64,000 bases of DNA, from positions 1,426,001-1,490,000 of the forward strand of contig JAMSLZ010000002.1 in the NCBI GenBank assembly GCA_026027325.1, given 5' to 3'. The DNA comes from Actinomucor elegans (taxonomy: Eukaryota > Mucoromycota > Mucoromycetes > Mucorales > Mucoraceae). Below are positions 1 to 64,000 of the stretch, in pieces; position 1 is the first letter of the stretch; the number at the start of each line of letters is the position of its first letter. Under the pieces are notes generated by a model. That model saw only the letters and a program-made list of their open reading frames with translations, searched no databases and was not told where the DNA came from. The position numbers and the translations under genes are program-made.

Positions 1-287
1 TTTAATATAACTATAAAAATAACTTATTGTTTTAAATACCTTAATAAATTATATACTGTATAAAACATTTTATATATCGTTTTATTTTTAATTAATATTA
101 TTTTTGTAAATAATTATAAATTTATAAATAGCATTAATTATATTTTAATAATTTATATGTATGAGTGAAATTTTTATTTTTCAAAACAAATTTCATAATT
201 TTTTTTCTTTAAAAAATTAATTAAAAAAGCACGTAGTAAGTTATTTTTGTAACTTACAACTATAATATACTAATAAACGTGACTCCA
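1..287. other. AT-rich segment, unknown element end
   Basis: Very AT-rich stretch with no convincing ORF. It is nearly identical to 50047-50339, so it is a repeat, and both copies stop at the same point (an AATAAACG-type end followed by GACT). Here it adjoins truncated LTR-E; in the other copy it adjoins a Gypsy-3 fragment. An 8-bp stem (GTAAGTTA/TAACTTAC) lies at 236-257. It is probably one end of an AT-rich element that starts outside the window. Confidence 0.5.
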
Positions 288-451
288 GGGATAATAACCA
301 AATGAGCGGACCAAGATTAGCGGCGAGGAGTGTCGGGATCAATATATCCAAAGGTAATAGTATTGAATGTAATATTTGGTGTGAGAGATAGTATTTATCA
401 ATTAGCGTCTACTTGCTCAGAGTGATATATAAATAAAGATATTTTAACATA

Positions 452-660
452 CAGTGACCAGCAAAACTGTTACAATGTTTTCAGTTTTTGAACATAATCG
501 CTTATATCTCCACAAGATCGCATTCATACTAAATGAGAAATAGCTTATTCTGAAGCCCAAGTTATCGGCTTTATTAAGAATGTTTCGGATTTGTGACTGC
601 ATTAGTATTTTCGGAGAAACAGATTGAGAAATGAGAGAACAACATTGTAACAGTTTTGCT
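452..660. repeat. Tc1-a left terminal inverted repeat
   Basis: About 209 bp, inverted copy at 11074-11282. Each arm is itself bounded by GCAAAACTGTTACAATGTT in opposite orientations, giving inner and outer copies of a likely transposase-binding word, as in IR/DR-type Tc1 elements. Confidence 0.9.
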
Positions 661-824
661 GCTATCATGAAAAATTAAAAAAATGGAATACCACAACTTG
701 GCTATTCCTCTTAGAGCCTACAGGTTCAAGCCGAATACTTTTAAAATCGTTAAAAACACTGTACTATAACTTTGGGTTTTTTTACTCAGTAAATTTGTGA
801 TTTTATAACAACTTAACTCTACCT

Positions 825-1156
825 ATGCGCGCAACCTCTGTCTCTCAACGTAATCGCATTGTTTCTCTTTTGAAATCAGGCGAAACTATTCGGGAAGTAT
901 CCCAAAAGGTCGGCCTTAGTACCGCTACTGTGTGCCGAATCGGAAAGCAAGCTTGTTCGGACCGTAAAATGAACAAAGGCGGCAGACCACAAGCCCTGTC
1001 ACATGCCGATGAAAGGTATTGCTCGCGCCAAATCACCACAGGGAAGTTGGATAACGCTGTGAAGGTCAAGAAAGCATTAAAAAAGGACCTTGGTATCCTT
1101 GTGAGCCCCGATACGATTAGAAGAGCCCTTCGTAGAGCAGGCTTGGGTGCTATTGA
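825..1156 (+). pseudogene. Tc1-a transposase, N-terminal half (DNA-binding domain)
   Basis: Encodes the paired-type helix-turn-helix DNA-binding half of a Tc1/mariner transposase: a first HTH near residues 10-35, a GGRP linker near residues 52-55 and a second HTH up to about residue 108. The codon at the break is split by the CACTA insertion, and the last four bases (TTGA) are the duplicated target. Joined on paper to 10334-11033 it gives one frame of 343 residues, so the gene was intact when hit. Transcription would start in the 160 bp after the left terminal repeat. Confidence 0.92.
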
Positions 1157-1174
1157 CACTATGGCGAAAAACTT

Positions 1175-1375
1175 AGGGTAAAATACACTAAGATTGGTGT
1201 AAAATACACCAATTTTTACTAATAGTTACTTGGTGGATTTAATGCAGTAAAAAAATTTCGAACAACCAAGTTTAGTGTATTTGCAACCAAGTTGGTTGGT
1301 GTAAAATACCTTAATCTTGGTGTATTAACAACTAAGCAAGTTGGTGTAAAATACCCTACCCTTGTCAGTTTTACA
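1175..1375. repeat. CACTA 5' subterminal repeats
   Basis: Several copies, both orientations, of a word like AACTTGGTGTAAAATACACC. Subterminal repeats of this type bind the accessory protein in plant CACTA elements; that role here is inferred. Confidence 0.75.
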
Positions 1376-1711
1376 TTTCCAATACCATTACTAATTCATT
1401 TATATGAAATAATTATATATTTTGATAATATTATATACCATCGATTTTATTTTATTTTTTACTTTCATTTAATTATATTAACTAATAGTATGAAATACAC
1501 AATATAAAAGCTATATGTATTCATGACATACTTGTAGTATAATATATACTATAAATGTATATCTATCTAGCTATCAACTTACCGTTATTATCAGCTGTTT
1601 ACCCTGCACAATAGTCGCTATATGTATCGAGAAGCGGAAGACAATATGATTTAAATATGAAGATAAGTCTCATAAAATTTCAAACTCAATTAAAAAAAAT
1701 GTTAGAAAAAA

Positions 1712-1719
1712 AAAATTGA
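1712..1719 (+). promoter_or_regulatory. AAAATTGA box, IS-a transposase
   Basis: AAAATTGAATTT, 44 bp before the ATG at 1764. Matches the Mimivirus-type early promoter word. Confidence 0.6.
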
Positions 1720-1763
1720 ATTTTTTTATAGTAATAAAATTATGTTCAAAATATATTATAAAA

Positions 1764-2625
1764 ATGTTAGTAGAGCCATATAAAAAATTAAAAGAAATAT
1801 TTGATGACGATAGAAAGGCTTTGTTATACTTAATAAATAATGACTATGTGAATGGATATAAAAATTGTAGTAATTGTGGAAAAGATATGACTTTAAATTT
1901 AAATAAAAATTATACGTATGTAGAAATTATAAATGTAGAAAAACTATATCACCATTAAATGGTACAATTTTTAATAAAATGAAATTACCAATAAACATAC
2001 AATTACATTTATTACATTTGTTTCTTGGTAAAGTCACCGGAACTTATATTTCATCAGCATTAAATATTGATAAAAATACAGTTGTAAAATATAAAAAAAT
2101 ATTTAGAAAATATATAAAAAATAAACAATTAATTACACCAGATAAAAAAATAGGAGGAAAAGATAAAATAGTAGAAATGGATGAAAGTAAAATTGCTAAA
2201 AGAAAATACCATAAAGGTAGGAAAATTGATGGTGCTTGGATTATTGGAGGTATTGAAAGAAGTAATGATAATAAAGATAAAAATTATTTATGCTACCTAT
2301 AAAACATAGAAATAGTATAAATATAGATTATATTGTTAATAAATATATAAATGAAGGAACAACAATATATACTGACTGCTGGAAAGGATATAATAATTTA
2401 AATAATATTGGATATAATCATAAAACTGTAAACCATTCTAAGCATTTTGTAGATCCTATAACTAAAGTTCATACACAATCAATTGAAGCTACTTGGGGAG
2501 CATTTAAAAGAAATTTAATGCCTATACATAGAAATAAAAAGAACATAATGTTACATATAAAAGAATATCAATGGAGAAGAAATAATAAAAATAAAAACAT
2601 TTGGATGGAATTTTTAAAAGATTAA
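1764..2625 (+). pseudogene. IS1595-like (ISXO2 domain) transposase, frameshifted
   Basis: Homologous along its length to the intact 293-residue protein at 20766. It keeps an N-terminal zinc ribbon (first CxxC; second cysteine pair shifted out of frame) and the catalytic domain: D in the VEMDESK motif, D in TDCWKGY, E in IEATWG. Two frame breaks are visible, both one A short in A-runs (near 1910 and near 2284). The sister copy at 50728 has the correct run at the second site but a different lesion at the first, so the two decayed independently or one carries read errors. Confidence 0.88.
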
Positions 2626-2643
2626 AATTTATTAAAATAAAAA

Positions 2644-2651
2644 AAAATTGA
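2644..2651 (+). promoter_or_regulatory. AAAATTGA box, IS-a second ORF
   Basis: AAAATTGAATTTGGG, 42 bp before the ATG at 2694 and just after the transposase stop. Confidence 0.6.
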
Positions 2652-2693
2652 ATTTGGGCATAAAAATAAATAAATTAATTGATATATATTATC

Positions 2694-2840
2694 ATGTCCG
2701 AAAATAATCCGTTTTTGAATAAAAAGTTTATAAAAGATTTGAAATGTTCATTTATACCACAACAAATTTTTAAAAATAAAAAATATAATTTTGATATAAT
2801 AGATATAAATTTTAAATTAAAAAAAATGATGTTGTTTTAA
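2694..2840 (+). CDS. Small passenger ORF of IS-a (unknown, 48 aa)
   Basis: Starts MSENNPFLNKKF, Lys/Asn/Ile-rich, no family recognised. The coding pattern continues in the next frame to a stop at 2953 (about 86 codons in total) after an A-run, but the sister copy at 51663 has the same break, so it is inherited and not a read error. Its own AAAATTGA box supports it being a gene. The following 600 bp to the element end hold only short ORFs without support. Confidence 0.45.
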   Translation: MSENNPFLNKKFIKDLKCSFIPQQIFKNKKYNFDIIDINFKLKKMMLF

Positions 2841-3599
2841 TCACCATGAAATTAATTAATGGAAAAAAATATGAATATGCATACATATTAAAGACTAATA
2901 ATATAACAGAAAATACAATTAATGAAAATGATATGATAATAGATAATGATTAAATTAAAACATATATATATGAGAAATGTTTTACTGTATATGTTATACG
3001 TATTTTACAAGGTTGTTAATAATTACATAATTTGTTTTCTAACCATATTTATTTTAATATTTTATTTCTTATTTATTACACTTTTAAAGAATATACATTT
3101 ATACCATATTTTACAAACTTATTTATATTACAAAAATTAACATTATTTAAAAATTTTCTATTAATTACAATGTTACCTTTTTATTACTTTTATTACTACT
3201 TTTCAATTATATAAATATTTTAAAATCTACATAAAATTTATTTAGTTTGAAACATTTCTCTATATAATGTCCTTTATATGACAATAAACTGTTGGAGGTG
3301 GATGGAATAAAAAAATAAGGATCATTATCAAAATAATGTACAGAAATATTAAATATAAATGTTTTACATTTATTTTTAATTATTTCTAAAAAGTAAATAT
3401 AAAAAAGACGAAAAAAATAAAATCACTCAGATTTTAATTTGAATTTTTTAATATTTATGTTTTTGAGATTTAAATAAAAGTTGTAAAACAACATTTATTA
3501 AATCTGTACATTATATTTTGACCTATCCCAAAATAAATATCAAAAATAATTACCATATTTAGTATATGAGAGTTATAATCATATCACACCGACAATATG

Positions 3600-4393
3600 A
3601 TAAAAGTAACTAAACGACGAATATATGAGTCATTATCGTGCACATCAAATAATAAACTATTAGTAAACTAACCTTCCACAAAACATATCCATCCATTGAT
3701 CAAAAATATATAGCTATTTTTTTCTTTAATAAAAGAAAACCATTAGATTATCAAAACCTTTGATATGTTCATTTGTGACATAATATTACATACCTGTTGT
3801 CAAATTCGCTCAAGTTTTTGGGTTATAGTAGCCGACATTTGTAGTTTACATGACAATAGCAATTAAACACAAAATGCAATGAGACGTCAGTTCTATACAT
3901 AAAAAGAAAGCAACAATGAGTAATTCAGCGATTAATGAATTAGAATAAAAAACATACCAAAACTAAGTAAATACAGTTCCTATCGAAGAAGAAAGCAAGT
4001 TAGAAAGCTATAATAATCAGCATCCTTAAACATACAAGCATTATCTTGAGTAGATATATCAAAAGAAGATAGGAATATTGAGTCTAGGAAGCCATGGGTA
4101 CAAAAAGAAAAGTTCTTCAAAAGACAGAATGAAGAAAAACTAGTACTGAAAAAAAAAAAGAGAAGAAAAAGTTTGTCATTAGAAACGGTTCAAGTTTTAT
4201 AGAATATTAGATTTGAAAAGTAGGGAGCCATTGAACCTACACATCGTAAAAAGTGGTTTATACTGGAAAAACGAAACAAGATAACAGGGTGATGCCGCTT
4301 CCAATGTTCTATAGAAATAATGAGTACTTTTGTTTAAGACAAGAAAGAAAAATGGAAAAAAAACTTTTTTTTTTATTCTCAATTAAAAAGGAC
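3600..4393. other. Non-coding CACTA interior
   Basis: Lies 3' of the minus-strand second gene. I see only short chance ORFs and an A-rich run near 4150. Confidence 0.5.
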
Positions 4394-5567
4394 TTAGGAT
4401 AAACTTTTATTATTTTTTCTTAAGTTGGGTTTGCCTTTCATTTTATGCGAAACTCGAGAAGATTCAGTTTCTTTGCCATCGTGCTCTTCTTCACTATCAA
4501 CTACAATTGTACGCTTTCTTCCTTTTCTATGATGAGAAGAACAACTTGACACCAAAGTAGCAGAATAGCTTGAATTAATACCAGACGCAACAGCAACAGG
4601 AGATCCTTGTTGTACTTGGAGCGCAGAAGCAAGCCATTGCTGATCTACAACTAAAGGTTGATCCACCACGCTATTTATATTAAGAATATATGTGAATAAA
4701 AAAATTCGTTGAACTATACATATTGCGCTTGTTCTATACCTGAACTCTGAATCAATAATTAAGTCATCGTTGTCAACAGAGACATTGGTTAATTGACCCT
4801 CATCTTGATCATTTTGCATGCTCTGATGCAAAGAAGGGCCAGCACTTGATCTGGAAGCCAAACTAGAAGTGGTAGAGCTAGATTTCAACCTTTTGTTCTT
4901 AAGCACTTCACTAATAAAGAGTTTTGCACCCCACATCTCTTCGCATAAATGCAAATCGATCTTGTTCTCATCCAACGCCTTCTTTTCCAAAATGAGACAA
5001 TAGCGTTCTTGAATGCTGGTGTCAGTTTTACTAATGTCCTTGAATGACATACCATCAACATATTCACCAGTTTTTTTCAAGTTCTTGACCATCGATTGCA
5101 CGACATCTCTTGCTGTCATACGCAACTGGTTATAGAGGTCATTGACTTCCTCATCACCTACAGTTGCGTTCCGCTTTCGCTCTTCAAGCAACTTCACAAG
5201 AGACTTGAGCCTTTTAGCAGGGTGTGGCGTGGTATTAGACTTGCTAGGAATAAAGTCCCTTTTGGCTTCCTCAGGCACCCTTTTAATAAACCTTCTGCTT
5301 CTCAGGTTAGGATTTGCAACGTTGGCAACAGCTTCGTTTCTCGCTATATATAAACGTTAATAACATTATTTAATTAAGTTATTCAAAAATCAATGTACCT
5401 TGATTGAGAGCTTTCTCCATTTCTTCACTTGAAGACAGTGCTACTCTTTCACTTGGAAAGACAGGAGCCAAGATATGGATCAATTCTTGAAGCATTTGGC
5501 GAGTACTGGATATGTCCTGTTGCATCTTAGCGAGAGCTTGCATAATATTATCATTGTTATTAGACAT
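4394..5567 (-). CDS. CACTA second gene (349-aa accessory protein, unknown family)
   Basis: Three exons on minus: 5567-5399, 5343-4740 and 4670-4394, separated by introns of 55 and 69 nt with GT-AG ends; the joined length is exactly 350 codons. The N-terminus (residues 1-35) looks like a short coiled coil. The middle is helical and charged, followed by a Ser-rich region with an acidic patch, and basic patches near the C-terminus (HHRKGRKR) could be nuclear signals. It is transcribed divergently from the transposase, the position of the TnpA-like DNA-binding partner in other CACTA elements. That role is inferred; no domain was recognised. Confidence 0.7.
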
Positions 5568-6104
5568 TGTTGAAGTAAAGTAAAAATATAAAATAAAAAG
5601 GGAGCTGATAATAATAATAAAAATACATACATCAAGGAATATTTATAGCCAACGCTTCATCTTCGTGACGTTTTGAATTCTTAGTTTAAGCAATAATAGA
5701 TGCAATATTTACCCAACTACTTGGCAAGTTCTAGGTTAATAAGCAAGAACATCTATATGGAACATACTGTTTATGTACATATAACCAAACCAACCGATTG
5801 ACAATATTGTATTCCTAGATTGTAACTGATTAATCTAACACCGCTTAAACTGTTCAAAAGTACTTTGACAAGTTGTGTTTCGGTGAACCTGAATCTGTGA
5901 CAAAGGCACATGATCTCTCTAATTGACATTAACGGATTGTATCATGACCTTTCTAATATTTTGTCATCGAAAAGCTTTAATAGGTCCATTAATTCGAAGA
6001 TATTGTATTGGTGCTCACCAATATTTAAATGTATATAAAAGGTTACTCGTGTAGTATGTTTGATATATATACCTTTATTATTTTTAAACATACATAATCT
6101 CAAG
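5568..6104. promoter_or_regulatory. Divergent promoter region of the CACTA genes
   Basis: A TATA-like TATAAAA at 6034-6040 lies 65 bp before the transposase ATG; a TATAAATA-type box on minus near 5640-5650 lies about 75 bp before the other ATG. No AAAATTGA box is near either start, unlike the AT-rich elements. Confidence 0.55.
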
Positions 6105-9100
6105 ATGCCAGCCGTTAGAAACCAAAACAAGTACAAGTGTGATGGTTGTGTAAGAACATTCAAGACTGTCAAGCAAAGATGCAATCATTATCAGTACTAT
6201 CGTAGCCATAAGAACTCTGTCAATCAAGCACAGGAAGCAATCATTGGTAAAACAATAAATTTAAACTATACATTGCCTTGTTAATTCGTCCTATTTAGAA
6301 CCTACCTCAATGCATCAAGAAGAGGATGATGATACTCCTATTGTCCACAATGTCAAGTCTACTGATGAGAATGTATTCACTAACACTGAATTAAACAGCA
6401 TTCAATTCAAAGATATCTGTGATACATTCAGTATTTCTCGCGAGGCCCAAAGAGAACTTGTATATCTTATCCGCACTATAATCAAGAACAATGAACAAGA
6501 CAGCAGAGCTCATCCAATGAGTAAGTATATAATTAGACGTGATATGAGTAAACAGCAGGCTGATCAAAGTTTCTTTTTATACGTACAGGCCATACTCCAT
6601 CTACTATCATGTTTCCTGATACATTGGATCGCGTCATCAAAAAGAAAACCAGTACCAAATCCAAACTTCGACAAGTTTGCGTAAACGGTTGCATGCTCTT
6701 TGATGATGATGATATCGAGACAGCCTGTTGCAAAAATCCTGCATGCAAAGAAAATCGCTTTGATGATGATGGTAAACCTCGCCGCCATATGAAGATGCTG
6801 TCAGTTGGTGAGCAGGTTGCCAAAATGCTTGCAAATACCAAGACTAGAAGTATGATGAGATATCGTCATAATTATGAATCTATTGATGGTGTCTATAAAG
6901 ATTATTTCGATGGTGCCGCCTACAAGGTGTTCTCACAAGGTCCCAACAGAATTTTTACTGGTGAAGATGATGTAGCCATGGCTCTGTTCGTTGATGGCTT
7001 CCGTACAAGCAAGGGCAATACAGGTGACAAGTTGACTATTGTTCACCTTTTGAACTTTAACATCCCTCCCGAGTACCGCTATCAAGACGAGTATATGCTT
7101 CAGTTAGCTATTCTTCCTGGCCCAAACAATCCAAAATACATTGATACTTTCCTTCAACCTATTATTGACGAGTTTAATGATCTGTCCACCAAAGGATTAC
7201 TTGTTCAAAATGATGGTATCAACATCTGTCACGCTCGTGTACATTTGGTGATGGCTACTGGTGATCTCCCTGCAGCTGCTGAATTGGCACACCATGATGG
7301 CCATATGGCTACCTTTGGTTGTCGAATTTGTCGCATCAAAACCCAGCGTCATGATCATCACACTTGCTACCTTACCATTGAAGATGAGATACGAAGTACT
7401 GATGATTTTAAAAATCCAAATCCCATCACTGTAAGTACTATCTACAAAGAAAAAAATGTTATTGCTTTGATCAACAGCTACTGAATACTTCTCCTTTTAC
7501 CTTTTTTTTTAGCATTACAATATCAAGACTCCAACTCCATTTGCAAAATTATCTTCCTTTACGGGATCAACTTATTTTGGTTTGGATGAGATGCATCTTA
7601 TCGGTCAAGGTATTGCCAAACATGTGTTCGAGATGCTGACAGTTACAATGGGCAAGGAATATAATAAAGCTATCAACACCAAATACAAGCCAACCGATGA
7701 AGAACTTGAACTTAAAGGTTTCACGTCTGACAAGCAGTGGCCATATACCTTTGAAATCCCCAAGGAATCGCTGGTGATTATTGGTAGACTTGTAGAAGCT
7801 TCAAGGATAACTGTGCCGACGACGTTTGCTTCTAAATGGGAAAATCCAATCATTAACAGCGGTGGAAAACGAGCAGTTGACTGGATTGATATTCTTCTAT
7901 ATATGGTCCCTACTTTGTTTGTCCCAGCACTGAAGCAAGAACGATCCAAAAAACCACTTTTGGCGTTAACAAAAGCTGCCGCGTTATCGTTGAAATGGGA
8001 GCTTCATCATGAAGACCTTGTGTTGATGGAAAGGTGAGTAAATTAATGTCTTGTTTTATATTAAAGATAACCTTACTTACATGTCACCTCCAAAGTTACA
8101 TCAGGCAATGGAACAACTTTTTGTTGAAAGAAATCGACGCAAAACGTATTCATCCTGGTATCTTAAAACCAGTACAGCACTATATTTCACATATAGTATA
8201 TATGGTCAAGCAACAAGGTGTTTTGAGAGCCTACTCGGCACGTTCCATGGAAAGAAGTATTGGCAAGTACAAAAAGCTCATCAAGTCCAAAGTCAACGCT
8301 GGTGCCAATGCTGGTAATATCTTGGAGAGGCTAACAACTCGAAACCATATAAACAGCCAATCTTGGAGTGTTCACAATGAACTTGACCTGTTAACTCCTC
8401 GCTCGTACGCCGAAAAGTCTTTCAAGAACAATCCTTCTGGAGAAGCTAATGATCCGCAATTTTGGGAACCTTTTCAAAATTGTTTGGTTATATCGTTGCC
8501 TGTTGGTGTAGACAGTCGTTTGTTTTCAAAAGCTTTGCTGAAGTATTATCGTCGTACTGAGCCTAATGGTGCAAGCATTGTTGGAATTGCTTCATTAGAT
8601 TCTTTATACATCGCTGGCCGAGCTTGGGCTTATAATAACGTCTATACTTCGACTCTCTACAAAGATCATATAAGCGAGCACCGTCGAGGAAATAACTATA
8701 TTATGTTCACTGCTAGTTACGTGTAAGTAGAAGCAAATTCATTTTAACATTCATAAAGTGCTTCCACTAACCTTCCTTATTTACAGTCATGGAAACAGTA
8801 TTCGTGATAACTGGTTTGTTGGTTCTATCGTTTTCTTTTTCGAACATGAATTCAATAGCAGGGCTCAATACTTGGTGTTAGTTGATGTTGCAAGGAGAAA
8901 TTCCACTTCTGACTATGATAAAACTATACCAGTTATTGAATTGAACAATAAAAACGTTCACGCGTATGCTGTTTGTCGCTTCGAGGATATCGTCGCTAGC
9001 GTTGGTCTTGTGCGATGTAGCTCTAGCAATAATAGAAAGTACAAGGTTATTTCTCATCATATTTTCAAGCAAGAACTTCATAGCAGTGCTGGCACTCTAA

Positions 9101-9111
9101 GTCGTTTGTAA
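6105..9111 (+). CDS. CACTA transposase (Tnp2 / Transposase_21 type), six exons, 892 aa
   Basis: Exons 6105-6246, 6299-6520, 6589-7430, 7513-8033, 8096-8722 and 8787-9111; all five introns (52-82 nt) are GT-AG and the sum is exactly 893 codons, so the model is internally consistent and the gene looks intact. A C2H2-like finger (C12, C15, H28, H35) opens the protein. The catalytic region carries the Tnp2 signature: LFVDGFRTSK (first acidic residue), ILPGPNNPKYIDTFLQPIIDE, TGDLPAAAEL (second acidic residue) and a CRIC pair. It should cut at the CACTA ends and insert with the 4-bp duplication seen. The start is the only ATG in frame with the finger, 65 bp after a TATA box. Confidence 0.88.
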
Positions 9112-9541
9112 ATAAAAAGAAAATAGAAGAAAACTTTGTGCTGTTTATTACTTTCCTGCCATAAATAAAAACTGCTTCGATATATTTTACCTCCGTCACC
9201 GAATAAATAGTAGTCTTTTTTTATTATTTCTTTAATGTTTCTGAATCTTACGTCGCAAATGAACTCTTGAACATGTTTAGAACGAGCTATAATATCCATT
9301 AGCTTACATTTGCACTGAAATATAAAGAAAATTGTGTTGCATTGCAACAATCGGCTTCAATTTATTAAAAAATTGTATACATTTTCCAATCTGTGTAGAT
9401 TTTTGGACAGATCTTGGTCAAATGTTCACATCTAATTAACTATACATATTTAGAACTGGCTACCACATTTATTTAATCATTTGCTTAAATGCGACATTAT
9501 AATTGTATTATATTTGTGAATAGTTACTTATAGACTATAAA
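9112..9541. other. CACTA 3' flank, no gene seen
   Basis: AT-rich transposase 3' region. Small ORFs on minus are not supported by any motif. Confidence 0.5.
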
Positions 9542-9546
9542 TATTC

Positions 9547-9910
9547 TGTTGTAAACATGACTTGTTCAGTGTCCGTCACCAATCAGGTCAATGTTCGACA
9601 ATGCTTATACTCAGCTTGTGCTTTGACAGCTTTGTAACGTCGGTTAAGAGATATATATGGAAATCAATGCTTAGTGCAACTAACCCTCATAAACTATCTA
9701 TCACCGAATATAAAGTCGTACTAGAATGGATTACTATAAATCCTTGTTAACTCCATGAGCACAGTCTTGGACTAACTCAATCGTCTATAATATCAAGTTA
9801 AATCCGAACTTCAATTTTGTATAAATAGCTCATCATTTTAATGCTTTAATAAATCAATTCGTTTTATCAGTCTGGTTATTTTTACAGTCTTTATTATATT
9901 CGATATAACA
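9547..9910. mobile_element. Solo LTR-G with TATTC duplication
   Basis: 364 bp starting TGTTGTAAACATG and ending GATATAACA, flanked by TATTC (9542-9546, 9911-9915). A TATA-type TATAAATAG and AATAAATC lie near its 3' side. A truncated copy is at 44981-45287. Confidence 0.88.
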
Positions 9911-10234
9911 TATTCCATAAAATACACTTTTATGTTAACGTTTTCATATAACTACTATATCCATTTTATTTTCAAAACCTACAGACGTTTTTTAATACAA
10001 AAAAAAAGATGCTTATTGCATTTGAAAAACTTTATCACTGGTTTCTTTTTATTCAATGATATGAAAAGGCAATGAAATGCTGGCATTTAATTCAACAATA
10101 GTACCTACTTGTCAGATTTTCCACCAAGAACAGTGTGTACCTCCCAATTCAAAATAAATCTCTTGATGTTTCTGTTTCAAATATTAGAAAGAAAAAAAAT
10201 TTACTCGCACTTCATTGGATAATAGAATAAATTA

Positions 10235-10329
10235 GTGGAAAATACACTGTTCTTGGTTGCAAATACACCAAGACTTGGTGTAAAATACACCATTCTTGGT
10301 GTCAACCAACCAAGTTTTTCGCCATAGTG
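10235..10329. repeat. CACTA 3' subterminal repeats and terminal repeat
   Basis: Inverted counterpart of the 5' end: several GGTGTAAAATACACC-like words, then the terminal 18-bp repeat closing with TAGTG. Confidence 0.85.
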
Positions 10330-10333
10330 TTGA

Positions 10334-11033
10334 GAAGCCTAAGAAGCCATTGCTTAGCAAGAAGAACATCCGCAAGAGGCTTGAGTGGTGCAAAGCCCAC
10401 CGTGACTGGACCATTGATGACTGGAAACGGGTTATTTGGTCTGATGAGACCAAAATCAATCGATTTAACTCGGATGGCCGTGTCTGGGCTTGGATTAGGG
10501 ACGGGGAGCAGCTTCAACCTAAACATGTCAAAGTTACAGTCAAACACGGTGGTGGTAGTATCATGATCTGGAGTGCCTTAACTTATGCTGGAACGGGTTG
10601 GATGTGCAAGATTGATGGTAATATGGACAAAACACTGTACAAAGAGATCTTACAAGACGAGCAAGATCGGACAATCAACTTTGCTGCAGAAGAATTGAAT
10701 CTTAGGCGCGACCAGATGGTATTCCAGCATGACAATGATCCTAAGCATACGTCGAATTTGGTACAAGAATACCTCAAAAACCAAGAATATCAAGTATTAG
10801 AGTGGCCCCCACAATCACCAGACCTCAACCCAATCGAGAATATGTGGCGGTTGTTAAAAATAAGGTTGAACGAGTATGATACTCCTCCTAAGGGCATGCA
10901 AGAGCTTTATGAGGGAGTCACCAAGGTTTGGTACGACGTTATAGACAAGGAAGAGTGCCGAAATGTCATCCATAGCATGCCACGTCGTATTGAACAATGT
11001 ATCAGAAGAAAAGGGCACTGGACTGACTATTAA
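10334..11033 (+). pseudogene. Tc1-a transposase, C-terminal half (DD34E catalytic domain)
   Basis: Continues the frame broken at 1156. The catalytic triad is visible: D in VIWSDETK, D in FQHDNDPKH and E in LNPIENMW, with 34 residues between the last two, the DD34E spacing of Tc1. The gene itself has no lesion except the inserted CACTA element. Cut-and-paste transposition at TA is expected for this family and is what the flanks show. Confidence 0.94.
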
Positions 11034-11073
11034 AATTGAATAAAGTGACTTAGTATAATAATGAGCCTAGCCG

Positions 11074-11282
11074 TGCAAAACTGTTACAATGTTGTCCTCT
11101 CATTTCTCAATCTATTTCTCCGAAAATACTAACGCAGTCACAAATCCGAAACATTCTTAATAAAGCCGATAACTTGGGCTTCAGAATAAGCTATTTCTCA
11201 TTTAGTATGAAAGCGATCTCGTGGAGATATAAGCGATTATGTTCAAAAACTGAAAACATTGTAACAGTTTTGCTGGTCACTG
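11074..11282. repeat. Tc1-a right terminal inverted repeat
   Basis: Inverted copy of 452-660 with a few substitutions; followed by the duplicated TA. Confidence 0.9.
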
Positions 11283-11420
11283 TAATCAAATACAGTCATT
11301 TACATTCTGGTTCTTGGTAATAATGCTTTATACACTTCTGCAGCTATATATAAGGATATCTATACGATTTTCTATCTGTACAGTATTCTCTTATTAATAT
11401 AATTATGAGCGTTTACAACA

Positions 11421-11617
11421 GGTATCCTGATTCCTCTTGTACAAAATGTTCCTTTTTGAGATTTTTGGATTTTTCGATCGGTGCTTCATTCGATCTTGCT
11501 AATCTCAGCTTTTGATGATGTCTGCACTTTGATTCACCGAATCCAATCAGAGAAGTTTTCTCACGTAACCAGCAGTAAAAAAATTACATTTTGACCATCA
11601 CCTTTAAACTTGTCAAA
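11421..11617. other. Unassigned spacer
   Basis: Between the end of LTR-E and a duplicated retroelement end. No ORF or repeat recognised inside the window. Confidence 0.4.
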
Positions 11618-12131
11618 ATGTCGAGCCTATGGACACAATTATGCAAGACGTTCCTGTACACTTGGAAATCAATCTCAGAAAAGCCAATAAGCGCAAGAGA
11701 CAGTTCAAACCCAGCATTCCAAATATCAGACGACGAAAAGTCTAGCTAGTAATTCATATGAAAGAGGTCTTTACATCAGGATACAATTATTCACAGTTAT
11801 TATATTATTCATCATTCATATGCTTACTTATCCTATCTCATGTTATTCACATTACATTATACAATATTCACAATTAATTAGTCATTATCTTTATATATAT
11901 TACATATGGTCATTACGAATATGAAGCATTAAAAAGTATATAAATAAGCTTCATATTCAATTGAATAAACGACATCTTAAAACTTATAATTCATTTTAAA
12001 AGCCTTATATTTCTTCTTCAATTCTTTAAGCAATACTATTGGCTTAAAGTACTTATCGCTTATTAAAATCAAGGTCATGTGTTTGGTTAACCTCGAAGAG
12101 TTGAACCTACAAACATCCAAAACTTACAAAC
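11618..12131 (+). repeat. Retroelement-H 3' end, copy 1 (pol tail plus LTR-like)
   Basis: Direct repeat of 15969-16481 at near identity. It opens with the last about 40 codons of an ORF rich in Lys/Arg (ending RRRKV, stop at 11745), then an LTR-like stretch with TATATAAATAAGC and GAATAAACG. It is interpreted as the 3' end of an LTR retrotransposon. A diverged relative lies inverted at 30925-31336. Confidence 0.6.
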
Positions 12132-12236
12132 TGATACGTTTACGGTACTAAAGTGTGAATTCTTGATTTGAGTTGCTTTACGGTTCTTCTGATACAATTC
12201 ACCCGAGATTAATATGAATTTATATCGAATATTGAT

Positions 12237-12457
12237 GAAGAACATTTAGTATTACAGAAATATGTTCAAAATAGTACAATATATAAAAAAATTAGGAAAT
12301 AATAGATTTTTTTGAATACAAATAATAATATAAATAAATTTTATTCTAAAATAGAACAAGTAACCAACATTTTATTTATGGATAAAAAGGCAACATTATA
12401 TTTATGCCTTGATTTTTTAGGAAAGTTAAAAATATTAAGTAGTTGTAAATGTTTATC
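12237..12457 (+). repeat. ChP-1 left direct terminal repeat
   Basis: 221 bp, same orientation and nearly identical to 14682-14902. It starts and ends with the element's inverted-repeat words, so the repeat alone resembles a MITE. Confidence 0.9.
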
Positions 12458-12612
12458 TTGTCCTATTTTTAGACTTCCATTGCGTTTAATCACATTGAGA
12501 AATCTAAAAACAACTTCCTTGGCATCTAATTCTTGGCATGATATTTTGGAAAATATAAAAGTATCTATAATATTTGAGAATTATTTTTAAAATAACATCA
12601 ATATTATATTTA

Positions 12613-12981
12613 ATGGAAAAAATCTATTATTATGCTGTGGTTTTAACTCTAAATCCTGAAAAAAAAGATGTCAAGAATAAATCATCCGAAATATTAAACA
12701 AGAAAATACTGCAATGGGTTGGAAATATAAAAAATATTGATAAAATTTTATATAGTGGTCCTTTCTATGATGTTGGTGAAAACAATACAAATATCCATGC
12801 CAATTTAGTGATAAAAACAATTTTAGATGATAACGAAAAAGTTAGAAATGAATATTTCAAATCCTGGTGTTTAAGAAAAGGATATGTTAGTATTAAAGAA
12901 ATTTATAATTTTAAATCATGGTTAGATTATGCAAAAAGAAATCATAAGTTCTTGGAAAATATAGAAAATATTAAAAATTGA
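12613..12981 (+). CDS. Unknown AT-rich ORF of ChP-1 (122 aa)
   Basis: Starts MEKIYYYAVVLTLNPEKK. Not assigned. Layout weakly recalls a small HUH replication initiator: an LTLN strand near the start, an IHANLVI strand in the middle and WLDYAKRN near the end. Only one histidine is in the middle motif and the tyrosine motif is off-pattern, so this is speculative. It precedes the transposase gene by 90 bp; no AAAATTGA box was seen before it. A shorter ORF before it (12312-12590) lies partly in the terminal repeat and is doubtful. Confidence 0.4.
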   Translation: MEKIYYYAVVLTLNPEKKDVKNKSSEILNKKILQWVGNIKNIDKILYSGPFYDVGENNTNIHANLVIKTILDDNEKVRNEYFKSWCLRKGYVSIKEIYNFKSWLDYAKRNHKFLENIENIKN

Positions 12982-13025
12982 ATTTTCATATATAAATAAA
13001 AGTTTATTAAATATAGAAAATATTA

Positions 13026-13033
13026 AAAATTGA
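13026..13033 (+). promoter_or_regulatory. AAAATTGA box, ChP-1 transposase
   Basis: AAAATTGAATTTC, 38 bp before the ATG at 13072. A second copy at 12974-12981 overlaps the stop of the previous ORF. Confidence 0.6.
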
Positions 13034-13071
13034 ATTTCTCTTTATATAAAAATACATCATTTTATTTGTTT

Positions 13072-14670
13072 ATGAACACTCATATAGACTTATTAATTGA
13101 AAATGAATACAGAAATATTTACAATAGGTATTGGAAATTTATGAAAAATGAATATATATATAAAGTTGAATTGAAATATCATAGATCTAAAATAACGAGT
13201 ATACCAAATATTGATAGAATTAAAAAAAATATATATATTAAATTAGGAAGTATTGCTCCATTTGTATTTTTGACAGATTTATGTAACAATATAAAACTAC
13301 CAGGTCCATATATAACAGCAGATAAAGTATTGATATTATTAGAACATTTATTAAATGGAAAATCTATAAATGAAATGGAAATGTATATTCCATCTACTAG
13401 TTTTTATAAATTATATCAATTAATAAGTTTGTGTAACATCAGATGGATCAGATATATCTGATTTTATCTGATTGTAACAAACATGAATTGTTTTAATGAA
13501 GAAAATATAAAAATATAAATTTGGAAACGTTTTTGCGTTACCAAAATTATTAATTTTAATTATTTTCAAAATGACAAACAATCATTATATATAAATAATT
13601 ATGATTTATTGGAAAAATGGATAAATAATAAATTAGAAAAATGTTTTTCTACACATACATTGAGATTACTTTGTGCTAAGAAATTTAATCCAATGATGTT
13701 AGATAATGTAACATTACTAATTGATGGTCACCATAATCGTATAACATATCAAGATATTAATCTAGATAAAAAAGAGTTATTCTCGTATAAATTAAAAAGA
13801 AATGGATTAAATACACAATTTATTATAGATATTAATAGAATATGTGTTTATATATCTGATTCCTTACCTTGTAGAAATAATACTGATGATAAAATGCTTT
13901 TAGACATAAATATCAATAAGTTTTATAATGAAATAGATTGTATATGTTTTGATGGATTATATGAAAACACAGTAAAAGAATTTATAGAAAAATTTAGTAA
14001 TATTGGATTTAATATATCCTTGAAAAATTTTTGCTATCCTATAAAAAAAGATAAAGGAGTTGAATTAACCATAGATGAAAAAAAATTCAATGAAGAATTA
14101 GGTGGATTAAGGTCAAAAATAGAAAAATATTTTGCAGAATTAGGTAGTATTTTTAAAAGATTTAGTGGACAAAATAAGATTAGAATAACAGATAATAAGA
14201 CATATAATATACAGCTAAAATTAGCAATAGTATTACTGAACATAAAATATTTTACAGAGTTATTTGGAATTGAAGAAAATGCCCATTACAACAAATGGCT
14301 AAATGATAATTTTGATTATTATTATAAAAATAATATTGAAATGAATAAAGAAGTAACATTAAAAACACAATATAAAATAGAAAATATCGTTGATATAAAA
14401 TCATTACAAAATCAATTTTTAAATAATTTAAATATAAATGAAGTGAATATAGATATTATGGATCAAATGGAGGAAGATATCACTAGTAATAATGATCAAA
14501 ATATATATGAAATACAATATATAATTAAACACAAAAAAGTAAAGAACTTATATGAATATTTTGTAAAATGGAAAAAGTATGGTAAAGAACATAATTCATG
14601 GGTAAAAGAAAAAGATTTTACATCACATGATACTATTTTGAATTATTGGAAATCAATAGAAAATAATTAA
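13072..14670 (+). pseudogene. Chromodomain PIF/Harbinger-like transposase, interrupted (ChP-1)
   Basis: The N-terminal part (13072-13435) and the catalytic part (about 13555-14670) match the intact 502-residue protein at 36447. About 120 bp of unrelated sequence with stops separates them, starting near GTTTGTGTAACATCAG. Catalytic signs are D in LIDGHHNR and the R..IE..F block near 14110; the second acid lies in FDGLYE where relatives have DGGY, so a key glycine is changed. A C-terminal chromodomain (IYEIQYII...YFVKWKKYGKEHNSW) is complete. Likely inactive. Confidence 0.85.
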
Positions 14671-14681
14671 TCAATTAATAA

Positions 14682-14902
14682 GAAGAACATTTAGTATTAC
14701 AGAAATATGTTCAAAATAGTACAATATATAAAAAAATTAGGAAATAATAGATTTTTTTGAATACAAATAATAATATAAATAAATTTTATTCTAAAATAGA
14801 ACAAGTAACCAACATTTTATTTATGGATAAAAAGGCAACATTATATTTATGCCTTGATTTTTTAGGAAAGTTAAAAATATTAAGTAGTTGTAAATGTTTA
14901 TC
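14682..14902 (+). repeat. ChP-1 right direct terminal repeat
   Basis: Second copy of the 221-bp repeat; begins 11 bp after the transposase stop and ends at the target duplication. Confidence 0.9.
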
Positions 14903-15211
14903 GATGTATAAATGTATATTTGTTCTATTAAGTTAATGATTCACGATTATCTTTTCAAATCCTTCCAAGTATCAATTCCAAACTCGTCAAAACGTCTTAT
15001 TCAATTTATAATCAAAAGAAAAGCTTGTTTATTTATAAGTTAAATTATAATGATATTTAAATTATCAGAGAGTAGAGTGTGTAACTAAGTTATTTCGTAG
15101 TGTAAGTAAAATATTAAGGTCGGACCTTAAGGGCCTAATATAGTAGGTGGTGTGCGTCTAGGGTTCTTTTAGTTTAGAGTGGGGATTATACACCACGCTA
15201 CGTATCAAAAC

Positions 15212-15361
15212 TGTAATGCCGTTTAGCGAATATAAGGGTTTTTGATCGGTTTGACCAAATGTGTGCGATAACAAGAATAATATGAATGTGATCAGAGAAT
15301 TATAACAGCCTATTAAGCCCAAGAACCAAAAGGCAAGGTTAATATTCTTGATCAAATCCAT
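15212..15361 (-). pseudogene. Truncated ORF following LTR-J (copy 1)
   Basis: Begins MDLIKNINLAFWFLGLIGCY and is cut by the LTR-D insertion; the same 50-residue start recurs at 30764. It is hydrophobic with one likely membrane segment and no family recognised. Its place just after an LTR and primer-binding-like site suggests a retroelement leader or gag start, or a chance ORF in a leader. Confidence 0.4.
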
Positions 15362-15432
15362 AGTAATATCGGAATTTGTAACCTACGTTTGATTTCACGT
15401 AAAAGATCTTCCTTTCTCCAAGAATCAACCAC

Positions 15433-15964
15433 TGAGTAGACTTTCTCCAAAATAAAACAAAATAAAACTGATGATGATGTTTATTGAATAAACCTTTTGG
15501 GATATATATATGATTTAAAATTTAAGACAAAACTATGTTTCCAAAACAACATATTGACCATAAGCTTGAGAATTTCGATCTTTAGAATTTGACCGACCGA
15601 GATTCCTCCAAAAAAATGTCCAGATATGTCAAGATAAATAAAAGAGTTAATAAATGAAAATATCTAACAAAAAACTAAATGAACTAAGAAATAAAATAAA
15701 ACAATATAAAATATAAAATAAAGAAACCAAAGTATTCAGAAAGAGTCGATATAAAGCAAGGTTGAAAATATAACAGATGAGACCAAAGTAGTAAAAACAG
15801 CTATTCGAAATCAGTAGCCAATGATATCAGGGATATAGAAAGCTCGTCCGCAACCAATAACCACTTGAAGAAATTTGTACCTCCGTTATCCAATAAAGTT
15901 ACTAACTGGGATTGAAAAAAGAAGCTATTTTCACCAGCCGATATCGCTACTACACCACGTTTCA
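15433..15964 (-). mobile_element. LTR-J copy 1
   Basis: 532 bp, inverted relative to the same-length copy at 30161-30692. Reads TGAAACGTGG...CTACTCA on minus, with a TATATATATCCC box and TTCAATAAAC. The next bases downstream (TGGTTGATTCTTGG) look like a primer-binding site. Confidence 0.7.
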
Positions 15965-15968
15965 AAAC

Positions 15969-16481
15969 ATGTCGAGCCTATGGACACAATTATGCAAGAC
16001 GTTCCTGTACACTTGGAAATCAATCTCAGAAAAGCCAATAAGCGCAAGAGACAGTTCAAACCCAGCATTCCAAATATCAGACGACGAAAAGTCTAGCTAG
16101 TAATTCATATGAAAGAGGTCTTTACATCAGGATACAATTATTCACAGTTATTATATTATTCATCATTCATATGCTTACTTATCCTATCTCATGTTATTCA
16201 CATTACATTATACAATATTCACAATTAATTAGTCATTATCTTTATATATATTACATATGGTCATTACGAATATGAAGCATTAAAAAGTATATAAATAAGC
16301 TTCATATTCAATTGAATAAACGACATCTTATAACTTATAATTCATTTTAAAGACTTATATTTCTTCTTCAATTCTTTAAGCAATACTATTGGCTTAAAGT
16401 ACTTATCGCTTATTAAAATCAAGGTCACGTGTTTGGTTAACCTCGAAGAGTTAAACCTACAAACATCCAAAACTTACAAAC
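15969..16481 (+). repeat. Retroelement-H 3' end, copy 2, adjoining tRNA-Thr
   Basis: Near-identical to 11618-12131. The ORF tail ends RRRKV at 16096. The LTR-like part stops about 6 bp before the mature tRNA, so a tRNA-targeted insertion is plausible. Confidence 0.6.
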
Positions 16482-16487
16482 AGAACT

Positions 16488-16560
16488 GCCTTCTTGGCTC
16501 AGTTGGCAGAGCGTCTGCCTAGTAAGCAGAAGGTCACTGGTTCGATTCCAGTAGGAGGCA
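16488..16560 (+). tRNA. tRNA-Thr (AGT anticodon)
   Basis: 73 nt with paired acceptor ends (GCCTTCT / AGGAGGC), A-box GGCTCAGTTGG, B-box GGTTCGATTCC and anticodon loop CTAGTAA reading AGT. No intron. One of only two non-transposon genes seen; retroelement ends lie on both sides. Confidence 0.93.
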
Positions 16561-16570
16561 TTGCTTTTAA

Positions 16571-16577
16571 TTTTTTT
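16571..16577 (+). terminator. RNA polymerase III T-run terminator
   Basis: T7 about 10 bp after tRNA-Thr. Confidence 0.75.
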
Positions 16578-16605
16578 AAGTCGTGTCTTGTTGTCAGGTA
16601 CACAC

Positions 16606-16728
16606 TGTCGTGAGCAGAGATTTATATAAAAGTGTAATTGAGATAAAAGATGATCTTTATTCATTTAGCATTATGTTTGATATTTATACTAATTAAAAGA
16701 TTACGCACAAATCTGTGTGTACCTGACA
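16606..16728 (-). repeat. Gypsy-1 3' LTR (LTR-B, 123 bp)
   Basis: On minus reads TGTCAGGTACACAC...CTCACGACA with TATAAATATC and GAATAAAG. It is preceded by a purine-rich tract (GGGAGGAAGGTAG on minus). It lies 45 bp downstream of tRNA-Thr. A 14-bp LTR-start fragment in the opposite orientation abuts it at 16592-16605. Confidence 0.85.
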
Positions 16729-16776
16729 CTACCTTCCTCCCAAAAAAAAGTACAGGTAGGAAAGAAAGAAAAATTA

Positions 16777-17284
16777 CTATTTTGCCCTAGCAAGACGAGG
16801 AATGTACCAAGATTTCTGAGGTTTAACACCATCATATTGAACAGCATGTAGACGATCAGTGTGAACCCAGGAATTATATAGTTTCCCTTCAATTTCTTGG
16901 ATCTGATAGATGTTGTAATCTAGATTTGTCTTTACAACCACGTATGGTCCCATCCAGTTAAACTCCAGACCTTTCTTTGATTCATGCCTAAGCAAGACGT
17001 AATCACCTTTATTAAAAGTCTGAGTTTTGTGATTCTTGATAACAGCATCCCAACGTTCCTTATCCTTCTTGGCTTGCATGACCATTTGCTCCTTAGCCTC
17101 GAATCTCTTTTCACGAAGGTCGCGAATGCGAGCAAGAACATCTTCCGCCACCAACTCGGGGTCTTCTTCAGTCAAAGGATCCATAAAAGGACGCCGCGAA
17201 TCACCAGGCAAAACCGGTTCTTGACCATAAACTAAGTAGAAGGGACTATATCCCGTGGTAGCATGCTTTCTGATTCGACACGAG
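16777..17284 (-). pseudogene. Gypsy-1 integrase C-terminal part
   Basis: Last part of pol after the LTR-C break: the integrase tail with the GYSPFYLVYGQEPVLPGD-type motif, a charged helix, then an SH3-like DNA-binding stretch (GDYVLLRHESKKGLEFNWMG). No chromodomain follows, so Gypsy-1 is not a typical chromovirus. The stop is TAG at 16777-16779, just before the purine tract. Confidence 0.88.
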
Positions 17285-17488
17285 TGAGATGTTCGTAATT
17301 AGTTAGGTACGTGTTTAATTAACGAGACAGAAAACAAGAGACCCATTTATTCTACCACTGCCCGCCTTCTGTTATTAATAGGCTGGGTGGTGGTTACATA
17401 TAGTAAATATAACTAGTCACGATTACACAAGTTAACTATTCAGGCCACTTCTATTACTATTCTATGTAAAGTAGTTATGTCCACTACA
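17285..17488 (-). mobile_element. Solo LTR-C with ACGAG duplication
   Basis: 204 bp, on minus TGTAGTGGACATAAC...CATCTCA, flanked by ACGAG (17280-17284, 17489-17493). Removing it restores the integrase frame (FSCRIRKHATTGYSP). Confidence 0.9.
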
Positions 17489-18581
17489 ACGAGAACAATG
17501 AAGAATCCACATACTCATCCCATGAATGAACTTGGCCTTTAACATATTTTGTGAGCATATGTTTGAATGTCTGATTGAGTCTTTCACATTTAGAATTAGT
17601 ACGAGGATGAAAAGCAGAAGTGAACATATGCTTTGATCTAATCTTGTGCATGTATTGCTTGAGAATCTTGCTGAGTAGATTGGTACCGCGATCACTGACA
17701 ATTTCAATGGGACAACCAAACTTCATTACAATCTCTTCATACAGAAACTTGACAATTTCATCTGCTGTAGCATTTTTGAGAGCACGCGCAATGGACCAAT
17801 TTGTTGAATAGTCTACTGCCATAATGATCCAACGATTACCATTTACAGTAGTAGGCAATTCACCAATAAAATCGATATGCCAACGAGCAAAGGGAGCAGG
17901 AACCTCTAAAGGCCTCATAGGAGCATGATGAACTTTCTTTTCATTACGGGAATGCAGCTGACATTCAGGACAAGTTTTTAACCAATAATTAATATCCTTA
18001 CGCATAGATGGCCACCACACACGTTGCTTCATCAAATGATACACCGTGAGTTGACCCGAATGACCGAAACCACGATGAAAGTCTTCAATGAGATCAGCAC
18101 GACGAGCAAAAGTAATAAACTTCAATCTAGACGCTTCTTTGCCATTGGTAGGATTAGGATTCAAACGACAAACTACATTATCAATGATTTCAAAATTTGG
18201 CTTCTCTTTTTCCAATTGAGCACGCCATTTATCTGGCCATTCTTCCTCCTTCTTTTTGAAAAAAATAGGCCAATCTTGACAAGGATCAGTTAACAAGGAA
18301 ACATCAGAGGGTTGCAAGACCTTATTCAGAATAGCCGTAGAAATTTCATACAAAAATTCAGGCTCCATAGACAAAGGATCTGGCTCACAATCAGGGTTTT
18401 CACAGCGACTCAACAGATCAGGAACAATATTATCCACCCCTTTCTTATAAATCAAAGTAGGTTGATACATTTCAAGATCTTGCATCCACCGGACCAAACG
18501 AGGAGAAACCTTGTTAGATGAGTTATAATACTGCAAAGGGCGATGATCCGTGTATACTTCATAAGCCGAACCTTCAATAAA
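17489..18581 (-). pseudogene. Gypsy-1 RNase H end and integrase core
   Basis: Reads from the second half of RNase H (VYTDHRPLQY) through a spacer into integrase: an HHCC zinc domain (HRGFGHSG...CPEC), then the DDE core with D in HIDFIGELP, D in SDRGTN and E in CERLNQ. Cut at its 5' side by ChP-0 and at its 3' side by LTR-C, with no internal stop. Integrase would insert the cDNA; both breaks make it inactive as it stands. Confidence 0.92.
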
Positions 18582-18863
18582 GGAGGTCATACAGATACTC
18601 GCAATTGTTGTACAATTACTCGTACAGGTTCTGGGTTAGTGGATGACCTTAGGTATTTACTCATGGGCATATTTTTGGCTGCTGTGATGTTCTCTGGATA
18701 TGTGTACCCATTTAAATGGCTATTTCCAATTTTTAAAACGGCTAGAAATATTTGGAATGCCGGAGACATATTGTATAACCACATTCTATTGCACCCGGTC
18801 ATCCACTAACCCAGAACCTGTACGAGTAATTGTACAACAATTGCGAGTATCTGTATGACCTCC
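18582..18863. repeat. ChP-0 left 282-bp MITE-like unit
   Basis: Starts GGAGGTCATACAG and ends CTGTATGACCTCC; inverted copy at 23137-23418. Only the outer side has the AAA target copy; the inner neighbour is TAG, so it did not insert on its own. Confidence 0.88.
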
Positions 18864-20051
18864 TAGTGGGATATCTCACCACACACTGGTAGACATACGT
18901 TCCATAGCAAGGTAGTAGAGAGGGGGGGGGCAAAAGGGATGATCTTGTCCAGAGACCTGAATAGTTTCAGCCCCCCTGGGAATGGAAACTAAGGAGCCTA
19001 AGGTTGTAGTACGAGTAACATGTGTTGACAGTTGGGCGAAGCTTTTAAAAAGAATCCCCTTGTGGAACCTACTTCTTCCGCCTTCTTCTAACGTCTTTCT
19101 CATACTCGATAATAATATCAGAGTCGTCGAAGTTGTTAGGAGAAAGCCAACTATTGCTACTCTCATCATAGCCTACCCACCTAACCAAATACTCTCTACG
19201 ATGCTTTGGTCCACGATGCCCAACAATGGCCTCAACCTCGTAGTGTCCTTGTGGTAAGTCCTCGTCGATGGGTTCGTCATCAGAGCCATTATCTTCGTTC
19301 ACCCCCAAAGAGAGAAACTGCTGCTGTATTTCTTTTACCATCTCAGCATCTTGGGACTTTTCCGCAATTGTAAGGGTACTTACTACGTCATAGGCATTCT
19401 TACTGCTGCCATTTGGAAAGTCGAAGTTAGGCTGCATCCAAAAAGTATGTTGTTCAGAGCTAGAAACACACCCAATGTTAACAAACTTCTTGATGTTTGC
19501 AAGAAGACATGCAAGCTTGAACTGTACCGTGAATGTCTCCATCTCGGTAACTCGAATAACGCCTTTACCGTTGAATCGTTGAAATAAGGTTCCAATCTCT
19601 CCAAACGTTGCTTCTATCGAGGAACGAAAGCTTCCAAGAATGGAGTTGTAATTAACTTCTTCTTGTTTCAGACCCACTCCTCGAGGCTTACGGATAGGGA
19701 ATACAAAATTATGGCGATCCAGGTGACGATTATTTGCTACAATACGATCTATAAAAGTAGTGTATCCACCATCAACGACAACACAATCGTACTTACTAAT
19801 CTTCTTCTTCAACCGCATATCAGCAAGCATAGACCCATCGTTGTTATCTGAACATGGTGCCGCATCGGAGACAAACAACACCATCCCATTAACATCTGTA
19901 CATACTTGTGTTCGGAAGCCAGACTTCTTAAGCTTATACGAATAGAACATGGCATGATCTGCAGCGTTGATATATGTTGCTCTAGAATCATGTCCATCTA
20001 TCATCAAGGTAACATGCTTAAAATCTTCAGGGTTTCGGTGAAGAGCACACA

Positions 20052-20557
20052 TTGTTGTAAAGGTGGTAGATGGAGATTTGGAAAGATAGAAATACTTTTA
20101 AAACTGTGGGTAGTTTTTATTATAGATCAAGAATTGATTAACTGGTCAAAAGGTGATAAAACGCATCTCTTATATACTTTTTCTCGATCGGCACTTGATT
20201 CTAAATTCATATTACGATTTGCCAGGAACAAGGTTGGACTGCGTATAAAGAAGACCAGGGATAATAACCAAATGAGCGGACCAAGATTAGCGGCGAGGAG
20301 TGTCGGGATCATTATATCCAAAGGTAATAGTATTGAATGTAATATTTGGTGTGAGAGATAGTATTTATCAATTAGCGTCTACTTGCTCAGAGTGATATAT
20401 AAATAAAGATATTTTAACATAATCAAATACAGTCATTTACATTCTGGTTCTTGGTAATAATGCTTTATACACTTCTGCAGCTATATATAAGGATATCTAT
20501 ACGATTTTCTATCTGTACAGTATTCTCTTATTAATATAATTATGAGCGTTTACAACA
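20052..20557. mobile_element. Solo LTR-E copy 2 with CACAT duplication
   Basis: 506 bp, TGTTGTAAAGG...CGTTTACAACA, flanked by CACAT (20047-20051, 20558-20562). Contains the unoccupied Tc1-a target at about 20418-20423. Confidence 0.92.
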
Positions 20558-20707
20558 CACATAATTCGCAGCTTTGTTGAGGAGAACATCTTTCGTAGGC
20601 AATAGTCCAAACAGGTATTCAGCTCCTCTCCGTATTTGGATGTATCCCAAAAGAACTCTCAGGTTTATTATTAAAACTCCGAAATCATTTTAATTTTTGT
20701 TTTATAC

Positions 20708-20715
20708 AAAATTGA
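20708..20715 (+). promoter_or_regulatory. AAAATTGA box, IS-b transposase
   Basis: AAAATTGAATTTTG, 50 bp before the ATG at 20766. Confidence 0.6.
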
Positions 20716-20765
20716 ATTTTGTTTTATATTTAAAATATAACTTAAAAAGGTTTTTATAGAACTAT

Positions 20766-21647
20766 ATGTTTATAGAACCATACAAATCTTTGAAAAAAAT
20801 ATTTGATGATGAGAAGGAAGCACTATTGTATTTAATTGAAAACAACTATGTTAACCATTATGAAAAGTGTTTAAAATGTAACCATGATATTAAATTAAAT
20901 ATAAATAAAAAATTATATGTTTGCAGATTTTATAAATGTAGAAAAGCTATATCACCTTTAAAAGGTACAATATTTAATAAATTAACATTATCATTAAATA
21001 TACAATTACATATACTATATTATTTTCTTGGAAAAGTGCCATGTTCATTTACTGCATCAACATTAGGAATATCAAAGAATACTGTGTCATCTTATAATAA
21101 ATTATTTAGAAAACATTTAAAAAATAAGCAATTATTAAGTAATAGAAATATTAAAATTGGGGGTAGAAATAAAATTGTAGAAGTAGATGAAAGTAAAATA
21201 GCTAAAAGAAAATATAATAGAGGTCATAGAGTAGAAGGTGCATGGATTATTGGAGGTGTAGAAAGAAGTATGTTAAAAAATAAAATAAAAAACGAAAATA
21301 AAAAAACTTTTTTTGTCCCTATTAAAGAAAGAAATATTGATAATATAGATTTAATTATTAAAAAATATGTAAAAAAAGGAACCACAATATATACAGATTT
21401 ATGGAAAGGATACAATAATTTAAAGAATATAGGATATAAACATATGACTGTAAATCATTCCAAAAATTTTAAAGATCCAATAACAGGTGTACATACTAAT
21501 ACTATTGAAGGTACTTGGAATGGATTAAAACAGAGTATAATACCCAGACATAGAAACAAAAAAGATATATTATTGTTTTTAAAAGAATATCAATGGAGGA
21601 AAAAAAATAGGGAATATAATTTATGGAAAAAGTTTTTGACAGATTAA
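20766..21647 (+). CDS. IS1595-like (ISXO2/Merlin) transposase, 293 aa, intact
   Basis: Zinc ribbon C35-x2-C38 ... C53-x4-C58, then a helix-turn-helix-like stretch (GISKNTVSSYNKLFRK, about residues 101-116), then the ISXO2 catalytic domain with D141 (VDESK), D211 (TDLWKGY) and E248 (IEGTWN), a DDE triad. The length is usual for the family. IS1595 and the eukaryotic Merlin superfamily share this fold and make 8-9 bp duplications, as seen here. Codon use is extremely A/T-rich. ATG chosen because all family members here begin M(F/L)(I/V)E(P/S)YK. Confidence 0.92.
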   Translation: MFIEPYKSLKKIFDDEKEALLYLIENNYVNHYEKCLKCNHDIKLNINKKLYVCRFYKCRKAISPLKGTIFNKLTLSLNIQLHILYYFLGKVPCSFTASTLGISKNTVSSYNKLFRKHLKNKQLLSNRNIKIGGRNKIVEVDESKIAKRKYNRGHRVEGAWIIGGVERSMLKNKIKNENKKTFFVPIKERNIDNIDLIIKKYVKKGTTIYTDLWKGYNNLKNIGYKHMTVNHSKNFKDPITGVHTNTIEGTWNGLKQSIIPRHRNKKDILLFLKEYQWRKKNREYNLWKKFLTD

Positions 21648-22157
21648 AGTTTATATATAACTTGATTAAATACAATTTGATTTTTTTATAAAAATGTAAT
21701 ATGACACGAAATATATTAAACTTAAAATGCATTTTGAAAGTTTATTTCAATTATTAATATGATCTGATCATGTTATTAAACTGATTTATTAAATATTATA
21801 TAGTTATTTTATTATAAACCTAAAAAATTTGTATATAAGTATATTTGAATGATTATCTTTAATAAAATAATTCATTTCATATTGTTCTAATAATTATTCT
21901 TATATTACATACATTGATTATAAATTTAATGAATCTTACATCGTTGAATATACTTTTCAAGAAAAGATTTATTAATCAATAATATATATAACTTTTATTT
22001 TAATTATTTTCAATAATTATATTATAGATTCCTTTTTTTAATATACATATTATTATAATATAGATTTATTTTCTAGTAAAATTAACTTTTCTAATATGTT
22101 CTCGGCGTTACTTAATAGTATGAATTGGATTAGATATAATGTCAACATAAAAATTTA

Positions 22158-22165
22158 AAAATTGA
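22158..22165 (+). promoter_or_regulatory. AAAATTGA box, IS-b second gene
   Basis: AAAATTGAAAAC, 21 bp before the ATG at 22187. Confidence 0.6.
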
Positions 22166-22186
22166 AAACAATTATATAGAAAAATA

Positions 22187-22483
22187 ATGAACATATTAGA
22201 TTTAATAGCCGATGATAACTTTAAATATAATATTAAAAGAAGTATGATTGTAAAAAAAATAAAAAAATATGATTTAAGTGAATTTAAAATTAAACAAAAA
22301 GATGGGTGTTTTGAAATTTATATTAAAAAAAATGGATCAAATAAAAAAATAAAAAAAGTTTATGAATTTAAAACATATAACAAAAGTAAAAAAAGCAAAA
22401 GAGTATATGAAAACAATGAGGAAGATATATTTAATAATGTTAATAACAATATTGTACCTGTTCTTAAAAAAATAAAATTATAA
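22187..22483 (+). CDS. Passenger protein of IS-b (98 aa, unknown)
   Basis: Starts MNILDLIADDNFKYN. Highly basic (many Lys) with an Asn/Asp patch before the C-terminus. No domain recognised and no similarity seen to the passengers of IS-a or IS-e. Its own AAAATTGA box, a clean frame and location inside the terminal repeats support a real cargo gene. The 540 bp between it and the transposase hold no convincing gene. Confidence 0.6.
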   Translation: MNILDLIADDNFKYNIKRSMIVKKIKKYDLSEFKIKQKDGCFEIYIKKNGSNKKIKKVYEFKTYNKSKKSKRVYENNEEDIFNNVNNNIVPVLKKIKL

Positions 22484-23136
22484 ATTTATAAAATAAAATA
22501 ATCTTAAAACAATATATTCTATTATCACGTGATGTGAGAGCTCGTTTGATAATCATCCCCGTATTTTGTATAAAAGGCATTGTAAATAGCATGGTAGCTA
22601 CTAGAAGGGATGAAACGTGCCATATGCGCAATAGAACAACCGGTAAGAAGCTGGTAGATTATCAACAATCCTTTGTCCACGTTGGAATATGGACCAGGAT
22701 ATTCTTGGTTTGCAAACAGCTCTACGAGAAAGAAAAAAACAGGTATGTAGCCAAGATGCTCCAACACATAAGTTTTTACATGCTGGATATCTTTTACAGG
22801 CTTAACCTCAGACCGGTGATACTTAGTCTTTTCCAACACTGGCCAATCCTTAGAAAGAAACTGCCAGTAAGTCGCCATAAGCAACGTAAACGCATCTACT
22901 ATTTCTTTCGGAAACATGTTTATTTAAGAATGCTGTAGTATAATAGGAGTTGTATGCTACCAAATGCTGTTGTTCACTCCCAGTCCTACAGTGTAGCCTT
23001 AGGCTCCTTAGTTTCCATTCCCAGGGGGGCTGAAACTATTCAGGTCTCTGGACAAGATCATCCCTTTTGCCCCCCCCCTCTCTACTACCTTGCTATGGAA
23101 CGTATGTCTACCAGTGTGTGGTGAGATATCCCACTA

Positions 23137-23418
23137 GGAGGTCATACAGATACTCGCAATTGTTGTACAATTACTCGTACAGGTTCTGGGTTAGTGGATG
23201 ACCGGGTGCAATAGAATGTGGTTATACAATATGTCTCCGGCATTCCAAATATTTCTAGCCGTTTTAAAAATTGGAAATAGCCATTTAAATGGGTACACAT
23301 ATCCAGAGAACATCACAGCAGCCAAAAATATGCCCATGAGTAAATACCTAAGGTCATCCATTAACCCAGAACCTGTACGAGTAATTGTACAACAATTGCG
23401 AGTATCTGTATGACCTCC
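23137..23418. repeat. ChP-0 right 282-bp MITE-like unit
   Basis: Inverted copy of 18582-18863 with very few differences. It is adjoined on the inside by GATATCCCACTA, the mirror of TAGTGGGATATC at the left unit. Confidence 0.88.
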
Positions 23419-24780
23419 AAAGCAACGCCAAGTTTTACAAGCAAATAAGATAGCTAACAGTTCACGCTCTTGAGTAGGGTAGTTTCTTTCCGCATTAGAT
23501 AGCTTTTTTGAAATAAATGCCACAGGCTTCCAATCATCATGGCAAGTAGGATCCTGTTGTAATAACACAGCACCCACAGCATAGTCACTAGCATCACATT
23601 CAATACGAAAAGGTTTTGTCATGTCAGGCATAAGTAATACAGGAGAAGAAGAGATCAACGACTTGATAGTATTAAATGCCTTTTGACAAGCATCTGACCA
23701 CACAATCTTTCGATTCTTAGGACCTACACCTTTAGTCAAATCAGTAATAACAGCGGCAATATCAGCAAAATTAGGCATGTAAGAAGAATAATATTGACAG
23801 AGACCCATAAATTTACGAACTTCTTGGACAGTTTGAGGCACAGGCCAAGAGGTAATGGCGTCCACCTTCTTTTTTGACGGCTTTGTACCTTGACCAGCAA
23901 CAATATCATGACCCAAAAACGTGATTTCCTTTCGATTAAACTTGCATTTTGCTCGAGATACCACTAGACCAGCATCTTCCAGCTTTTTGAATACCATGTG
24001 CAGATGTTTCTTGTGTAATTCAATATCATTACCCTTTGTATAAATGAGACAATCATCGATATAACAAATTACAAAATCATCAATATATTCTTTGAGCACA
24101 TCATTCATTAAAAACATCCACCTTGACCCAGAGTTTTTCAATCCTATCGCCATGACAGACCAAGAAAATTGTCCATATCTAGTATTTATGGCGCTTTTGA
24201 GAGAATCCGATGGAGACAATCGTTGCTGCCAAAAGCTACTGGTCAGATCAATAGAACTCATGAAAGTAACACCATGTAGTTGTTCTAGACATTCATCAAT
24301 ACGAGGCAAAGGTACACGCTGTGCAATTGTTTTAGCATTCAAAGCACGGTAATCACAAACCATCCGGAGAGAACCATTAGGTTTCTTGACAAATAATACT
24401 GGACTACCCCATTCAGATACACAAGGCTCAATAAAGCCTTTACTCAATAATTCGTCCAGTTGCTTTCTCAATTCCCTCAATTCCAATGGAGACATACGAT
24501 ACGGAGCTCTTGATATAGGTCTAGTACCTGGCTCCAATTCAATCATATCACCATCAGTTCTACGAAGAGGAGGCAACGTATCTAAAGAGCCCTTAAATAC
24601 ATCAGGATAAGCTTTAGCAAATTCATCACACCATTGTTCATTTTCTTTTTCTTGATCAGATAACACCAGATCCACATTATTCAAATCAAGTAAGTTGTGT
24701 AATTCCTTTGCTGAGACTAGAAAACACTCTTCTACTTGCTGTTTCTTCAACAACTTTTCAAATTGTCTTGCAGTAATGAC
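23419..24780 (-). pseudogene. Gypsy-1 reverse transcriptase and start of RNase H
   Basis: RT blocks in order: FIEPCVSEWGSPVLFVKKP, VCDYRALN, IDLTSSFWQ, then the catalytic YIDD box (CYIDDCLIYT), FLGHDIV and the connection domain; RNase H opens with ECDASDYAVGAVLLQ and runs to TWRCF where ChP-0 cuts it. No internal stop. Upstream it is cut by LTR-A copy 1 at an intact codon. Function is copying element RNA to DNA in virus-like particles. Confidence 0.94.
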
Positions 24781-25083
24781 TGTGGTGAAATAGCCACATA
24801 ATTGAAGTACAGACAGACTAGAGGCCTGTGCGCCCTAGCTGTAGCACATACATACTAAAGCATCATTGATTACCTTATACAGCGATACAGTCCTTAAACA
24901 GAGATACGTCCTTCTTATACTTTTTATATGAACACAAGTAAATAACCTTCAGTCACAATTCAACGAGTATAAATACAAGCTAGAAAAACTAGTTAGAAAT
25001 AATTAATCACATTTAAGTTGAATAAACTATAACCAAGTTATAATCGACTTACTACCTGCTTTTATATTTTAATTTTACCGCAA
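24781..25083 (+). mobile_element. Solo LTR-A copy 1 with ATGAC duplication
   Basis: 303 bp, TGTGGTGAAATAG...TTTTACCGCA, flanked by ATGAC (24776-24780, 25084-25088). Contains GAGTATAAATACAAGC and GAATAAAC. Confidence 0.93.
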
Positions 25084-25313
25084 TGACAAAGTCACAGTCA
25101 TCAACGTCATCATCAATACCTTCAGAACCATCGATTTTACCCTTGATATCCACCATGTTACCCTCAGACCCTTTATGATCCAGAACTTCAGTGGACATAG
25201 TATCCTGAACACTCATATCATTTTTCTTTTTCCATTCTTTCTGCAAAGGCTGAATTATAGTAACATTTCCATTAGGAAGCTTAATTGACCAAGAGCTACG
25301 GAACCAATCCGGA
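25084..25313 (-). pseudogene. Gypsy-1 protease-RT linker segment
   Basis: In-frame piece of pol trapped between two LTR-A copies. Includes an acidic run (GIDDDVDDCDF) before the RT block. It joins VQPIP upstream to VITARQ downstream when both LTRs are removed. Confidence 0.85.
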
Positions 25314-25615
25314 TGCGGTAAAATTAAAATATAAAAGCAGGTAGTAAGTCGATTATAACTTGGTTATAGTTTATTCAACTTAAATGTGATTAATTATTTC
25401 TAACTAGTTTTTCTAGCTTGTATTTATACTCGTTGAATTGTGACTGAAGGTTATTTACTTGTGTTCATATAAAAAGTATAAGAAGGACGTATCTCTGTTT
25501 AAGGACTGTATCGCTGTATAAGGTAATCAATGATGCTTTAGTATGTATGTGCTACAGCTAGGGCGCACAGGCCTCTAGTCTGTCTGTACTTCAATTATGT
25601 GGCTATTTCACCACA
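25314..25615 (-). mobile_element. Solo LTR-A copy 2 with CCGGA duplication
   Basis: 302 bp, opposite orientation to copy 1 and only 230 bp away; flanked by CCGGA (25309-25313, 25616-25620). The pair forms a large inverted repeat. Confidence 0.93.
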
Positions 25616-26775
25616 CCGGAATAGGTTGTACCTGACGCAACCAAGCGTTACCCAAAATCAAATCAAACTTTGTATCAAACACATAGGCTTCCATATCATC
25701 TTGATAATTACCCAATTGCAAAGTAAAAGTAGCAATAGAAGATATCTCCGATTGTTGACCATTAGCAGTTTCAACTGCTTGACCTTTGACAGTTCGCATT
25801 CGTGTAACAGATGATATCAATTTAGGGCTAATGTAATTTGCAGATGCTCCAGAATCAATCAACACCGAACAAGTAGAACCATTCACCAAAGCACGATACA
25901 AAGGCAGTTTGGTATCTATTTCACCAGCATTTAATACAAACTGAACATCCTTTTGAATCATATTGTCATCAATTAATAGAGGCTCCACATAGGACTTGGA
26001 AGTAGGCAAAACACAATACAAATAAGAGGAACAGTCCACAATTTTATTTTCAGCTTCATCATAACTATCATTATTTTCGCCACCCTCCATATAATTTAAT
26101 TGGGAACGCTTCTCTGAAGGACAGTCTCTCTGATAGTGTCCAAAACCCTCACAGTTATAGCATTGAACTGCCGCACGAGAAGAACCACCAGCATTACCAC
26201 CTCTTGCACCACGATTTTGATGGCTACCACGACCACCACGACCACCACGACCACGAAAACTACCACGAGGAGAGCCATTACGCCCATGAAAACCACTTCG
26301 GCCACGAAAACTACCACCCGAACTAAAAGACTTCATCATGTTGAACAATTCTCTACGTTCGGCAACGGACAAATCCATGGGATCATCCATCTGATAATCA
26401 GAGACCGCAGAAAAACCACGAGAAATTGGGACAGTATCCAAACGATTACCCTCATAGGTATGTGCCGCACGAATGGCATCAGATAATATAGGCTCTTCCA
26501 TAAAAATATTATCTTTGATATGTATACGAGCCTTAGGATCTTTCAAACCTGCCAAAAACTTGTCTACAGCTTCCTCATCCGTCATTTTTGGAATGCTGAG
26601 CTTGATAGTCATAAATTCCTGCACATACTGTGCAATAGTAGAGGATTGCTTGAGGTTGCGTATCTTGTCTCTTGCAACAGAGATTGAATTCTCTGGCTTG
26701 AAATATGCCCGTAATTCCGTTTTGAAGTGTAACCAATCATTAGGAGCAACCTTCAACAGGCGTAAATTATGGTAC
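25616..26775 (-). pseudogene. Gypsy-1 gag C-terminus, zinc knuckle and protease
   Basis: Retrotransposon gag core (WLHFKTELRAYFKPEN...EFMTIK), an RGG-rich basic stretch (GRGGRGGRG), a CCHC knuckle (CYNCEGFGHYQRDC) for RNA binding, then an aspartic protease with LIDSGASANYIS and ILGNAWL. All one frame, so gag and protease are fused. Cut upstream by an LTR-A variant and downstream by LTR-A copy 2. Confidence 0.93.
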
Positions 26776-27060
26776 TGTGGTGAAATCCACATATAACATT
26801 CTACATTATATTAAAAAGACGGGATTCATTTAATAACTATCCATCAAAAGAGGGAGTTTTGAATCACCGCTGAAAATACAATTAATGAAGAATGAACATA
26901 GATTAAAAAGACCTTTGATTGTTACTAAGAGACCATTTCTTGGGAAGTATAAATACAAGAGATACAAGCTAGATAGAAAAACTTAACTCACTTTGAATCA
27001 ATAAAACCCCATAAAACGGTTCTAACTGATTCACTCGCTTTTTATTCAATTTTTACCGCA
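26776..27060 (+). mobile_element. Solo LTR, diverged LTR-A variant, GGTAC duplication
   Basis: 285 bp, starts TGTGGTGAAATCCACATA and ends TTTTTACCGCA; flanked by GGTAC (26771-26775, 27061-27065). Only the ends and promoter region resemble LTR-A. A short relic of the same start is at 28797. Confidence 0.9.
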
Positions 27061-28070
27061 GGTACCACACTTTGGCTGCGCCTGTCAATAAGGTAACACC
27101 TAATTTAGTTGTCTTCTCAGATGTAAATTCCTTGAGCGATGAATAATCCTCAATGGACTGGATCCATGATTCAATAGCGTGGGGATCCCTGGATCCATCA
27201 TATTTTTTTGGTCTTTCGATAAACTCCAGTTCATCATTTTTGTTTGTTTTAGAAAGGATAATGTCGTATACACGCTTATATTCACAGGCTATACATACGA
27301 CATGTCTCAATTAAAGCTATCTAACTGCGTAACTGATTGACCCGACAAACAGGTTTCACCAATCAAGCAATTCACGCATAATCAATTAAGCTTCTAGATC
27401 GATTCATCATCACTTGTCATTAACATTACTCATCAGTAATAATACAAGAACCAATACAAGAACAGTACGTTTACTTGTATAAACTAATTCTACCGTAACT
27501 TGCAAGTAATCGGCTAAACATGAATTATTGTTTCATTCATTCATTCTCAGCAGTACCTGTCAATCGGTTAAACATAAGACCTTTAACTAATATAAATACA
27601 CCTTCATTTTATGATCGAAATAAAGAAAAAAGAACTATCTTATTACCAATCAGTAATCTGATTACATATACAAGTCTTATTATTATTATTACGTGAATCT
27701 TTGGTCTTTAGCTACTTCGGATTCAACAGATAACTTCCTTCAAGATTTCAGCAATTTTAAGAATGTCACTGTTATTAACAGCTGAACTTCCTTCTTGAGT
27801 AGACATATCGATGTTGTTGTTGTTGTTGTTGACTTTTGATGATCCAAAAAATCTTATTGCAATTTCAGTTGCTAATTTGTTCCAATGCTGTTCTCTTGGT
27901 ATTGTTGATTTTAATCTTTCTTGTTGATTAAACTGCTTGCTTATAGTTCTTCTTAAATTGTTGTTATAATAATTAATGTCTTCTTGATTCTTTAGCAATT
28001 TGATAACTCTTTCTTCTATTTCAAAATAGTTCTTCTTTTTCTGTATTATTTCTTCTGATAGTATATTCAT
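27061..28070 (-). pseudogene. Gypsy-1 gag N-terminus, split by LTR-I
   Basis: Begins MNILSEEIIQKKKNYFEIEER at 28070, about 60 bp after the primer-binding site; runs to KEVI at 27729, then after LTR-I continues LSKTNKNDELEFIERPKKYDG to VWY at 27061. A charged coiled-coil-like start precedes the capsid-like core. The relic at 28767-29006 starts with a related sequence, so this is the family's usual gag start. Confidence 0.85.
27260..27728. mobile_element. Solo LTR-I with GATAA duplication
   Basis: 469 bp between GATAA copies (27255-27259, 27729-27733); ends TGTCGTATAC...GATTCAACA. A TATAAATACACC box and GAAATAAAG suggest plus orientation. Only copy in the window. Confidence 0.88.
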
Positions 28071-28132
28071 TCATAAATGCAATATACAATCTAAATAAAT
28101 TAAAACGATCAATTGGTTCTGATGCTACCAAA

Positions 28133-28583
28133 TGTCGTGAGCAGAGATGTATATTTTAGTGTAGATTTATATAAAAGTGTAATTAAGAGATAAAAGATGA
28201 TCTTTATGCGGTAAAATTAAAATATAAAAGCAGGTAGTAAGTCGATTATAACTTGGTTATAGTTTATTCAACTTAAAATGTGATTAATTATTTCTAACTA
28301 GTTTTTCTAGCTTGTATTTATACTCGTTGAATTGTGACTGAAGGTTATTTACTTGTGTTCATATAAGAAGTATAAGAAGGACGTATCTCTGTTTAAGGAC
28401 TGTATCGCTGTATAAGGTAATCAATGATGCTTTAGTATGTATGTGCTACAGCTAGGGCGCACAGGCCTCTAGTCTGTCTGTACTTCAATTATGTGGCTAT
28501 TTCACCACACTTTATTCATTTAGCATTCTGTTTGATATTTATACTAATTAAAAGATTACGCACAAATCTGTGTGTACCTGACA
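28133..28583 (-). repeat. Gypsy-1 5' LTR (LTR-B) interrupted by LTR-A
   Basis: Same ends as the 3' LTR; about 143 bp without LTR-A copy 3. Followed on minus by TT and TGGTAGCATCAG, a good primer-binding site for an initiator-Met-like tRNA end. Confidence 0.85.
28207..28509 (-). mobile_element. Solo LTR-A copy 3 with CTTTA duplication
   Basis: 303 bp inside the Gypsy-1 5' LTR, flanked by CTTTA (28202-28206, 28510-28514). Confidence 0.93.
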
Positions 28584-28603
28584 ACAGACTCGTGTGTTAC
28601 CTT

Positions 28604-28728
28604 TGTCGTGAGCAGAGATGTATATTTTAGTGTAATTAAGAGATAAAAGATGATCTTTATTCATTTAGCGTTCTATTTGATATTTATACTAATTAAAAGG
28701 TTACGCACAAACCTGTGTGTACCTGACA
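28604..28728 (-). mobile_element. Solo LTR-B with CCTT duplication
   Basis: 125 bp, TGTCGTGAG...CCTGACA on plus, flanked by CCTT (28600-28603, 28729-28732). It sits in a relic of a related, longer LTR. Confidence 0.75.
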
Positions 28729-28766
28729 CCTTTTATCCCATATATAATCTTTTGTATAAACTTATT

Positions 28767-29006
28767 TCAATCTACTTTAAAAATGTTGTAAACATTGTGG
28801 TGAAATCCACATACAGTGGTAACACCAATACTCTTGTCTTTTCTTGGTTGATGTGAGACTTTCTTCTGTTGTAAACTGATCTGTTTTGTTCTTAGTTTCT
28901 CAGTAGAGTACTTTATGTTTATTTTCAACTTTAATAACGATACGACTCTTTCTTCAATTTCAAACTGGTTCTTTAAATCCTTGAGTTCTTCTGTCGAATT
29001 ATTCAT
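28767..29006 (-). pseudogene. Gag-start relic of a second LTR-B element
   Basis: Starts MNNSTEELKDLKNQFEIEERVVSLL, clearly related to the Gypsy-1 gag start (YFEIEERVIKLL). Broken after about 50 residues where an LTR-A-variant fragment (TGTGGTGAAATCCACATA) begins at 28797. Its own 5' LTR is probably 29874-30027, with LTR-F inserted in the leader. Confidence 0.65.
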
Positions 29007-29178
29007 TCACGATGCAATAATTCCGAATAAAAATGAACAATCAATTGGTCCTTGTTATAAAAAATATATAAAAACGTTATAAGAATACAATTAAAATCCT
29101 TCTAATGGTTTATTGTATAGAAAGGTAAAAGATGATTCTTAGTTAACTGAACTTCTTTAGATATAAAATCAGGCTCTA

Positions 29179-29681
29179 TGTTATATCCGGTGCTAAAGAC
29201 GAAGGATATAATTTAAAATACAATAATAAAAGAATAGACAGTAAATGGAATCAGCTATCCTGATAGTAAAAGTTATTCTAATGTTTATTCACAATTCAAA
29301 ATCAAGTCTTCTTTATATACATTTCATCAGAGCTTAATAGTGTAGCATTCAATATCTATCAGCACGCATGGCCGTACAACGGAGTCCAATCCCAGCAGCC
29401 ACTAATAAGCCTTTCAACCACGCATTGTTGTAATTGTATAACCCACGCGTTATTCGATATTCAGGTCTTATCTTGAGATACACTCGATACTACTCGATAG
29501 TATGATGCCGCGTGTTTCTTGTAAGGATTATTGGCTAATAGTTCTAAGGATGACACATCGCTTGTATTTATGCAGGCCTCGTTAATCTGATTGGGTTATC
29601 AGATAGAGTCCGTGTATGACATAAATGAACAGTTGATTCCTTACTATTATGTCGATGCAAGATAGTAGGTGGAATACAACA
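29179..29681 (-). mobile_element. Solo LTR-F copy 1 with CTCTA duplication
   Basis: 503 bp, on minus TGTTGTATTCCACC...GGATATAACA, flanked by CTCTA (29174-29178, 29682-29686). Same length as the copy at 44478-44980. Confidence 0.92.
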
Positions 29682-29873
29682 CTCTATATATATTATTGTC
29701 GGGTATATAATTAGTAGTATATACAAAGACCTCGGATGCAGAATTATATTGTTTGTACAAGACGGTTGCTGAGATATATTTGTTAATGGAGTACATTATG
29801 ATGATGATTATGTTTTAAGACGGAACTTATTATGTGCGAGATCTTAGTTCAGCACAGTCCTGATGCTACCAAA

Positions 29874-30027
29874 TGTCGTGTGCAGAGCTATATATTTTTA
29901 AAGTAGATTGAAATAAGTTTATACAAAAGATTATATATGGGATAAAAGGATGTCTTTTATTGTTTTCCATTTCATTTGATATTTATAATTGATTGAAGGC
30001 AACACACAAGTCTGTGTGTACCTGACA
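29874..30027 (-). repeat. LTR-B (longer variant), 53 bp from tRNA-Arg
   Basis: 154 bp, on minus TGTCAGGTACACAC...CACGACA then TTTGGTAGCATCAGG, the same primer-binding site as Gypsy-1. It lies downstream of the tRNA gene. Confidence 0.8.
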
Positions 30028-30080
30028 ACACGAAACAACAAAACGTCTTACGAATATAACGGGAAGTTATAAAAATATAT

Positions 30081-30152
30081 GAGGCTACCAGGGGTCGAAC
30101 CTGGAATCTCCTGATTCGTAGTCAGACGCCTTATCCATTGGGCCATAGCCCC
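30081..30152 (-). tRNA. tRNA-Arg (ACG anticodon)
   Basis: 72 nt on minus; acceptor GGGGCTA pairs with TAGCCTC, B-box GGTTCGACCCC, anticodon loop CTACGAA reading ACG. A short T-run follows downstream. LTR-J starts 9 bp upstream and LTR-B lies 53 bp downstream. Confidence 0.93.
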
Positions 30153-30160
30153 TTATGCTT

Positions 30161-30692
30161 TGAAACGTGGTGTAGTAGCGATATCGGCTGGTGAAAATAG
30201 CTTCTTTTTTCAATCCCAGTTAGTAACTTTATTGGATAACGGAGGTACAAATTTCTTCTAGTGGTTATTGGTTGCGGACGAGCTTTCTATACCTCTGATA
30301 TCATTGGCTACTGATTTCGAAATAGTTGTTTTTACTACTTTGGTCTCATCTGTTATACTTTCAACCTTGCTTTATATCGACTCTTTCTGAATATTTTGGT
30401 TTCTTTATTTTATATTCTATATTGTTTTATTTTATTTCTTAGTTCATTTAGTTTTGTTAGATATTTTCATTTATTAACTCTTTTATTTATCTTGACATAT
30501 CTGGACATTTTTTTGGAGGAATCTCGGTCGGTCAAATTCTAAAGATCGAAATTCTCAAGCTTATGGTCAATATGTTGTTTTGGAAACATAGTTTTGTCTT
30601 AAATTTTAAAATCATATATATATCCCAAAAGGTTTATTCAATAAACATCATCATCAGTTTTATTTTGTTTTATTTTGGAGAAAGTCTACTCA
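30161..30692 (+). mobile_element. LTR-J copy 2
   Basis: 532 bp starting TGAAACGTGGTG and ending GTCTACTCA, with TATATATATCCC and TTCAATAAAC. Same length and inverted relative to 15433-15964. Points away from tRNA-Arg. Confidence 0.7.
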
Positions 30693-30693
30693 G

Positions 30694-30709
30694 TGGTTGA
30701 TTCTTGGAG
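30694..30709 (+). promoter_or_regulatory. Probable primer-binding site after LTR-J
   Basis: TGGTTGATTCTTGGAG begins one base after the LTR end; the TGG start is typical. The tRNA donor was not identified. Confidence 0.45.
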
Positions 30710-30763
30710 AAAGGAAGATCTTTTACGTGAAATCAAACGTAGGTTACAAATTCCGATATTACT

Positions 30764-30952
30764 ATGGATTTGATCAAGAATATTAATCTTGCCTTTTGGT
30801 TCTTGGGCTTAATAGGCTGTTATAATTCTCTGATCACATTCATATTATTCTTGTTATCGCACACATTTGGTCAAACCGATCAAAAACCCTTATATTCGCT
30901 AAACGGCATTACAGCTTTTATCAGTTCTGTATCTTGTAATGGATGTCTGTAG
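30764..30952 (+). CDS. Small hydrophobic ORF after LTR-J (62 aa, unknown)
   Basis: MDLIKNINLAFWFLGLIGCY start, shared for about 50 residues with the minus ORF at 15361, then diverging at the same site (GGCATTACAG) where the flank becomes retroelement-H/K sequence. One hydrophobic segment. It could be a leader ORF of element J; no family recognised. Confidence 0.35.
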   Translation: MDLIKNINLAFWFLGLIGCYNSLITFILFLLSHTFGQTDQKPLYSLNGITAFISSVSCNGCL

Positions 30953-31336
30953 AATCAGTTCTCTGTGACTATTCTACACGTGATCAAGAAGTATTATAAA
31001 AGATACAATATAAGTATTTTTAAGATACAAACTGAAGATAAGCTTTATTCAATGAAATTATAATGGTATTTATATTATTCTAAGACGGATGGATAATTAT
31101 ATATGGATATGCGCTTTGGATATTTATAAAGGAATATTTCTATAGTAGTATGATTTTCTAACAATCATCTTGGCAGCGGGCTTGAGTTCATATAAGGCAA
31201 GTTAAGTGTACCTTAGTCTTCTTGCGCGTTGTACTGGTATTGGGCTTGAACTTCATTTTTCGTCTTGCTTCCTTCTTTAATCTCAGCTCGACTTCTATTG
31301 GTAGCTCTTCCATTGTAGAGTCAATGGGTTCGACAC
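30925..31336 (-). repeat. Retroelement-K 3' end (relative of H)
   Basis: On minus: an ORF tail similar to H (VEPIDSTMEELPIEVELRLKK, stop at 31188), then an LTR-like part with AATATAAATACC and GAATAAAGC, ending near ACAGACATCC...CAGAACTG as in H. Joined to J sequence at the same point as the other locus. Confidence 0.5.
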
Positions 31337-31340
31337 TTTT

Positions 31341-31747
31341 TGATACGTAGCGTGGTGTATAATCCCCACTCTAAACTAAAAGAACCCTAGACGCACACCA
31401 CCTACTATATTAGGCCCTTAAGGTCCGACCTTAATATTTTACTTACACTACGAAATAACTTAGTTACACACTCTACTCTCTGATAATTTAAATATCATTA
31501 TAATTTAACTTATAAATAAAGAAGCTTTTCTTTTGATTATAAATTGAATAAGACGTTTTGACGAGTTTGGAATTGATACTTGGAAGGATTTGAAAAGATA
31601 ATCGTGAATCATTAACTTAATAGAACAAATATACATTTATACATCAATATTCGATATAAATTCATATTAATCTCGGGTGAATTGTATCAGAAGAACCGTA
31701 AAGCAACTCAAATCAAGAATTCACACTTTAGTACCGTAAACGTATCA
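31341..31747 (-). mobile_element. Solo LTR-D copy 2 with TTTT duplication
   Basis: 407 bp,TGATACG...CGTATCA, flanked by TTTT (31337-31340, 31748-31751). This is the uninterrupted version of 12132-15207 and shows the empty ChP-1 site. Confidence 0.88.
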
Positions 31748-31751
31748 TTTT

Positions 31752-32199
31752 GTTGCGTGTCTGGATTGAATGATGTCGCATTTCACTCACTATTTTTTGG
31801 GTTTGGTGATGATCTGTATTATTAAGTGGTGTCAAGAATCTAATACAATTTGAAGAATAAGTGGAAGAAGCGTCCCTATTTGTTTGAAGTCGTTTGGTTA
31901 ATCGTAGCTCAACTTATTCGCGTTTTTGTCTGGGCCAATCAACTCGGTTTTTCTTTTTGGGTGGTCATTGTTCAAGTCCCGACATTCTTTTTCTTTGATT
32001 CAAGTCTTGATATTCTTTATTATACGGTCATTAGTAATTTTTGTGTTATTTTCTTTCTTTTTCCCGTTCCCTGATCTTTTGGATAGTTTATAATTATTTT
32101 TATTGATTTATTTTTCGAGGGAACATCTCTAGATATCCAATTTATCTTAGTTATGTTTACTTTCAACAGTTTGCATGATGATTTTAATCTCAGTCAAGA
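31752..32199 (+). repeat. 3' end of an upstream Gypsy-2 copy
   Basis: Nearly identical to 44032-44477: the last pol codons (VACLD, stop) and the 3' leader up to CTCAGTCAAG. With the LTR that follows it suggests a tandem Gypsy-2 array sharing an LTR. A 74-residue ORF in this leader (31850) recurs at 44129 but has no support beyond that. Confidence 0.7.
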
Positions 32200-32614
32200 A
32201 ATCAGATCTGACAGATTTTCGATGGTCCAGACTGGCATTATGGAAGAATCATCATTTTTTTTGAAATACTATAAGAGAAGACATAATTAAGGAGAACATG
32301 TTTGTGCATTTAAGCATAAAAATTTAACAATTTACATAGATTTCATGAATTATATAAATATTAGGGTTAATTTTAAAATCACGTGATTGTTAAAATGCCC
32401 CTAAATTTATGAATTTCATTTTTTTCAGCTTTTTTTTAGAATACCAAGACATTTTTAGAAATCACATGATATGATAGCTATAAAACATACTAATTCATTT
32501 TACTATCATTATATGTTTAATGGATAGGGATGTATTATATTAAGAGTCTCGTATTTTATTATTAATTAAATAAAAGGATTCAAAAAATTATTTATATTAA
32601 AATATATATTGACT

Positions 32615-33199
32615 TTATTTAATATTTAATTTATTAAATATATTAATAGCATCATCATAATTTATATCCTCATCTTTTATCTCGTTATTTATTTTAATAA
32701 AACCTGTTTTAATTGTAAAATTTATATATATCTTACCATTACTAATATTTATAGATGGTGAAAATAATGATGGATAAATAGAAAAACATTTATTTTTAAT
32801 ATCATCAATACTTAAATTTTGATTATTTTCTATATTTTTAAATTTGGATATATTAGTTAATACCAAATACATAATTTTTGTATTTTCTTTTGAATTCGAT
32901 TCTATTAAAGGATTTAATAATTCTACATTCATAATTTTATTTCTTCTACAATACATATTTATTTCATTTATTAAAACATTTATAAAACTTTCAAAATCAA
33001 TATGTTCATTACTAGTAATGTCTAAATCTATCTTTATTTTATATGGTTTTTTTTCAATCCATAATTGACTATCTTCAAATGCAATCTTTGTATCAATTAT
33101 GAAATTATGACCATTATACAATACATTGTATTTGTCATCCTTAAATTTCTCTATTAAAAAAGCATTTTTATCATATTCTGTTAATGTTATTACAGGCAT
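32615..33199 (-). CDS. Unknown 194-aa protein of ChP-2
   Basis: Starts MPVITLTEYDKNAFLIEKF and is open throughout with extremely AT-rich codons. Rich in beta-prone hydrophobic strands alternating with charged residues; no catalytic motif, signal peptide or membrane segment. I recognise no family. It does not resemble the transposases. A TAAATTGA box (one base from AAAATTGA) lies 21 bp before the ATG. It is the only gene between the inverted repeats, so it is likely cargo. Confidence 0.6.
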   Translation of the reverse strand: MPVITLTEYDKNAFLIEKFKDDKYNVLYNGHNFIIDTKIAFEDSQLWIEKKPYKIKIDLDITSNEHIDFESFINVLINEINMYCRRNKIMNVELLNPLIESNSKENTKIMYLVLTNISKFKNIENNQNLSIDDIKNKCFSIYPSLFSPSINISNGKIYINFTIKTGFIKINNEIKDEDINYDDAINIFNKLNIK

Positions 33200-33220
33200 A
33201 TTTATTTTAATGTATGTTTT

Positions 33221-33228
33221 TCAATTTA
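33221..33228 (-). promoter_or_regulatory. Variant AAAATTGA box (TAAATTGA), ChP-2 gene
   Basis: On minus TAAATTGAAAAAC, 21 bp before the ATG; same spacing as the exact boxes. Confidence 0.45.
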
Positions 33229-33697
33229 TGTTAAATAAATTAAAATTGGAAATATAAGAGTAATCTAGTTTTTATACATATATTAATTGGATGACATTGT
33301 TGTTATATAGTATGTTTTATAGCTATCATATCATGTGATTTCTAAAAATGTCTTGGTATTCTAAAAAAAAGCTGAAAAAAATGAAATTCATAAATTTAGG
33401 GGCATTTTAACAATCACGTGATTTTAAAATTAACCCTAACATTTATATAATTCATGAAATCTATGTAAATTGTTAAATTTTTATGCTTAAATGCACAAAC
33501 ATGTTCTCCTTAATAAGTATTACAGTAAATTTGACTGTTATTATTATAAGGAAAATATACATGCTATTCATATACCTATGTATCTTTAAAAAATATTCGT
33601 AAAATTTATAATCATATATATATATAAAACAAAAAAAAATTACAAAATCTTTTTTATTTTTTAAGTCATGTGACATCATGATACGTATCCCTTAAGT

Positions 33698-35099
33698 TTA
33701 AAGGTTATCTAACCCAGCATGATATTCATCAATTATTTCTCTATCATTAAATGCGTCTTCCCATATCCAACTATTGTAGCTATCATCATAATTTTTCCAT
33801 TTAATAAAATATTTTGTTCTTTTTTATATTTTCTATGATTTAATATTTTTTCTATTTCATATGAATCATTTTCTATGTATTCTATATTTTCGTCAATTAT
33901 CATTTCACTTTTATTTAGCATATCATTAATAAATGAGTTTTGTTTATTTCTCATATTAATGACTCTACAATATTCAAAAGTTTCAGTAAATGCATCTTCA
34001 TTATGATTTTTGTTACTTGGATAATTAAATTTATCTTGTATCCATAATCCATAATAATCTTTAATTGGAATATTTTGAAGCTCAACAAATTTTTGGATGT
34101 TACTTAATAATAATGCCATTTTTAACTGTAAATTATATATTCTTATATTATCAATTTTAAGAACTTTATTACTATTATCAAATCTTTGGAATTTATCACC
34201 TAATCGTCCAAATTTATTTTCAATGATGCTTCTAAAACTTCCAAAAGTATTATTGAATTCAATTTCATTATCACTTAACTTAATTCCTTTTTTTTTCTAA
34301 ATGGAAATATAAAATTATCGTTATTGATTTTATCATTTCCATATTTACTACAATTCTCTAAGAAGTCTTCTATAAATAAATTATAACCTCCATCAACTGC
34401 TATACAATCATTTTCATTTAATTTATTTTCTAGTTTCATTGCTAAAAACATTTTACCATCATTATATTTTTTACATGGTAAACTATCTGATACATAAATA
34501 GCTATTTCATTAACATCAATTATTACTTGGGTTCTAAATCCTGATTTTTTAAATTTATATGAATACATATCTTTACTTTTAATTTTCAAATCTGTATAGT
34601 TAACTCTACTATCATGTCCATCCAAAAGTAAAGTAACATGCTTAAAATGCTCAGGATTAAGTCTATTAGCATAATATATTCTTAATAAAATTGTGCTAAA
34701 CATATTTTCTAATAGTTTATTACATGTTTTATGTAGCTCATTTAAGTTTACATCCCAGAAACTTTTATATATTTCATGAAATGATGAATAGGGTATGTAA
34801 TCATTCATTTCTCTTATGCTTTTACCTGTAATTAAGTGATATATTATTAGTAATCCTTTTTCAATATCTCTATATGGAGTTTTATATTTATAATTTACAA
34901 ATATATTATTTAAAAAGAAAAATATAGGTATTATGCCTAATTTGTTTTGTAATTCAACCTTAATTTCTTCAATATTTTTTACATCTTTTAGTTCTGTTCT
35001 ATGTTTATACTCATCTTCTTTTATTTTCCATTCCTCATCTAAAAAATTCCAGTAACTATGTTTTATTTTATTTAATTCTTCGTATATAAGTTTATCCAT
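33698..35099 (-). pseudogene. Chromodomain PIF/Harbinger-like transposase with two frameshifts (ChP-3)
   Basis: Starts MDKLIYEELNKIKHSYWNF. D in LLDGHDSR, D in AVDGGYN and the R..IE..F block follow the 36447 protein. Frame breaks, each consistent with one lost base in an A-run, lie near 34295 (FPFRKKK) and near 33815, in the chromodomain (KEQ-YFIKWKNYDDSYNSW). The real end is DNL-stop at 33698. Either mildly decayed or affected by homopolymer read errors; the remainder is well preserved. Confidence 0.87.
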
Positions 35100-35124
35100 T
35101 TTATGTTTTTTATATATGTTTTTT

Positions 35125-35132
35125 TCAATTTT
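35125..35132 (-). promoter_or_regulatory. AAAATTGA box, ChP-3 transposase
   Basis: On minus AAAATTGAAAAAAAC, 25 bp before the ATG at 35099. Confidence 0.6.
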
Positions 35133-35492
35133 TATTTCATTTTAGCATTTAATGATAGAGAAATAATTGATGAATATCATGCTGGGTTAGATAACCTTTA
35201 AACTTAAGGGATACGTATCATGATGTCACATGACTTAAAAAATAAAAAAGATTTTGTAATTTTTTTTTGTTTTATATATATATATGATTATAAATTTTAC
35301 GAATATTTTTTAAAGATACATAGGTATATGAATAGCATGTATATTTTCCTAAGACGATAATAAAGGAACAACAAGAAGTAATTTTTCTTTTATTTACATC
35401 CTTCACTGTCTTTTGAAGCTTACACCTATTTACTTAATTACACATTTGTTCTATATACTCAATTGATATATCTTTCAGTCTAGTATCATATT

Positions 35493-35784
35493 GAGGATTG
35501 ATTATTATATTGAATAAATACTTAAAAAAATAAGACTGCTACAAATAATTTCAAAAATGTATAAAACATTATATGATTGTCAGTATTGCGTTCTTTAATC
35601 ATATTCTAAATCAAAATATGTTTATCAAAATCTAATATTACCATCAAAATGTTTTTGGGATAATATATATAAAATATCATAATTGTTAAAAATAAATAGA
35701 ATTATATTAACTAATTTAAAATATTATATTTGAATTTTAACTTTAATAATAATGGTTTTAACTTTCTTATAATAATTGATCGTC
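35493..35784 (+). repeat. ChP-4 left direct terminal repeat
   Basis: 292 bp; by eye identical to 37985-38276. LTR-like arrangement in a DNA transposon. Confidence 0.93.
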
Positions 35785-36038
35785 TGGTGCTAATTTATTT
35801 TTATTCTTCAAAAAACAATTCTTGCTTTTGTTACACAAATGAATTTGTATTAGTAATCAATTCATTAGTACACAAACTATAATGATTTTTACAAAATATA
35901 AGATGTGGAATATTTAAATGTGATAAAAATTTTTATGAAAGATATTTTATATATTTAAAGAAAACATAATTATAATTTATTTGTTAATTTAGATATTTAG
36001 GCATCTAAATCTATAAATGTAAAAAATTAATAAATTTA

Positions 36039-36290
36039 TTAATGTTTAAAATGTTGATTATCAAAAATTTTGTGTGGTATGGATAAATTATTTGTCATTT
36101 CAATGAAAATTAAAAATTCGACTGGAAAAGTCGATTGTTTGTCATGAAAATAAAAAATACCACAAATTTCAAAAATGTGGAACATTTTAAATGTGGTATA
36201 TTTATTATTTTCTTTAAAACAATCAATGTTTGTGGTACACAATATAAAATACCACAAAATATTTTGTGGTATATTTTTTATTGTTACATA
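36039..36290. repeat. Cluster of TGTGGTA words and a 24-bp palindrome in ChP-4
   Basis: At least six TGTGGTA/TACCACA-type words in both orientations in 250 bp, ending in a perfect 24-bp palindrome at 36249-36272 (half ATACCACAAAAT). It lies between the left repeat and the gene, as an enhancer or transposase-binding array would. It could also be a decayed MITE. Confidence 0.5.
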
Positions 36291-36420
36291 AACTATAAGA
36301 TTTTTATATTTTCTATTTTATTAAAATAATTAAGATTTTATATTTTGCTTAGTCAGCAAAATGTTAAAATCGATATTTTTATCATGATATAATATTACAG
36401 TTTAAAATATAATCAATAAA

Positions 36421-36428
36421 AAAATTGA
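36421..36428 (+). promoter_or_regulatory. AAAATTGA box, ChP-4 transposase
   Basis: AAAATTGAATTTG, 18 bp before the ATG at 36447. Confidence 0.6.
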
Positions 36429-36446
36429 ATTTGAATATAATATAAA

Positions 36447-37955
36447 ATGGAGCAATTAGAAATATTAAAGAAAATAGAAATACAAAAACTTATTAGTTTG
36501 AAATGGAAATTTTTAAATAATACTTATCCTTATATAGATTATAAACGATATCATAGAACAGAATTAAAAGAAATAAACTTTATTAATGATCTTAAAAATG
36601 AGCTTTATCAAAAGTTAGGTGCTATTCCTATATTTATATTTTTAACTGATTTCTTCTACAAATTAAATATACCAGGTCCATTTAAAAATATAGAGAAAGG
36701 GTTATTATTATTATATCAACTATTAATAGGTAAATCTATAAATGCTATGTCTTCTTATGTTAAATATACTACATATCATGATATGTATAAAACTTTTTAT
36801 GTTGATTATAGAAAAGAGCTAAATGAATGGGTAAACAATTTACTTCTTAATGATTATTTTTCAAATAACACTTTACGATTAATTTATGCCAAATTAAAAA
36901 ATCCTAAATTACTAAAACATATTACCTGTTATATGGATGGATATGATTCAAGAATAGTCTATCAAGACATTCATTTTGATAAAAATAGGTTATATTCTTA
37001 TAAATTTAAAAATTCTGGTTTAAGAACACAATTTATTTGTGACATTAATGACATTATTATTTATATATCGCAACCAAAACCATGTAGCGATTATACAGAT
37101 GGTAAAATGTTTGAGGAAATTAATTTAAATAAATGTTTACATCAAACAGATTGTATGTTAATTGATGGTGGGTATACATTACATGTTAATAAAGTTATAG
37201 AGAAGAATAATCTTAATGGTGGATGTTTATCTCTGAACAATTTTTGTTATCCAAACAGAAAACCTAAAAATGAAGTATTATCACCTGAACAGATAAATTT
37301 TAATAAACAAATTGGTAGTATGAGGTCAGATATTGAAACATTTTTTTTAAAATACACCACTTTATTTCATAGATTTAATAAAGAAAAAGCAGTAAGGATA
37401 ACAGAAAATAGTATTTATTATATTCAATTTAAATTATGTTCAGTATTATATAATATAAAGAAAGCATGTGAAATCTATGATGTAAAAGAAGATAGAAATT
37501 ATATGTTTAAATATTGGATTGAAGAAAATTTTGATTATATGAATGTAAATGATAATAATGATGAAAATGCAATAAATAAACATTTATTTGCAGATGAATA
37601 TAAGCAACATTATATAACAGAACAGTTTAAATTCCAGGAAAGTTACCTTATAAATATAATACAAAACATGAGTATAAATGATAATACTGATAGTATAGAA
37701 ATAAAAAATACAGATAATAATAATGTTAATAGCAATGATGATGTTGATATAATAGATAATGATGTATACATGGAAGATGAATCTAATATTTATGAAATTG
37801 ATTATATTTTAAGCCATAAAATTGTTAAGAAAAAAAATACATATTTGGTAAAATGGAAAAATTTTGATGAAACCCATAATTCGTGGGTAAAAGAAAAGGA
37901 TTTCCAAGACATAGAGTGCATTAAAAACTATTGGTATAGTATAGAGGATTTATAA
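36447..37955 (+). CDS. PIF/Harbinger-like DDE transposase with C-terminal chromodomain, 502 aa, intact
   Basis: An N-terminal helical domain (residues 1-130) is followed by an IS5/PIF-type catalytic domain: D164 (MDGYDSR), D240 (LIDGGYT) and E297 in MRSDIETFF...FHRF. An acidic Asn/Asp-rich linker (about 395-445) leads to a chromodomain at about 449-492 (IYEIDYILSHK...YLVKWKNFDETHNSW) with the aromatic positions expected for reading methyl-lysine histone tails. The chromodomain fusion is familiar in Gypsy integrases but unusual in PIF enzymes. It may direct insertion to heterochromatin; all copies here lie in transposon-packed DNA. Codons are strongly A/T-biased. Confidence 0.85.
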   Translation: MEQLEILKKIEIQKLISLKWKFLNNTYPYIDYKRYHRTELKEINFINDLKNELYQKLGAIPIFIFLTDFFYKLNIPGPFKNIEKGLLLLYQLLIGKSINAMSSYVKYTTYHDMYKTFYVDYRKELNEWVNNLLLNDYFSNNTLRLIYAKLKNPKLLKHITCYMDGYDSRIVYQDIHFDKNRLYSYKFKNSGLRTQFICDINDIIIYISQPKPCSDYTDGKMFEEINLNKCLHQTDCMLIDGGYTLHVNKVIEKNNLNGGCLSLNNFCYPNRKPKNEVLSPEQINFNKQIGSMRSDIETFFLKYTTLFHRFNKEKAVRITENSIYYIQFKLCSVLYNIKKACEIYDVKEDRNYMFKYWIEENFDYMNVNDNNDENAINKHLFADEYKQHYITEQFKFQESYLINIIQNMSINDNTDSIEIKNTDNNNVNSNDDVDIIDNDVYMEDESNIYEIDYILSHKIVKKKNTYLVKWKNFDETHNSWVKEKDFQDIECIKNYWYSIEDL

Positions 37956-37984
37956 AAATAAAAGCATTAAAAGTTATTTAATAT

Positions 37985-38276
37985 GAGGATTGATTATTAT
38001 ATTGAATAAATACTTAAAAAAATAAGACTGCTACAAATAATTTCAAAAATGTATAAAACATTATATGATTGTCAGTATTGCGTTCTTTAATCATATTCTA
38101 AATCAAAATATGTTTATCAAAATCTAATATTACCATCAAAATGTTTTTGGGATAATATATATAAAATATCATAATTGTTAAAAATAAATAGAATTATATT
38201 AACTAATTTAAAATATTATATTTGAATTTTAACTTTAATAATAATGGTTTTAACTTTCTTATAATAATTGATCGTC
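37985..38276 (+). repeat. ChP-4 right direct terminal repeat
   Basis: Second copy of the 292-bp repeat, ending at the ATT target copy. Confidence 0.93.
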
Positions 38277-38385
38277 ATTGTTTATATATATTGTTTACTC
38301 TTTTATCTTCAAGTTATTCAAGGTAAACATAAGAACAAAACCCCACATTATCAGTTGGTGCGGCTAAAGTGGAAAGTGTATTAAT

Positions 38386-39327
38386 ATGGTGTATTATTCA
38401 AGTTTTAGTGATTATCTCCTTATGTCTGCTGAATCTGCTTCCAAGCGTGTTGGTATGCGCCTTATGAATGAACCAAAGAACTTTTCTGGCGACGGTGAAG
38501 CAAATGGTGCCGTTGTCTGGTTAAACAGAATGGATCGTCTTCGAGTTACTGCTAAACTTACGGATGAAGAGATCTTGTTTGTGATTGGTGATCATCTTAC
38601 AGGCAAGGCTGAAACATGGTGGAATGTCGTGGGTTCTAAGGCAAAGACTTGGGATGAATGGTCGGCTGCTTTCAAGAAGCATTATTTATCTGATCAAGAA
38701 GATAAATGGTGGCAACAATTGCATAGCTTGAAACAAGGCAAGGAATTTGTGTCTATCGATGATGTTGGCTTAAAAATGCAAGAGTTATTCTACTGCTTGG
38801 ATAACAAGAGTGAAAGTTTCCAAGTCAGGACCTTTTTGAACGCGATTACTCCTAAGATTGCATTTGAAATCGAAAAGGATGGTACTCCAGTCAAGTTTCA
38901 AGATGCGATGGATAAGGCCAAGCAAATTGAGAAGAGTTTGCGCAAATATGGTTCCCTTGGTTATACTAATGGCGTTATTGAAGAAATTGATCCAGAAAGA
39001 CAATTTAATTCTGATCGTTCTGAAGCTTCCGCGGTATCTAGCATGTTTTCACTAGTAGACAAGTTAGAAAAGCTAAGTATTAACTTGGTTAATCTGAGTA
39101 ACGCTTCTGGTGGTGGTAGTTCTCGTTATGTTGCTCCTGTCAAGGCTAATTCTGGTGTTGCGATCGCTCCTCGTAGATATGTTTGTTTCTTTTGTGACAA
39201 AGAAGGGCATAAAAAATACGATTGTCCGGAGTATCTAGCAAAAAGCAAGTCTATTGGCGGTATGGTAGCTACTGGTAGTAATACTATTCCTATTGAACAG
39301 GGAAAAGGTCAAGAGTATCAATCTTAG
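38386..39327 (+). CDS. Gypsy-2 gag (313 aa)
   Basis: Retrotransposon gag core (AETWWNVVGSKAKTWDEWSAAF, about residues 70-95) followed by a CCHC zinc knuckle (CFFCDKEGHKKYDC) near residue 270. Would form the particle and bind element RNA. Ends in TAG 19 bp after a GGGAAAA heptamer. The first ATG (38386) is used; another at 38422 (MSAESASKR) is equally plausible and closer to usual lengths. Confidence 0.9.
   Translation: MVYYSSFSDYLLMSAESASKRVGMRLMNEPKNFSGDGEANGAVVWLNRMDRLRVTAKLTDEEILFVIGDHLTGKAETWWNVVGSKAKTWDEWSAAFKKHYLSDQEDKWWQQLHSLKQGKEFVSIDDVGLKMQELFYCLDNKSESFQVRTFLNAITPKIAFEIEKDGTPVKFQDAMDKAKQIEKSLRKYGSLGYTNGVIEEIDPERQFNSDRSEASAVSSMFSLVDKLEKLSINLVNLSNASGGGSSRYVAPVKANSGVAIAPRRYVCFFCDKEGHKKYDCPEYLAKSKSIGGMVATGSNTIPIEQGKGQEYQS
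39300..39306 (+). promoter_or_regulatory. Slippery heptamer GGGAAAA for -1 frameshift, gag to pol
   Basis: In the gag frame it reads G GGA AAA, a canonical X XXY YYZ site. Slipping back one base opens the pol frame, which has no ATG at its start and runs on from here through protease and RT. Confidence 0.65.
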
Positions 39328-42300
39328 AGGTGATTGATACTCCAAATAAAGCAAAAAATCCTCATGATACTGGCGTTGATACAAAAAGTCAAGATGTTAA
39401 CTTGGTGGATACTGTTTCGGAGCCTTCGCTTGTAGAACATGGCGCAATTAAAGAAGTTTTTGGTGTAAAACGCACTGGCAGCGAAGCAGTGGATATTACC
39501 GTACCACAAAAAGTAGGTCAACTAGTTCAACCGCTTGCAAAACGAGTGGATAGGCGTGACAAGGGAAAGGCAGTAGCCGTGGCTCCACCGATGTTATTAC
39601 AAGACTTTACTTCTATGGAGGTTACTCCACCCTCTGTGAAAAGAAAAAAAAGAGGCAAACCAAGGCGATTATCGGTTAAAACTTCAAGATTAAACATTTG
39701 GGATAAGCTTGGCAAGATGGATTCTGGACTCTCACTACTGGATTGGATTGCTATTGACAAAGACGCTGGCCGAGATCTTACTGATGGGTTAAGAGATTTA
39801 CGTATTCAAAGGCCAAAAAGAACAAAAAGGCATTTGGCTGGTATGAATATGGCTAGCGGTGGTGTTAATGATCCTATGGTGGTCAATGTAGTAGACCAGG
39901 ATGAAGGTGCTTACGATTCCGGCGATGATTCGTCAAATTATGATTCTGATTATTCAGAGATTTCTACTGTTGAATCTGATTACATTGATGATAGCGATTT
40001 GGAGTTTAGCGATGTTGAATCTGTCTACCGATATCCATATAATTTGAATCGCATGAAAATTAGCTCGCCTATGCGTGGTGTCATTGAAATTTGCGGGAAA
40101 CCGGTGGTAGCTTGTTTTGACAGCGGTGCAAGCATATCGGTTATAAGCAAAAAACTGGCAGACTCATTGGGTTTGGTACCTAACGGGGATAGTTTGAATC
40201 TAGTGGGTTTTGACAATAAGAAGGCCACCTCAAGAAGTGAAATCGTAATGGATGTACCTGTAAAGGTAGCTGGAAAACTTAGACCGGACCATATGTGTAT
40301 TCAAGATGGTGGTGATGATAAGCTCTGTTTATTGGGTGTACCCTGGTTTCAAGCTTATGCTATCGAGCTCAATTTGGTGGATTCTACTATTAGAATTCCT
40401 TCTACTAAAGGGATGGTTAAACTCCAAGGTTTCACTACGCATATACCGATTGTACCTGAAGTGCCCGTTACAAGTAAACAGGTATATATGATCGATGCTA
40501 GTCAAAAGTATACCGAATCCTTGGAAGAAAGTCTAGTCCCGGATGGTAGAGAAAAAGATGAGATCGTTGAAGAAGTCTCATTTAATTCGGACAACATTTC
40601 TACGGGTGTTCCTGAAGAATTGGTGGGAGTTATCGAAGAATACAAGCATTGTTTCTCGGAAGTTTCTGGCTTAACAATGATCAAAGGGCATGCGATGAAG
40701 ATCACTCTCAAGGATGGTGCAGTACCGGTTCGTACAAGACCTTTTAGACTCTCTTGGGAAGACGAAGATATCTTGAACCAATATCTGGATGAGATGCTCG
40801 AATTAGGTCTAATTGAACCGTCTAATGGTGTCTGGACAAGTCCTTGCTTTTTGGTACCGAAGAAAGATGGAACTAAAAGAGTAGTTATAGATTATAGGAA
40901 AGCTAATACTATGATCGTCCAAACTAACTTCCCTACTTGCACTATTGCGGAATTAACGGAGGCTACACGGCAAATGCTCGCTATTATACATCTTGCGATT
41001 GTACCAGCGGTTATCATCAGTTAGGTCTGGAGAACGAAGAAGCTGCTGAAATTACTGGATTCGTTAGTAAGCGCGGGTGTTATCGCTTTAAGGTCTTACC
41101 GATGGGGATTACGGTAGGGTGTTCTGAATATCAAAAGGTCATGTCAAGTATTTTCTCTGAGTACATTGGCAAGTTTATTCTGGTTTTCTTGGATGACGTC
41201 CTGGTTTACTCTCGTACTTTGGAAGAACACAAGGAACATTTACGTTTGATGTTTGAAGCCTGCAAGAAATTCAATCTCAAGTTGAAAAGAAAGAAGTGTT
41301 TCTTCGCTCAAGAATCCGTGGAATACTTAGGTCATATCATTGGTAGGCAAGGTACTTCGCCTGGTGAAAGGAATATTCAAAAAATCAAGACGTTTCCTTC
41401 TTGCACGGATGTTGCAGCAGTCAAAAGTTGGTTAGGTCTTACTGGTTTCTTTCGAAAGTACGTACCTGGTTACGGTTCCTTGGTAGCTTGTTTGACAAGA
41501 CTAACCCGTAAAGGGGTACCCTTCATTTGGGGTGATGAAGAAGAAACGGCTTTCCTGAAGTTAAAAACTGCTCTCTGTACGGCGCCGATTTTGGTTTTGC
41601 CCGATCGTGAAAAGGTCCAAGTTCTTTCAGTGGATGCGTCACATCTCGGTCTGGGTGCAGTGCTCTCTCAATGTGATGATCGTGAAACAAGAGCTAATGA
41701 ACGTGTGGTAGCATATGCTTCTAGAGGTCTACGTGGTCCGGAGACTCGGTATCATATCCATCATTTGGAGGCTTTGGCTGTCGTTTGTGTGGTGAAATAG
41801 CCACATAATTGAAGTACAGACAGACTAGAGGCCTGTGCGCCCTAGCTGTAGCACATACATACTAAAGCATCATTGATTACCTTATACAGCGATACAGTCC
41901 TTAAACAGAGATACGTCCTTCTTATACTTCTTATATGAACACAAGTAAATAACCTTCAGTCACAATTCAACGAGTATAAATACAAGCTAGAAAAACTAGT
42001 TAGAAAGAACTAATCACATTTAAGTTGAATAAACTATAACCAAGTTATAATCGACTTACTACCTGCTTTTATATTTTAATTTTACCGCAGTTTGGGGTAT
42101 CACTCACTTTAAACATTATCTCAAGGGTAGACGTTTCATTTTGATCACGGATCATTCAAGTCTGGTATATATCTTTAGGCCAACTAAGAATTCGGCAAAA
42201 CTGTCAAGGTGGTGTGCTGCAGTATTAGATTATCAGTTTGATATTTTGTTTCGTGCTGGAGCCGAGAATCTGGCGGATCCCTTGTCTAGAGTGATTCCAA

Positions 42301-42350
42301 TTGAGGATTTCAAGAACTCAATGGATCGGGAGCCTCTTAGGATAGTTTAA
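39307..42350 (+). pseudogene. Gypsy-2 protease, RT and RNase H (one frameshift, one LTR insertion)
   Basis: Protease at CFDSGASISVIS and CLLGVPWF; RT from RTRPFRLSW through VIDYRKAN; the frame breaks near 40975 (1 base lost or 2 gained) and resumes as YTSCDCTSGYHQL, then the catalytic FLDD box (VFLDDVLVYS) and YLGHIIG. RNase H starts SVDASHLGLGAVLSQ and is split by LTR-A copy 4 at GTTTG, resuming at ITHFKHYLKG to a stop at 42350. The frame is consistent on both sides of the LTR. Confidence 0.9.
41788..42089 (+). mobile_element. Solo LTR-A copy 4 with GTTTG duplication
   Basis: 302 bp, flanked by GTTTG (41783-41787, 42090-42094), inside RNase H. Confidence 0.95.
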
Positions 42351-42386
42351 CATTATTACAAGAAGACATATTAGTTTGACAGCTAG

Positions 42387-42421
<35 letters not shown>

Positions 42422-42635
42422 AAATTTAGAGTATATATATATTGGACATAGAAGATATTTAATAAAGTAACTAAGTTTTGGTTTATAAAATTTTATTTTT
42501 TCTTTGAATTTATCAACCACTGTCGGTTTATAATCCTGTGCTCATTCCTGGTTATACCTACTTTAATCTATCCTTGGTTCCCTTTAGACAATACCCGTTA
42601 CCTTAGATTGTTTAATTGTATTTGGTTTCTCTACT
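42351..42635 (+). other. Gap between RNase H and integrase ORFs with T15A23 run
   Basis: Contains 15 T followed directly by 23 A (42387-42424), able to fold back, then a TATATATAT stretch and a non-coding stretch to the next ATG. No known Gypsy function; could be an insertion scar or assembly artefact. Confidence 0.5.
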
Positions 42636-44048
42636 ATGGCTATTTCGTTCCCGTGGTTTTTATCTCTCTACTACTACTTACTGAATGGTTCATACCCTAA
42701 GGATGCTACCGCTAATGTGCGCCAAAGGATCAGGTATCAAGTGAAGAAATTGATGATCGCTGAGGATGGACGATTGCTTGAAAGGTCTTCTGGTCGCGAG
42801 TTATTACATGGAGGTAATGCTTTGCTGAAGGTTCAAGACGTTCATCGCGAAGGACATCAAGGTATACAAAATACGCTGATCAAGGTTGCTAAATTTTACG
42901 TGCTCCATGAAGGTCGTGAATTGGTCGAATCTGTAGTGAAGAGTTGTGAAACTTGCCAATTTCGTGCTAAGATGAGGGCTGTCAGGTCGAATCCAGGTGC
43001 TATAGTGAAGACTCCTCGTCATCCATTCTTTACGCTAAGTGTTGATGCAATAGGGCCTTTATCGGTCACTGCAAAAGGGAATCGTTATATACTTACGGGA
43101 ATCTGCAATCTTACTCGTTACCCAGTGGCTATGGCTGTTCCTGACATTGATGAGGTTACGACTGGAGAGTTTTATTTCCATGAAGTGGTTAAGAATTTCG
43201 GTGTGCCCCAATATATTTTGTCTGACAGAGGTGCTAACTTCATATCCACTTACGTCCATCACTTTTTGAAGAAGATCGGGTGTAAGAATATCATGACTAC
43301 TAGTTATCGTCCTCAGGCGAACGGCATGTGTGAAAGATTGAACGGGTCGTTGGTTTCGGTGTTAGCTAAGCTGGCTAGAGATGAAGACAAGATTGACCAG
43401 TGGGATCTTTTCCTAGACGCTGCGTTAATGGTATTACGCTCTACTCCGAATACTGGTACGGGGTATAGCCCAAGTTATCTATTGTTTGGATATGAATTTG
43501 TCACTCCTGCTGTCTGGGTTAGTCCTCGTCAAGATTATGTCGAAGGAGAAGAAGAAGAAGCATTAAAGGAACGTATAGTATTGATAGAAGAGTTGTTACA
43601 GAAAACTCGAAAAGAAGCAAGGCAAATTTCAGATGCAAGAAAAGCCAAGGCCAAGGAGCGATATGATGCAAAGGTAGTTTTCAGAAGGCAATTCGAGGTC
43701 GGTGAAGAAGTATTGTTGCGTAATCCAACACCTGGGTCCAAGTTTGCGGACAACTGGGAAGGACCTTATAGGGTCTTATCGGTCAACGCGAAATCAGGTA
43801 CTTATTACTTAACGGGCAAGAACAGCCTAAGGCTCAAACACGCGGTCAATGGTGACCGGTTGAAGCAATTTAATCGTGAAGTGAAGTCCATGGTTCCGGA
43901 CGTAATGGTATCTAAGGCGAACGAACAATTTCAGCGATGGGTGAATTCTCGTGTCAATAGTTACAACTTGGTTGACTCTTTGGTGGAACCGGTTTTTCTA
44001 AGTGAGCTCAATGCTAAGGGGGTGCGACGTGTTGCGTGTCTGGATTGA
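42636..44048 (+). CDS. Gypsy-2 integrase ORF (470 aa)
   Basis: HHCC zinc domain (HREGHQG...CETCQF), DDE core with D in SVDAIGPL, D in LSDRGANF and E in MCERLNG, then the GPYRVL/GDRLKQF C-terminal domain; no chromodomain. Same frame as RNase H but separated by a stop and 285 bp, so it may be a separate ORF or the result of damage. The C-terminal codons recur at 31752. Confidence 0.88.
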   Translation: MAISFPWFLSLYYYLLNGSYPKDATANVRQRIRYQVKKLMIAEDGRLLERSSGRELLHGGNALLKVQDVHREGHQGIQNTLIKVAKFYVLHEGRELVESVVKSCETCQFRAKMRAVRSNPGAIVKTPRHPFFTLSVDAIGPLSVTAKGNRYILTGICNLTRYPVAMAVPDIDEVTTGEFYFHEVVKNFGVPQYILSDRGANFISTYVHHFLKKIGCKNIMTTSYRPQANGMCERLNGSLVSVLAKLARDEDKIDQWDLFLDAALMVLRSTPNTGTGYSPSYLLFGYEFVTPAVWVSPRQDYVEGEEEEALKERIVLIEELLQKTRKEARQISDARKAKAKERYDAKVVFRRQFEVGEEVLLRNPTPGSKFADNWEGPYRVLSVNAKSGTYYLTGKNSLRLKHAVNGDRLKQFNREVKSMVPDVMVSKANEQFQRWVNSRVNSYNLVDSLVEPVFLSELNAKGVRRVACLD

Positions 44049-44477
44049 ATGATGTCGCATTTCACTCACTATTTTTTGGGTTTGGTGATGATCTGTATTA
44101 TTAAGTGGTGTCAAGAATCTAATACAATTTGAAGAATAAGTGGAAGAAGCGTCCCTATTTGTTTGAAGTCGTTTGGTTAATCTTAGCTCAACTTATTCGC
44201 GTTTTTGTCTGGGCCAATCAACTCGGTTTTTCTTTTTGGGTGGTCATTGTTCAAGTCCCGACATTCTTTTTCTTTGATTCAAGTCTTGATATTCTTTATT
44301 ATACGGTCATTAGTAATTTTTGTGTTATTTTCTTTCTTTTTCCCGTTCCCTGATCTTTTGGATAGTTTATAATTATTTTTATTGATTTATTTTTCGAGGG
44401 AACATCTCTAGATATCCAATTTATCTTAGTTATGTTTACTTTCAACAGTTTGCATGATGATTTTAATCTCAGTCAAG

Positions 44478-44980
44478 TGTTGTATTCCACCTACTATTTT
44501 GCATCGACATAATAGTAAGGAATCAACTGTTCATTTATGTCATACACGGACTCCATCTGATAACCCAATCAGATTAACGAGGCCTGCATAAATACAAGCG
44601 ATGTGTCATCCTTAGAACTATTAGCCAATAATCCTTACAAGAAACACGCGGCATCATACTATCGAGTAGTATCGAGTGTATCTCAAGATAAGACCTGAAT
44701 ATCGAATAACGCGTGGGTTATACAATTACAACAATGCGTGGTTGAAAGGCTTATTAGTGGCTGCTGGGATTGGACTCCGTTGTACGGCCATGCGTGCTGA
44801 TAGATATTGAATGCTACACTATTAAGCTCTGATGAAATGTATATAAAGAAGACTTGATTTTGAATTGTGAATAAACATTAGAATAACTTTTACTATCAGG
44901 ATAGCTGATTCCATTTACTGTCTATTCTTTTATTATTGTATTTTAAATTATATCCTTCGTCTTTAGCACCGGATATAACA
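44478..44980 (+). mobile_element. Solo LTR-F copy 2
   Basis: 503 bp, TGTTGTATTCCACC...GGATATAACA. No duplication: the left neighbour is the Gypsy-2 3' leader and the right neighbour is truncated LTR-G, so it marks a recombination or deletion junction. Confidence 0.88.
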
Positions 44981-45287
44981 CTTATACTCAGCTTGTGCTT
45001 TGACAGCTTTGTAACATCGGTTAAGAGATATATATGGAAATCAATGCTTAGTGCAACTAACCTTCATAAACTATCTATCACCGAACATAAAGTCGTACTA
45101 GAATGGATTACTATAAATCCTTGTTAACTCCATGGGCGCAGTCTTTGACTAACTCTATCGTCTATAATATCAAGTTAAATCCGAACTTCAATTTTGTATA
45201 AATAACTCATCATTTTAATGCTTTAATAAATCAATTCGTTTTATCAGTCTGGTTATTTTTACAGTCTTTATTATATTCGATATAACA
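44981..45287 (+). repeat. LTR-G fragment
   Basis: Matches 9605-9910 with few changes; lacks the first about 58 bp. Confidence 0.88.
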
Positions 45288-45595
45288 ATGAACACATACC
45301 GCGGTAGTATTTTGGTAAAAGTTCGTCTGTTCCATTGGTAAAAGACCGTAAAAGTTCAACTATTTCCATGAAAATAACCGTAAAACAGTCCTCCTTTTAC
45401 CGTATTTTTACATATATCACAATCCTTTTACATTAAATTGAGCCAATAATAATCGATATTTTATAATTACACATTTTACATCTTTTACTATAATTTTGGT
45501 TTATACACATTTTTATTGAATAAAAATATTGTATATTCATTGCTAAATAATAATCCACCAGAAAGAGTACCAGATATAATAGCCATAAATAACTA
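45288..45595. other. Unassigned AT-rich sequence
   Basis: Several GTAAAA-type words (GGTAAAAG, CCGTAAAA) recur in the first 130 bp. No gene recognised. Confidence 0.35.
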
Positions 45596-46075
45596 CAGTG
45601 GGTGAAAAAACTGTTCACGTGTTTAATGATTTCGGATAAATCATTCCAAAACTCAAGAACTACTCGACATATAATTATGTAAAAATATCCATAAAAAACT
45701 TTGACTAAATATGCAACTATGATAAAAAATATGCATCGATTACTTTATTGGTTGTTGTGTAATGTACTAAACAAATAAGGTACTACACGTGAACAATTTT
45801 TTCCCTATTAAACTAATATCTAGTTGGTCCACCTTTCGCATCCAAAACGGCTTTAATTCGAGCTGGCATACTTTCAATGTACCTCCTACATTCCTCCTCA
45901 GTAAATGTATTCCATTCTTCGTCATACCGTTTCCATGAATTATGTACACCGGTTGGCTTCGTGTCGTATGCACTTAGCTTAAGCTTAAGGTGATGCCACA
46001 GGTGTTCAATTGGATTCATATCGGGGCTTTGAGGTGGCCAATCGTCAACCCAGTTCACATTATGTTCAGAGAACC
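45596..46075 (-). mobile_element. Tc1-b copy 2, 3' fragment
   Basis: Starts CAGTGGGTGAAAAAACTG after TA; contains the transposase C-terminus (MNPIEHLWHHLKLK to GGPTRY, 45813-46058). Cut at the junction with IS-c. Its other end is probably 49741-49993. Confidence 0.8.
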
Positions 46076-46611
46076 AATATTCGTATGAACATTAGTTTCA
46101 GGGTCTTTAAAATGCTTCTTATGATTTACAGTTTTATGCTTGTATCCAATATTTTTTAAATCATTATAACCTTTCCAGCAATCTGTATATATAGTTGTTC
46201 CTTTTTTAACATACTTTTTAATAATTTCATTTATATTTTCAATATTTCGTTCTTCTATAGGTACTAAAAACATTTTCTTATTTTCATTTTTAATTTTATT
46301 TTTTAATCTACTTCTTTGTATCCCTCCAATAACCCAGACACCCTCTACTTTATGTCCTTTATTATATTTTCTTTTAGCTATTTTAGACTCATCTACTTCA
46401 ACAATTTCATTTCTTCCTCCAATTTTTCTATTTTTATTATATATTTGTTTATCTTTTAAATAATTTCTAAATAATTTATTATATTTTGTAATCGTTTTTC
46501 TATCTATTTCTAAACTTGATGATAAAATAGTTGAAGGGGTCTTTTTTAAAAATTCATACAGTAAATGTATCTGTATGTTTATTGGTAGCTTCATCTTACT
46601 ACAGTGGGTGA

Positions 46612-48235
46612 AAAAACTGTTCACGTGTTTAGTGATTTCGGATAAATCATTCCAAAACTCAAGAACTACTCGACATATAATTATGTAAAAATATCCATAA
46701 GAAACTTCGATTGAATATGCAACTATGATAAAAAATATGCATTGATTACTTTATTGGTTGTTGCGTAATGTACTAAACAAATAAGGTACTACACGTGAAC
46801 AATTTTTTCCCTATTAAACTAATATCTAGTTGGTCCACCTTTCGCATCCAAAACAGCTTTAATTCGAGCTGGCATACTTTCAATGTACCTCCTACATTCC
46901 TCCTCAGTAAATGTATTCCATTCTTCGTCACACCGTTTCCATAGACCATGTACACCGGTTGGCTTCGTGTCGTATGCGCTTAGTTTAAGCTTAAGGTGAT
47001 GCCACAGGTGTTCAATTGGATTCATATCAGGGCTTTGAGGTGGCCAATCGTCAATCCAGTTGACATTATGTTCAGAGAACCACTTTTTTGTGGAATTAGC
47101 CGTATGTTTTGGGTCATTATCTTGTTGAAAGTAGATATCCTCCCATTTCAAACCATAGTAATCGAGGCTCTCTCGAAGTGTTGTGCCCAATATACCTTGG
47201 TAATCTTCGGCATTCATTGCTCCATCGTAAATTTGGCAAGCATATCCAGGCCCCCAGTAGGTCATGCAGCCCCACATCATAAGGCTGCCATTCCCATGCT
47301 TAACTGTAACGTCTATATGATGGGGTTTTAATGGGTCACCGGGCCTAGACCAGTAGTACTTGCATCCATCGGAACCCCAAACGTTTATATTCGTTTCATC
47401 TGACCAAACTATACGTTTCCAACCGTCTACAGTCCAATGCTGATACTTTTTGGCCCAGTTGTATCGCTTTAGGCGATTTCTATGGCTGATGAATGGCTTC
47501 TTTTTCTTTATTTCTGCATGGGAATCCCATTGATCTCAAAATATTTGTGGCTGTTTTGTATGACAAATGGTAACCAAGTGACAAAAACTCTTTGTAGGCA
47601 TCTTGGGCCGTCAAAAGCCTACCAAATAGTATCTTCCGTCTAACTAAAGCCTTGCTTGTATCGTCCACAATAGCGGGTCTACCACCAGTAGCACGTTCAC
47701 CATCTGGGAACCATCTCTTGTTGTACTTAGATACAACTCCAGCAGAGACGCCAAACCTTTTTGCAATCACTGAGTAGGGTGTTCCTTTGATAAGAAGAGC
47801 TTTCATGTCCATTTGGGTGTCGATAGATAGAGAATGAGTCATATCTGATGTATAATGAAGAGTATTAGTTGTAAGGTCTGAAAAATAACATATAACCGAA
47901 CGAATATTGGTTCATTTATACTTTACAGTACCTTACGTCATTGCTTGGTATATTCGGATCATTTCGGATCAACAATAATGGATTTACAGCACCATTGTTA
48001 TGTTATATTACGTTTGGCGCCGGTGAGGAAAAAACTGTTCACGTGTATGCCCTATATTCAATCAGCTGTGTAACATTATGTATTACCCTGACATATCAAT
48101 GAATATATTGGCGCGATAGCACTTTACTTAAGCATTCTAATGATAGTTTTTCATAGCCGTATATCCATTTGGGGTCGAAAGCCCTATAAAAATATGTAAA
48201 AATACAAAACACGTGAACAGTTTTTTCACCCACTG
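46612..48235 (-). mobile_element. Tc1-b copy 1, Tc1/mariner element
   Basis: 1624 bp, CAGTGGGTGAAAAAACTG at both ends in inverted orientation, TA duplicated (46610-46611, 48236-48237). Inside the IS-c transposase gene. Distinct from Tc1-a in sequence and ends. Confidence 0.93.
46819..47842 (-). pseudogene. Tc1-b transposase (one frameshift)
   Basis: The N-terminal helix-turn-helix half (MTHSLSIDTQMDMKALL..., GGRP linker) reads to about 47510, where one extra base shifts the frame; the catalytic half continues with D in VWSDETN, D in FQQDNDPKH and E in MNPIEHLW, 35 residues between the last two by my count. Ends GGPTRY. Only this single lesion is seen. Confidence 0.9.
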
Positions 48236-48517
48236 TAAAAATTGTTCCTTTAAGTGGTGAAATAGCTTTTCTACATTTATAATTTTTACACTTATATAAT
48301 TTTTCTTTAAGATATAATTTCATATCATAGTTACATTTTTTACATTTATCATATTTATTTATATAGTTGTTTTCTATTAAATATAAGATTGAATTCTCTT
48401 TATTGTCAAAGACATGCTTTAATTTTCTATAAGGCTCTATAAAAACATGTCTTATATTTTATATTTTTACAGGTTTATTAAATTAATTTAACTTTATATT
48501 TTATTTTTAATAAAAAT

Positions 48518-48525
48518 TCAATTTT
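48518..48525 (-). promoter_or_regulatory. AAAATTGA box, IS-c
   Basis: On minus AAAATTGAATTTTT, about 67 bp before the former ATG at 48450. Confidence 0.5.
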
Positions 48526-48574
48526 ATCCATCTCGTACTTTCTTTTTTTCTGTCAGCTATAATACCATACATCC

Positions 48575-48806
48575 AAAAAGTGAAATAAGTATAATAGTAA
48601 TAATAATTATAAATCTATCCAAGAATTACCTTCCAGATTAAATACAATAAATGATAAACTAATAGAATTAATAGATGAATTAATTGTATAATAAATTAAG
48701 AATAGATAAAAAGGTATAAAATTTAGAATAATATATAATTAAAAACTATTTTAAAATATAAATAATAATTACATAAATAAAAATGAAATTTCCATAACAA
48801 CATATC
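48575..48806. other. AT-rich spacer
   Basis: No gene or repeat recognised. Confidence 0.35.
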
Positions 48807-49313
48807 TGTTGTAAACGCTCATGATTATATTAATAAGAGAATACTGTACAGATAGAAAATCGTATAGATATCCTTATATATAGCTGCAGAAGTGTATAAA
48901 GCATTATTACCAAGAACCAGAATGTAAATGACTGTATTTGATTATGTTAAAACATCTTTATTTATATATCACTTTGAGCAAGTAGACGCTAATTGATAAA
49001 TACTATCTCTCACACCAAATATTACATTCAATATACTATTACCTTTGAATATATTGATCCCGACACTCCTCGCCGCTAATCTTGGTCCGCTCATTTGGTT
49101 ATTATCCCTGGTCTTCTTTATACGCAGTCCAACCTTGTTCCTGGCAAATCGTAATATGAATTTAGAATTAAGTGCCGATCGTGAAAAAGTATATAAGAGA
49201 TGTGTTTTATCACCTTTTGACCAGTTAATCAATTCTTGATCTATAATAAAAACTATCCACAGTTTTAAAAGTATTTCTATATTTCAAAATCTCTATCTAC
49301 CACCTTTACAACA
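48807..49313. mobile_element. Solo LTR-E copy 3 (inverted)
   Basis: 507 bp, reverse complement of 20052-20557. Flanks (ATATC, CTTTT) do not match, so it is a rearranged copy. Shows the empty Tc1-a site near 48945. Confidence 0.88.
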
Positions 49314-49573
49314 CTTTTAATATTTTTTATAAAATCACTTTTCAATTAATTCTTCAAAAGTTTCCATTTTATTAACAACTGCAATTATTTTTAATTTTTT
49401 AGATTGTCTTTTTTTTTATTTATATAGAAATTCAATTTATTTAAAATAATATATTTAAGGAATTCTCCAAATGAAATAATAATTTTTTGATTAAGAATCA
49501 AAATGTATTTTATTTATTTTATCCATCTCGGACATTTTTAAAAACCTGGGAGTTCCTTTGGGATTACATCCAG
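49314..49573 (-). mobile_element. Remnant end of an IS1595-like element (IS-f)
   Basis: On minus it begins GGATGTAATCCCAAAGGAACTCCCAGG, aligning with the IS-b terminus, and has an AAATTGAATTTC box, but no transposase is left before LTR-E. Confidence 0.6.
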
Positions 49574-49740
49574 TTTAATGACATTATCTAGGTCAATTCA
49601 TAATTTCATATCCATATATTTCATAATTTTTTTTAAATAAACAATAATTCAATTTTTAGAATTTTAGTATTCATAAATAATTTCTAAAAAACATTTTTGT
49701 TCTATAAAAAGTTGAAATAACTACAATACAAGAACAGACT
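49574..49740. other. AT-rich spacer with an AAAATTGA word
   Basis: A minus-strand AAAATTGAATTA near 49650 has no ORF after it. Probably more IS-type debris. Confidence 0.3.
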
Positions 49741-49993
49741 CCATTGTTATGTTATATTACGTTTGGCGCCGGTGAGGAAAAAACTGTTCACGTGCATACC
49801 CTATATTCAATCGGCTGTGTAACATACTGTAATGTCCTGATATATTGATGAATAAAAATACATTGGTACAATAGAGGGCTTTACTTCAGCATTCTAATGA
49901 TAGCTTTTTCATAACCGTACATCCTTTTGGGGCCGAAAAGCCTATAAGAATATGTAAAAATACAAAACATGTGAACAGTTTTTTCACCCACCG
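49741..49993 (-). mobile_element. Tc1-b copy 2, 5' fragment
   Basis: Matches 47993-48235 (CCATTGTTATG... to the terminal repeat) and ends at TA. Confidence 0.8.
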
Positions 49994-50046
49994 TATGAGT
50001 AATGATACAGAATTAAATTATAATAATATTATAACCTAATTTATAT

Positions 50047-50339
50047 ACTTTTAATTTTTAATATAACTATAAAAATAACTTATTGTTTTAAATACCTTAA
50101 TGAATTATATACTGTATAAAACATTTTATATATTGTTTTATTTTTAATTAATATTATTTTTGTAAATAATTATAAATTTATAAATAGCATTAATTATATT
50201 TTAATAATTTTATATGTATGAGTGAAATTTTTATTTTTCAAAACATATTTCATAATTTTTTTTTCTTTAAAAAATCAATTAAAAAAGCACGTAGTAAGTT
50301 ATTTTTGTAACTTACAACTACAATATACTAATAAACGCG
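50047..50339. repeat. Copy of the 1-287 AT-rich segment
   Basis: Near-identical to the window start; ends against the Gypsy-3 fragment. Confidence 0.75.
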
Positions 50340-50612
50340 ACTCTATGTGTATTCAAGGCACTGGCGATGGTAACGAACTGTGTATCCTGGGTATATCCCG
50401 TGGTTCAAGTCGTATGGCGTGGAAATAAATCTGGGTTCGTCAACCATAAAGGTATCCTCAACGACTGGTGTGGTTTCTCTGCCCTGTTATACTACATGTT
50501 TACCTGGTTAAGTAAGCAAGGTGGATAACAAAGCAGCCAGGCTGACAAGGCTGGATGAAAACTTGAAGGAGCTGAAGCAAGTTTACCATGTCAAAGTATC
50601 GCAGAAGTACAC
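50340..50612 (+). pseudogene. Gypsy-3 pol fragment, before IS-d
   Basis: Protease-RT linker of a Gypsy-2 relative: MCIQGTGDGNELCILG matches MCIQDGGDDKLCLLG of Gypsy-2; after a frame break it continues PWFKSYGVEINL and VSQKYT. Interrupted at AAGTACAC by IS-d and resumed at 63391. Confidence 0.8.
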
Positions 50613-50675
50613 ATTTAAATATGAAGATAAGTCTCATAAAATTTCAAACTCAATTAAAAAAAATGTTAGAAAAAA

Positions 50676-50683
50676 AAAATTGA
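50676..50683 (+). promoter_or_regulatory. AAAATTGA box, IS-d transposase
   Basis: AAAATTGAATTT, 44 bp before the ATG at 50728. Confidence 0.6.
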
Positions 50684-50727
50684 ATTTTTTTATAGTAATA
50701 AAATTATGTTCAAAATATATTATAAAA

Positions 50728-51594
50728 ATGTTAGTAGAGCCATATAAAAAATTAAAAGAAATATTTGATGACGATAGAAAGGCTTTGTTATACTTAATAA
50801 ATAATGACTATGTGAATGGATATAAAAATTGTAGCAGTAATTGTGGAAAAGATATGACTTTAAATTTAAATAAAAAATTATAAGTATGTAGAAATTATAA
50901 ATGTAGAAAAACTATATCACCATTAAATGGTACAATTTTTAATAAAATGAAATTACCAATAAACATACAATTACATTTATTACATTTGTTTCTTGGTAAA
51001 GTCACCGGAACTTATATTTCATCAGCATTAAATATTGATAAAAATACAGTTGTAAAATATAAAAAAATATTTAGAAAATATATAAAAAATAAACAATTAA
51101 TTATACCAGATAAAAAAATAGGAGGAAAAGATAAAATAGTAGAAATGGATGAAAGTAAAATTGCTAAAAGAAAATACCATAAAGGTAGGAAAATTGATGG
51201 TGCTTGGATTATTGGAGGTATTGAAAGAAGTAATGATAATAAAGATAAAAAATTATTTATGCTACCTATAAAACATAGAAATAGTATAAATATAGATTAT
51301 ATTGTTAGTAAATATATAAATGAAGGAACAACAATATATACTGACTGCTGGAAAGGATATAATAATTTAAATAATATTGGATATAATCATAAAACTGTAA
51401 ACCATTCTAAGCATTTTGTAGATCCTATAACTAAAGTTCATACACAATCAATTGAAGCTACTTGGGGAGCATTTAAAAGAAATTTAATGCCTATACATAG
51501 AAATAAAAAGAACATAATGTTACATATAAAAGAATATCAATGGAGAAGAAATAATAAAAATAAAAACATTTGGATGGAATTTTTAAAAGATTAA
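50728..51594 (+). pseudogene. IS1595-like transposase of IS-d (nonsense mutation)
   Basis: Sister of the IS-a gene. A TAA replaces the Tyr codon in the KKLYVCR motif (at 50881), and three extra bases in the first zinc pair give CSSNC instead of CSNC. From 50947 onward the frame is open to the end with D, D and E present. Inactive unless read through. Confidence 0.88.
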
Positions 51595-51612
51595 AATTTA
51601 TTAAAATAAAAA

Positions 51613-51620
51613 AAAATTGA
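51613..51620 (+). promoter_or_regulatory. AAAATTGA box, IS-d second ORF
   Basis: AAAATTGAATTTGGG, 42 bp before the ATG at 51663. Confidence 0.55.
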
Positions 51621-51662
51621 ATTTGGGTATAAAAATAAATAAATTAATTGATATATATTATC

Positions 51663-51809
51663 ATGTCCGAAAATAATCCGTTTTTGAATAAAAAGTTTAT
51701 AAAAGATTTGAAATGTTCATTTATACCACAACAAATTTTTAAAAATAAAAAATATAATTTTGATATAATAGATATAAATTTTAAATTAAAAAAAATGATG
51801 TTGTTTTAA
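51663..51809 (+). CDS. Small passenger ORF of IS-d (48 aa)
   Basis: Same as the IS-a ORF, including the shared stop after the A-run. Unknown function. Confidence 0.42.
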   Translation: MSENNPFLNKKFIKDLKCSFIPQQIFKNKKYNFDIIDINFKLKKMMLF

Positions 51810-52274
51810 TCACTATGAAATTAATTAATGGAAAAAAATATGAATATGCATACATATTAAAGACTAATAATATAACAGAAAATACAATTAATGAAAATGA
51901 TATGATAATAGATAATGATTAAATTAAAACATATATATATGAGAAATGTTTTACTGTATATGTTATACGTATTTTACAAGGTTGTTAATAATTACATAAT
52001 TTGTTTTCTAACCATATTTATTTTAATATTTTATTTCTTATTTATTACACTTTTAAAGAATATACATTTATACCATATTTTATAATGTAGATACGAATTC
52101 ATGAAGTATTTAATATATTACACGAGAGCGAAAAGTGATCTTTGTTGTTTTGTTGTTATCTATCTTTTATTGTAAATTCGAACTTGTACTACGTATATAA
52201 ATTGAAATTTTTTCTTATTCTAAATACTTCATCTTCTTTTGTGAGATGTAGAGTAAATAGTAGTAATAAGGGAA

Positions 52275-52395
52275 GAGGAGGGCGGGAACAACAAAGATCA
52301 CTTTTCGCTCTCGTGTAATATATTAAATACTTCATGAATTCGTATCTACATTATATTACACTTCGAGCTTGGTGATCTTTGTTGTGTATTCAGAG
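52275..52395. repeat. DIRS-1 internal complementary region
   Basis: Reverse complement of the left end (to GAATTCGTATCTACATTA) followed directly by that of the right end (TTACACTTCGAGCTTGG), matching the circular-intermediate junction. Confidence 0.88.
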
Positions 52396-52411
52396 TAACT
52401 TTAGTGAAATC

Positions 52412-52713
52412 TGCGGTAAAATTCAAATATAAAAGCAGGTAGTAAGTCGATTATAACTTGGTTATAGTTTATTCAACTTAAATGTGATTAATTATTTCTA
52501 ACTAGTTTTTCTAGCTTGTATTTATACTCGTTGAATTGTGACTGAAGGTTATTTACTTGTGTTCATATAAGAAGTATAAGAAGGACGTATCTCTGTTTAA
52601 GGACTGTATCGCTGTATAAGGTAATCAATGATGCTTTAGTATGTATGTGCTACAGCTAGGGCGCACAGGCCTCTAGTCTGTCTGTACTTCAATTATGTGG
52701 CTATTTCACCACA
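52412..52713 (-). mobile_element. Solo LTR-A copy 5 with AAATC duplication
   Basis: 302 bp in the last codons of the DIRS-1 recombinase; flanked by AAATC (52407-52411, 52714-52718). Confidence 0.94.
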
Positions 52714-53700
52714 AAATCATTAGCGGTTGTGACTGAGATGCGATAGAATTGTTCAAATATTTCCCTCGATAACCAGTTGCCTTGGACCACAATGTCCTCT
52801 ACTGAGATACCAGATTGTGCAGCCAACGTGGATCCTAAAGCACGAGCTTTTGGAATAGGGGCCCCAGGTGGCCGAGAGACAAATTGCATGATCGATTGTA
52901 TATGTTTTGAGATTCTTTCATGTCCAATAGCGATAGAGCGATTATTGAGGTTACGAAACAAGGCGTCTATTGCAACTTCAGCAAAGGCAGGATGAGGTGT
53001 AGGTGCGTTATTGGATGCGATGCGTGACAGATAGGATATATATGCTAGAACCGGGCATAACAGGTCATTGGGATGTGGGTGGATTGTAATGGCTTTTGTA
53101 ATACGAGAGCCAAATCTTTTTTCTTTGGGAGCCACAACTACTAGTTTTAGAATGTTGTCTGAAGAAACCGAGCATTGGGATAAATCAATTCGTTCTATAT
53201 CCGAAGGGCGTAAGAAACCCACCATGGCTAGTAGCCATGCTGTTTTAGCGGTGAGTTGTTCAAGGGATAGCTGTTCGTTGAGACCCAAGGAAATGAGATG
53301 TTCTAGAGCTGGGGTGATATCATAATCCCAAGATTTGAGAGGCAAAATGTTACTAGCTTTTAAACCTTTACAAAATTGAATATATTCATTTGATTGTCTA
53401 ATATGTTTTCGATCAGCCGTAGAATAAAGCTGTAAGATAGTAGCGGCATAGTTGAGTGTGGTGGAATTTTTCCATTTTTTTAGAGAATGGTTATCGGCTA
53501 GGAAGTTGAGCAAATTATGGACGGAAGGTGTTAGAGGATCCAGATCTCGAGACTGGCACCAAGTGACAAAAGACGCCTGTTTATATTGATTTTGTTTGTA
53601 GTCTGAACGAGAAGCCTCTATGATTGATATAGCAGAGTCAGAGAGACGAAGACGCTTTAATGAAGGTTCCACGCTAGTAGCTTCCATTGTTTGTTCTTCT
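52714..53700 (-). pseudogene. DIRS-1 tyrosine recombinase
   Basis: SAM-like N-terminal region (FVTWCQSRDLDPLTPSVHNLLNFLAD) and catalytic domain with R in LLAMVGFLRPSDIERI, the KARALGSTLAAQ block and the final GNWLSREIFEQFYR holding the tyrosine. It would integrate circular cDNA without duplications. The last about 20 codons are displaced by LTR-A copy 5. The frame stays open upstream to 54659, but that portion overlaps RNase H and is a shadow. Confidence 0.88.
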
Positions 53701-55440
53701 GAAGGAGGGTTTCTAGATCGTTTTTTGGTTCTTTGGGAATGTCTAGGATGAGAGGAGGACATATGGCTAGTTGCAGGGCTAGCGGATACCACGGCGCCAT
53801 GGGCCAATTTGGAGTGATTAGGGTTGCTGAGCGCCTGTGACGAAGTAGGGTCTGAAGAGTCCTGAGTAATAAGTTCCATGGGGGAGCCAAGTAGATTCGA
53901 CCTGGGAGTAAAGTCCATTGTCGGCTGAATGCATTGGTCCATATCGCTTGAGGGTGGTAGTTCCATGACACGAAGGTTGGTAGTTGATGGTTGTATTGAG
54001 ATGCGAAGAGATCTACATGGTGGGGACCCCATATCCGATCGAGCCATTTGAAGATTGGTGGAGGGAGTGACCATTCGATTTGCTTCTGTAGTGCGCGGGA
54101 CGGTGCGTCTGCTGGATTCAACTGTGATGGGACGTATAGCGTTGATAGCTGTATGTAGTTCCGAAAGCAGTATGTCCAAATGTCCAAAGCAATGCGGTTC
54201 AACGTCGATGATTTGGTGCCGCCGAAGTTTTTTATATAAGCAATGGCTGAAGTATTGTCTATACAGCATTGAAGATGATGGTGTGGTGGGATACGAATAT
54301 GCTGGAATGCCTTCTGGATAACTAGTAGTTCTTTCTGGTTGATGTGAAGTACTTGTTCTCTGGGTGACCATGTGCCCTGAATCGAATTGTTGTCCCATAC
54401 AATCCCATATCCATGGTCTGACGAGTCGGTAAATATCTGTGTTATTGGCAGTTGAGAAATTAGATGGCGTCCATTCCATTTGCTCAATTCTGTGGTCCAC
54501 CACAAAAGCTCCTTCTGCATTTGCGGATTGACTATTGAAGTCTGACGATGTCGTGATTGATTGAGCTGCGTTAAAAGATGACGAGTTCTGAAACGTGCTT
54601 GCTGATTGCCCAGTTGAGTAGCCAATGTGGTGCCAATAAATCGGGCTAATTGAGTCCATGGAACCGTCTTCTGATGTAGGAGGGAATAGGCTAGCCGTCG
54701 GATGTTCCGTATATCTTCTTTCCAGGAATGGATATGGTCATAGTTGAAGTGTTGATATGTAACCCTAGATGGGTCAATGACTGTGAAGGGGTTAGCGATG
54801 ATTTCTGATGATTGAGAAGCCAACCCAACTGTGTCATTCTTTCGCATACCTGTTGTGTGGCATGTTTTGTTTCTTGATATGTCTTGCCCATGATTAGCAA
54901 ATCGTCCAGGTAAGCTGTTATTCGAATGCCCTTTCGACGTGCCCACCTGAGGACTGGTTTGAGGATTTTTGTGAATATAAGAGGTGAGAGGCTGAGGCCG
55001 AACGGTAAAACCCGGTATTGGAATATCTGTTGTCTCCACTGGAATCTTAGTAGATGACGGGATTGCGGATGAATCAATACGTGGTGGGATGCGTCTTTTA
55101 AATCTATTGATGTCAAAAAATCTCCTTGTTGTAGGAGGTTTGTTACAGTTTTCATCGTTTCCATTTTGAAATGCTGAACTGGTAGATGTTGATTGAGTGG
55201 CTTGAGATTGAGAACCGGGCGTAAACCTCCATCCTTTTTTGGGATAACAAAAAGGGTTGAAAGGAAGCCTGGTTTGTTGTGAGGGGCCGGTTCGATTGCT
55301 TGTTTGGCAAGAAGTTTGTGTATCTCCTGGTCGATAATTTGTTGAGCTGGCGTAGTCTGTAATGTTGGTGATTTCTGTATTGGGAGTCGAAGAGGAATGT
55401 AGTAACCGTGTTGGATTATGTTGAGAATCCATGGGTGAAC
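53657..55440 (-). pseudogene. DIRS-1 reverse transcriptase-RNase H
   Basis: RT from about 55440 (FVIPKKDGGLRPVLNLK, then ITAYLDDLL with catalytic DD) reads to 54691, where about two extra bases (TA) shift it; RNase H continues from about 54715 (FTDSSDHGYGIVWD, QLNPADAPSR, HHVDLFAS) to the stop at 53657. The long open frame upstream of 54715 in the RNase H register is a shadow of RT and gag. Confidence 0.87.
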
Positions 55441-55502
55441 TTGGAATCCAAGTAATGAAGACCAGGAGGAAGAAAATTGTGCAAGTCTTCCTCCTACCTG
55501 AT

Positions 55503-56300
55503 CTAAGCTTCCTTCGGTTGATTGTTGCTGTATCGAAAACCCCGTTGAGGTGGGTTAGTGTCAAATTCCTTAGCGTTCTTGATCGGAGAATTAGACTCGT
55601 TGGCATTGTTATTATTATTACGCAAATGTTTGGGTCGAGGCCCATTGTTGCGTTTACGCTGTTGCTGGGTAGCATTATGTACTGACCGTTGCAGTTTAAT
55701 GTGTTCCAACATTTCCTGAGTGTCAATGAGAAAGTTGTCAGTAGTAGGAGCCGGTGGTTCCAAGTTGCTAGGTAATCCCCTGAACATATTTTCTGTACGA
55801 AGAGTAGTGATGTGAGAAGCCGGATCAGACAATAGTTCGTGTATGGCATGAGTAAAATCTCTTGCCTGTTGCCGAATTGTAGCAACATCCCAATTCTCTT
55901 GGAGTAATTGGTATGCAAACCAGTCCACTGGGCGAGTGATACCGGAAAGCCTATATTGTAAAGTAGATAGGTGAGCATCGAACTGTTTGTATGGGTGATT
56001 GAGTTGCACTTTGTTGAGCTTGGGAGGATCATAATTTCGAAGAGAATTCTTAGGACAGTCAAAAAGGAAGCGTCGTCTGTCGCTTTCCGCAAGTGGTCTC
56101 TTGAAAAAGTCTTCCGTAATGAAAGGAAACTCGGCCAGCATGGCATCTGAAGGTGTGAAGTCAGCGCCAGGAGTTCGTACAATAACATTTGGGTCATTAT
56201 TGAAGATGGGCGAAGACTGCAATCGTTGTTCCATATTGGCGATGCGTTCGAGGAGGGCTGAGGCCCAAGAGGGAGGTTGTTCATGATGATCTTCATCCAT
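55503..56300 (-). CDS. DIRS-1 gag-like ORF (265 aa)
   Basis: First ORF after the right end. Starts MDEDHHEQPPSWASALLERI; a helical middle matches the DIRS-2 gag in layout and wording (ITRPVDWFAYQLLQ versus FRPLDILSHKLV); the basic Asn-rich C-terminus is likely nucleic-acid binding. No zinc knuckle. Confidence 0.78.
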   Translation of the reverse strand: MDEDHHEQPPSWASALLERIANMEQRLQSSPIFNNDPNVIVRTPGADFTPSDAMLAEFPFITEDFFKRPLAESDRRRFLFDCPKNSLRNYDPPKLNKVQLNHPYKQFDAHLSTLQYRLSGITRPVDWFAYQLLQENWDVATIRQQARDFTHAIHELLSDPASHITTLRTENMFRGLPSNLEPPAPTTDNFLIDTQEMLEHIKLQRSVHNATQQQRKRNNGPRPKHLRNNNNNANESNSPIKNAKEFDTNPPQRGFRYSNNQPKEA

Positions 56301-57090
56301 ATGAATAGGCTACGACGGTGTAAATTCCAGGAGCGTAGTAAAGTCGAACAAAAAGAAGATGAAGTATTTAGAATAAGAAAAAATTTCAATTTATATACGT
56401 AGTACAAGTTCGAATTTACAATAAAAGATAGATAACAACAAAACAACAAAGATCACCAAGCTCGAAGTGTAATACAAACTTATTTATATTACAAAAATTA
56501 ACATTATTTAAAAATTTTCTATTAATTACAATGTTACCTTTTTATTACTTTTATTACTACTTTTCAATTATATAAATATTTTAAAATCTACATAAAATTT
56601 ATTTAGTTTGAAACATTTCTCTATATAATGTCCTTTATATGACAATAAACTGTTGGAGGTGGATGGAATAAAAAAATAAGGATCATTATCAAAATAATGT
56701 ACAGAAATATTAAATATAAATGTTTTACATTTATTTTTAATTATTTCTAAAAAGTAAATATAAAAAAGACGAAAAAAATAAAATCACTCAGATTTTAATT
56801 TGAATTTTTTAATATTTATGTTTTTGAGATTTAAATAAAAGTTGTAAAACAACATTTATTAATTCTAGGTCGAGAAAATTCTCTTAAGAATTGTTTGAGA
56901 CCATCAGAACAAAATAGGAAATATTATTATGCTAGAATCTTCTTGAACCTTTATTTCATAGCGATTATTAAAGATATAAAAGAAAGCGAAAATGAGAAAA
57001 AATAAAGGTCAATCTTCTTTTTCGCTCGGTCATTACCAGCTTATAATTATCAGTACACCTACAGAACACTAAGCTTTTCATTTACCCTCA

Positions 57091-57914
57091 ATGTCCTCTA
57101 TGGAAGAGCAATTCCACATGATGCAGCAACAAATTGCTGCCCTCCAGGAACAACTTAACGGTGCCTCTACTCCTATGCAGTCAGCGGATGACACTGCTAC
57201 ATTACCTCTTCACTCAATGGGAGTCCGCCCTCACTATGACTGGTCTCCTTCCGAGGCTTTGACCGAATTGATGAACTTAGATACTCCCTTACATACTTCG
57301 AATTTACTTTCGGACTCGGAACGCAAGACAATCATTGAATCTTACCCTCCTATGGCGCATCTGGAATACAGAGCCCCAGCTACTATCCCCACTGCTGAAA
57401 GACTTATGAACAAGGGTCAAAAGTACGAAGATAACTCCCTCAAAAACCTTCAATATCTTTTGTCAGCTACTTTCCGGCCATTAGATATTCTGAGTCATAA
57501 ACTCGTAACCTCTGAAACGGGCAACCCAAATTTAGAGCGCTATTGCACTATGCTAAGGGATGTTCGCCGACTTTTGCTACATGTATGCTCGACCATGACT
57601 CAAGCCCGTAACAACATTGCTCTCCGCGCGGTCAATCCATCTTTCTCTATGAAAACTAATCAAGAGACCAACTATACTCTTCCCTTAGATGAATTTCATA
57701 ATTCTTTGATTCAACAAACAGCAGCAAGAAAAGCTACTCGTGAAGCAACTCTCAATCGCCGTCAACGACGCTTTACTTCAGCAAACTCCGGTCATGCTAG
57801 TTCCTTCTCGAACGTTTCGGATCCGCAGTTTTTTCGGTCAGGTCCACCCTCTCAGCAGGGTGGTTACAACAACAGCACTATCAACAACAGCAACTTCAAC
57901 AACAACAGCAACTT

Positions 57915-57980
<66 letters not shown>

Positions 57981-58065
57981 TTTCAACAACAACCGCAACT
58001 TCAGCACCAGCAACAATACTCGGCACAACAACAACAAGAAGAACACCAATCCTTTTCGTCAGTAA
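57091..58065 (+). CDS. DIRS-2 gag-like ORF (324 aa)
   Basis: Starts MSSMEEQFHMMQQQIAALQ (short coiled coil), has a helical core, then an Asn/Ser-rich tail encoded by a CAA/CAG microsatellite (about 57870-58010). In the -1 frame the same repeat encodes poly-Gln at the start of the RT ORF, so gag and RT overlap. The first ATG after the terminal arm is chosen. Confidence 0.8.
57870..58010 (+). repeat. CAA/CAG microsatellite
   Basis: Trinucleotide run read as Asn/Ser in gag and as Gln in the overlapping RT frame; likely length-variable. Confidence 0.85.
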
Positions 58066-58224
58066 CCTTAACAACTATAACAGAATCAATAGTCGATCCA
58101 GTAGGAGGACGGCTCAGCAAGTATTTTACAAAATGGACAGAAATTTCCAACAACTCGTTTGTCAACACAACAATCAAGTACGGCTACAACAGGGTCATTA
58201 TGCATCTAACTCTCATATAATTTT

Positions 58225-59163
58225 TTATACCATTTCTTCAATTAATTTTATAAAACTATCAATTGAAGTCTTCTTTATACTATTAAATGTATATAAAGGA
58301 AAAACTAAATTACTATTAATTATTTTTTCATTACTACATATTTTGAAACTTATTTCTAAATTTTTTAAAAACCTTGATTTGTTTTTATCATACATTTCAT
58401 AAATATTATCACTATTTATTTGATTATTTTTAATTTTTGTATATAAATCATTAAACAATTTTAATGTATTTCTATTATTAACAATTACATCATTAAGCAA
58501 ATTAACATCATCTTTACATTTAAGTAAATTCAAATTGTTCTTTTTTAATCTATTTATTACCTTTAAGTTTTCTTCATTATTATTTATTTTAATATAATCT
58601 TTTCTTTGTTTTTTATTATTATTACTGTTTGTAGTGGTACTATAATTACTTGTATTACTGGTTATAGAACTATTATCATCATATTCTTCAATATCATTAC
58701 CGCTGCTAATACTATTATTTTCCTCATATAACTCATCTTCTATATCTTCTAAATCACTTTCTAATATTTCATCTTCATAGTTTTTATTTTTATTATTATT
58801 ACTTTCTAAAAATTCATCATATATATCTTCTTCGATTACTTCTTTATCTATTTTATTATTTTGTTCATGATATTCTATAACTTTAAAATGATTTAAACAA
58901 TATAAATTATTATTAACTAACCAATTACCAACTTCATTGCATTTATCATTATAGCATTTTTTACTTTCTAATTTTAATGTATTTCTATTAATATTATTTA
59001 ATTGATTTTTTAATTCTTCATTTATTTTTTTATAATTATTATTTTCATCTGTTAATATTTTATTATTTTTTGTTAAAAATGAAATCTTTTTAATGAGATA
59101 ATAATAATCCTTCTTGTTAATTTTAATGTATTTTAATTTTTTATTTGGTCTTACTCTACTCAT
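58225..59163 (-). CDS. Passenger protein of IS-e (312 aa, unknown)
   Basis: Starts MSRVRPNKKLKYIKINKKDYYYL. A predicted coiled coil (about residues 20-65), then a Cys/His cluster CYNDKCNEVGNWLVNNNLYCLNHF (C-x4-C...C-x2-H) that could bind zinc, then an acidic Asp/Glu/Asn-rich centre and a helical C-terminus. No family recognised. It starts 29 bp after the transposase stop, and its AAAATTGA box overlaps that stop, as in compact viral genomes. Unrelated by eye to the other passengers. Confidence 0.68.
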   Translation of the reverse strand: MSRVRPNKKLKYIKINKKDYYYLIKKISFLTKNNKILTDENNNYKKINEELKNQLNNINRNTLKLESKKCYNDKCNEVGNWLVNNNLYCLNHFKVIEYHEQNNKIDKEVIEEDIYDEFLESNNNKNKNYEDEILESDLEDIEDELYEENNSISSGNDIEEYDDNSSITSNTSNYSTTTNSNNNKKQRKDYIKINNNEENLKVINRLKKNNLNLLKCKDDVNLLNDVIVNNRNTLKLFNDLYTKIKNNQINSDNIYEMYDKNKSRFLKNLEISFKICSNEKIINSNLVFPLYTFNSIKKTSIDSFIKLIEEMV

Positions 59164-59184
59164 ATTTTTATTATATAATGAAAT

Positions 59185-59192
59185 TCAATTTT
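59185..59192 (-). promoter_or_regulatory. AAAATTGA box, IS-e passenger gene
   Basis: On minus TTAAAAATTGAATTTC; overlaps the transposase stop codon and lies 21 bp before the ATG at 59163. Confidence 0.62.
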
Positions 59193-60070
59193 TAATCTTT
59201 CAAAAAGTTTTTCCAAATATTATATTCTCTATTTTTTTTTCTCCATTGATATTCCCTGAGATATAGAATTATGTCTTTCTTGTTTCTATTTCTAGGTATA
59301 ATACTTTGTTTTAATCCATTCCATGTTCCTTCTATGGTATTTGTATGAATTCCTGTTATAGGATCTTTAAAATGTTTTTTATGATTTACTGTTTTATGTT
59401 TATACCCAATTTTATTTAAATCATTATAACCTTTCCAACAATCTGTGTATATAGTTGTACCTTTCTTAATATACTTACTAATTATTTGATTAATATTCTC
59501 TATATTTCTTTCTTCAATAGGTTCTAAAAATACTTTTTTATTTTCATTTGTAACCTTATTCTTTAATCTACTTCTTTGTATTCCACCAATAACCCAAGCA
59601 CCTTCAACTTTATGTCCCTTGTTATATTTTCTTTTTGCAATTTTAGTTTCATCAATTTCTACAATTTCATTTCTTCCACCTATTTTATTACTTGGTTTAA
59701 TAAGTTGTTTATTCTTAATGTATTTTCTGAAAATTTTATTATATCTACTTACTGTATTTTTATCAATTTGTAAACTTGAGGATATAAAAGATGAGGGTGC
59801 TTTTCCTAAAAATAAATACAATATGTGTAACTGGATATTTAACGGTAATCTTAATTTACTAAATATTGTTCCTTTCAATGGTGATATAGCTTTTCTACAT
59901 TTATAATATTTACAAACATACAATTTTTTTTTCAAATTTAATTTCATATCATGTCCACATTCATTACATTTTTCAATCTTATTCACATAATTATTTTTAA
60001 TTAAATATTCCAATGCATCATCTTCATTATCGAATATATGCTTCAAACTTTTATAAGATTCTATAAACAT
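59192..60070 (-). CDS. IS1595-like (ISXO2/Merlin) transposase, 292 aa, intact
   Basis: Same architecture as the IS-b enzyme: zinc ribbon C35/C38 and C53/C58, HTH-like QIDKNTVSRYNKIFRK, catalytic D140 (IDETK), D210 (TDCWKGY), E247 (IEGTWN). One residue shorter near 125. No lesion seen, and the terminal repeats and target copies are intact, so it could be active. Confidence 0.93.
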   Translation of the reverse strand: MFIESYKSLKHIFDNEDDALEYLIKNNYVNKIEKCNECGHDMKLNLKKKLYVCKYYKCRKAISPLKGTIFSKLRLPLNIQLHILYLFLGKAPSSFISSSLQIDKNTVSRYNKIFRKYIKNKQLIKPSNKIGGRNEIVEIDETKIAKRKYNKGHKVEGAWVIGGIQRSRLKNKVTNENKKVFLEPIEERNIENINQIISKYIKKGTTIYTDCWKGYNDLNKIGYKHKTVNHKKHFKDPITGIHTNTIEGTWNGLKQSIIPRNRNKKDIILYLREYQWRKKNREYNIWKNFLKD

Positions 60071-60117
60071 AATAGATAATAATATCTTGGGTATTTAATT
60101 TAATAAATTATGAAAAT

Positions 60118-60125
60118 TCAATTTT
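60118..60125 (-). promoter_or_regulatory. AAAATTGA box, IS-e transposase
   Basis: On minus AAAATTGAATTTTC, 47 bp before the ATG at 60070. Confidence 0.6.
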
Positions 60126-60190
60126 GATGAAAAACAATTTTAATAATTCGGAGTTTAAATATAACCTGAGACCTATATGCAGATACATCC

Positions 60191-62000
60191 CTACAACATT
60201 CCTTTCCACACTTCACCTCCTGTCACCTCAACACCAACTCCAATAATTCCATTCTCAACCGAACAATCTTACCTAATAGACCAAGCGATACAGGATTTAC
60301 TGCAAAAAGCTGCTATCGAGAAAGTATCGCCACAACAAGTGAAAGAAGTCCCCGGGTTCTACAGTTCAATGTTTGTCATCCCCAAAAAGAATGGCGGCAT
60401 TCGTCCTGTATTCAACCTCAAGAAGTTGAATCAGTATCTGGAGGCACCACATTTCAAAATGGAAACAATCAGGGAAGTATCACAGATGATAGATCCAAAC
60501 GATTACTTGGTCTCAATCGATTTATCCGATGCATTCTTACACATAGGACTACACCAAGACTCGCGACGCTTCCTTCGTCTAAAATGGAAGGATCAAGTGT
60601 ATCAATATCGCACCGCCCCTTTCGGCTTGGCTTCAAGTCCTTATGTCTTCACGAAAGTATGCAGACCCGTTTTAGAGCATTTCCGCTCGAAAGGCGTCAA
60701 ATTATCAGCATACCTGGACGACTGGATTTTGGCGGCACCAACGAAACAACTGGCCACACAACAAGCGCAAGAAGTGGTATCTCTACTACAAAAATTAGGA
60801 TGGATCGTAAACTTCAAGAAGTCAGTTCTACTCCCTTCACAACGAATAGAACACCTAGGCTTTGTCTTGAATACAAAAAACATGACAGCCTCGCTACCTC
60901 TGAAGAAACTTCGAGATATCCGTCGATCTATCAAACAAGTGTTAGACCACCCCAATCGCCAATCACCCAGAATCATCCACAGTTTAACCATGCGAATCCA
61001 GGCAGCAACCTTTGCAATCTTCCCGGCACGTCTCTACACTCGTCATCTTTTATACTACAAGAACCAAATGGTGAAAACAGAGGCCGACTGGGATCTCCCT
61101 CGTCCGTTAGACCAAGCCAGCAAGGACGAACTCAACTGGTGGTACTTCAACCTACAGAAGTGGAACGGTCGGTCCCTCCTAACAGCTACACCCACACAAA
61201 CTATCTTTGTAGATGCCAGCGACACGGGCTGGGGTTGCAGTTGGAACAAGCAGCGAGCACATGGTTACTGGACCCCTCTAGAAGCAGCACAGTCGATCAA
61301 CTGGCGAGAGCTCAAGGCAGTCCATTTGGCCCTCAAGACTTTCCCGATACCGGCGAATTCGACTATTCTGATCAGGACAGACAGCACAACCAGTCTATCA
61401 TATATCAACAAACAAGGCGGTACCCGGTCACTATCTCTCCTGAATCTAGCAACGGAAGTCTGGAACTGGTGCCTCAACAAAAATATAGCCATACAAGCTC
61501 AACATATCAGCGGCATACACAATGTAACAGCCGACATGGAGTCTCGCAGAACTTATTTCAAGAACCAATGGCAAATCAAACCGGAAATATTTCAGGAAAT
61601 CAATCAGCATTGGGGCCCTCACTCGGTGGATCTATTCGCAGACAGGACGACCAGATTATTACCAAAGTACGTGTCTTGGCTCCCGGACCCGGATGCTATT
61701 CACACGGATGCGTTTTCGATACAATGGAAGAATTGGACGATACCCTTCGCAAATCCCCCCTGGAATCTCATCTCACGAGTATTACGGAAGATAATTCAGG
61801 AACGAGTTCCTCGGATAACTGTAGTGGCTCCATACTGGCCCAGTGCGATTTGGTTCCCAATCTTACAACAGCTATCATTAGAGAAACCGTGGATTTTTCC
61901 TCCGCAAGCGGTACAAATAACTTCGCCGAAGACAGTGCATCCACTAATACCGCAGAACTGGATGCTATCCGTGTGGCAATTATCAGGTCAAAACTGGTAG
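60191..62000 (+). pseudogene. DIRS-2 reverse transcriptase-RNase H (5' part before IS-e)
   Basis: The ORF begins in the gag overlap and reads FTKWTEISNN to IKYGY before IS-e, then NIPFHTSPP onward. RT: FVIPKKNGGIRPVFNLKK, SIDLSDAFLHI, LSAYLDDWIL (catalytic DD). RNase H: FVDASDTGWGCSW, RELKAVHLAL, NVTADMESR, HSVDLFAD. Open from IS-e to the stop at 62000, so only the insertion breaks it. The ATG at 60177 lies in IS-e and is accidental. Confidence 0.92.
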
Positions 62001-62993
62001 CAGCAAACCTTAGTGATCAAGCAATCCAAGATATGCTACATCAACAACTAGCTCCTACTCCTACCAATCAAGGGTATCGAAAAAGTCAATTACGCTTCTT
62101 AGCTTGGGCACAAAAGAATAATGTCTCGTTTACAACATTTACTGGTGCAGATCTCGTTAATTTCATGGTCGATGTTCGAAATACCCATCATTTACAGGTG
62201 GTTACTCTCAAAACGATTCGTGCAGCGGTGGTTCATCTCCATGATAACACAGCAAGTATTCGCAGTGATCCCTCTGGTGAACTCATACCTAGACGCCCTA
62301 TACAAACAGGCTCCGCCTATAAGTATTCATCGCCCTACGATCGATCTAACTCCTGCCCTGGTGCGTGCTCGCTCTATCCCTTCTCGTTCTAGTACCTCGC
62401 TCAAACTGTTACAACAAAAATTGGCTTTCCTCTTAGCTATGGCTGCTTTCCTTCGCCCTTCTGACTTGGCTCGTATTCCATACTCTTCCTGTAACGTTCG
62501 ACCGACTGATGGCTGCTTAAATTTTACGGTCGTATCTCCAAAGGAAACTCGTAGGAAACGACGCATAATAAAGCCCTTTACTATACATCCACACAGTACA
62601 GATATTGAATTATGTCCAGTAGAATGCTTTAAGGCGCTTCAAGGTCATCCTGAACTTCGTCCTCGGCCCCAGGATTCCCAGCTGTTCATCAAGTCAAATA
62701 ATATCAGTCAACCATTATCGTCTCATACTTTGTCATCTTGGCTCCATCGTGAATTTATTTCCTTATGTACAAACGAACCTGGTGTGTCTATTCGCTCTCT
62801 AGCTTCTTCTCGAGCCTTGGATCAAGGCGTCTCCATAGATAACATTGTGGCTCTTGGTAACTGGGCGTCCTCAAGTACTTTCCAAAACCATTATCAACGA
62901 AATCAAATGGCTATGGTTGACTTCACTTCTACGGTTCTTTCTGGTGACGTTGAAGAATTTTATGATGCTTTTGATTCTTTCTCTCTGGATTAG
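61900..62993 (+). pseudogene. DIRS-2 tyrosine recombinase (one frameshift)
   Basis: N-terminal SAM-like part (YRKSQLRFLAWAQKNNVSFTTF) in one frame to about 62275, then LVNSYLDALYKQAPP in the next; catalytic part with R in MAAFLRPSDLARI, SIRSLASSRALDQG and the terminal GNWASSSTFQNHYQR holding the tyrosine. A single one-base change near 62275 accounts for the break. Confidence 0.88.
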
Positions 62994-63107
62994 CATAATA
63001 ATATTTCCTATTTTGTTCTGATGGTCTCAAACAATTCTTAAGAGAATTTTCTCGACCTAGAATTGACAGTTAGACCTGAAGAACAAAATAGGAAATATTA
63101 TTATCCC
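62994..63107. repeat. DIRS-2 internal complementary region
   Basis: Reverse complement of the two element ends joined at CCTAGAATTGACAG, the predicted circle junction. Confidence 0.87.
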
Positions 63108-63390
63108 CACCCTTCTTTACTATTTATTTTACTTTCCCTCCCATCATTGATTACTTTGACCGAGCTTAAAATTCGATTGACCTTTATTTTTTCTCATTTT
63201 CGCTTTCTTTTATATCTTTAATAATCGCTATGAAATAAAGGTTCAAGAAGATTCTAGCATAATAATATTTCCTATTTTGTTCTTCAGGTCTAACTGTCAA
63301 ATCTGTACATTATATTTTGACCTATCCCAAAATAAATATCAAAAATAATTACCATATTTAGTATATGAGAGTTATAATCATATCACACCG

Positions 63391-63816
63391 AAGTACACTA
63401 AGACATTAGAAGAAAGCATTGTCCCAGTTGGTTATGAAGAAGGTGATCCCGTGAAGGAGTTGATATATGATATCAACAATATCAGTTCGGGTGTACATGA
63501 TCTGTTGGCTCCTGTGGTAGAAGAATATGCCCATTGTTTTTCTGAGGTATCTGGTCTGACAAAGATAAAGGGATACTCTTTGGCTATAACTTTGAAGGAA
63601 AACGCGGTGCCTGTAAGAACTAAGCCATTTCGTTTGTCTTGGTCGGATGAAGAAGAGCTAAACAAGTATGTAGATGAAATGTTAGCTCTGGATCTCATTG
63701 AAGAATCGCATGGTACTTGGACAAGTCCGGCATTTATGGTGCCAAAACGTGATGGTTCTGGTCGCTGTGTGATTGATTACCGGAAGGCAAATGAGATGTG
63801 TTCTAAACGCACATGA
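63391..63816 (+). pseudogene. Gypsy-3 pol fragment, after IS-d
   Basis: Continues KYT-KTLEESIVPVG, then the RT N-terminus (VPVRTKPFRLSW, TWTSPAFMVPKRDG, CVIDYRKANEM), close to Gypsy-2 at 40500-40900. Ends abruptly where a different, inverted sequence begins. Confidence 0.85.
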
Positions 63817-63829
63817 TTATATCAGTAAA

Positions 63830-64000
63830 AAAGAGGTTGTATAGGCTTTGGTAGCCATATGCCCACCTTTATGAATAGCTTGAAGATGTAACTCATTATT
63901 ACCCGAATCCAGAATATGAACAACTGTGTAATTATTACGCTTTATTATAAAACAAGAAATAGCAGTAAAAGACAAATTCCTAATCGAGTGTTATGCCGAG
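63830..64000 (-). pseudogene. Possible Gypsy integrase zinc-domain fragment
   Basis: On minus an open stretch includes VVHILDSGNNELHLQAIHKGGHM, with an H-x3-H spacing like the Gypsy integrase zinc domain (compare VHREGHQG). Too short for certainty; runs out of the window. Confidence 0.35.

Follow-up and report, generated by a model that had tools for sequence, protein, structure and literature searches.

Two superfamilies of AT-rich transposons at the locus

We analyzed a 64,000-nucleotide stretch of the Actinomucor elegans genome (contig JAMSLZ010000002.1, positions 1,426,001 to 1,490,000; hereafter the window). It contains AT-rich transposons of two unrelated superfamilies, IS1595-type (IS) and ChP elements, some found inside one another. 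Most of their genes are preceded by an octamer box and, at a fixed distance, by a run of A, which together we call a predicted bipartite promoter. The element labels are those of the initial annotation, and the matching of copies to labels is a guess. The IS1595-type features are as follows.

1648..3591, +: IS-a, IS1595-type, with two boxed genes and a transposase that is broken here (delimited by blastn against other copies)
1712..1738, +: predicted bipartite promoter of the IS-a transposase (AAAATTGAATTT, AAA at +24)
2644..2670, +: predicted bipartite promoter of the IS-a second gene
2694-2840, +: IS-a second gene, 48 aa here versus 86 aa in copy L037
20638..22558, +: IS-b, 1921 bp, terminal inverted repeats, 8-bp target duplication CCGTATTT
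20708..20734, +: predicted bipartite promoter of the IS-b transposase
20766-21647, +: IS-b transposase, 293 aa, PF12762
22158..22184, +: predicted bipartite promoter of the IS-b second gene (gene start 22187 here; 98 aa in copy L001)
48499..48525, -: predicted bipartite promoter of IS-c; interrupted transposase, with remnants around 48236-48450 and 46055-46594
49630..49656, -: bipartite promoter-like site, not assigned to an element; no intact ORF follows it
50608..52082, +: IS-d, which belongs to the IS-a family as its second copy; predicted promoters at 50676-50702 and 51613-51639
58192..60190, -: IS-e, two boxed genes
60099..60125, -: predicted bipartite promoter of the IS-e transposase (59192-60070)
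59166..59192, -: predicted bipartite promoter of the IS-e second gene (58225-59163, 312 aa, no family above cut-off)

The IS transposases carry the DDE_Tnp_IS1595 domain (E-values of 1.7e-17 and 5.2e-19). A candidate N-terminal zinc ribbon (PF12760) in IS-e falls below the cut-off (E 0.069), and paired cysteines are conserved in the alignment. Intact IS-a copies occur elsewhere in the genome, for instance L037, with a 287-aa transposase and an 86-aa second gene. The 8-bp target duplication is present in seven of nine IS-b copies (L002 differs, L007 was not scored). Identical nuclear copies bear fresh 8-bp duplications, which shows that this fungus has produced transposase; RNA polymerase II (Pol II) is a possible source of its transcripts. 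Domain and target duplication are those of the IS1595/Merlin transposons known from the Mucoromycota Rhizopus, Lichtheimia and Phycomyces (PMC8101967, excerpt), whereas the second boxed gene and the predicted virus-type promoters set the present elements apart.

The ChP features, together with a small cargo element, are listed below.

12237..14902, +: ChP-1, 221-bp direct copies at both ends (12237-12457, 14682-14902); many copies
12613..12981, +: ChP-1 passenger ORF, 122 aa, no box
12974..13052, +: two tandem predicted bipartite promoters (12974-13000, 13026-13052) before the ChP-1 transposase
13072-13461 and 13693-14670, +: ChP-1 transposase, broken here
32286..33514, -: cargo element bounded by 207-bp perfect inverted repeats, with TTA to either side (by eye)
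32615-33199, -: cargo gene, the single 194-aa ORF of its element, variant box TAAATTGA at 33221-33228
33549..35350, -: ChP-2, 206-bp inverted repeats, TTA on both flanks (by eye)
34275-35099 and 33733-34119, -: ChP-2 transposase, two pieces
35106..35132, -: predicted bipartite promoter of the ChP-2 transposase, exact AAAATTGA at 35125-35132
36421..36447, +: predicted bipartite promoter of ChP-3, ATG at +26
36447..37955, +: ChP-3 transposase, 502 aa, DDE_Tnp_4 and Chromo

DDE_Tnp_4 scores above the cut-off in ChP-1, ChP-3 and a GC-rich ChP family, and below it in the ChP-2 piece. We take transposons with this domain to be PIF/Harbinger-like. PIF/Harbinger-like transposons make a 3-bp TWA target duplication; TTA flanks ChP-2 and the cargo element, as read by eye, and the ChP-1 flanks are ambiguous. 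Unlike DDE_Tnp_4 transposons, which they resemble in domain and in the TTA flanking ChP-2, these elements combine a C-terminal chromodomain, the 206-bp inverted repeats of ChP-2 and a predicted virus-type promoter. The ChP-1 passenger is possibly a HUH/ferredoxin-like protein: its structural match is only at the level of the common ferredoxin-like fold, and in a viral library it matched two proteins at E 3e-4 and then, more weakly, some Rep proteins. The 194-aa cargo protein has one 99% metagenome match and nothing else at E 0.1. The variant box, which the initial annotation had ascribed to ChP-2, belongs to this cargo gene.

A box and an A-run at fixed spacing

The box, AAAATTGA or in two families AAAACTGA, lies upstream of 20 of the 22 AT-rich element genes examined. 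In these 20 genes, which include window genes and genes of intact copies elsewhere, the box starts 26-60 nt before the ATG (measured from the box end, 18-52 nt, much like the 18-50 bp initially reported); the earliest ATG is at +26 from the box start, and the broken start of IS-c is at +77. In 20 of 23 listed genes the box is oriented towards the gene, and a reverse box occurs in none. The exact octamer precedes 18 of the boxed genes and AAAACTGA the other two, always within 150 nt of the start codon. The fifth base is therefore T in 18 and C in two, the AAAA-N-TGA core is common to all 20, and the fourth base is invariably A, which gives AANTGA and not the ATNTGA of yeast virus-like elements.

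The 20-gene table leaves aside the ChP-1 passenger and the GC-rich ChP, which have no box; the cargo gene, whose box is a variant; IS-c and the site at 49656, where the gene is broken or missing; two IS second genes, namely that of IS-72 and the tiny ORF of the IS-86 family; and copies L060, L063 and L067, in which we found no start codon. The IS-72 copy L077 has no box; its relative L055 has one. Because IS-b shares 63-86% identity with the remaining IS transposases, the 20 genes are partly dependent, and the 11 diverged AT-rich ChP families weigh most. Nine of these 11 have the exact octamer (mean of 0.5 and maximum of 3 in shuffles), and the other two deviate at the fifth base only.

The central observation of the initial annotation is confirmed, and it is stronger than was claimed there. 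The second part of the motif went unmentioned in that annotation. In both superfamilies AAA occupies +24 to +26 from the box start (59 of 60 cells; 0 of 2000 shuffles). Where the ATG lies at +33 or later, AAA is kept in 36 of 36 cells, so the A-run is not an effect of start-codon context. The stretch between box and A-run shows little sequence conservation. As a bare word the octamer is weak evidence, with 23 occurrences in the window where shuffling the whole window gives 15.1 on average (2 of 100 shuffles reach the observed count); what matters is position. Box and AAA at +24 coincide at 14 of the 23 (0.81 expected, maximum of 4 in 100 shuffles), 13 of them before intact or broken element genes and one, at 49630-49656 on the minus strand, without an intact gene. 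The remaining nine are background or lie within ORFs (2222, 9811, 11032, 14412, 27046, 34151, 45188, 51190 and 53372).

A genome scan, which the initial annotation had proposed and we ran in part, found the 12-mer AAAATTGAATTT 409 times, against 18 for its reversed control. We inspected the first 100 of the 409 places and 71 that end in A or G, from which 40 further stretches were taken. Among the first 100, 92 are at AT-rich transposon genes (79 assigned by coordinates, 11 by sequence, and C3:264414 and C4:49769 only by distance from partial IS matches) and eight are background. Chance in AT-rich DNA, for which only the modest excess of bare octamers in the window speaks, is contradicted by the fixed +24 spacing, by the 12-mer counts, by the nine ChP families and by the 14 joint sites, and is extremely improbable.

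The other ORFs sampled do not have the box. It is absent before all 21 non-element ORFs of at least 150 aa in the window (overlapping frames included) and from the three copies read of the GC-rich ChP family, which confirms the reported absence before CACTA and Gypsy-type ORFs. It also precedes none of nine host ORFs from four 8.5-kb stretches, which are less AT-rich upstream than the elements (GC of 0.29-0.39 there, versus 0.07-0.22 for boxed genes); in this small sample, the equal frequency before host genes that the initial annotation had considered damaging to its proposal was thus not observed. We regard the word as a real promoter-like signal, specific to these elements and to one orientation, of the type used early by large DNA viruses.

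Comparison with viral promoters, and searches for relatives and hallmark genes

The poxvirus upstream element spans 15 nt, is free at position 5 ahead of a TGA, and lies a median of 12 nt from the start site; in yeast virus-like elements this distance is 11 nt and the start nucleotide is A in all (PMC6211774, excerpt). These distances predict a transcript start here at about +25/+26, that is, at a near-invariant A 11-12 nt past the 15-nt element, and the fixed AAA appears to fit this geometry. The AAAA-N-TGA core with its free fifth base is that of poxvirus early promoters and the A-run sits at the poxvirus start-site distance (PMC6211774, excerpt), whereas the present motif is on transposons of a fungal nuclear genome, with no T5NT signal and no viral polymerase found. 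Like the UCS promoters of the cytoplasmic virus-like elements of yeast, the pGKL killer plasmids, the motif serves very AT-rich genes in a fungal host, with a box per gene and an A-run as candidate initiator; the pGKL core is ATNTGA instead of AAAA(T/C)TGA, and those plasmids are free and linear. AAAATTGA also starts at -19 in the DNA polymerase promoter of iridovirus IIV-6 (PMC5294985, excerpt), and within 150 nt of the start codon it is the Mimivirus early promoter, common to virophages and transpovirons (PMC11464507, excerpt). Hairpin signals are missing from our elements and the +24 A-run is fixed, unlike in Mimivirus; the place of the Mimiviridae motif before start sites seems to differ (PMC6211774, excerpt).

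At 14 gene ends we found no Mimivirus-type 3' hairpins beyond chance (fold z of -1.47 to 1.27), with two exceptions: ChP-3 has a 13-bp stem, a length reached in 1 of 100 shuffles, and ChP-1 a 10-bp stem, reached in 5 of 100. The poxvirus T5NT terminator was rejected: its depletion in ORFs (z -2.5) is equalled by that of A-runs and does not go beyond an overall scarcity of homopolymers, and only 3 of 12 stops have a T5NT within 100 nt. Expressed in the yeast nucleus, AT-rich genes of this kind undergo fragmentation (PMC4431711, excerpt). Internal AATAAA is not depleted in 16 AT-rich ORFs (101 versus 103.5 expected), so there is no sign of selection for nuclear expression.

Close and profile searches found no relatives of either transposase in IMG/VR, whose giant-virus coverage is uncertain, and only two distant ones (27-33%) in bacterial and archaeal genomes. 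Among the matches listed (120 of 352 in one search), organism-named relatives are fungal (Mucor hiemalis, Thamnidium, Circinella, Entomortierella), apart from one archaeal MAG entry matching over 10% only. Most protein-search matches lie on short contigs. Five proteins gave no defence family at E 0.01 and no PHROGs match below E 0.03. Pattern scans of IMG/VR (80 of 85 stretches taken in one, at least 80 in a second) covered at least 159 loci and 1689 ORFs of at least 80 aa, of which 70 have the octamer and 13 the fixed geometry. Among the loci listed, boxed ORFs make up the largest share in contig L238, which encodes a PF16903 capsid and a DUF5906 protein and has the octamer before 5 of 13 ORFs, with the +24 AAA in one.

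Searches of the assembly for capsid, VLTF3 and protein-primed polymerase found no match; PF04451, PF04947 and PF03175 matched nowhere, including a capsid search of 11 large viral records intended as positive control, so these searches are uninformative. D5_N (PF08706) matched in three controls and not in the assembly. Three RPB2-like loci are present and a fourth was not found. With neither a viral hallmark match nor a fourth locus, the assembly apparently lacks the supposed polymerase. In fungi, giant viral insertions may be without a capsid gene (PMC10640383, excerpt).

Which polymerase may read the motif

The two-part motif, its fixed spacing and orientation, its link to AT-rich elements and recent transposition in the nucleus are observed; the promoter role, the start site and the reading polymerase we infer. 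The layout matches early promoters of large cytoplasmic DNA viruses and yeast virus-like elements, and adaptation to a virus-type polymerase is therefore most likely. With moderate confidence, we favour element-borne core promoters of large-DNA-virus type, adapted to the polymerase of a virus or cytoplasmic episome absent from the assembly. Most AT-rich transposon genes would carry their own core promoter, an AAAA-(T/C)-TGA box with an A-run exactly 24 nt on, at which transcripts would probably start. Its reader would be an RNA polymerase of the virus type, brought in by an infecting virus or a cytoplasmic episome, and the transposase so made would act on nuclear copies. Against this reading speak the searches that found no viral relatives, no hallmark genes and no fourth RPB2-like locus, the lack of hairpins and of a T5NT signal, and transposase that Pol II may have made; nor does the reading explain the route from a cytoplasmic polymerase to expression of nuclear copies.

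Host Pol II might read the motif instead. The box would then be an upstream core element placed like a TATA box, with about 24 nt between it and an A-rich start, and the AT-rich transposons of this fungus would have converged on it or retained it from a shared habitat. The spacing is near the -25 to -30 of the TATA box (PMC5294985, excerpt), transposition within the nuclear genome is recent, and three RPB2-like loci are what Pol I-III lead one to expect. Yet TGA is invariant in the box, which does not resemble TATA, the small and not AT-matched sample of nine host and 21 other window ORFs has none, and the GC-rich sister ChP family manages without it. Nor did the 27 background 12-mer sites read (surrounding GC of 0.26-0.43) have a long ORF behind them: 19 had no element-protein match by blastx and a longest ORF of 66 codons starting within 120 bp, and the other eight, read for ORFs only, one of 62 codons starting within 200 bp. 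We consider Pol II a possible reader, if a less probable one.

Direct descent from residents of a Mimivirus-like giant virus or its satellites, as the initial annotation proposed, is unlikely. The octamer is identical, L238 pairs it with a capsid gene, and the elements are AT-rich and compact with mostly one box per gene; but no viral relatives were found in IMG/VR, the named relatives listed are fungal bar the partial MAG match, hairpins are lacking, and L238 has the full geometry only once. What is supported of that proposal is a large-DNA-virus early-type signal common to two unrelated superfamilies; its Mimivirus-specific part is not supported, and the absence of viral relatives, which it had held to count against it, is what we have found so far.

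Spread of one promoter module between superfamilies by recombination or nested insertion, with no virus, would agree with the nesting and the identical geometry. However, the box-to-A-run stretch is little conserved, and boxed ChP families occupy several deep branches of a tree of metagenome and fungal rows of at least 400 aa and 11 families of this genome (ChP-12 left out). At least five of these 11 are incomplete (ChP-5, -8, -9, -10 and -11), 'GC-rich' is read for outside rows from amino-acid make-up only, and the tree has long branches (ChP-2, ChP-8) and rows of unlike make-up (the GC-rich ChP among others). Such spread would thus need many ancient exchanges and is very improbable.

Returning to promoters adapted to a viral or episomal polymerase, we raise tentatively, as rather doubtful, a virus-dependent guild of transposons that have abandoned the host polymerase and are on only via that of a cytoplasmic DNA virus or linear episome, as is the case for integrated provirophages, so that transposition bursts would mark infections by an unseen DNA virus or episome of Mucoromycota. 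According to PMC10640383 (excerpt), fungi had no known double-stranded DNA virus when it was written, and viral insertions in fungal genomes point to such viruses. If a viral polymerase drives these promoters, they would be a sequence signature of such viruses or episomes acting in this fungal group, and a ready-made route to their detection, and infection-triggered transposition would be a new kind of link between viruses and genome change. Should Pol II be their reader, a core promoter of two parts at fixed spacing, used by AT-rich transposons and by none of the sampled host ORFs, would still be an unusual expression strategy, and a directly testable one.

A two-part motif before genes of two AT-rich superfamilies

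The window is rich in transposons, and its AT-rich blocks (GC about 0.20) are interleaved with DNA of GC 0.3-0.45. Two unrelated superfamilies make up the AT-rich blocks that we examined: IS1595-type elements (PF12762; IS-a to IS-e) and ChP elements, which combine DDE_Tnp_4 with a C-terminal chromodomain. The initial annotation had placed a promoter octamer before genes of both, and this observation is real; the box as counted among the genes below is AAAA(T/C)TGA. Among 23 genes compared, 20 have the box, in every case oriented towards the gene. The three without it are those of a GC-rich ChP family (GC 0.42; box absent from all three copies read), a ChP-1 passenger and a cargo gene, which has TAAATTGA instead:

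12613-12981, plus strand: ChP-1 passenger, 122 aa (relatives L230 and L231)
32286-33514, minus strand: small cargo element, 207-bp perfect inverted repeats flanking a 194-aa gene

With the 20 boxed genes aligned and positions counted from the box start, A occupies +24 in 19 genes and both +25 and +26 in all 20; about +12 to +17 is poorly conserved. None of 2000 shuffles matched the conservation at +24 to +26, whether for all 20 genes or for each superfamily separately. No ATG lies earlier than +26, and in the 12 genes whose ATG is at +33 or later A fills 36 of 36 cells at these positions (0 of 2000 shuffles). The A-run is the second half of the motif, and it is stronger than the box. The two-part motif is found at 14 of the 23 exact octamers (AAAATTGA) in the window, where 0.81 sites of the joint pattern AAAAYTGA-N16-AAA are expected. 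Thirteen of these 14 sites lie upstream of element genes, intact or broken. The remaining one is:

49630-49656, minus strand: full two-part motif without an intact gene (pattern scan of the window)

Distribution across the genome and the ChP families

In the 36.5-Mb assembly (27 contigs; window at C12:1426001-1490000), the 12-mer AAAATTGAATTT occurs at 409 sites, compared with 18 for the reversed control. Coordinates place 79 of the first 100 sites at IS or ChP genes. Among the other 21, 11 are further ChP or IS copies by sequence, two (C3:264414 and C4:49769) are consistent, on distance only, with the starts of partial IS copies, and eight, in surroundings of GC 0.26-0.36, have no ORF >62 codons starting within 200 bp. 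A second sample, drawn from the 71 sites ending in A or G, covered 41 sites in 40 more stretches: 20 represent one further ChP family, one is an IS second gene, and 19 are background (GC 0.27-0.43) with no blastx match to element proteins. No boxed host gene was recognised among these two samples. The remaining site of the second sample, AT-rich and at C18:1995 (stretch L093), has neither a long ORF nor a transposase match downstream, and is possibly another element family.

For 9 of the 11 AT-rich ChP families (one representative each), AAAATTGA lies at most 80 bp from the ATG; the other two have AAAACTGA. Level with its one-base shift AAATTGAA, AAAATTGA is the 8-mer most widely shared across these families. 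In 300 shuffles, any 8-mer reached at most six families and AAAATTGA at most three (mean 0.5). A tree built from 64 ChP proteins spreads the AT-rich families that have the box over several deep branches, and the boxed ChP-10 is nested, with only moderate support for its fork, in a clade that otherwise looks GC-rich by amino-acid make-up. One copy (L077) of the IS-72 family has lost the box. On the ChP tree the box is either ancient and lost as composition changed, or gained repeatedly; function is favoured either way.

Recent elements, their passengers and their ends

The elements sit in the nuclear genome and are of recent date. Genome-wide, the transposase of IS-b matched 134 places (part of them fragments of one copy), 12 of them full-length at 100% identity. 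The window copy is 99.8-99.95% identical to eight copies elsewhere across about 1921 bp, and seven of the nine copies examined, the window copy included, have perfect 8-bp target duplications. ChP has at least 86 matches in the genome, in many families, several with numerous identical copies.

Transposase relatives with organism names come from Mucor hiemalis, Thamnidium elegans, Circinella minor and Entomortierella (in one search, among the 120 of 352 matches listed), which marks the stretch as fungal and probably of Mucoromycota. The one exception, the archaeal entry P0186, is annotated as a DEAD/DEAH helicase of a Nitrososphaeraceae MAG and is 98% identical to ChP-3 across 10% of the query, possibly reflecting fungal contamination of the MAG.

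The ChP-1 passenger contains VVLTLNP, NIHANLVIK and WLDYAKRNH, which we take to be reminiscent of HUH replication initiators; its AlphaFold model has pLDDT 82, and its similarity to ferredoxin-like and Rep proteins is weak. The cargo element has 17 genome matches, 11 of them full-length, and several copies adjoin ChP-2 copies on either side, as though the pair were permuted. ChP-1 has direct terminal copies:

12237-12457 and 14682-14902, plus strand: ChP-1 terminal units, 221 bp (sequence comparison of copies)

In the part of L036 that was read, this unit is present without the element body. Arranged in this way, the ends of this DNA transposon are LTR-like. IS1595/Merlin elements are already known from Mucoromycota (PMC8101967).

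Known promoters and the candidate polymerase

The vaccinia early element is described as an AT-rich stretch of 15 nt in which position 5 is free and TGA comes next; transcription begins a median of 12 nt downstream of it (PMC6211774). For yeast cytoplasmic virus-like elements the corresponding spacing is 11 nt, every gene has A as its start nucleotide, and the polymerase stutters at a TAAA initiator (PMC6211774). By these spacings transcription here would start at about +25/+26, which falls in the A-run. The yeast core is ATNTGA, whereas the elements here have A as the fourth base of the box. In the promoter of an iridovirus DNA polymerase gene AAAATTGA begins at -19, and 45% of Mimivirus genes have the octamer no more than 150 nt from the start codon (PMC5294985). 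The octamer by itself does not entail the geometry: in L238 (IMGVR_UViG_3300030098_006116), a 28-kb viral contig with capsid and DUF5906 genes, it precedes five of the 13 ORFs present in the 13.7 kb that were read (the DUF5906 gene included, the capsid gene not), and the A-run is at +24 in only one of the 13. The specifically Mimivirus-like origin proposed in the initial annotation was not supported. The 3' hairpins of Mimivirus (PMC4402537) are absent after the element genes.

The box and A-run are, with good confidence, likely core promoters. The main rival to a virus-type reader is Pol II, with the box in the TATA position. Recent nuclear transposition speaks for it, and runs counter to a doubt over nuclear expression: AATAAA is not depleted in the AT-rich ORFs (101 vs 103.5 expected), and when comparably AT-rich genes of yeast virus-like elements are transcribed in the nucleus, their transcripts are cleaved at internal poly(A) sites (PMC4431711), so ordinary nuclear expression of the element ORFs would be doubtful, though still conceivable. 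Nine host ORFs sampled from four stretches and 21 further ORFs of the window have no box in front of them. This speaks against a general host element, but the sample is small and unmatched for AT content.

The assembly yielded only three RPB2-like loci and no match to D5_N; capsid, VLTF3 and protein-primed polymerase gave no match either, in searches that had no responding positive control. If the reader is a virus-type polymerase, it would thus probably come from outside the assembly. Large DNA viruses do reach fungi, as a 1.5-Mb Asfarviridae-related insertion in Rhizophagus indicates, and the capsid gene can be missing from such an insertion (PMC10640383). The motif on cellular transposons is not described in the titles and abstract openings of the papers retrieved on AAAATTGA with giant viruses or transposons, nor in those on Merlin/IS1595, fungal Nucleocytoviricota, Mucor and giant viruses, yeast virus-like elements or Mucorales transposons. 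Core promoters adapted to a virus-type polymerase are the best single reading of these elements, at an evenly balanced level of confidence.
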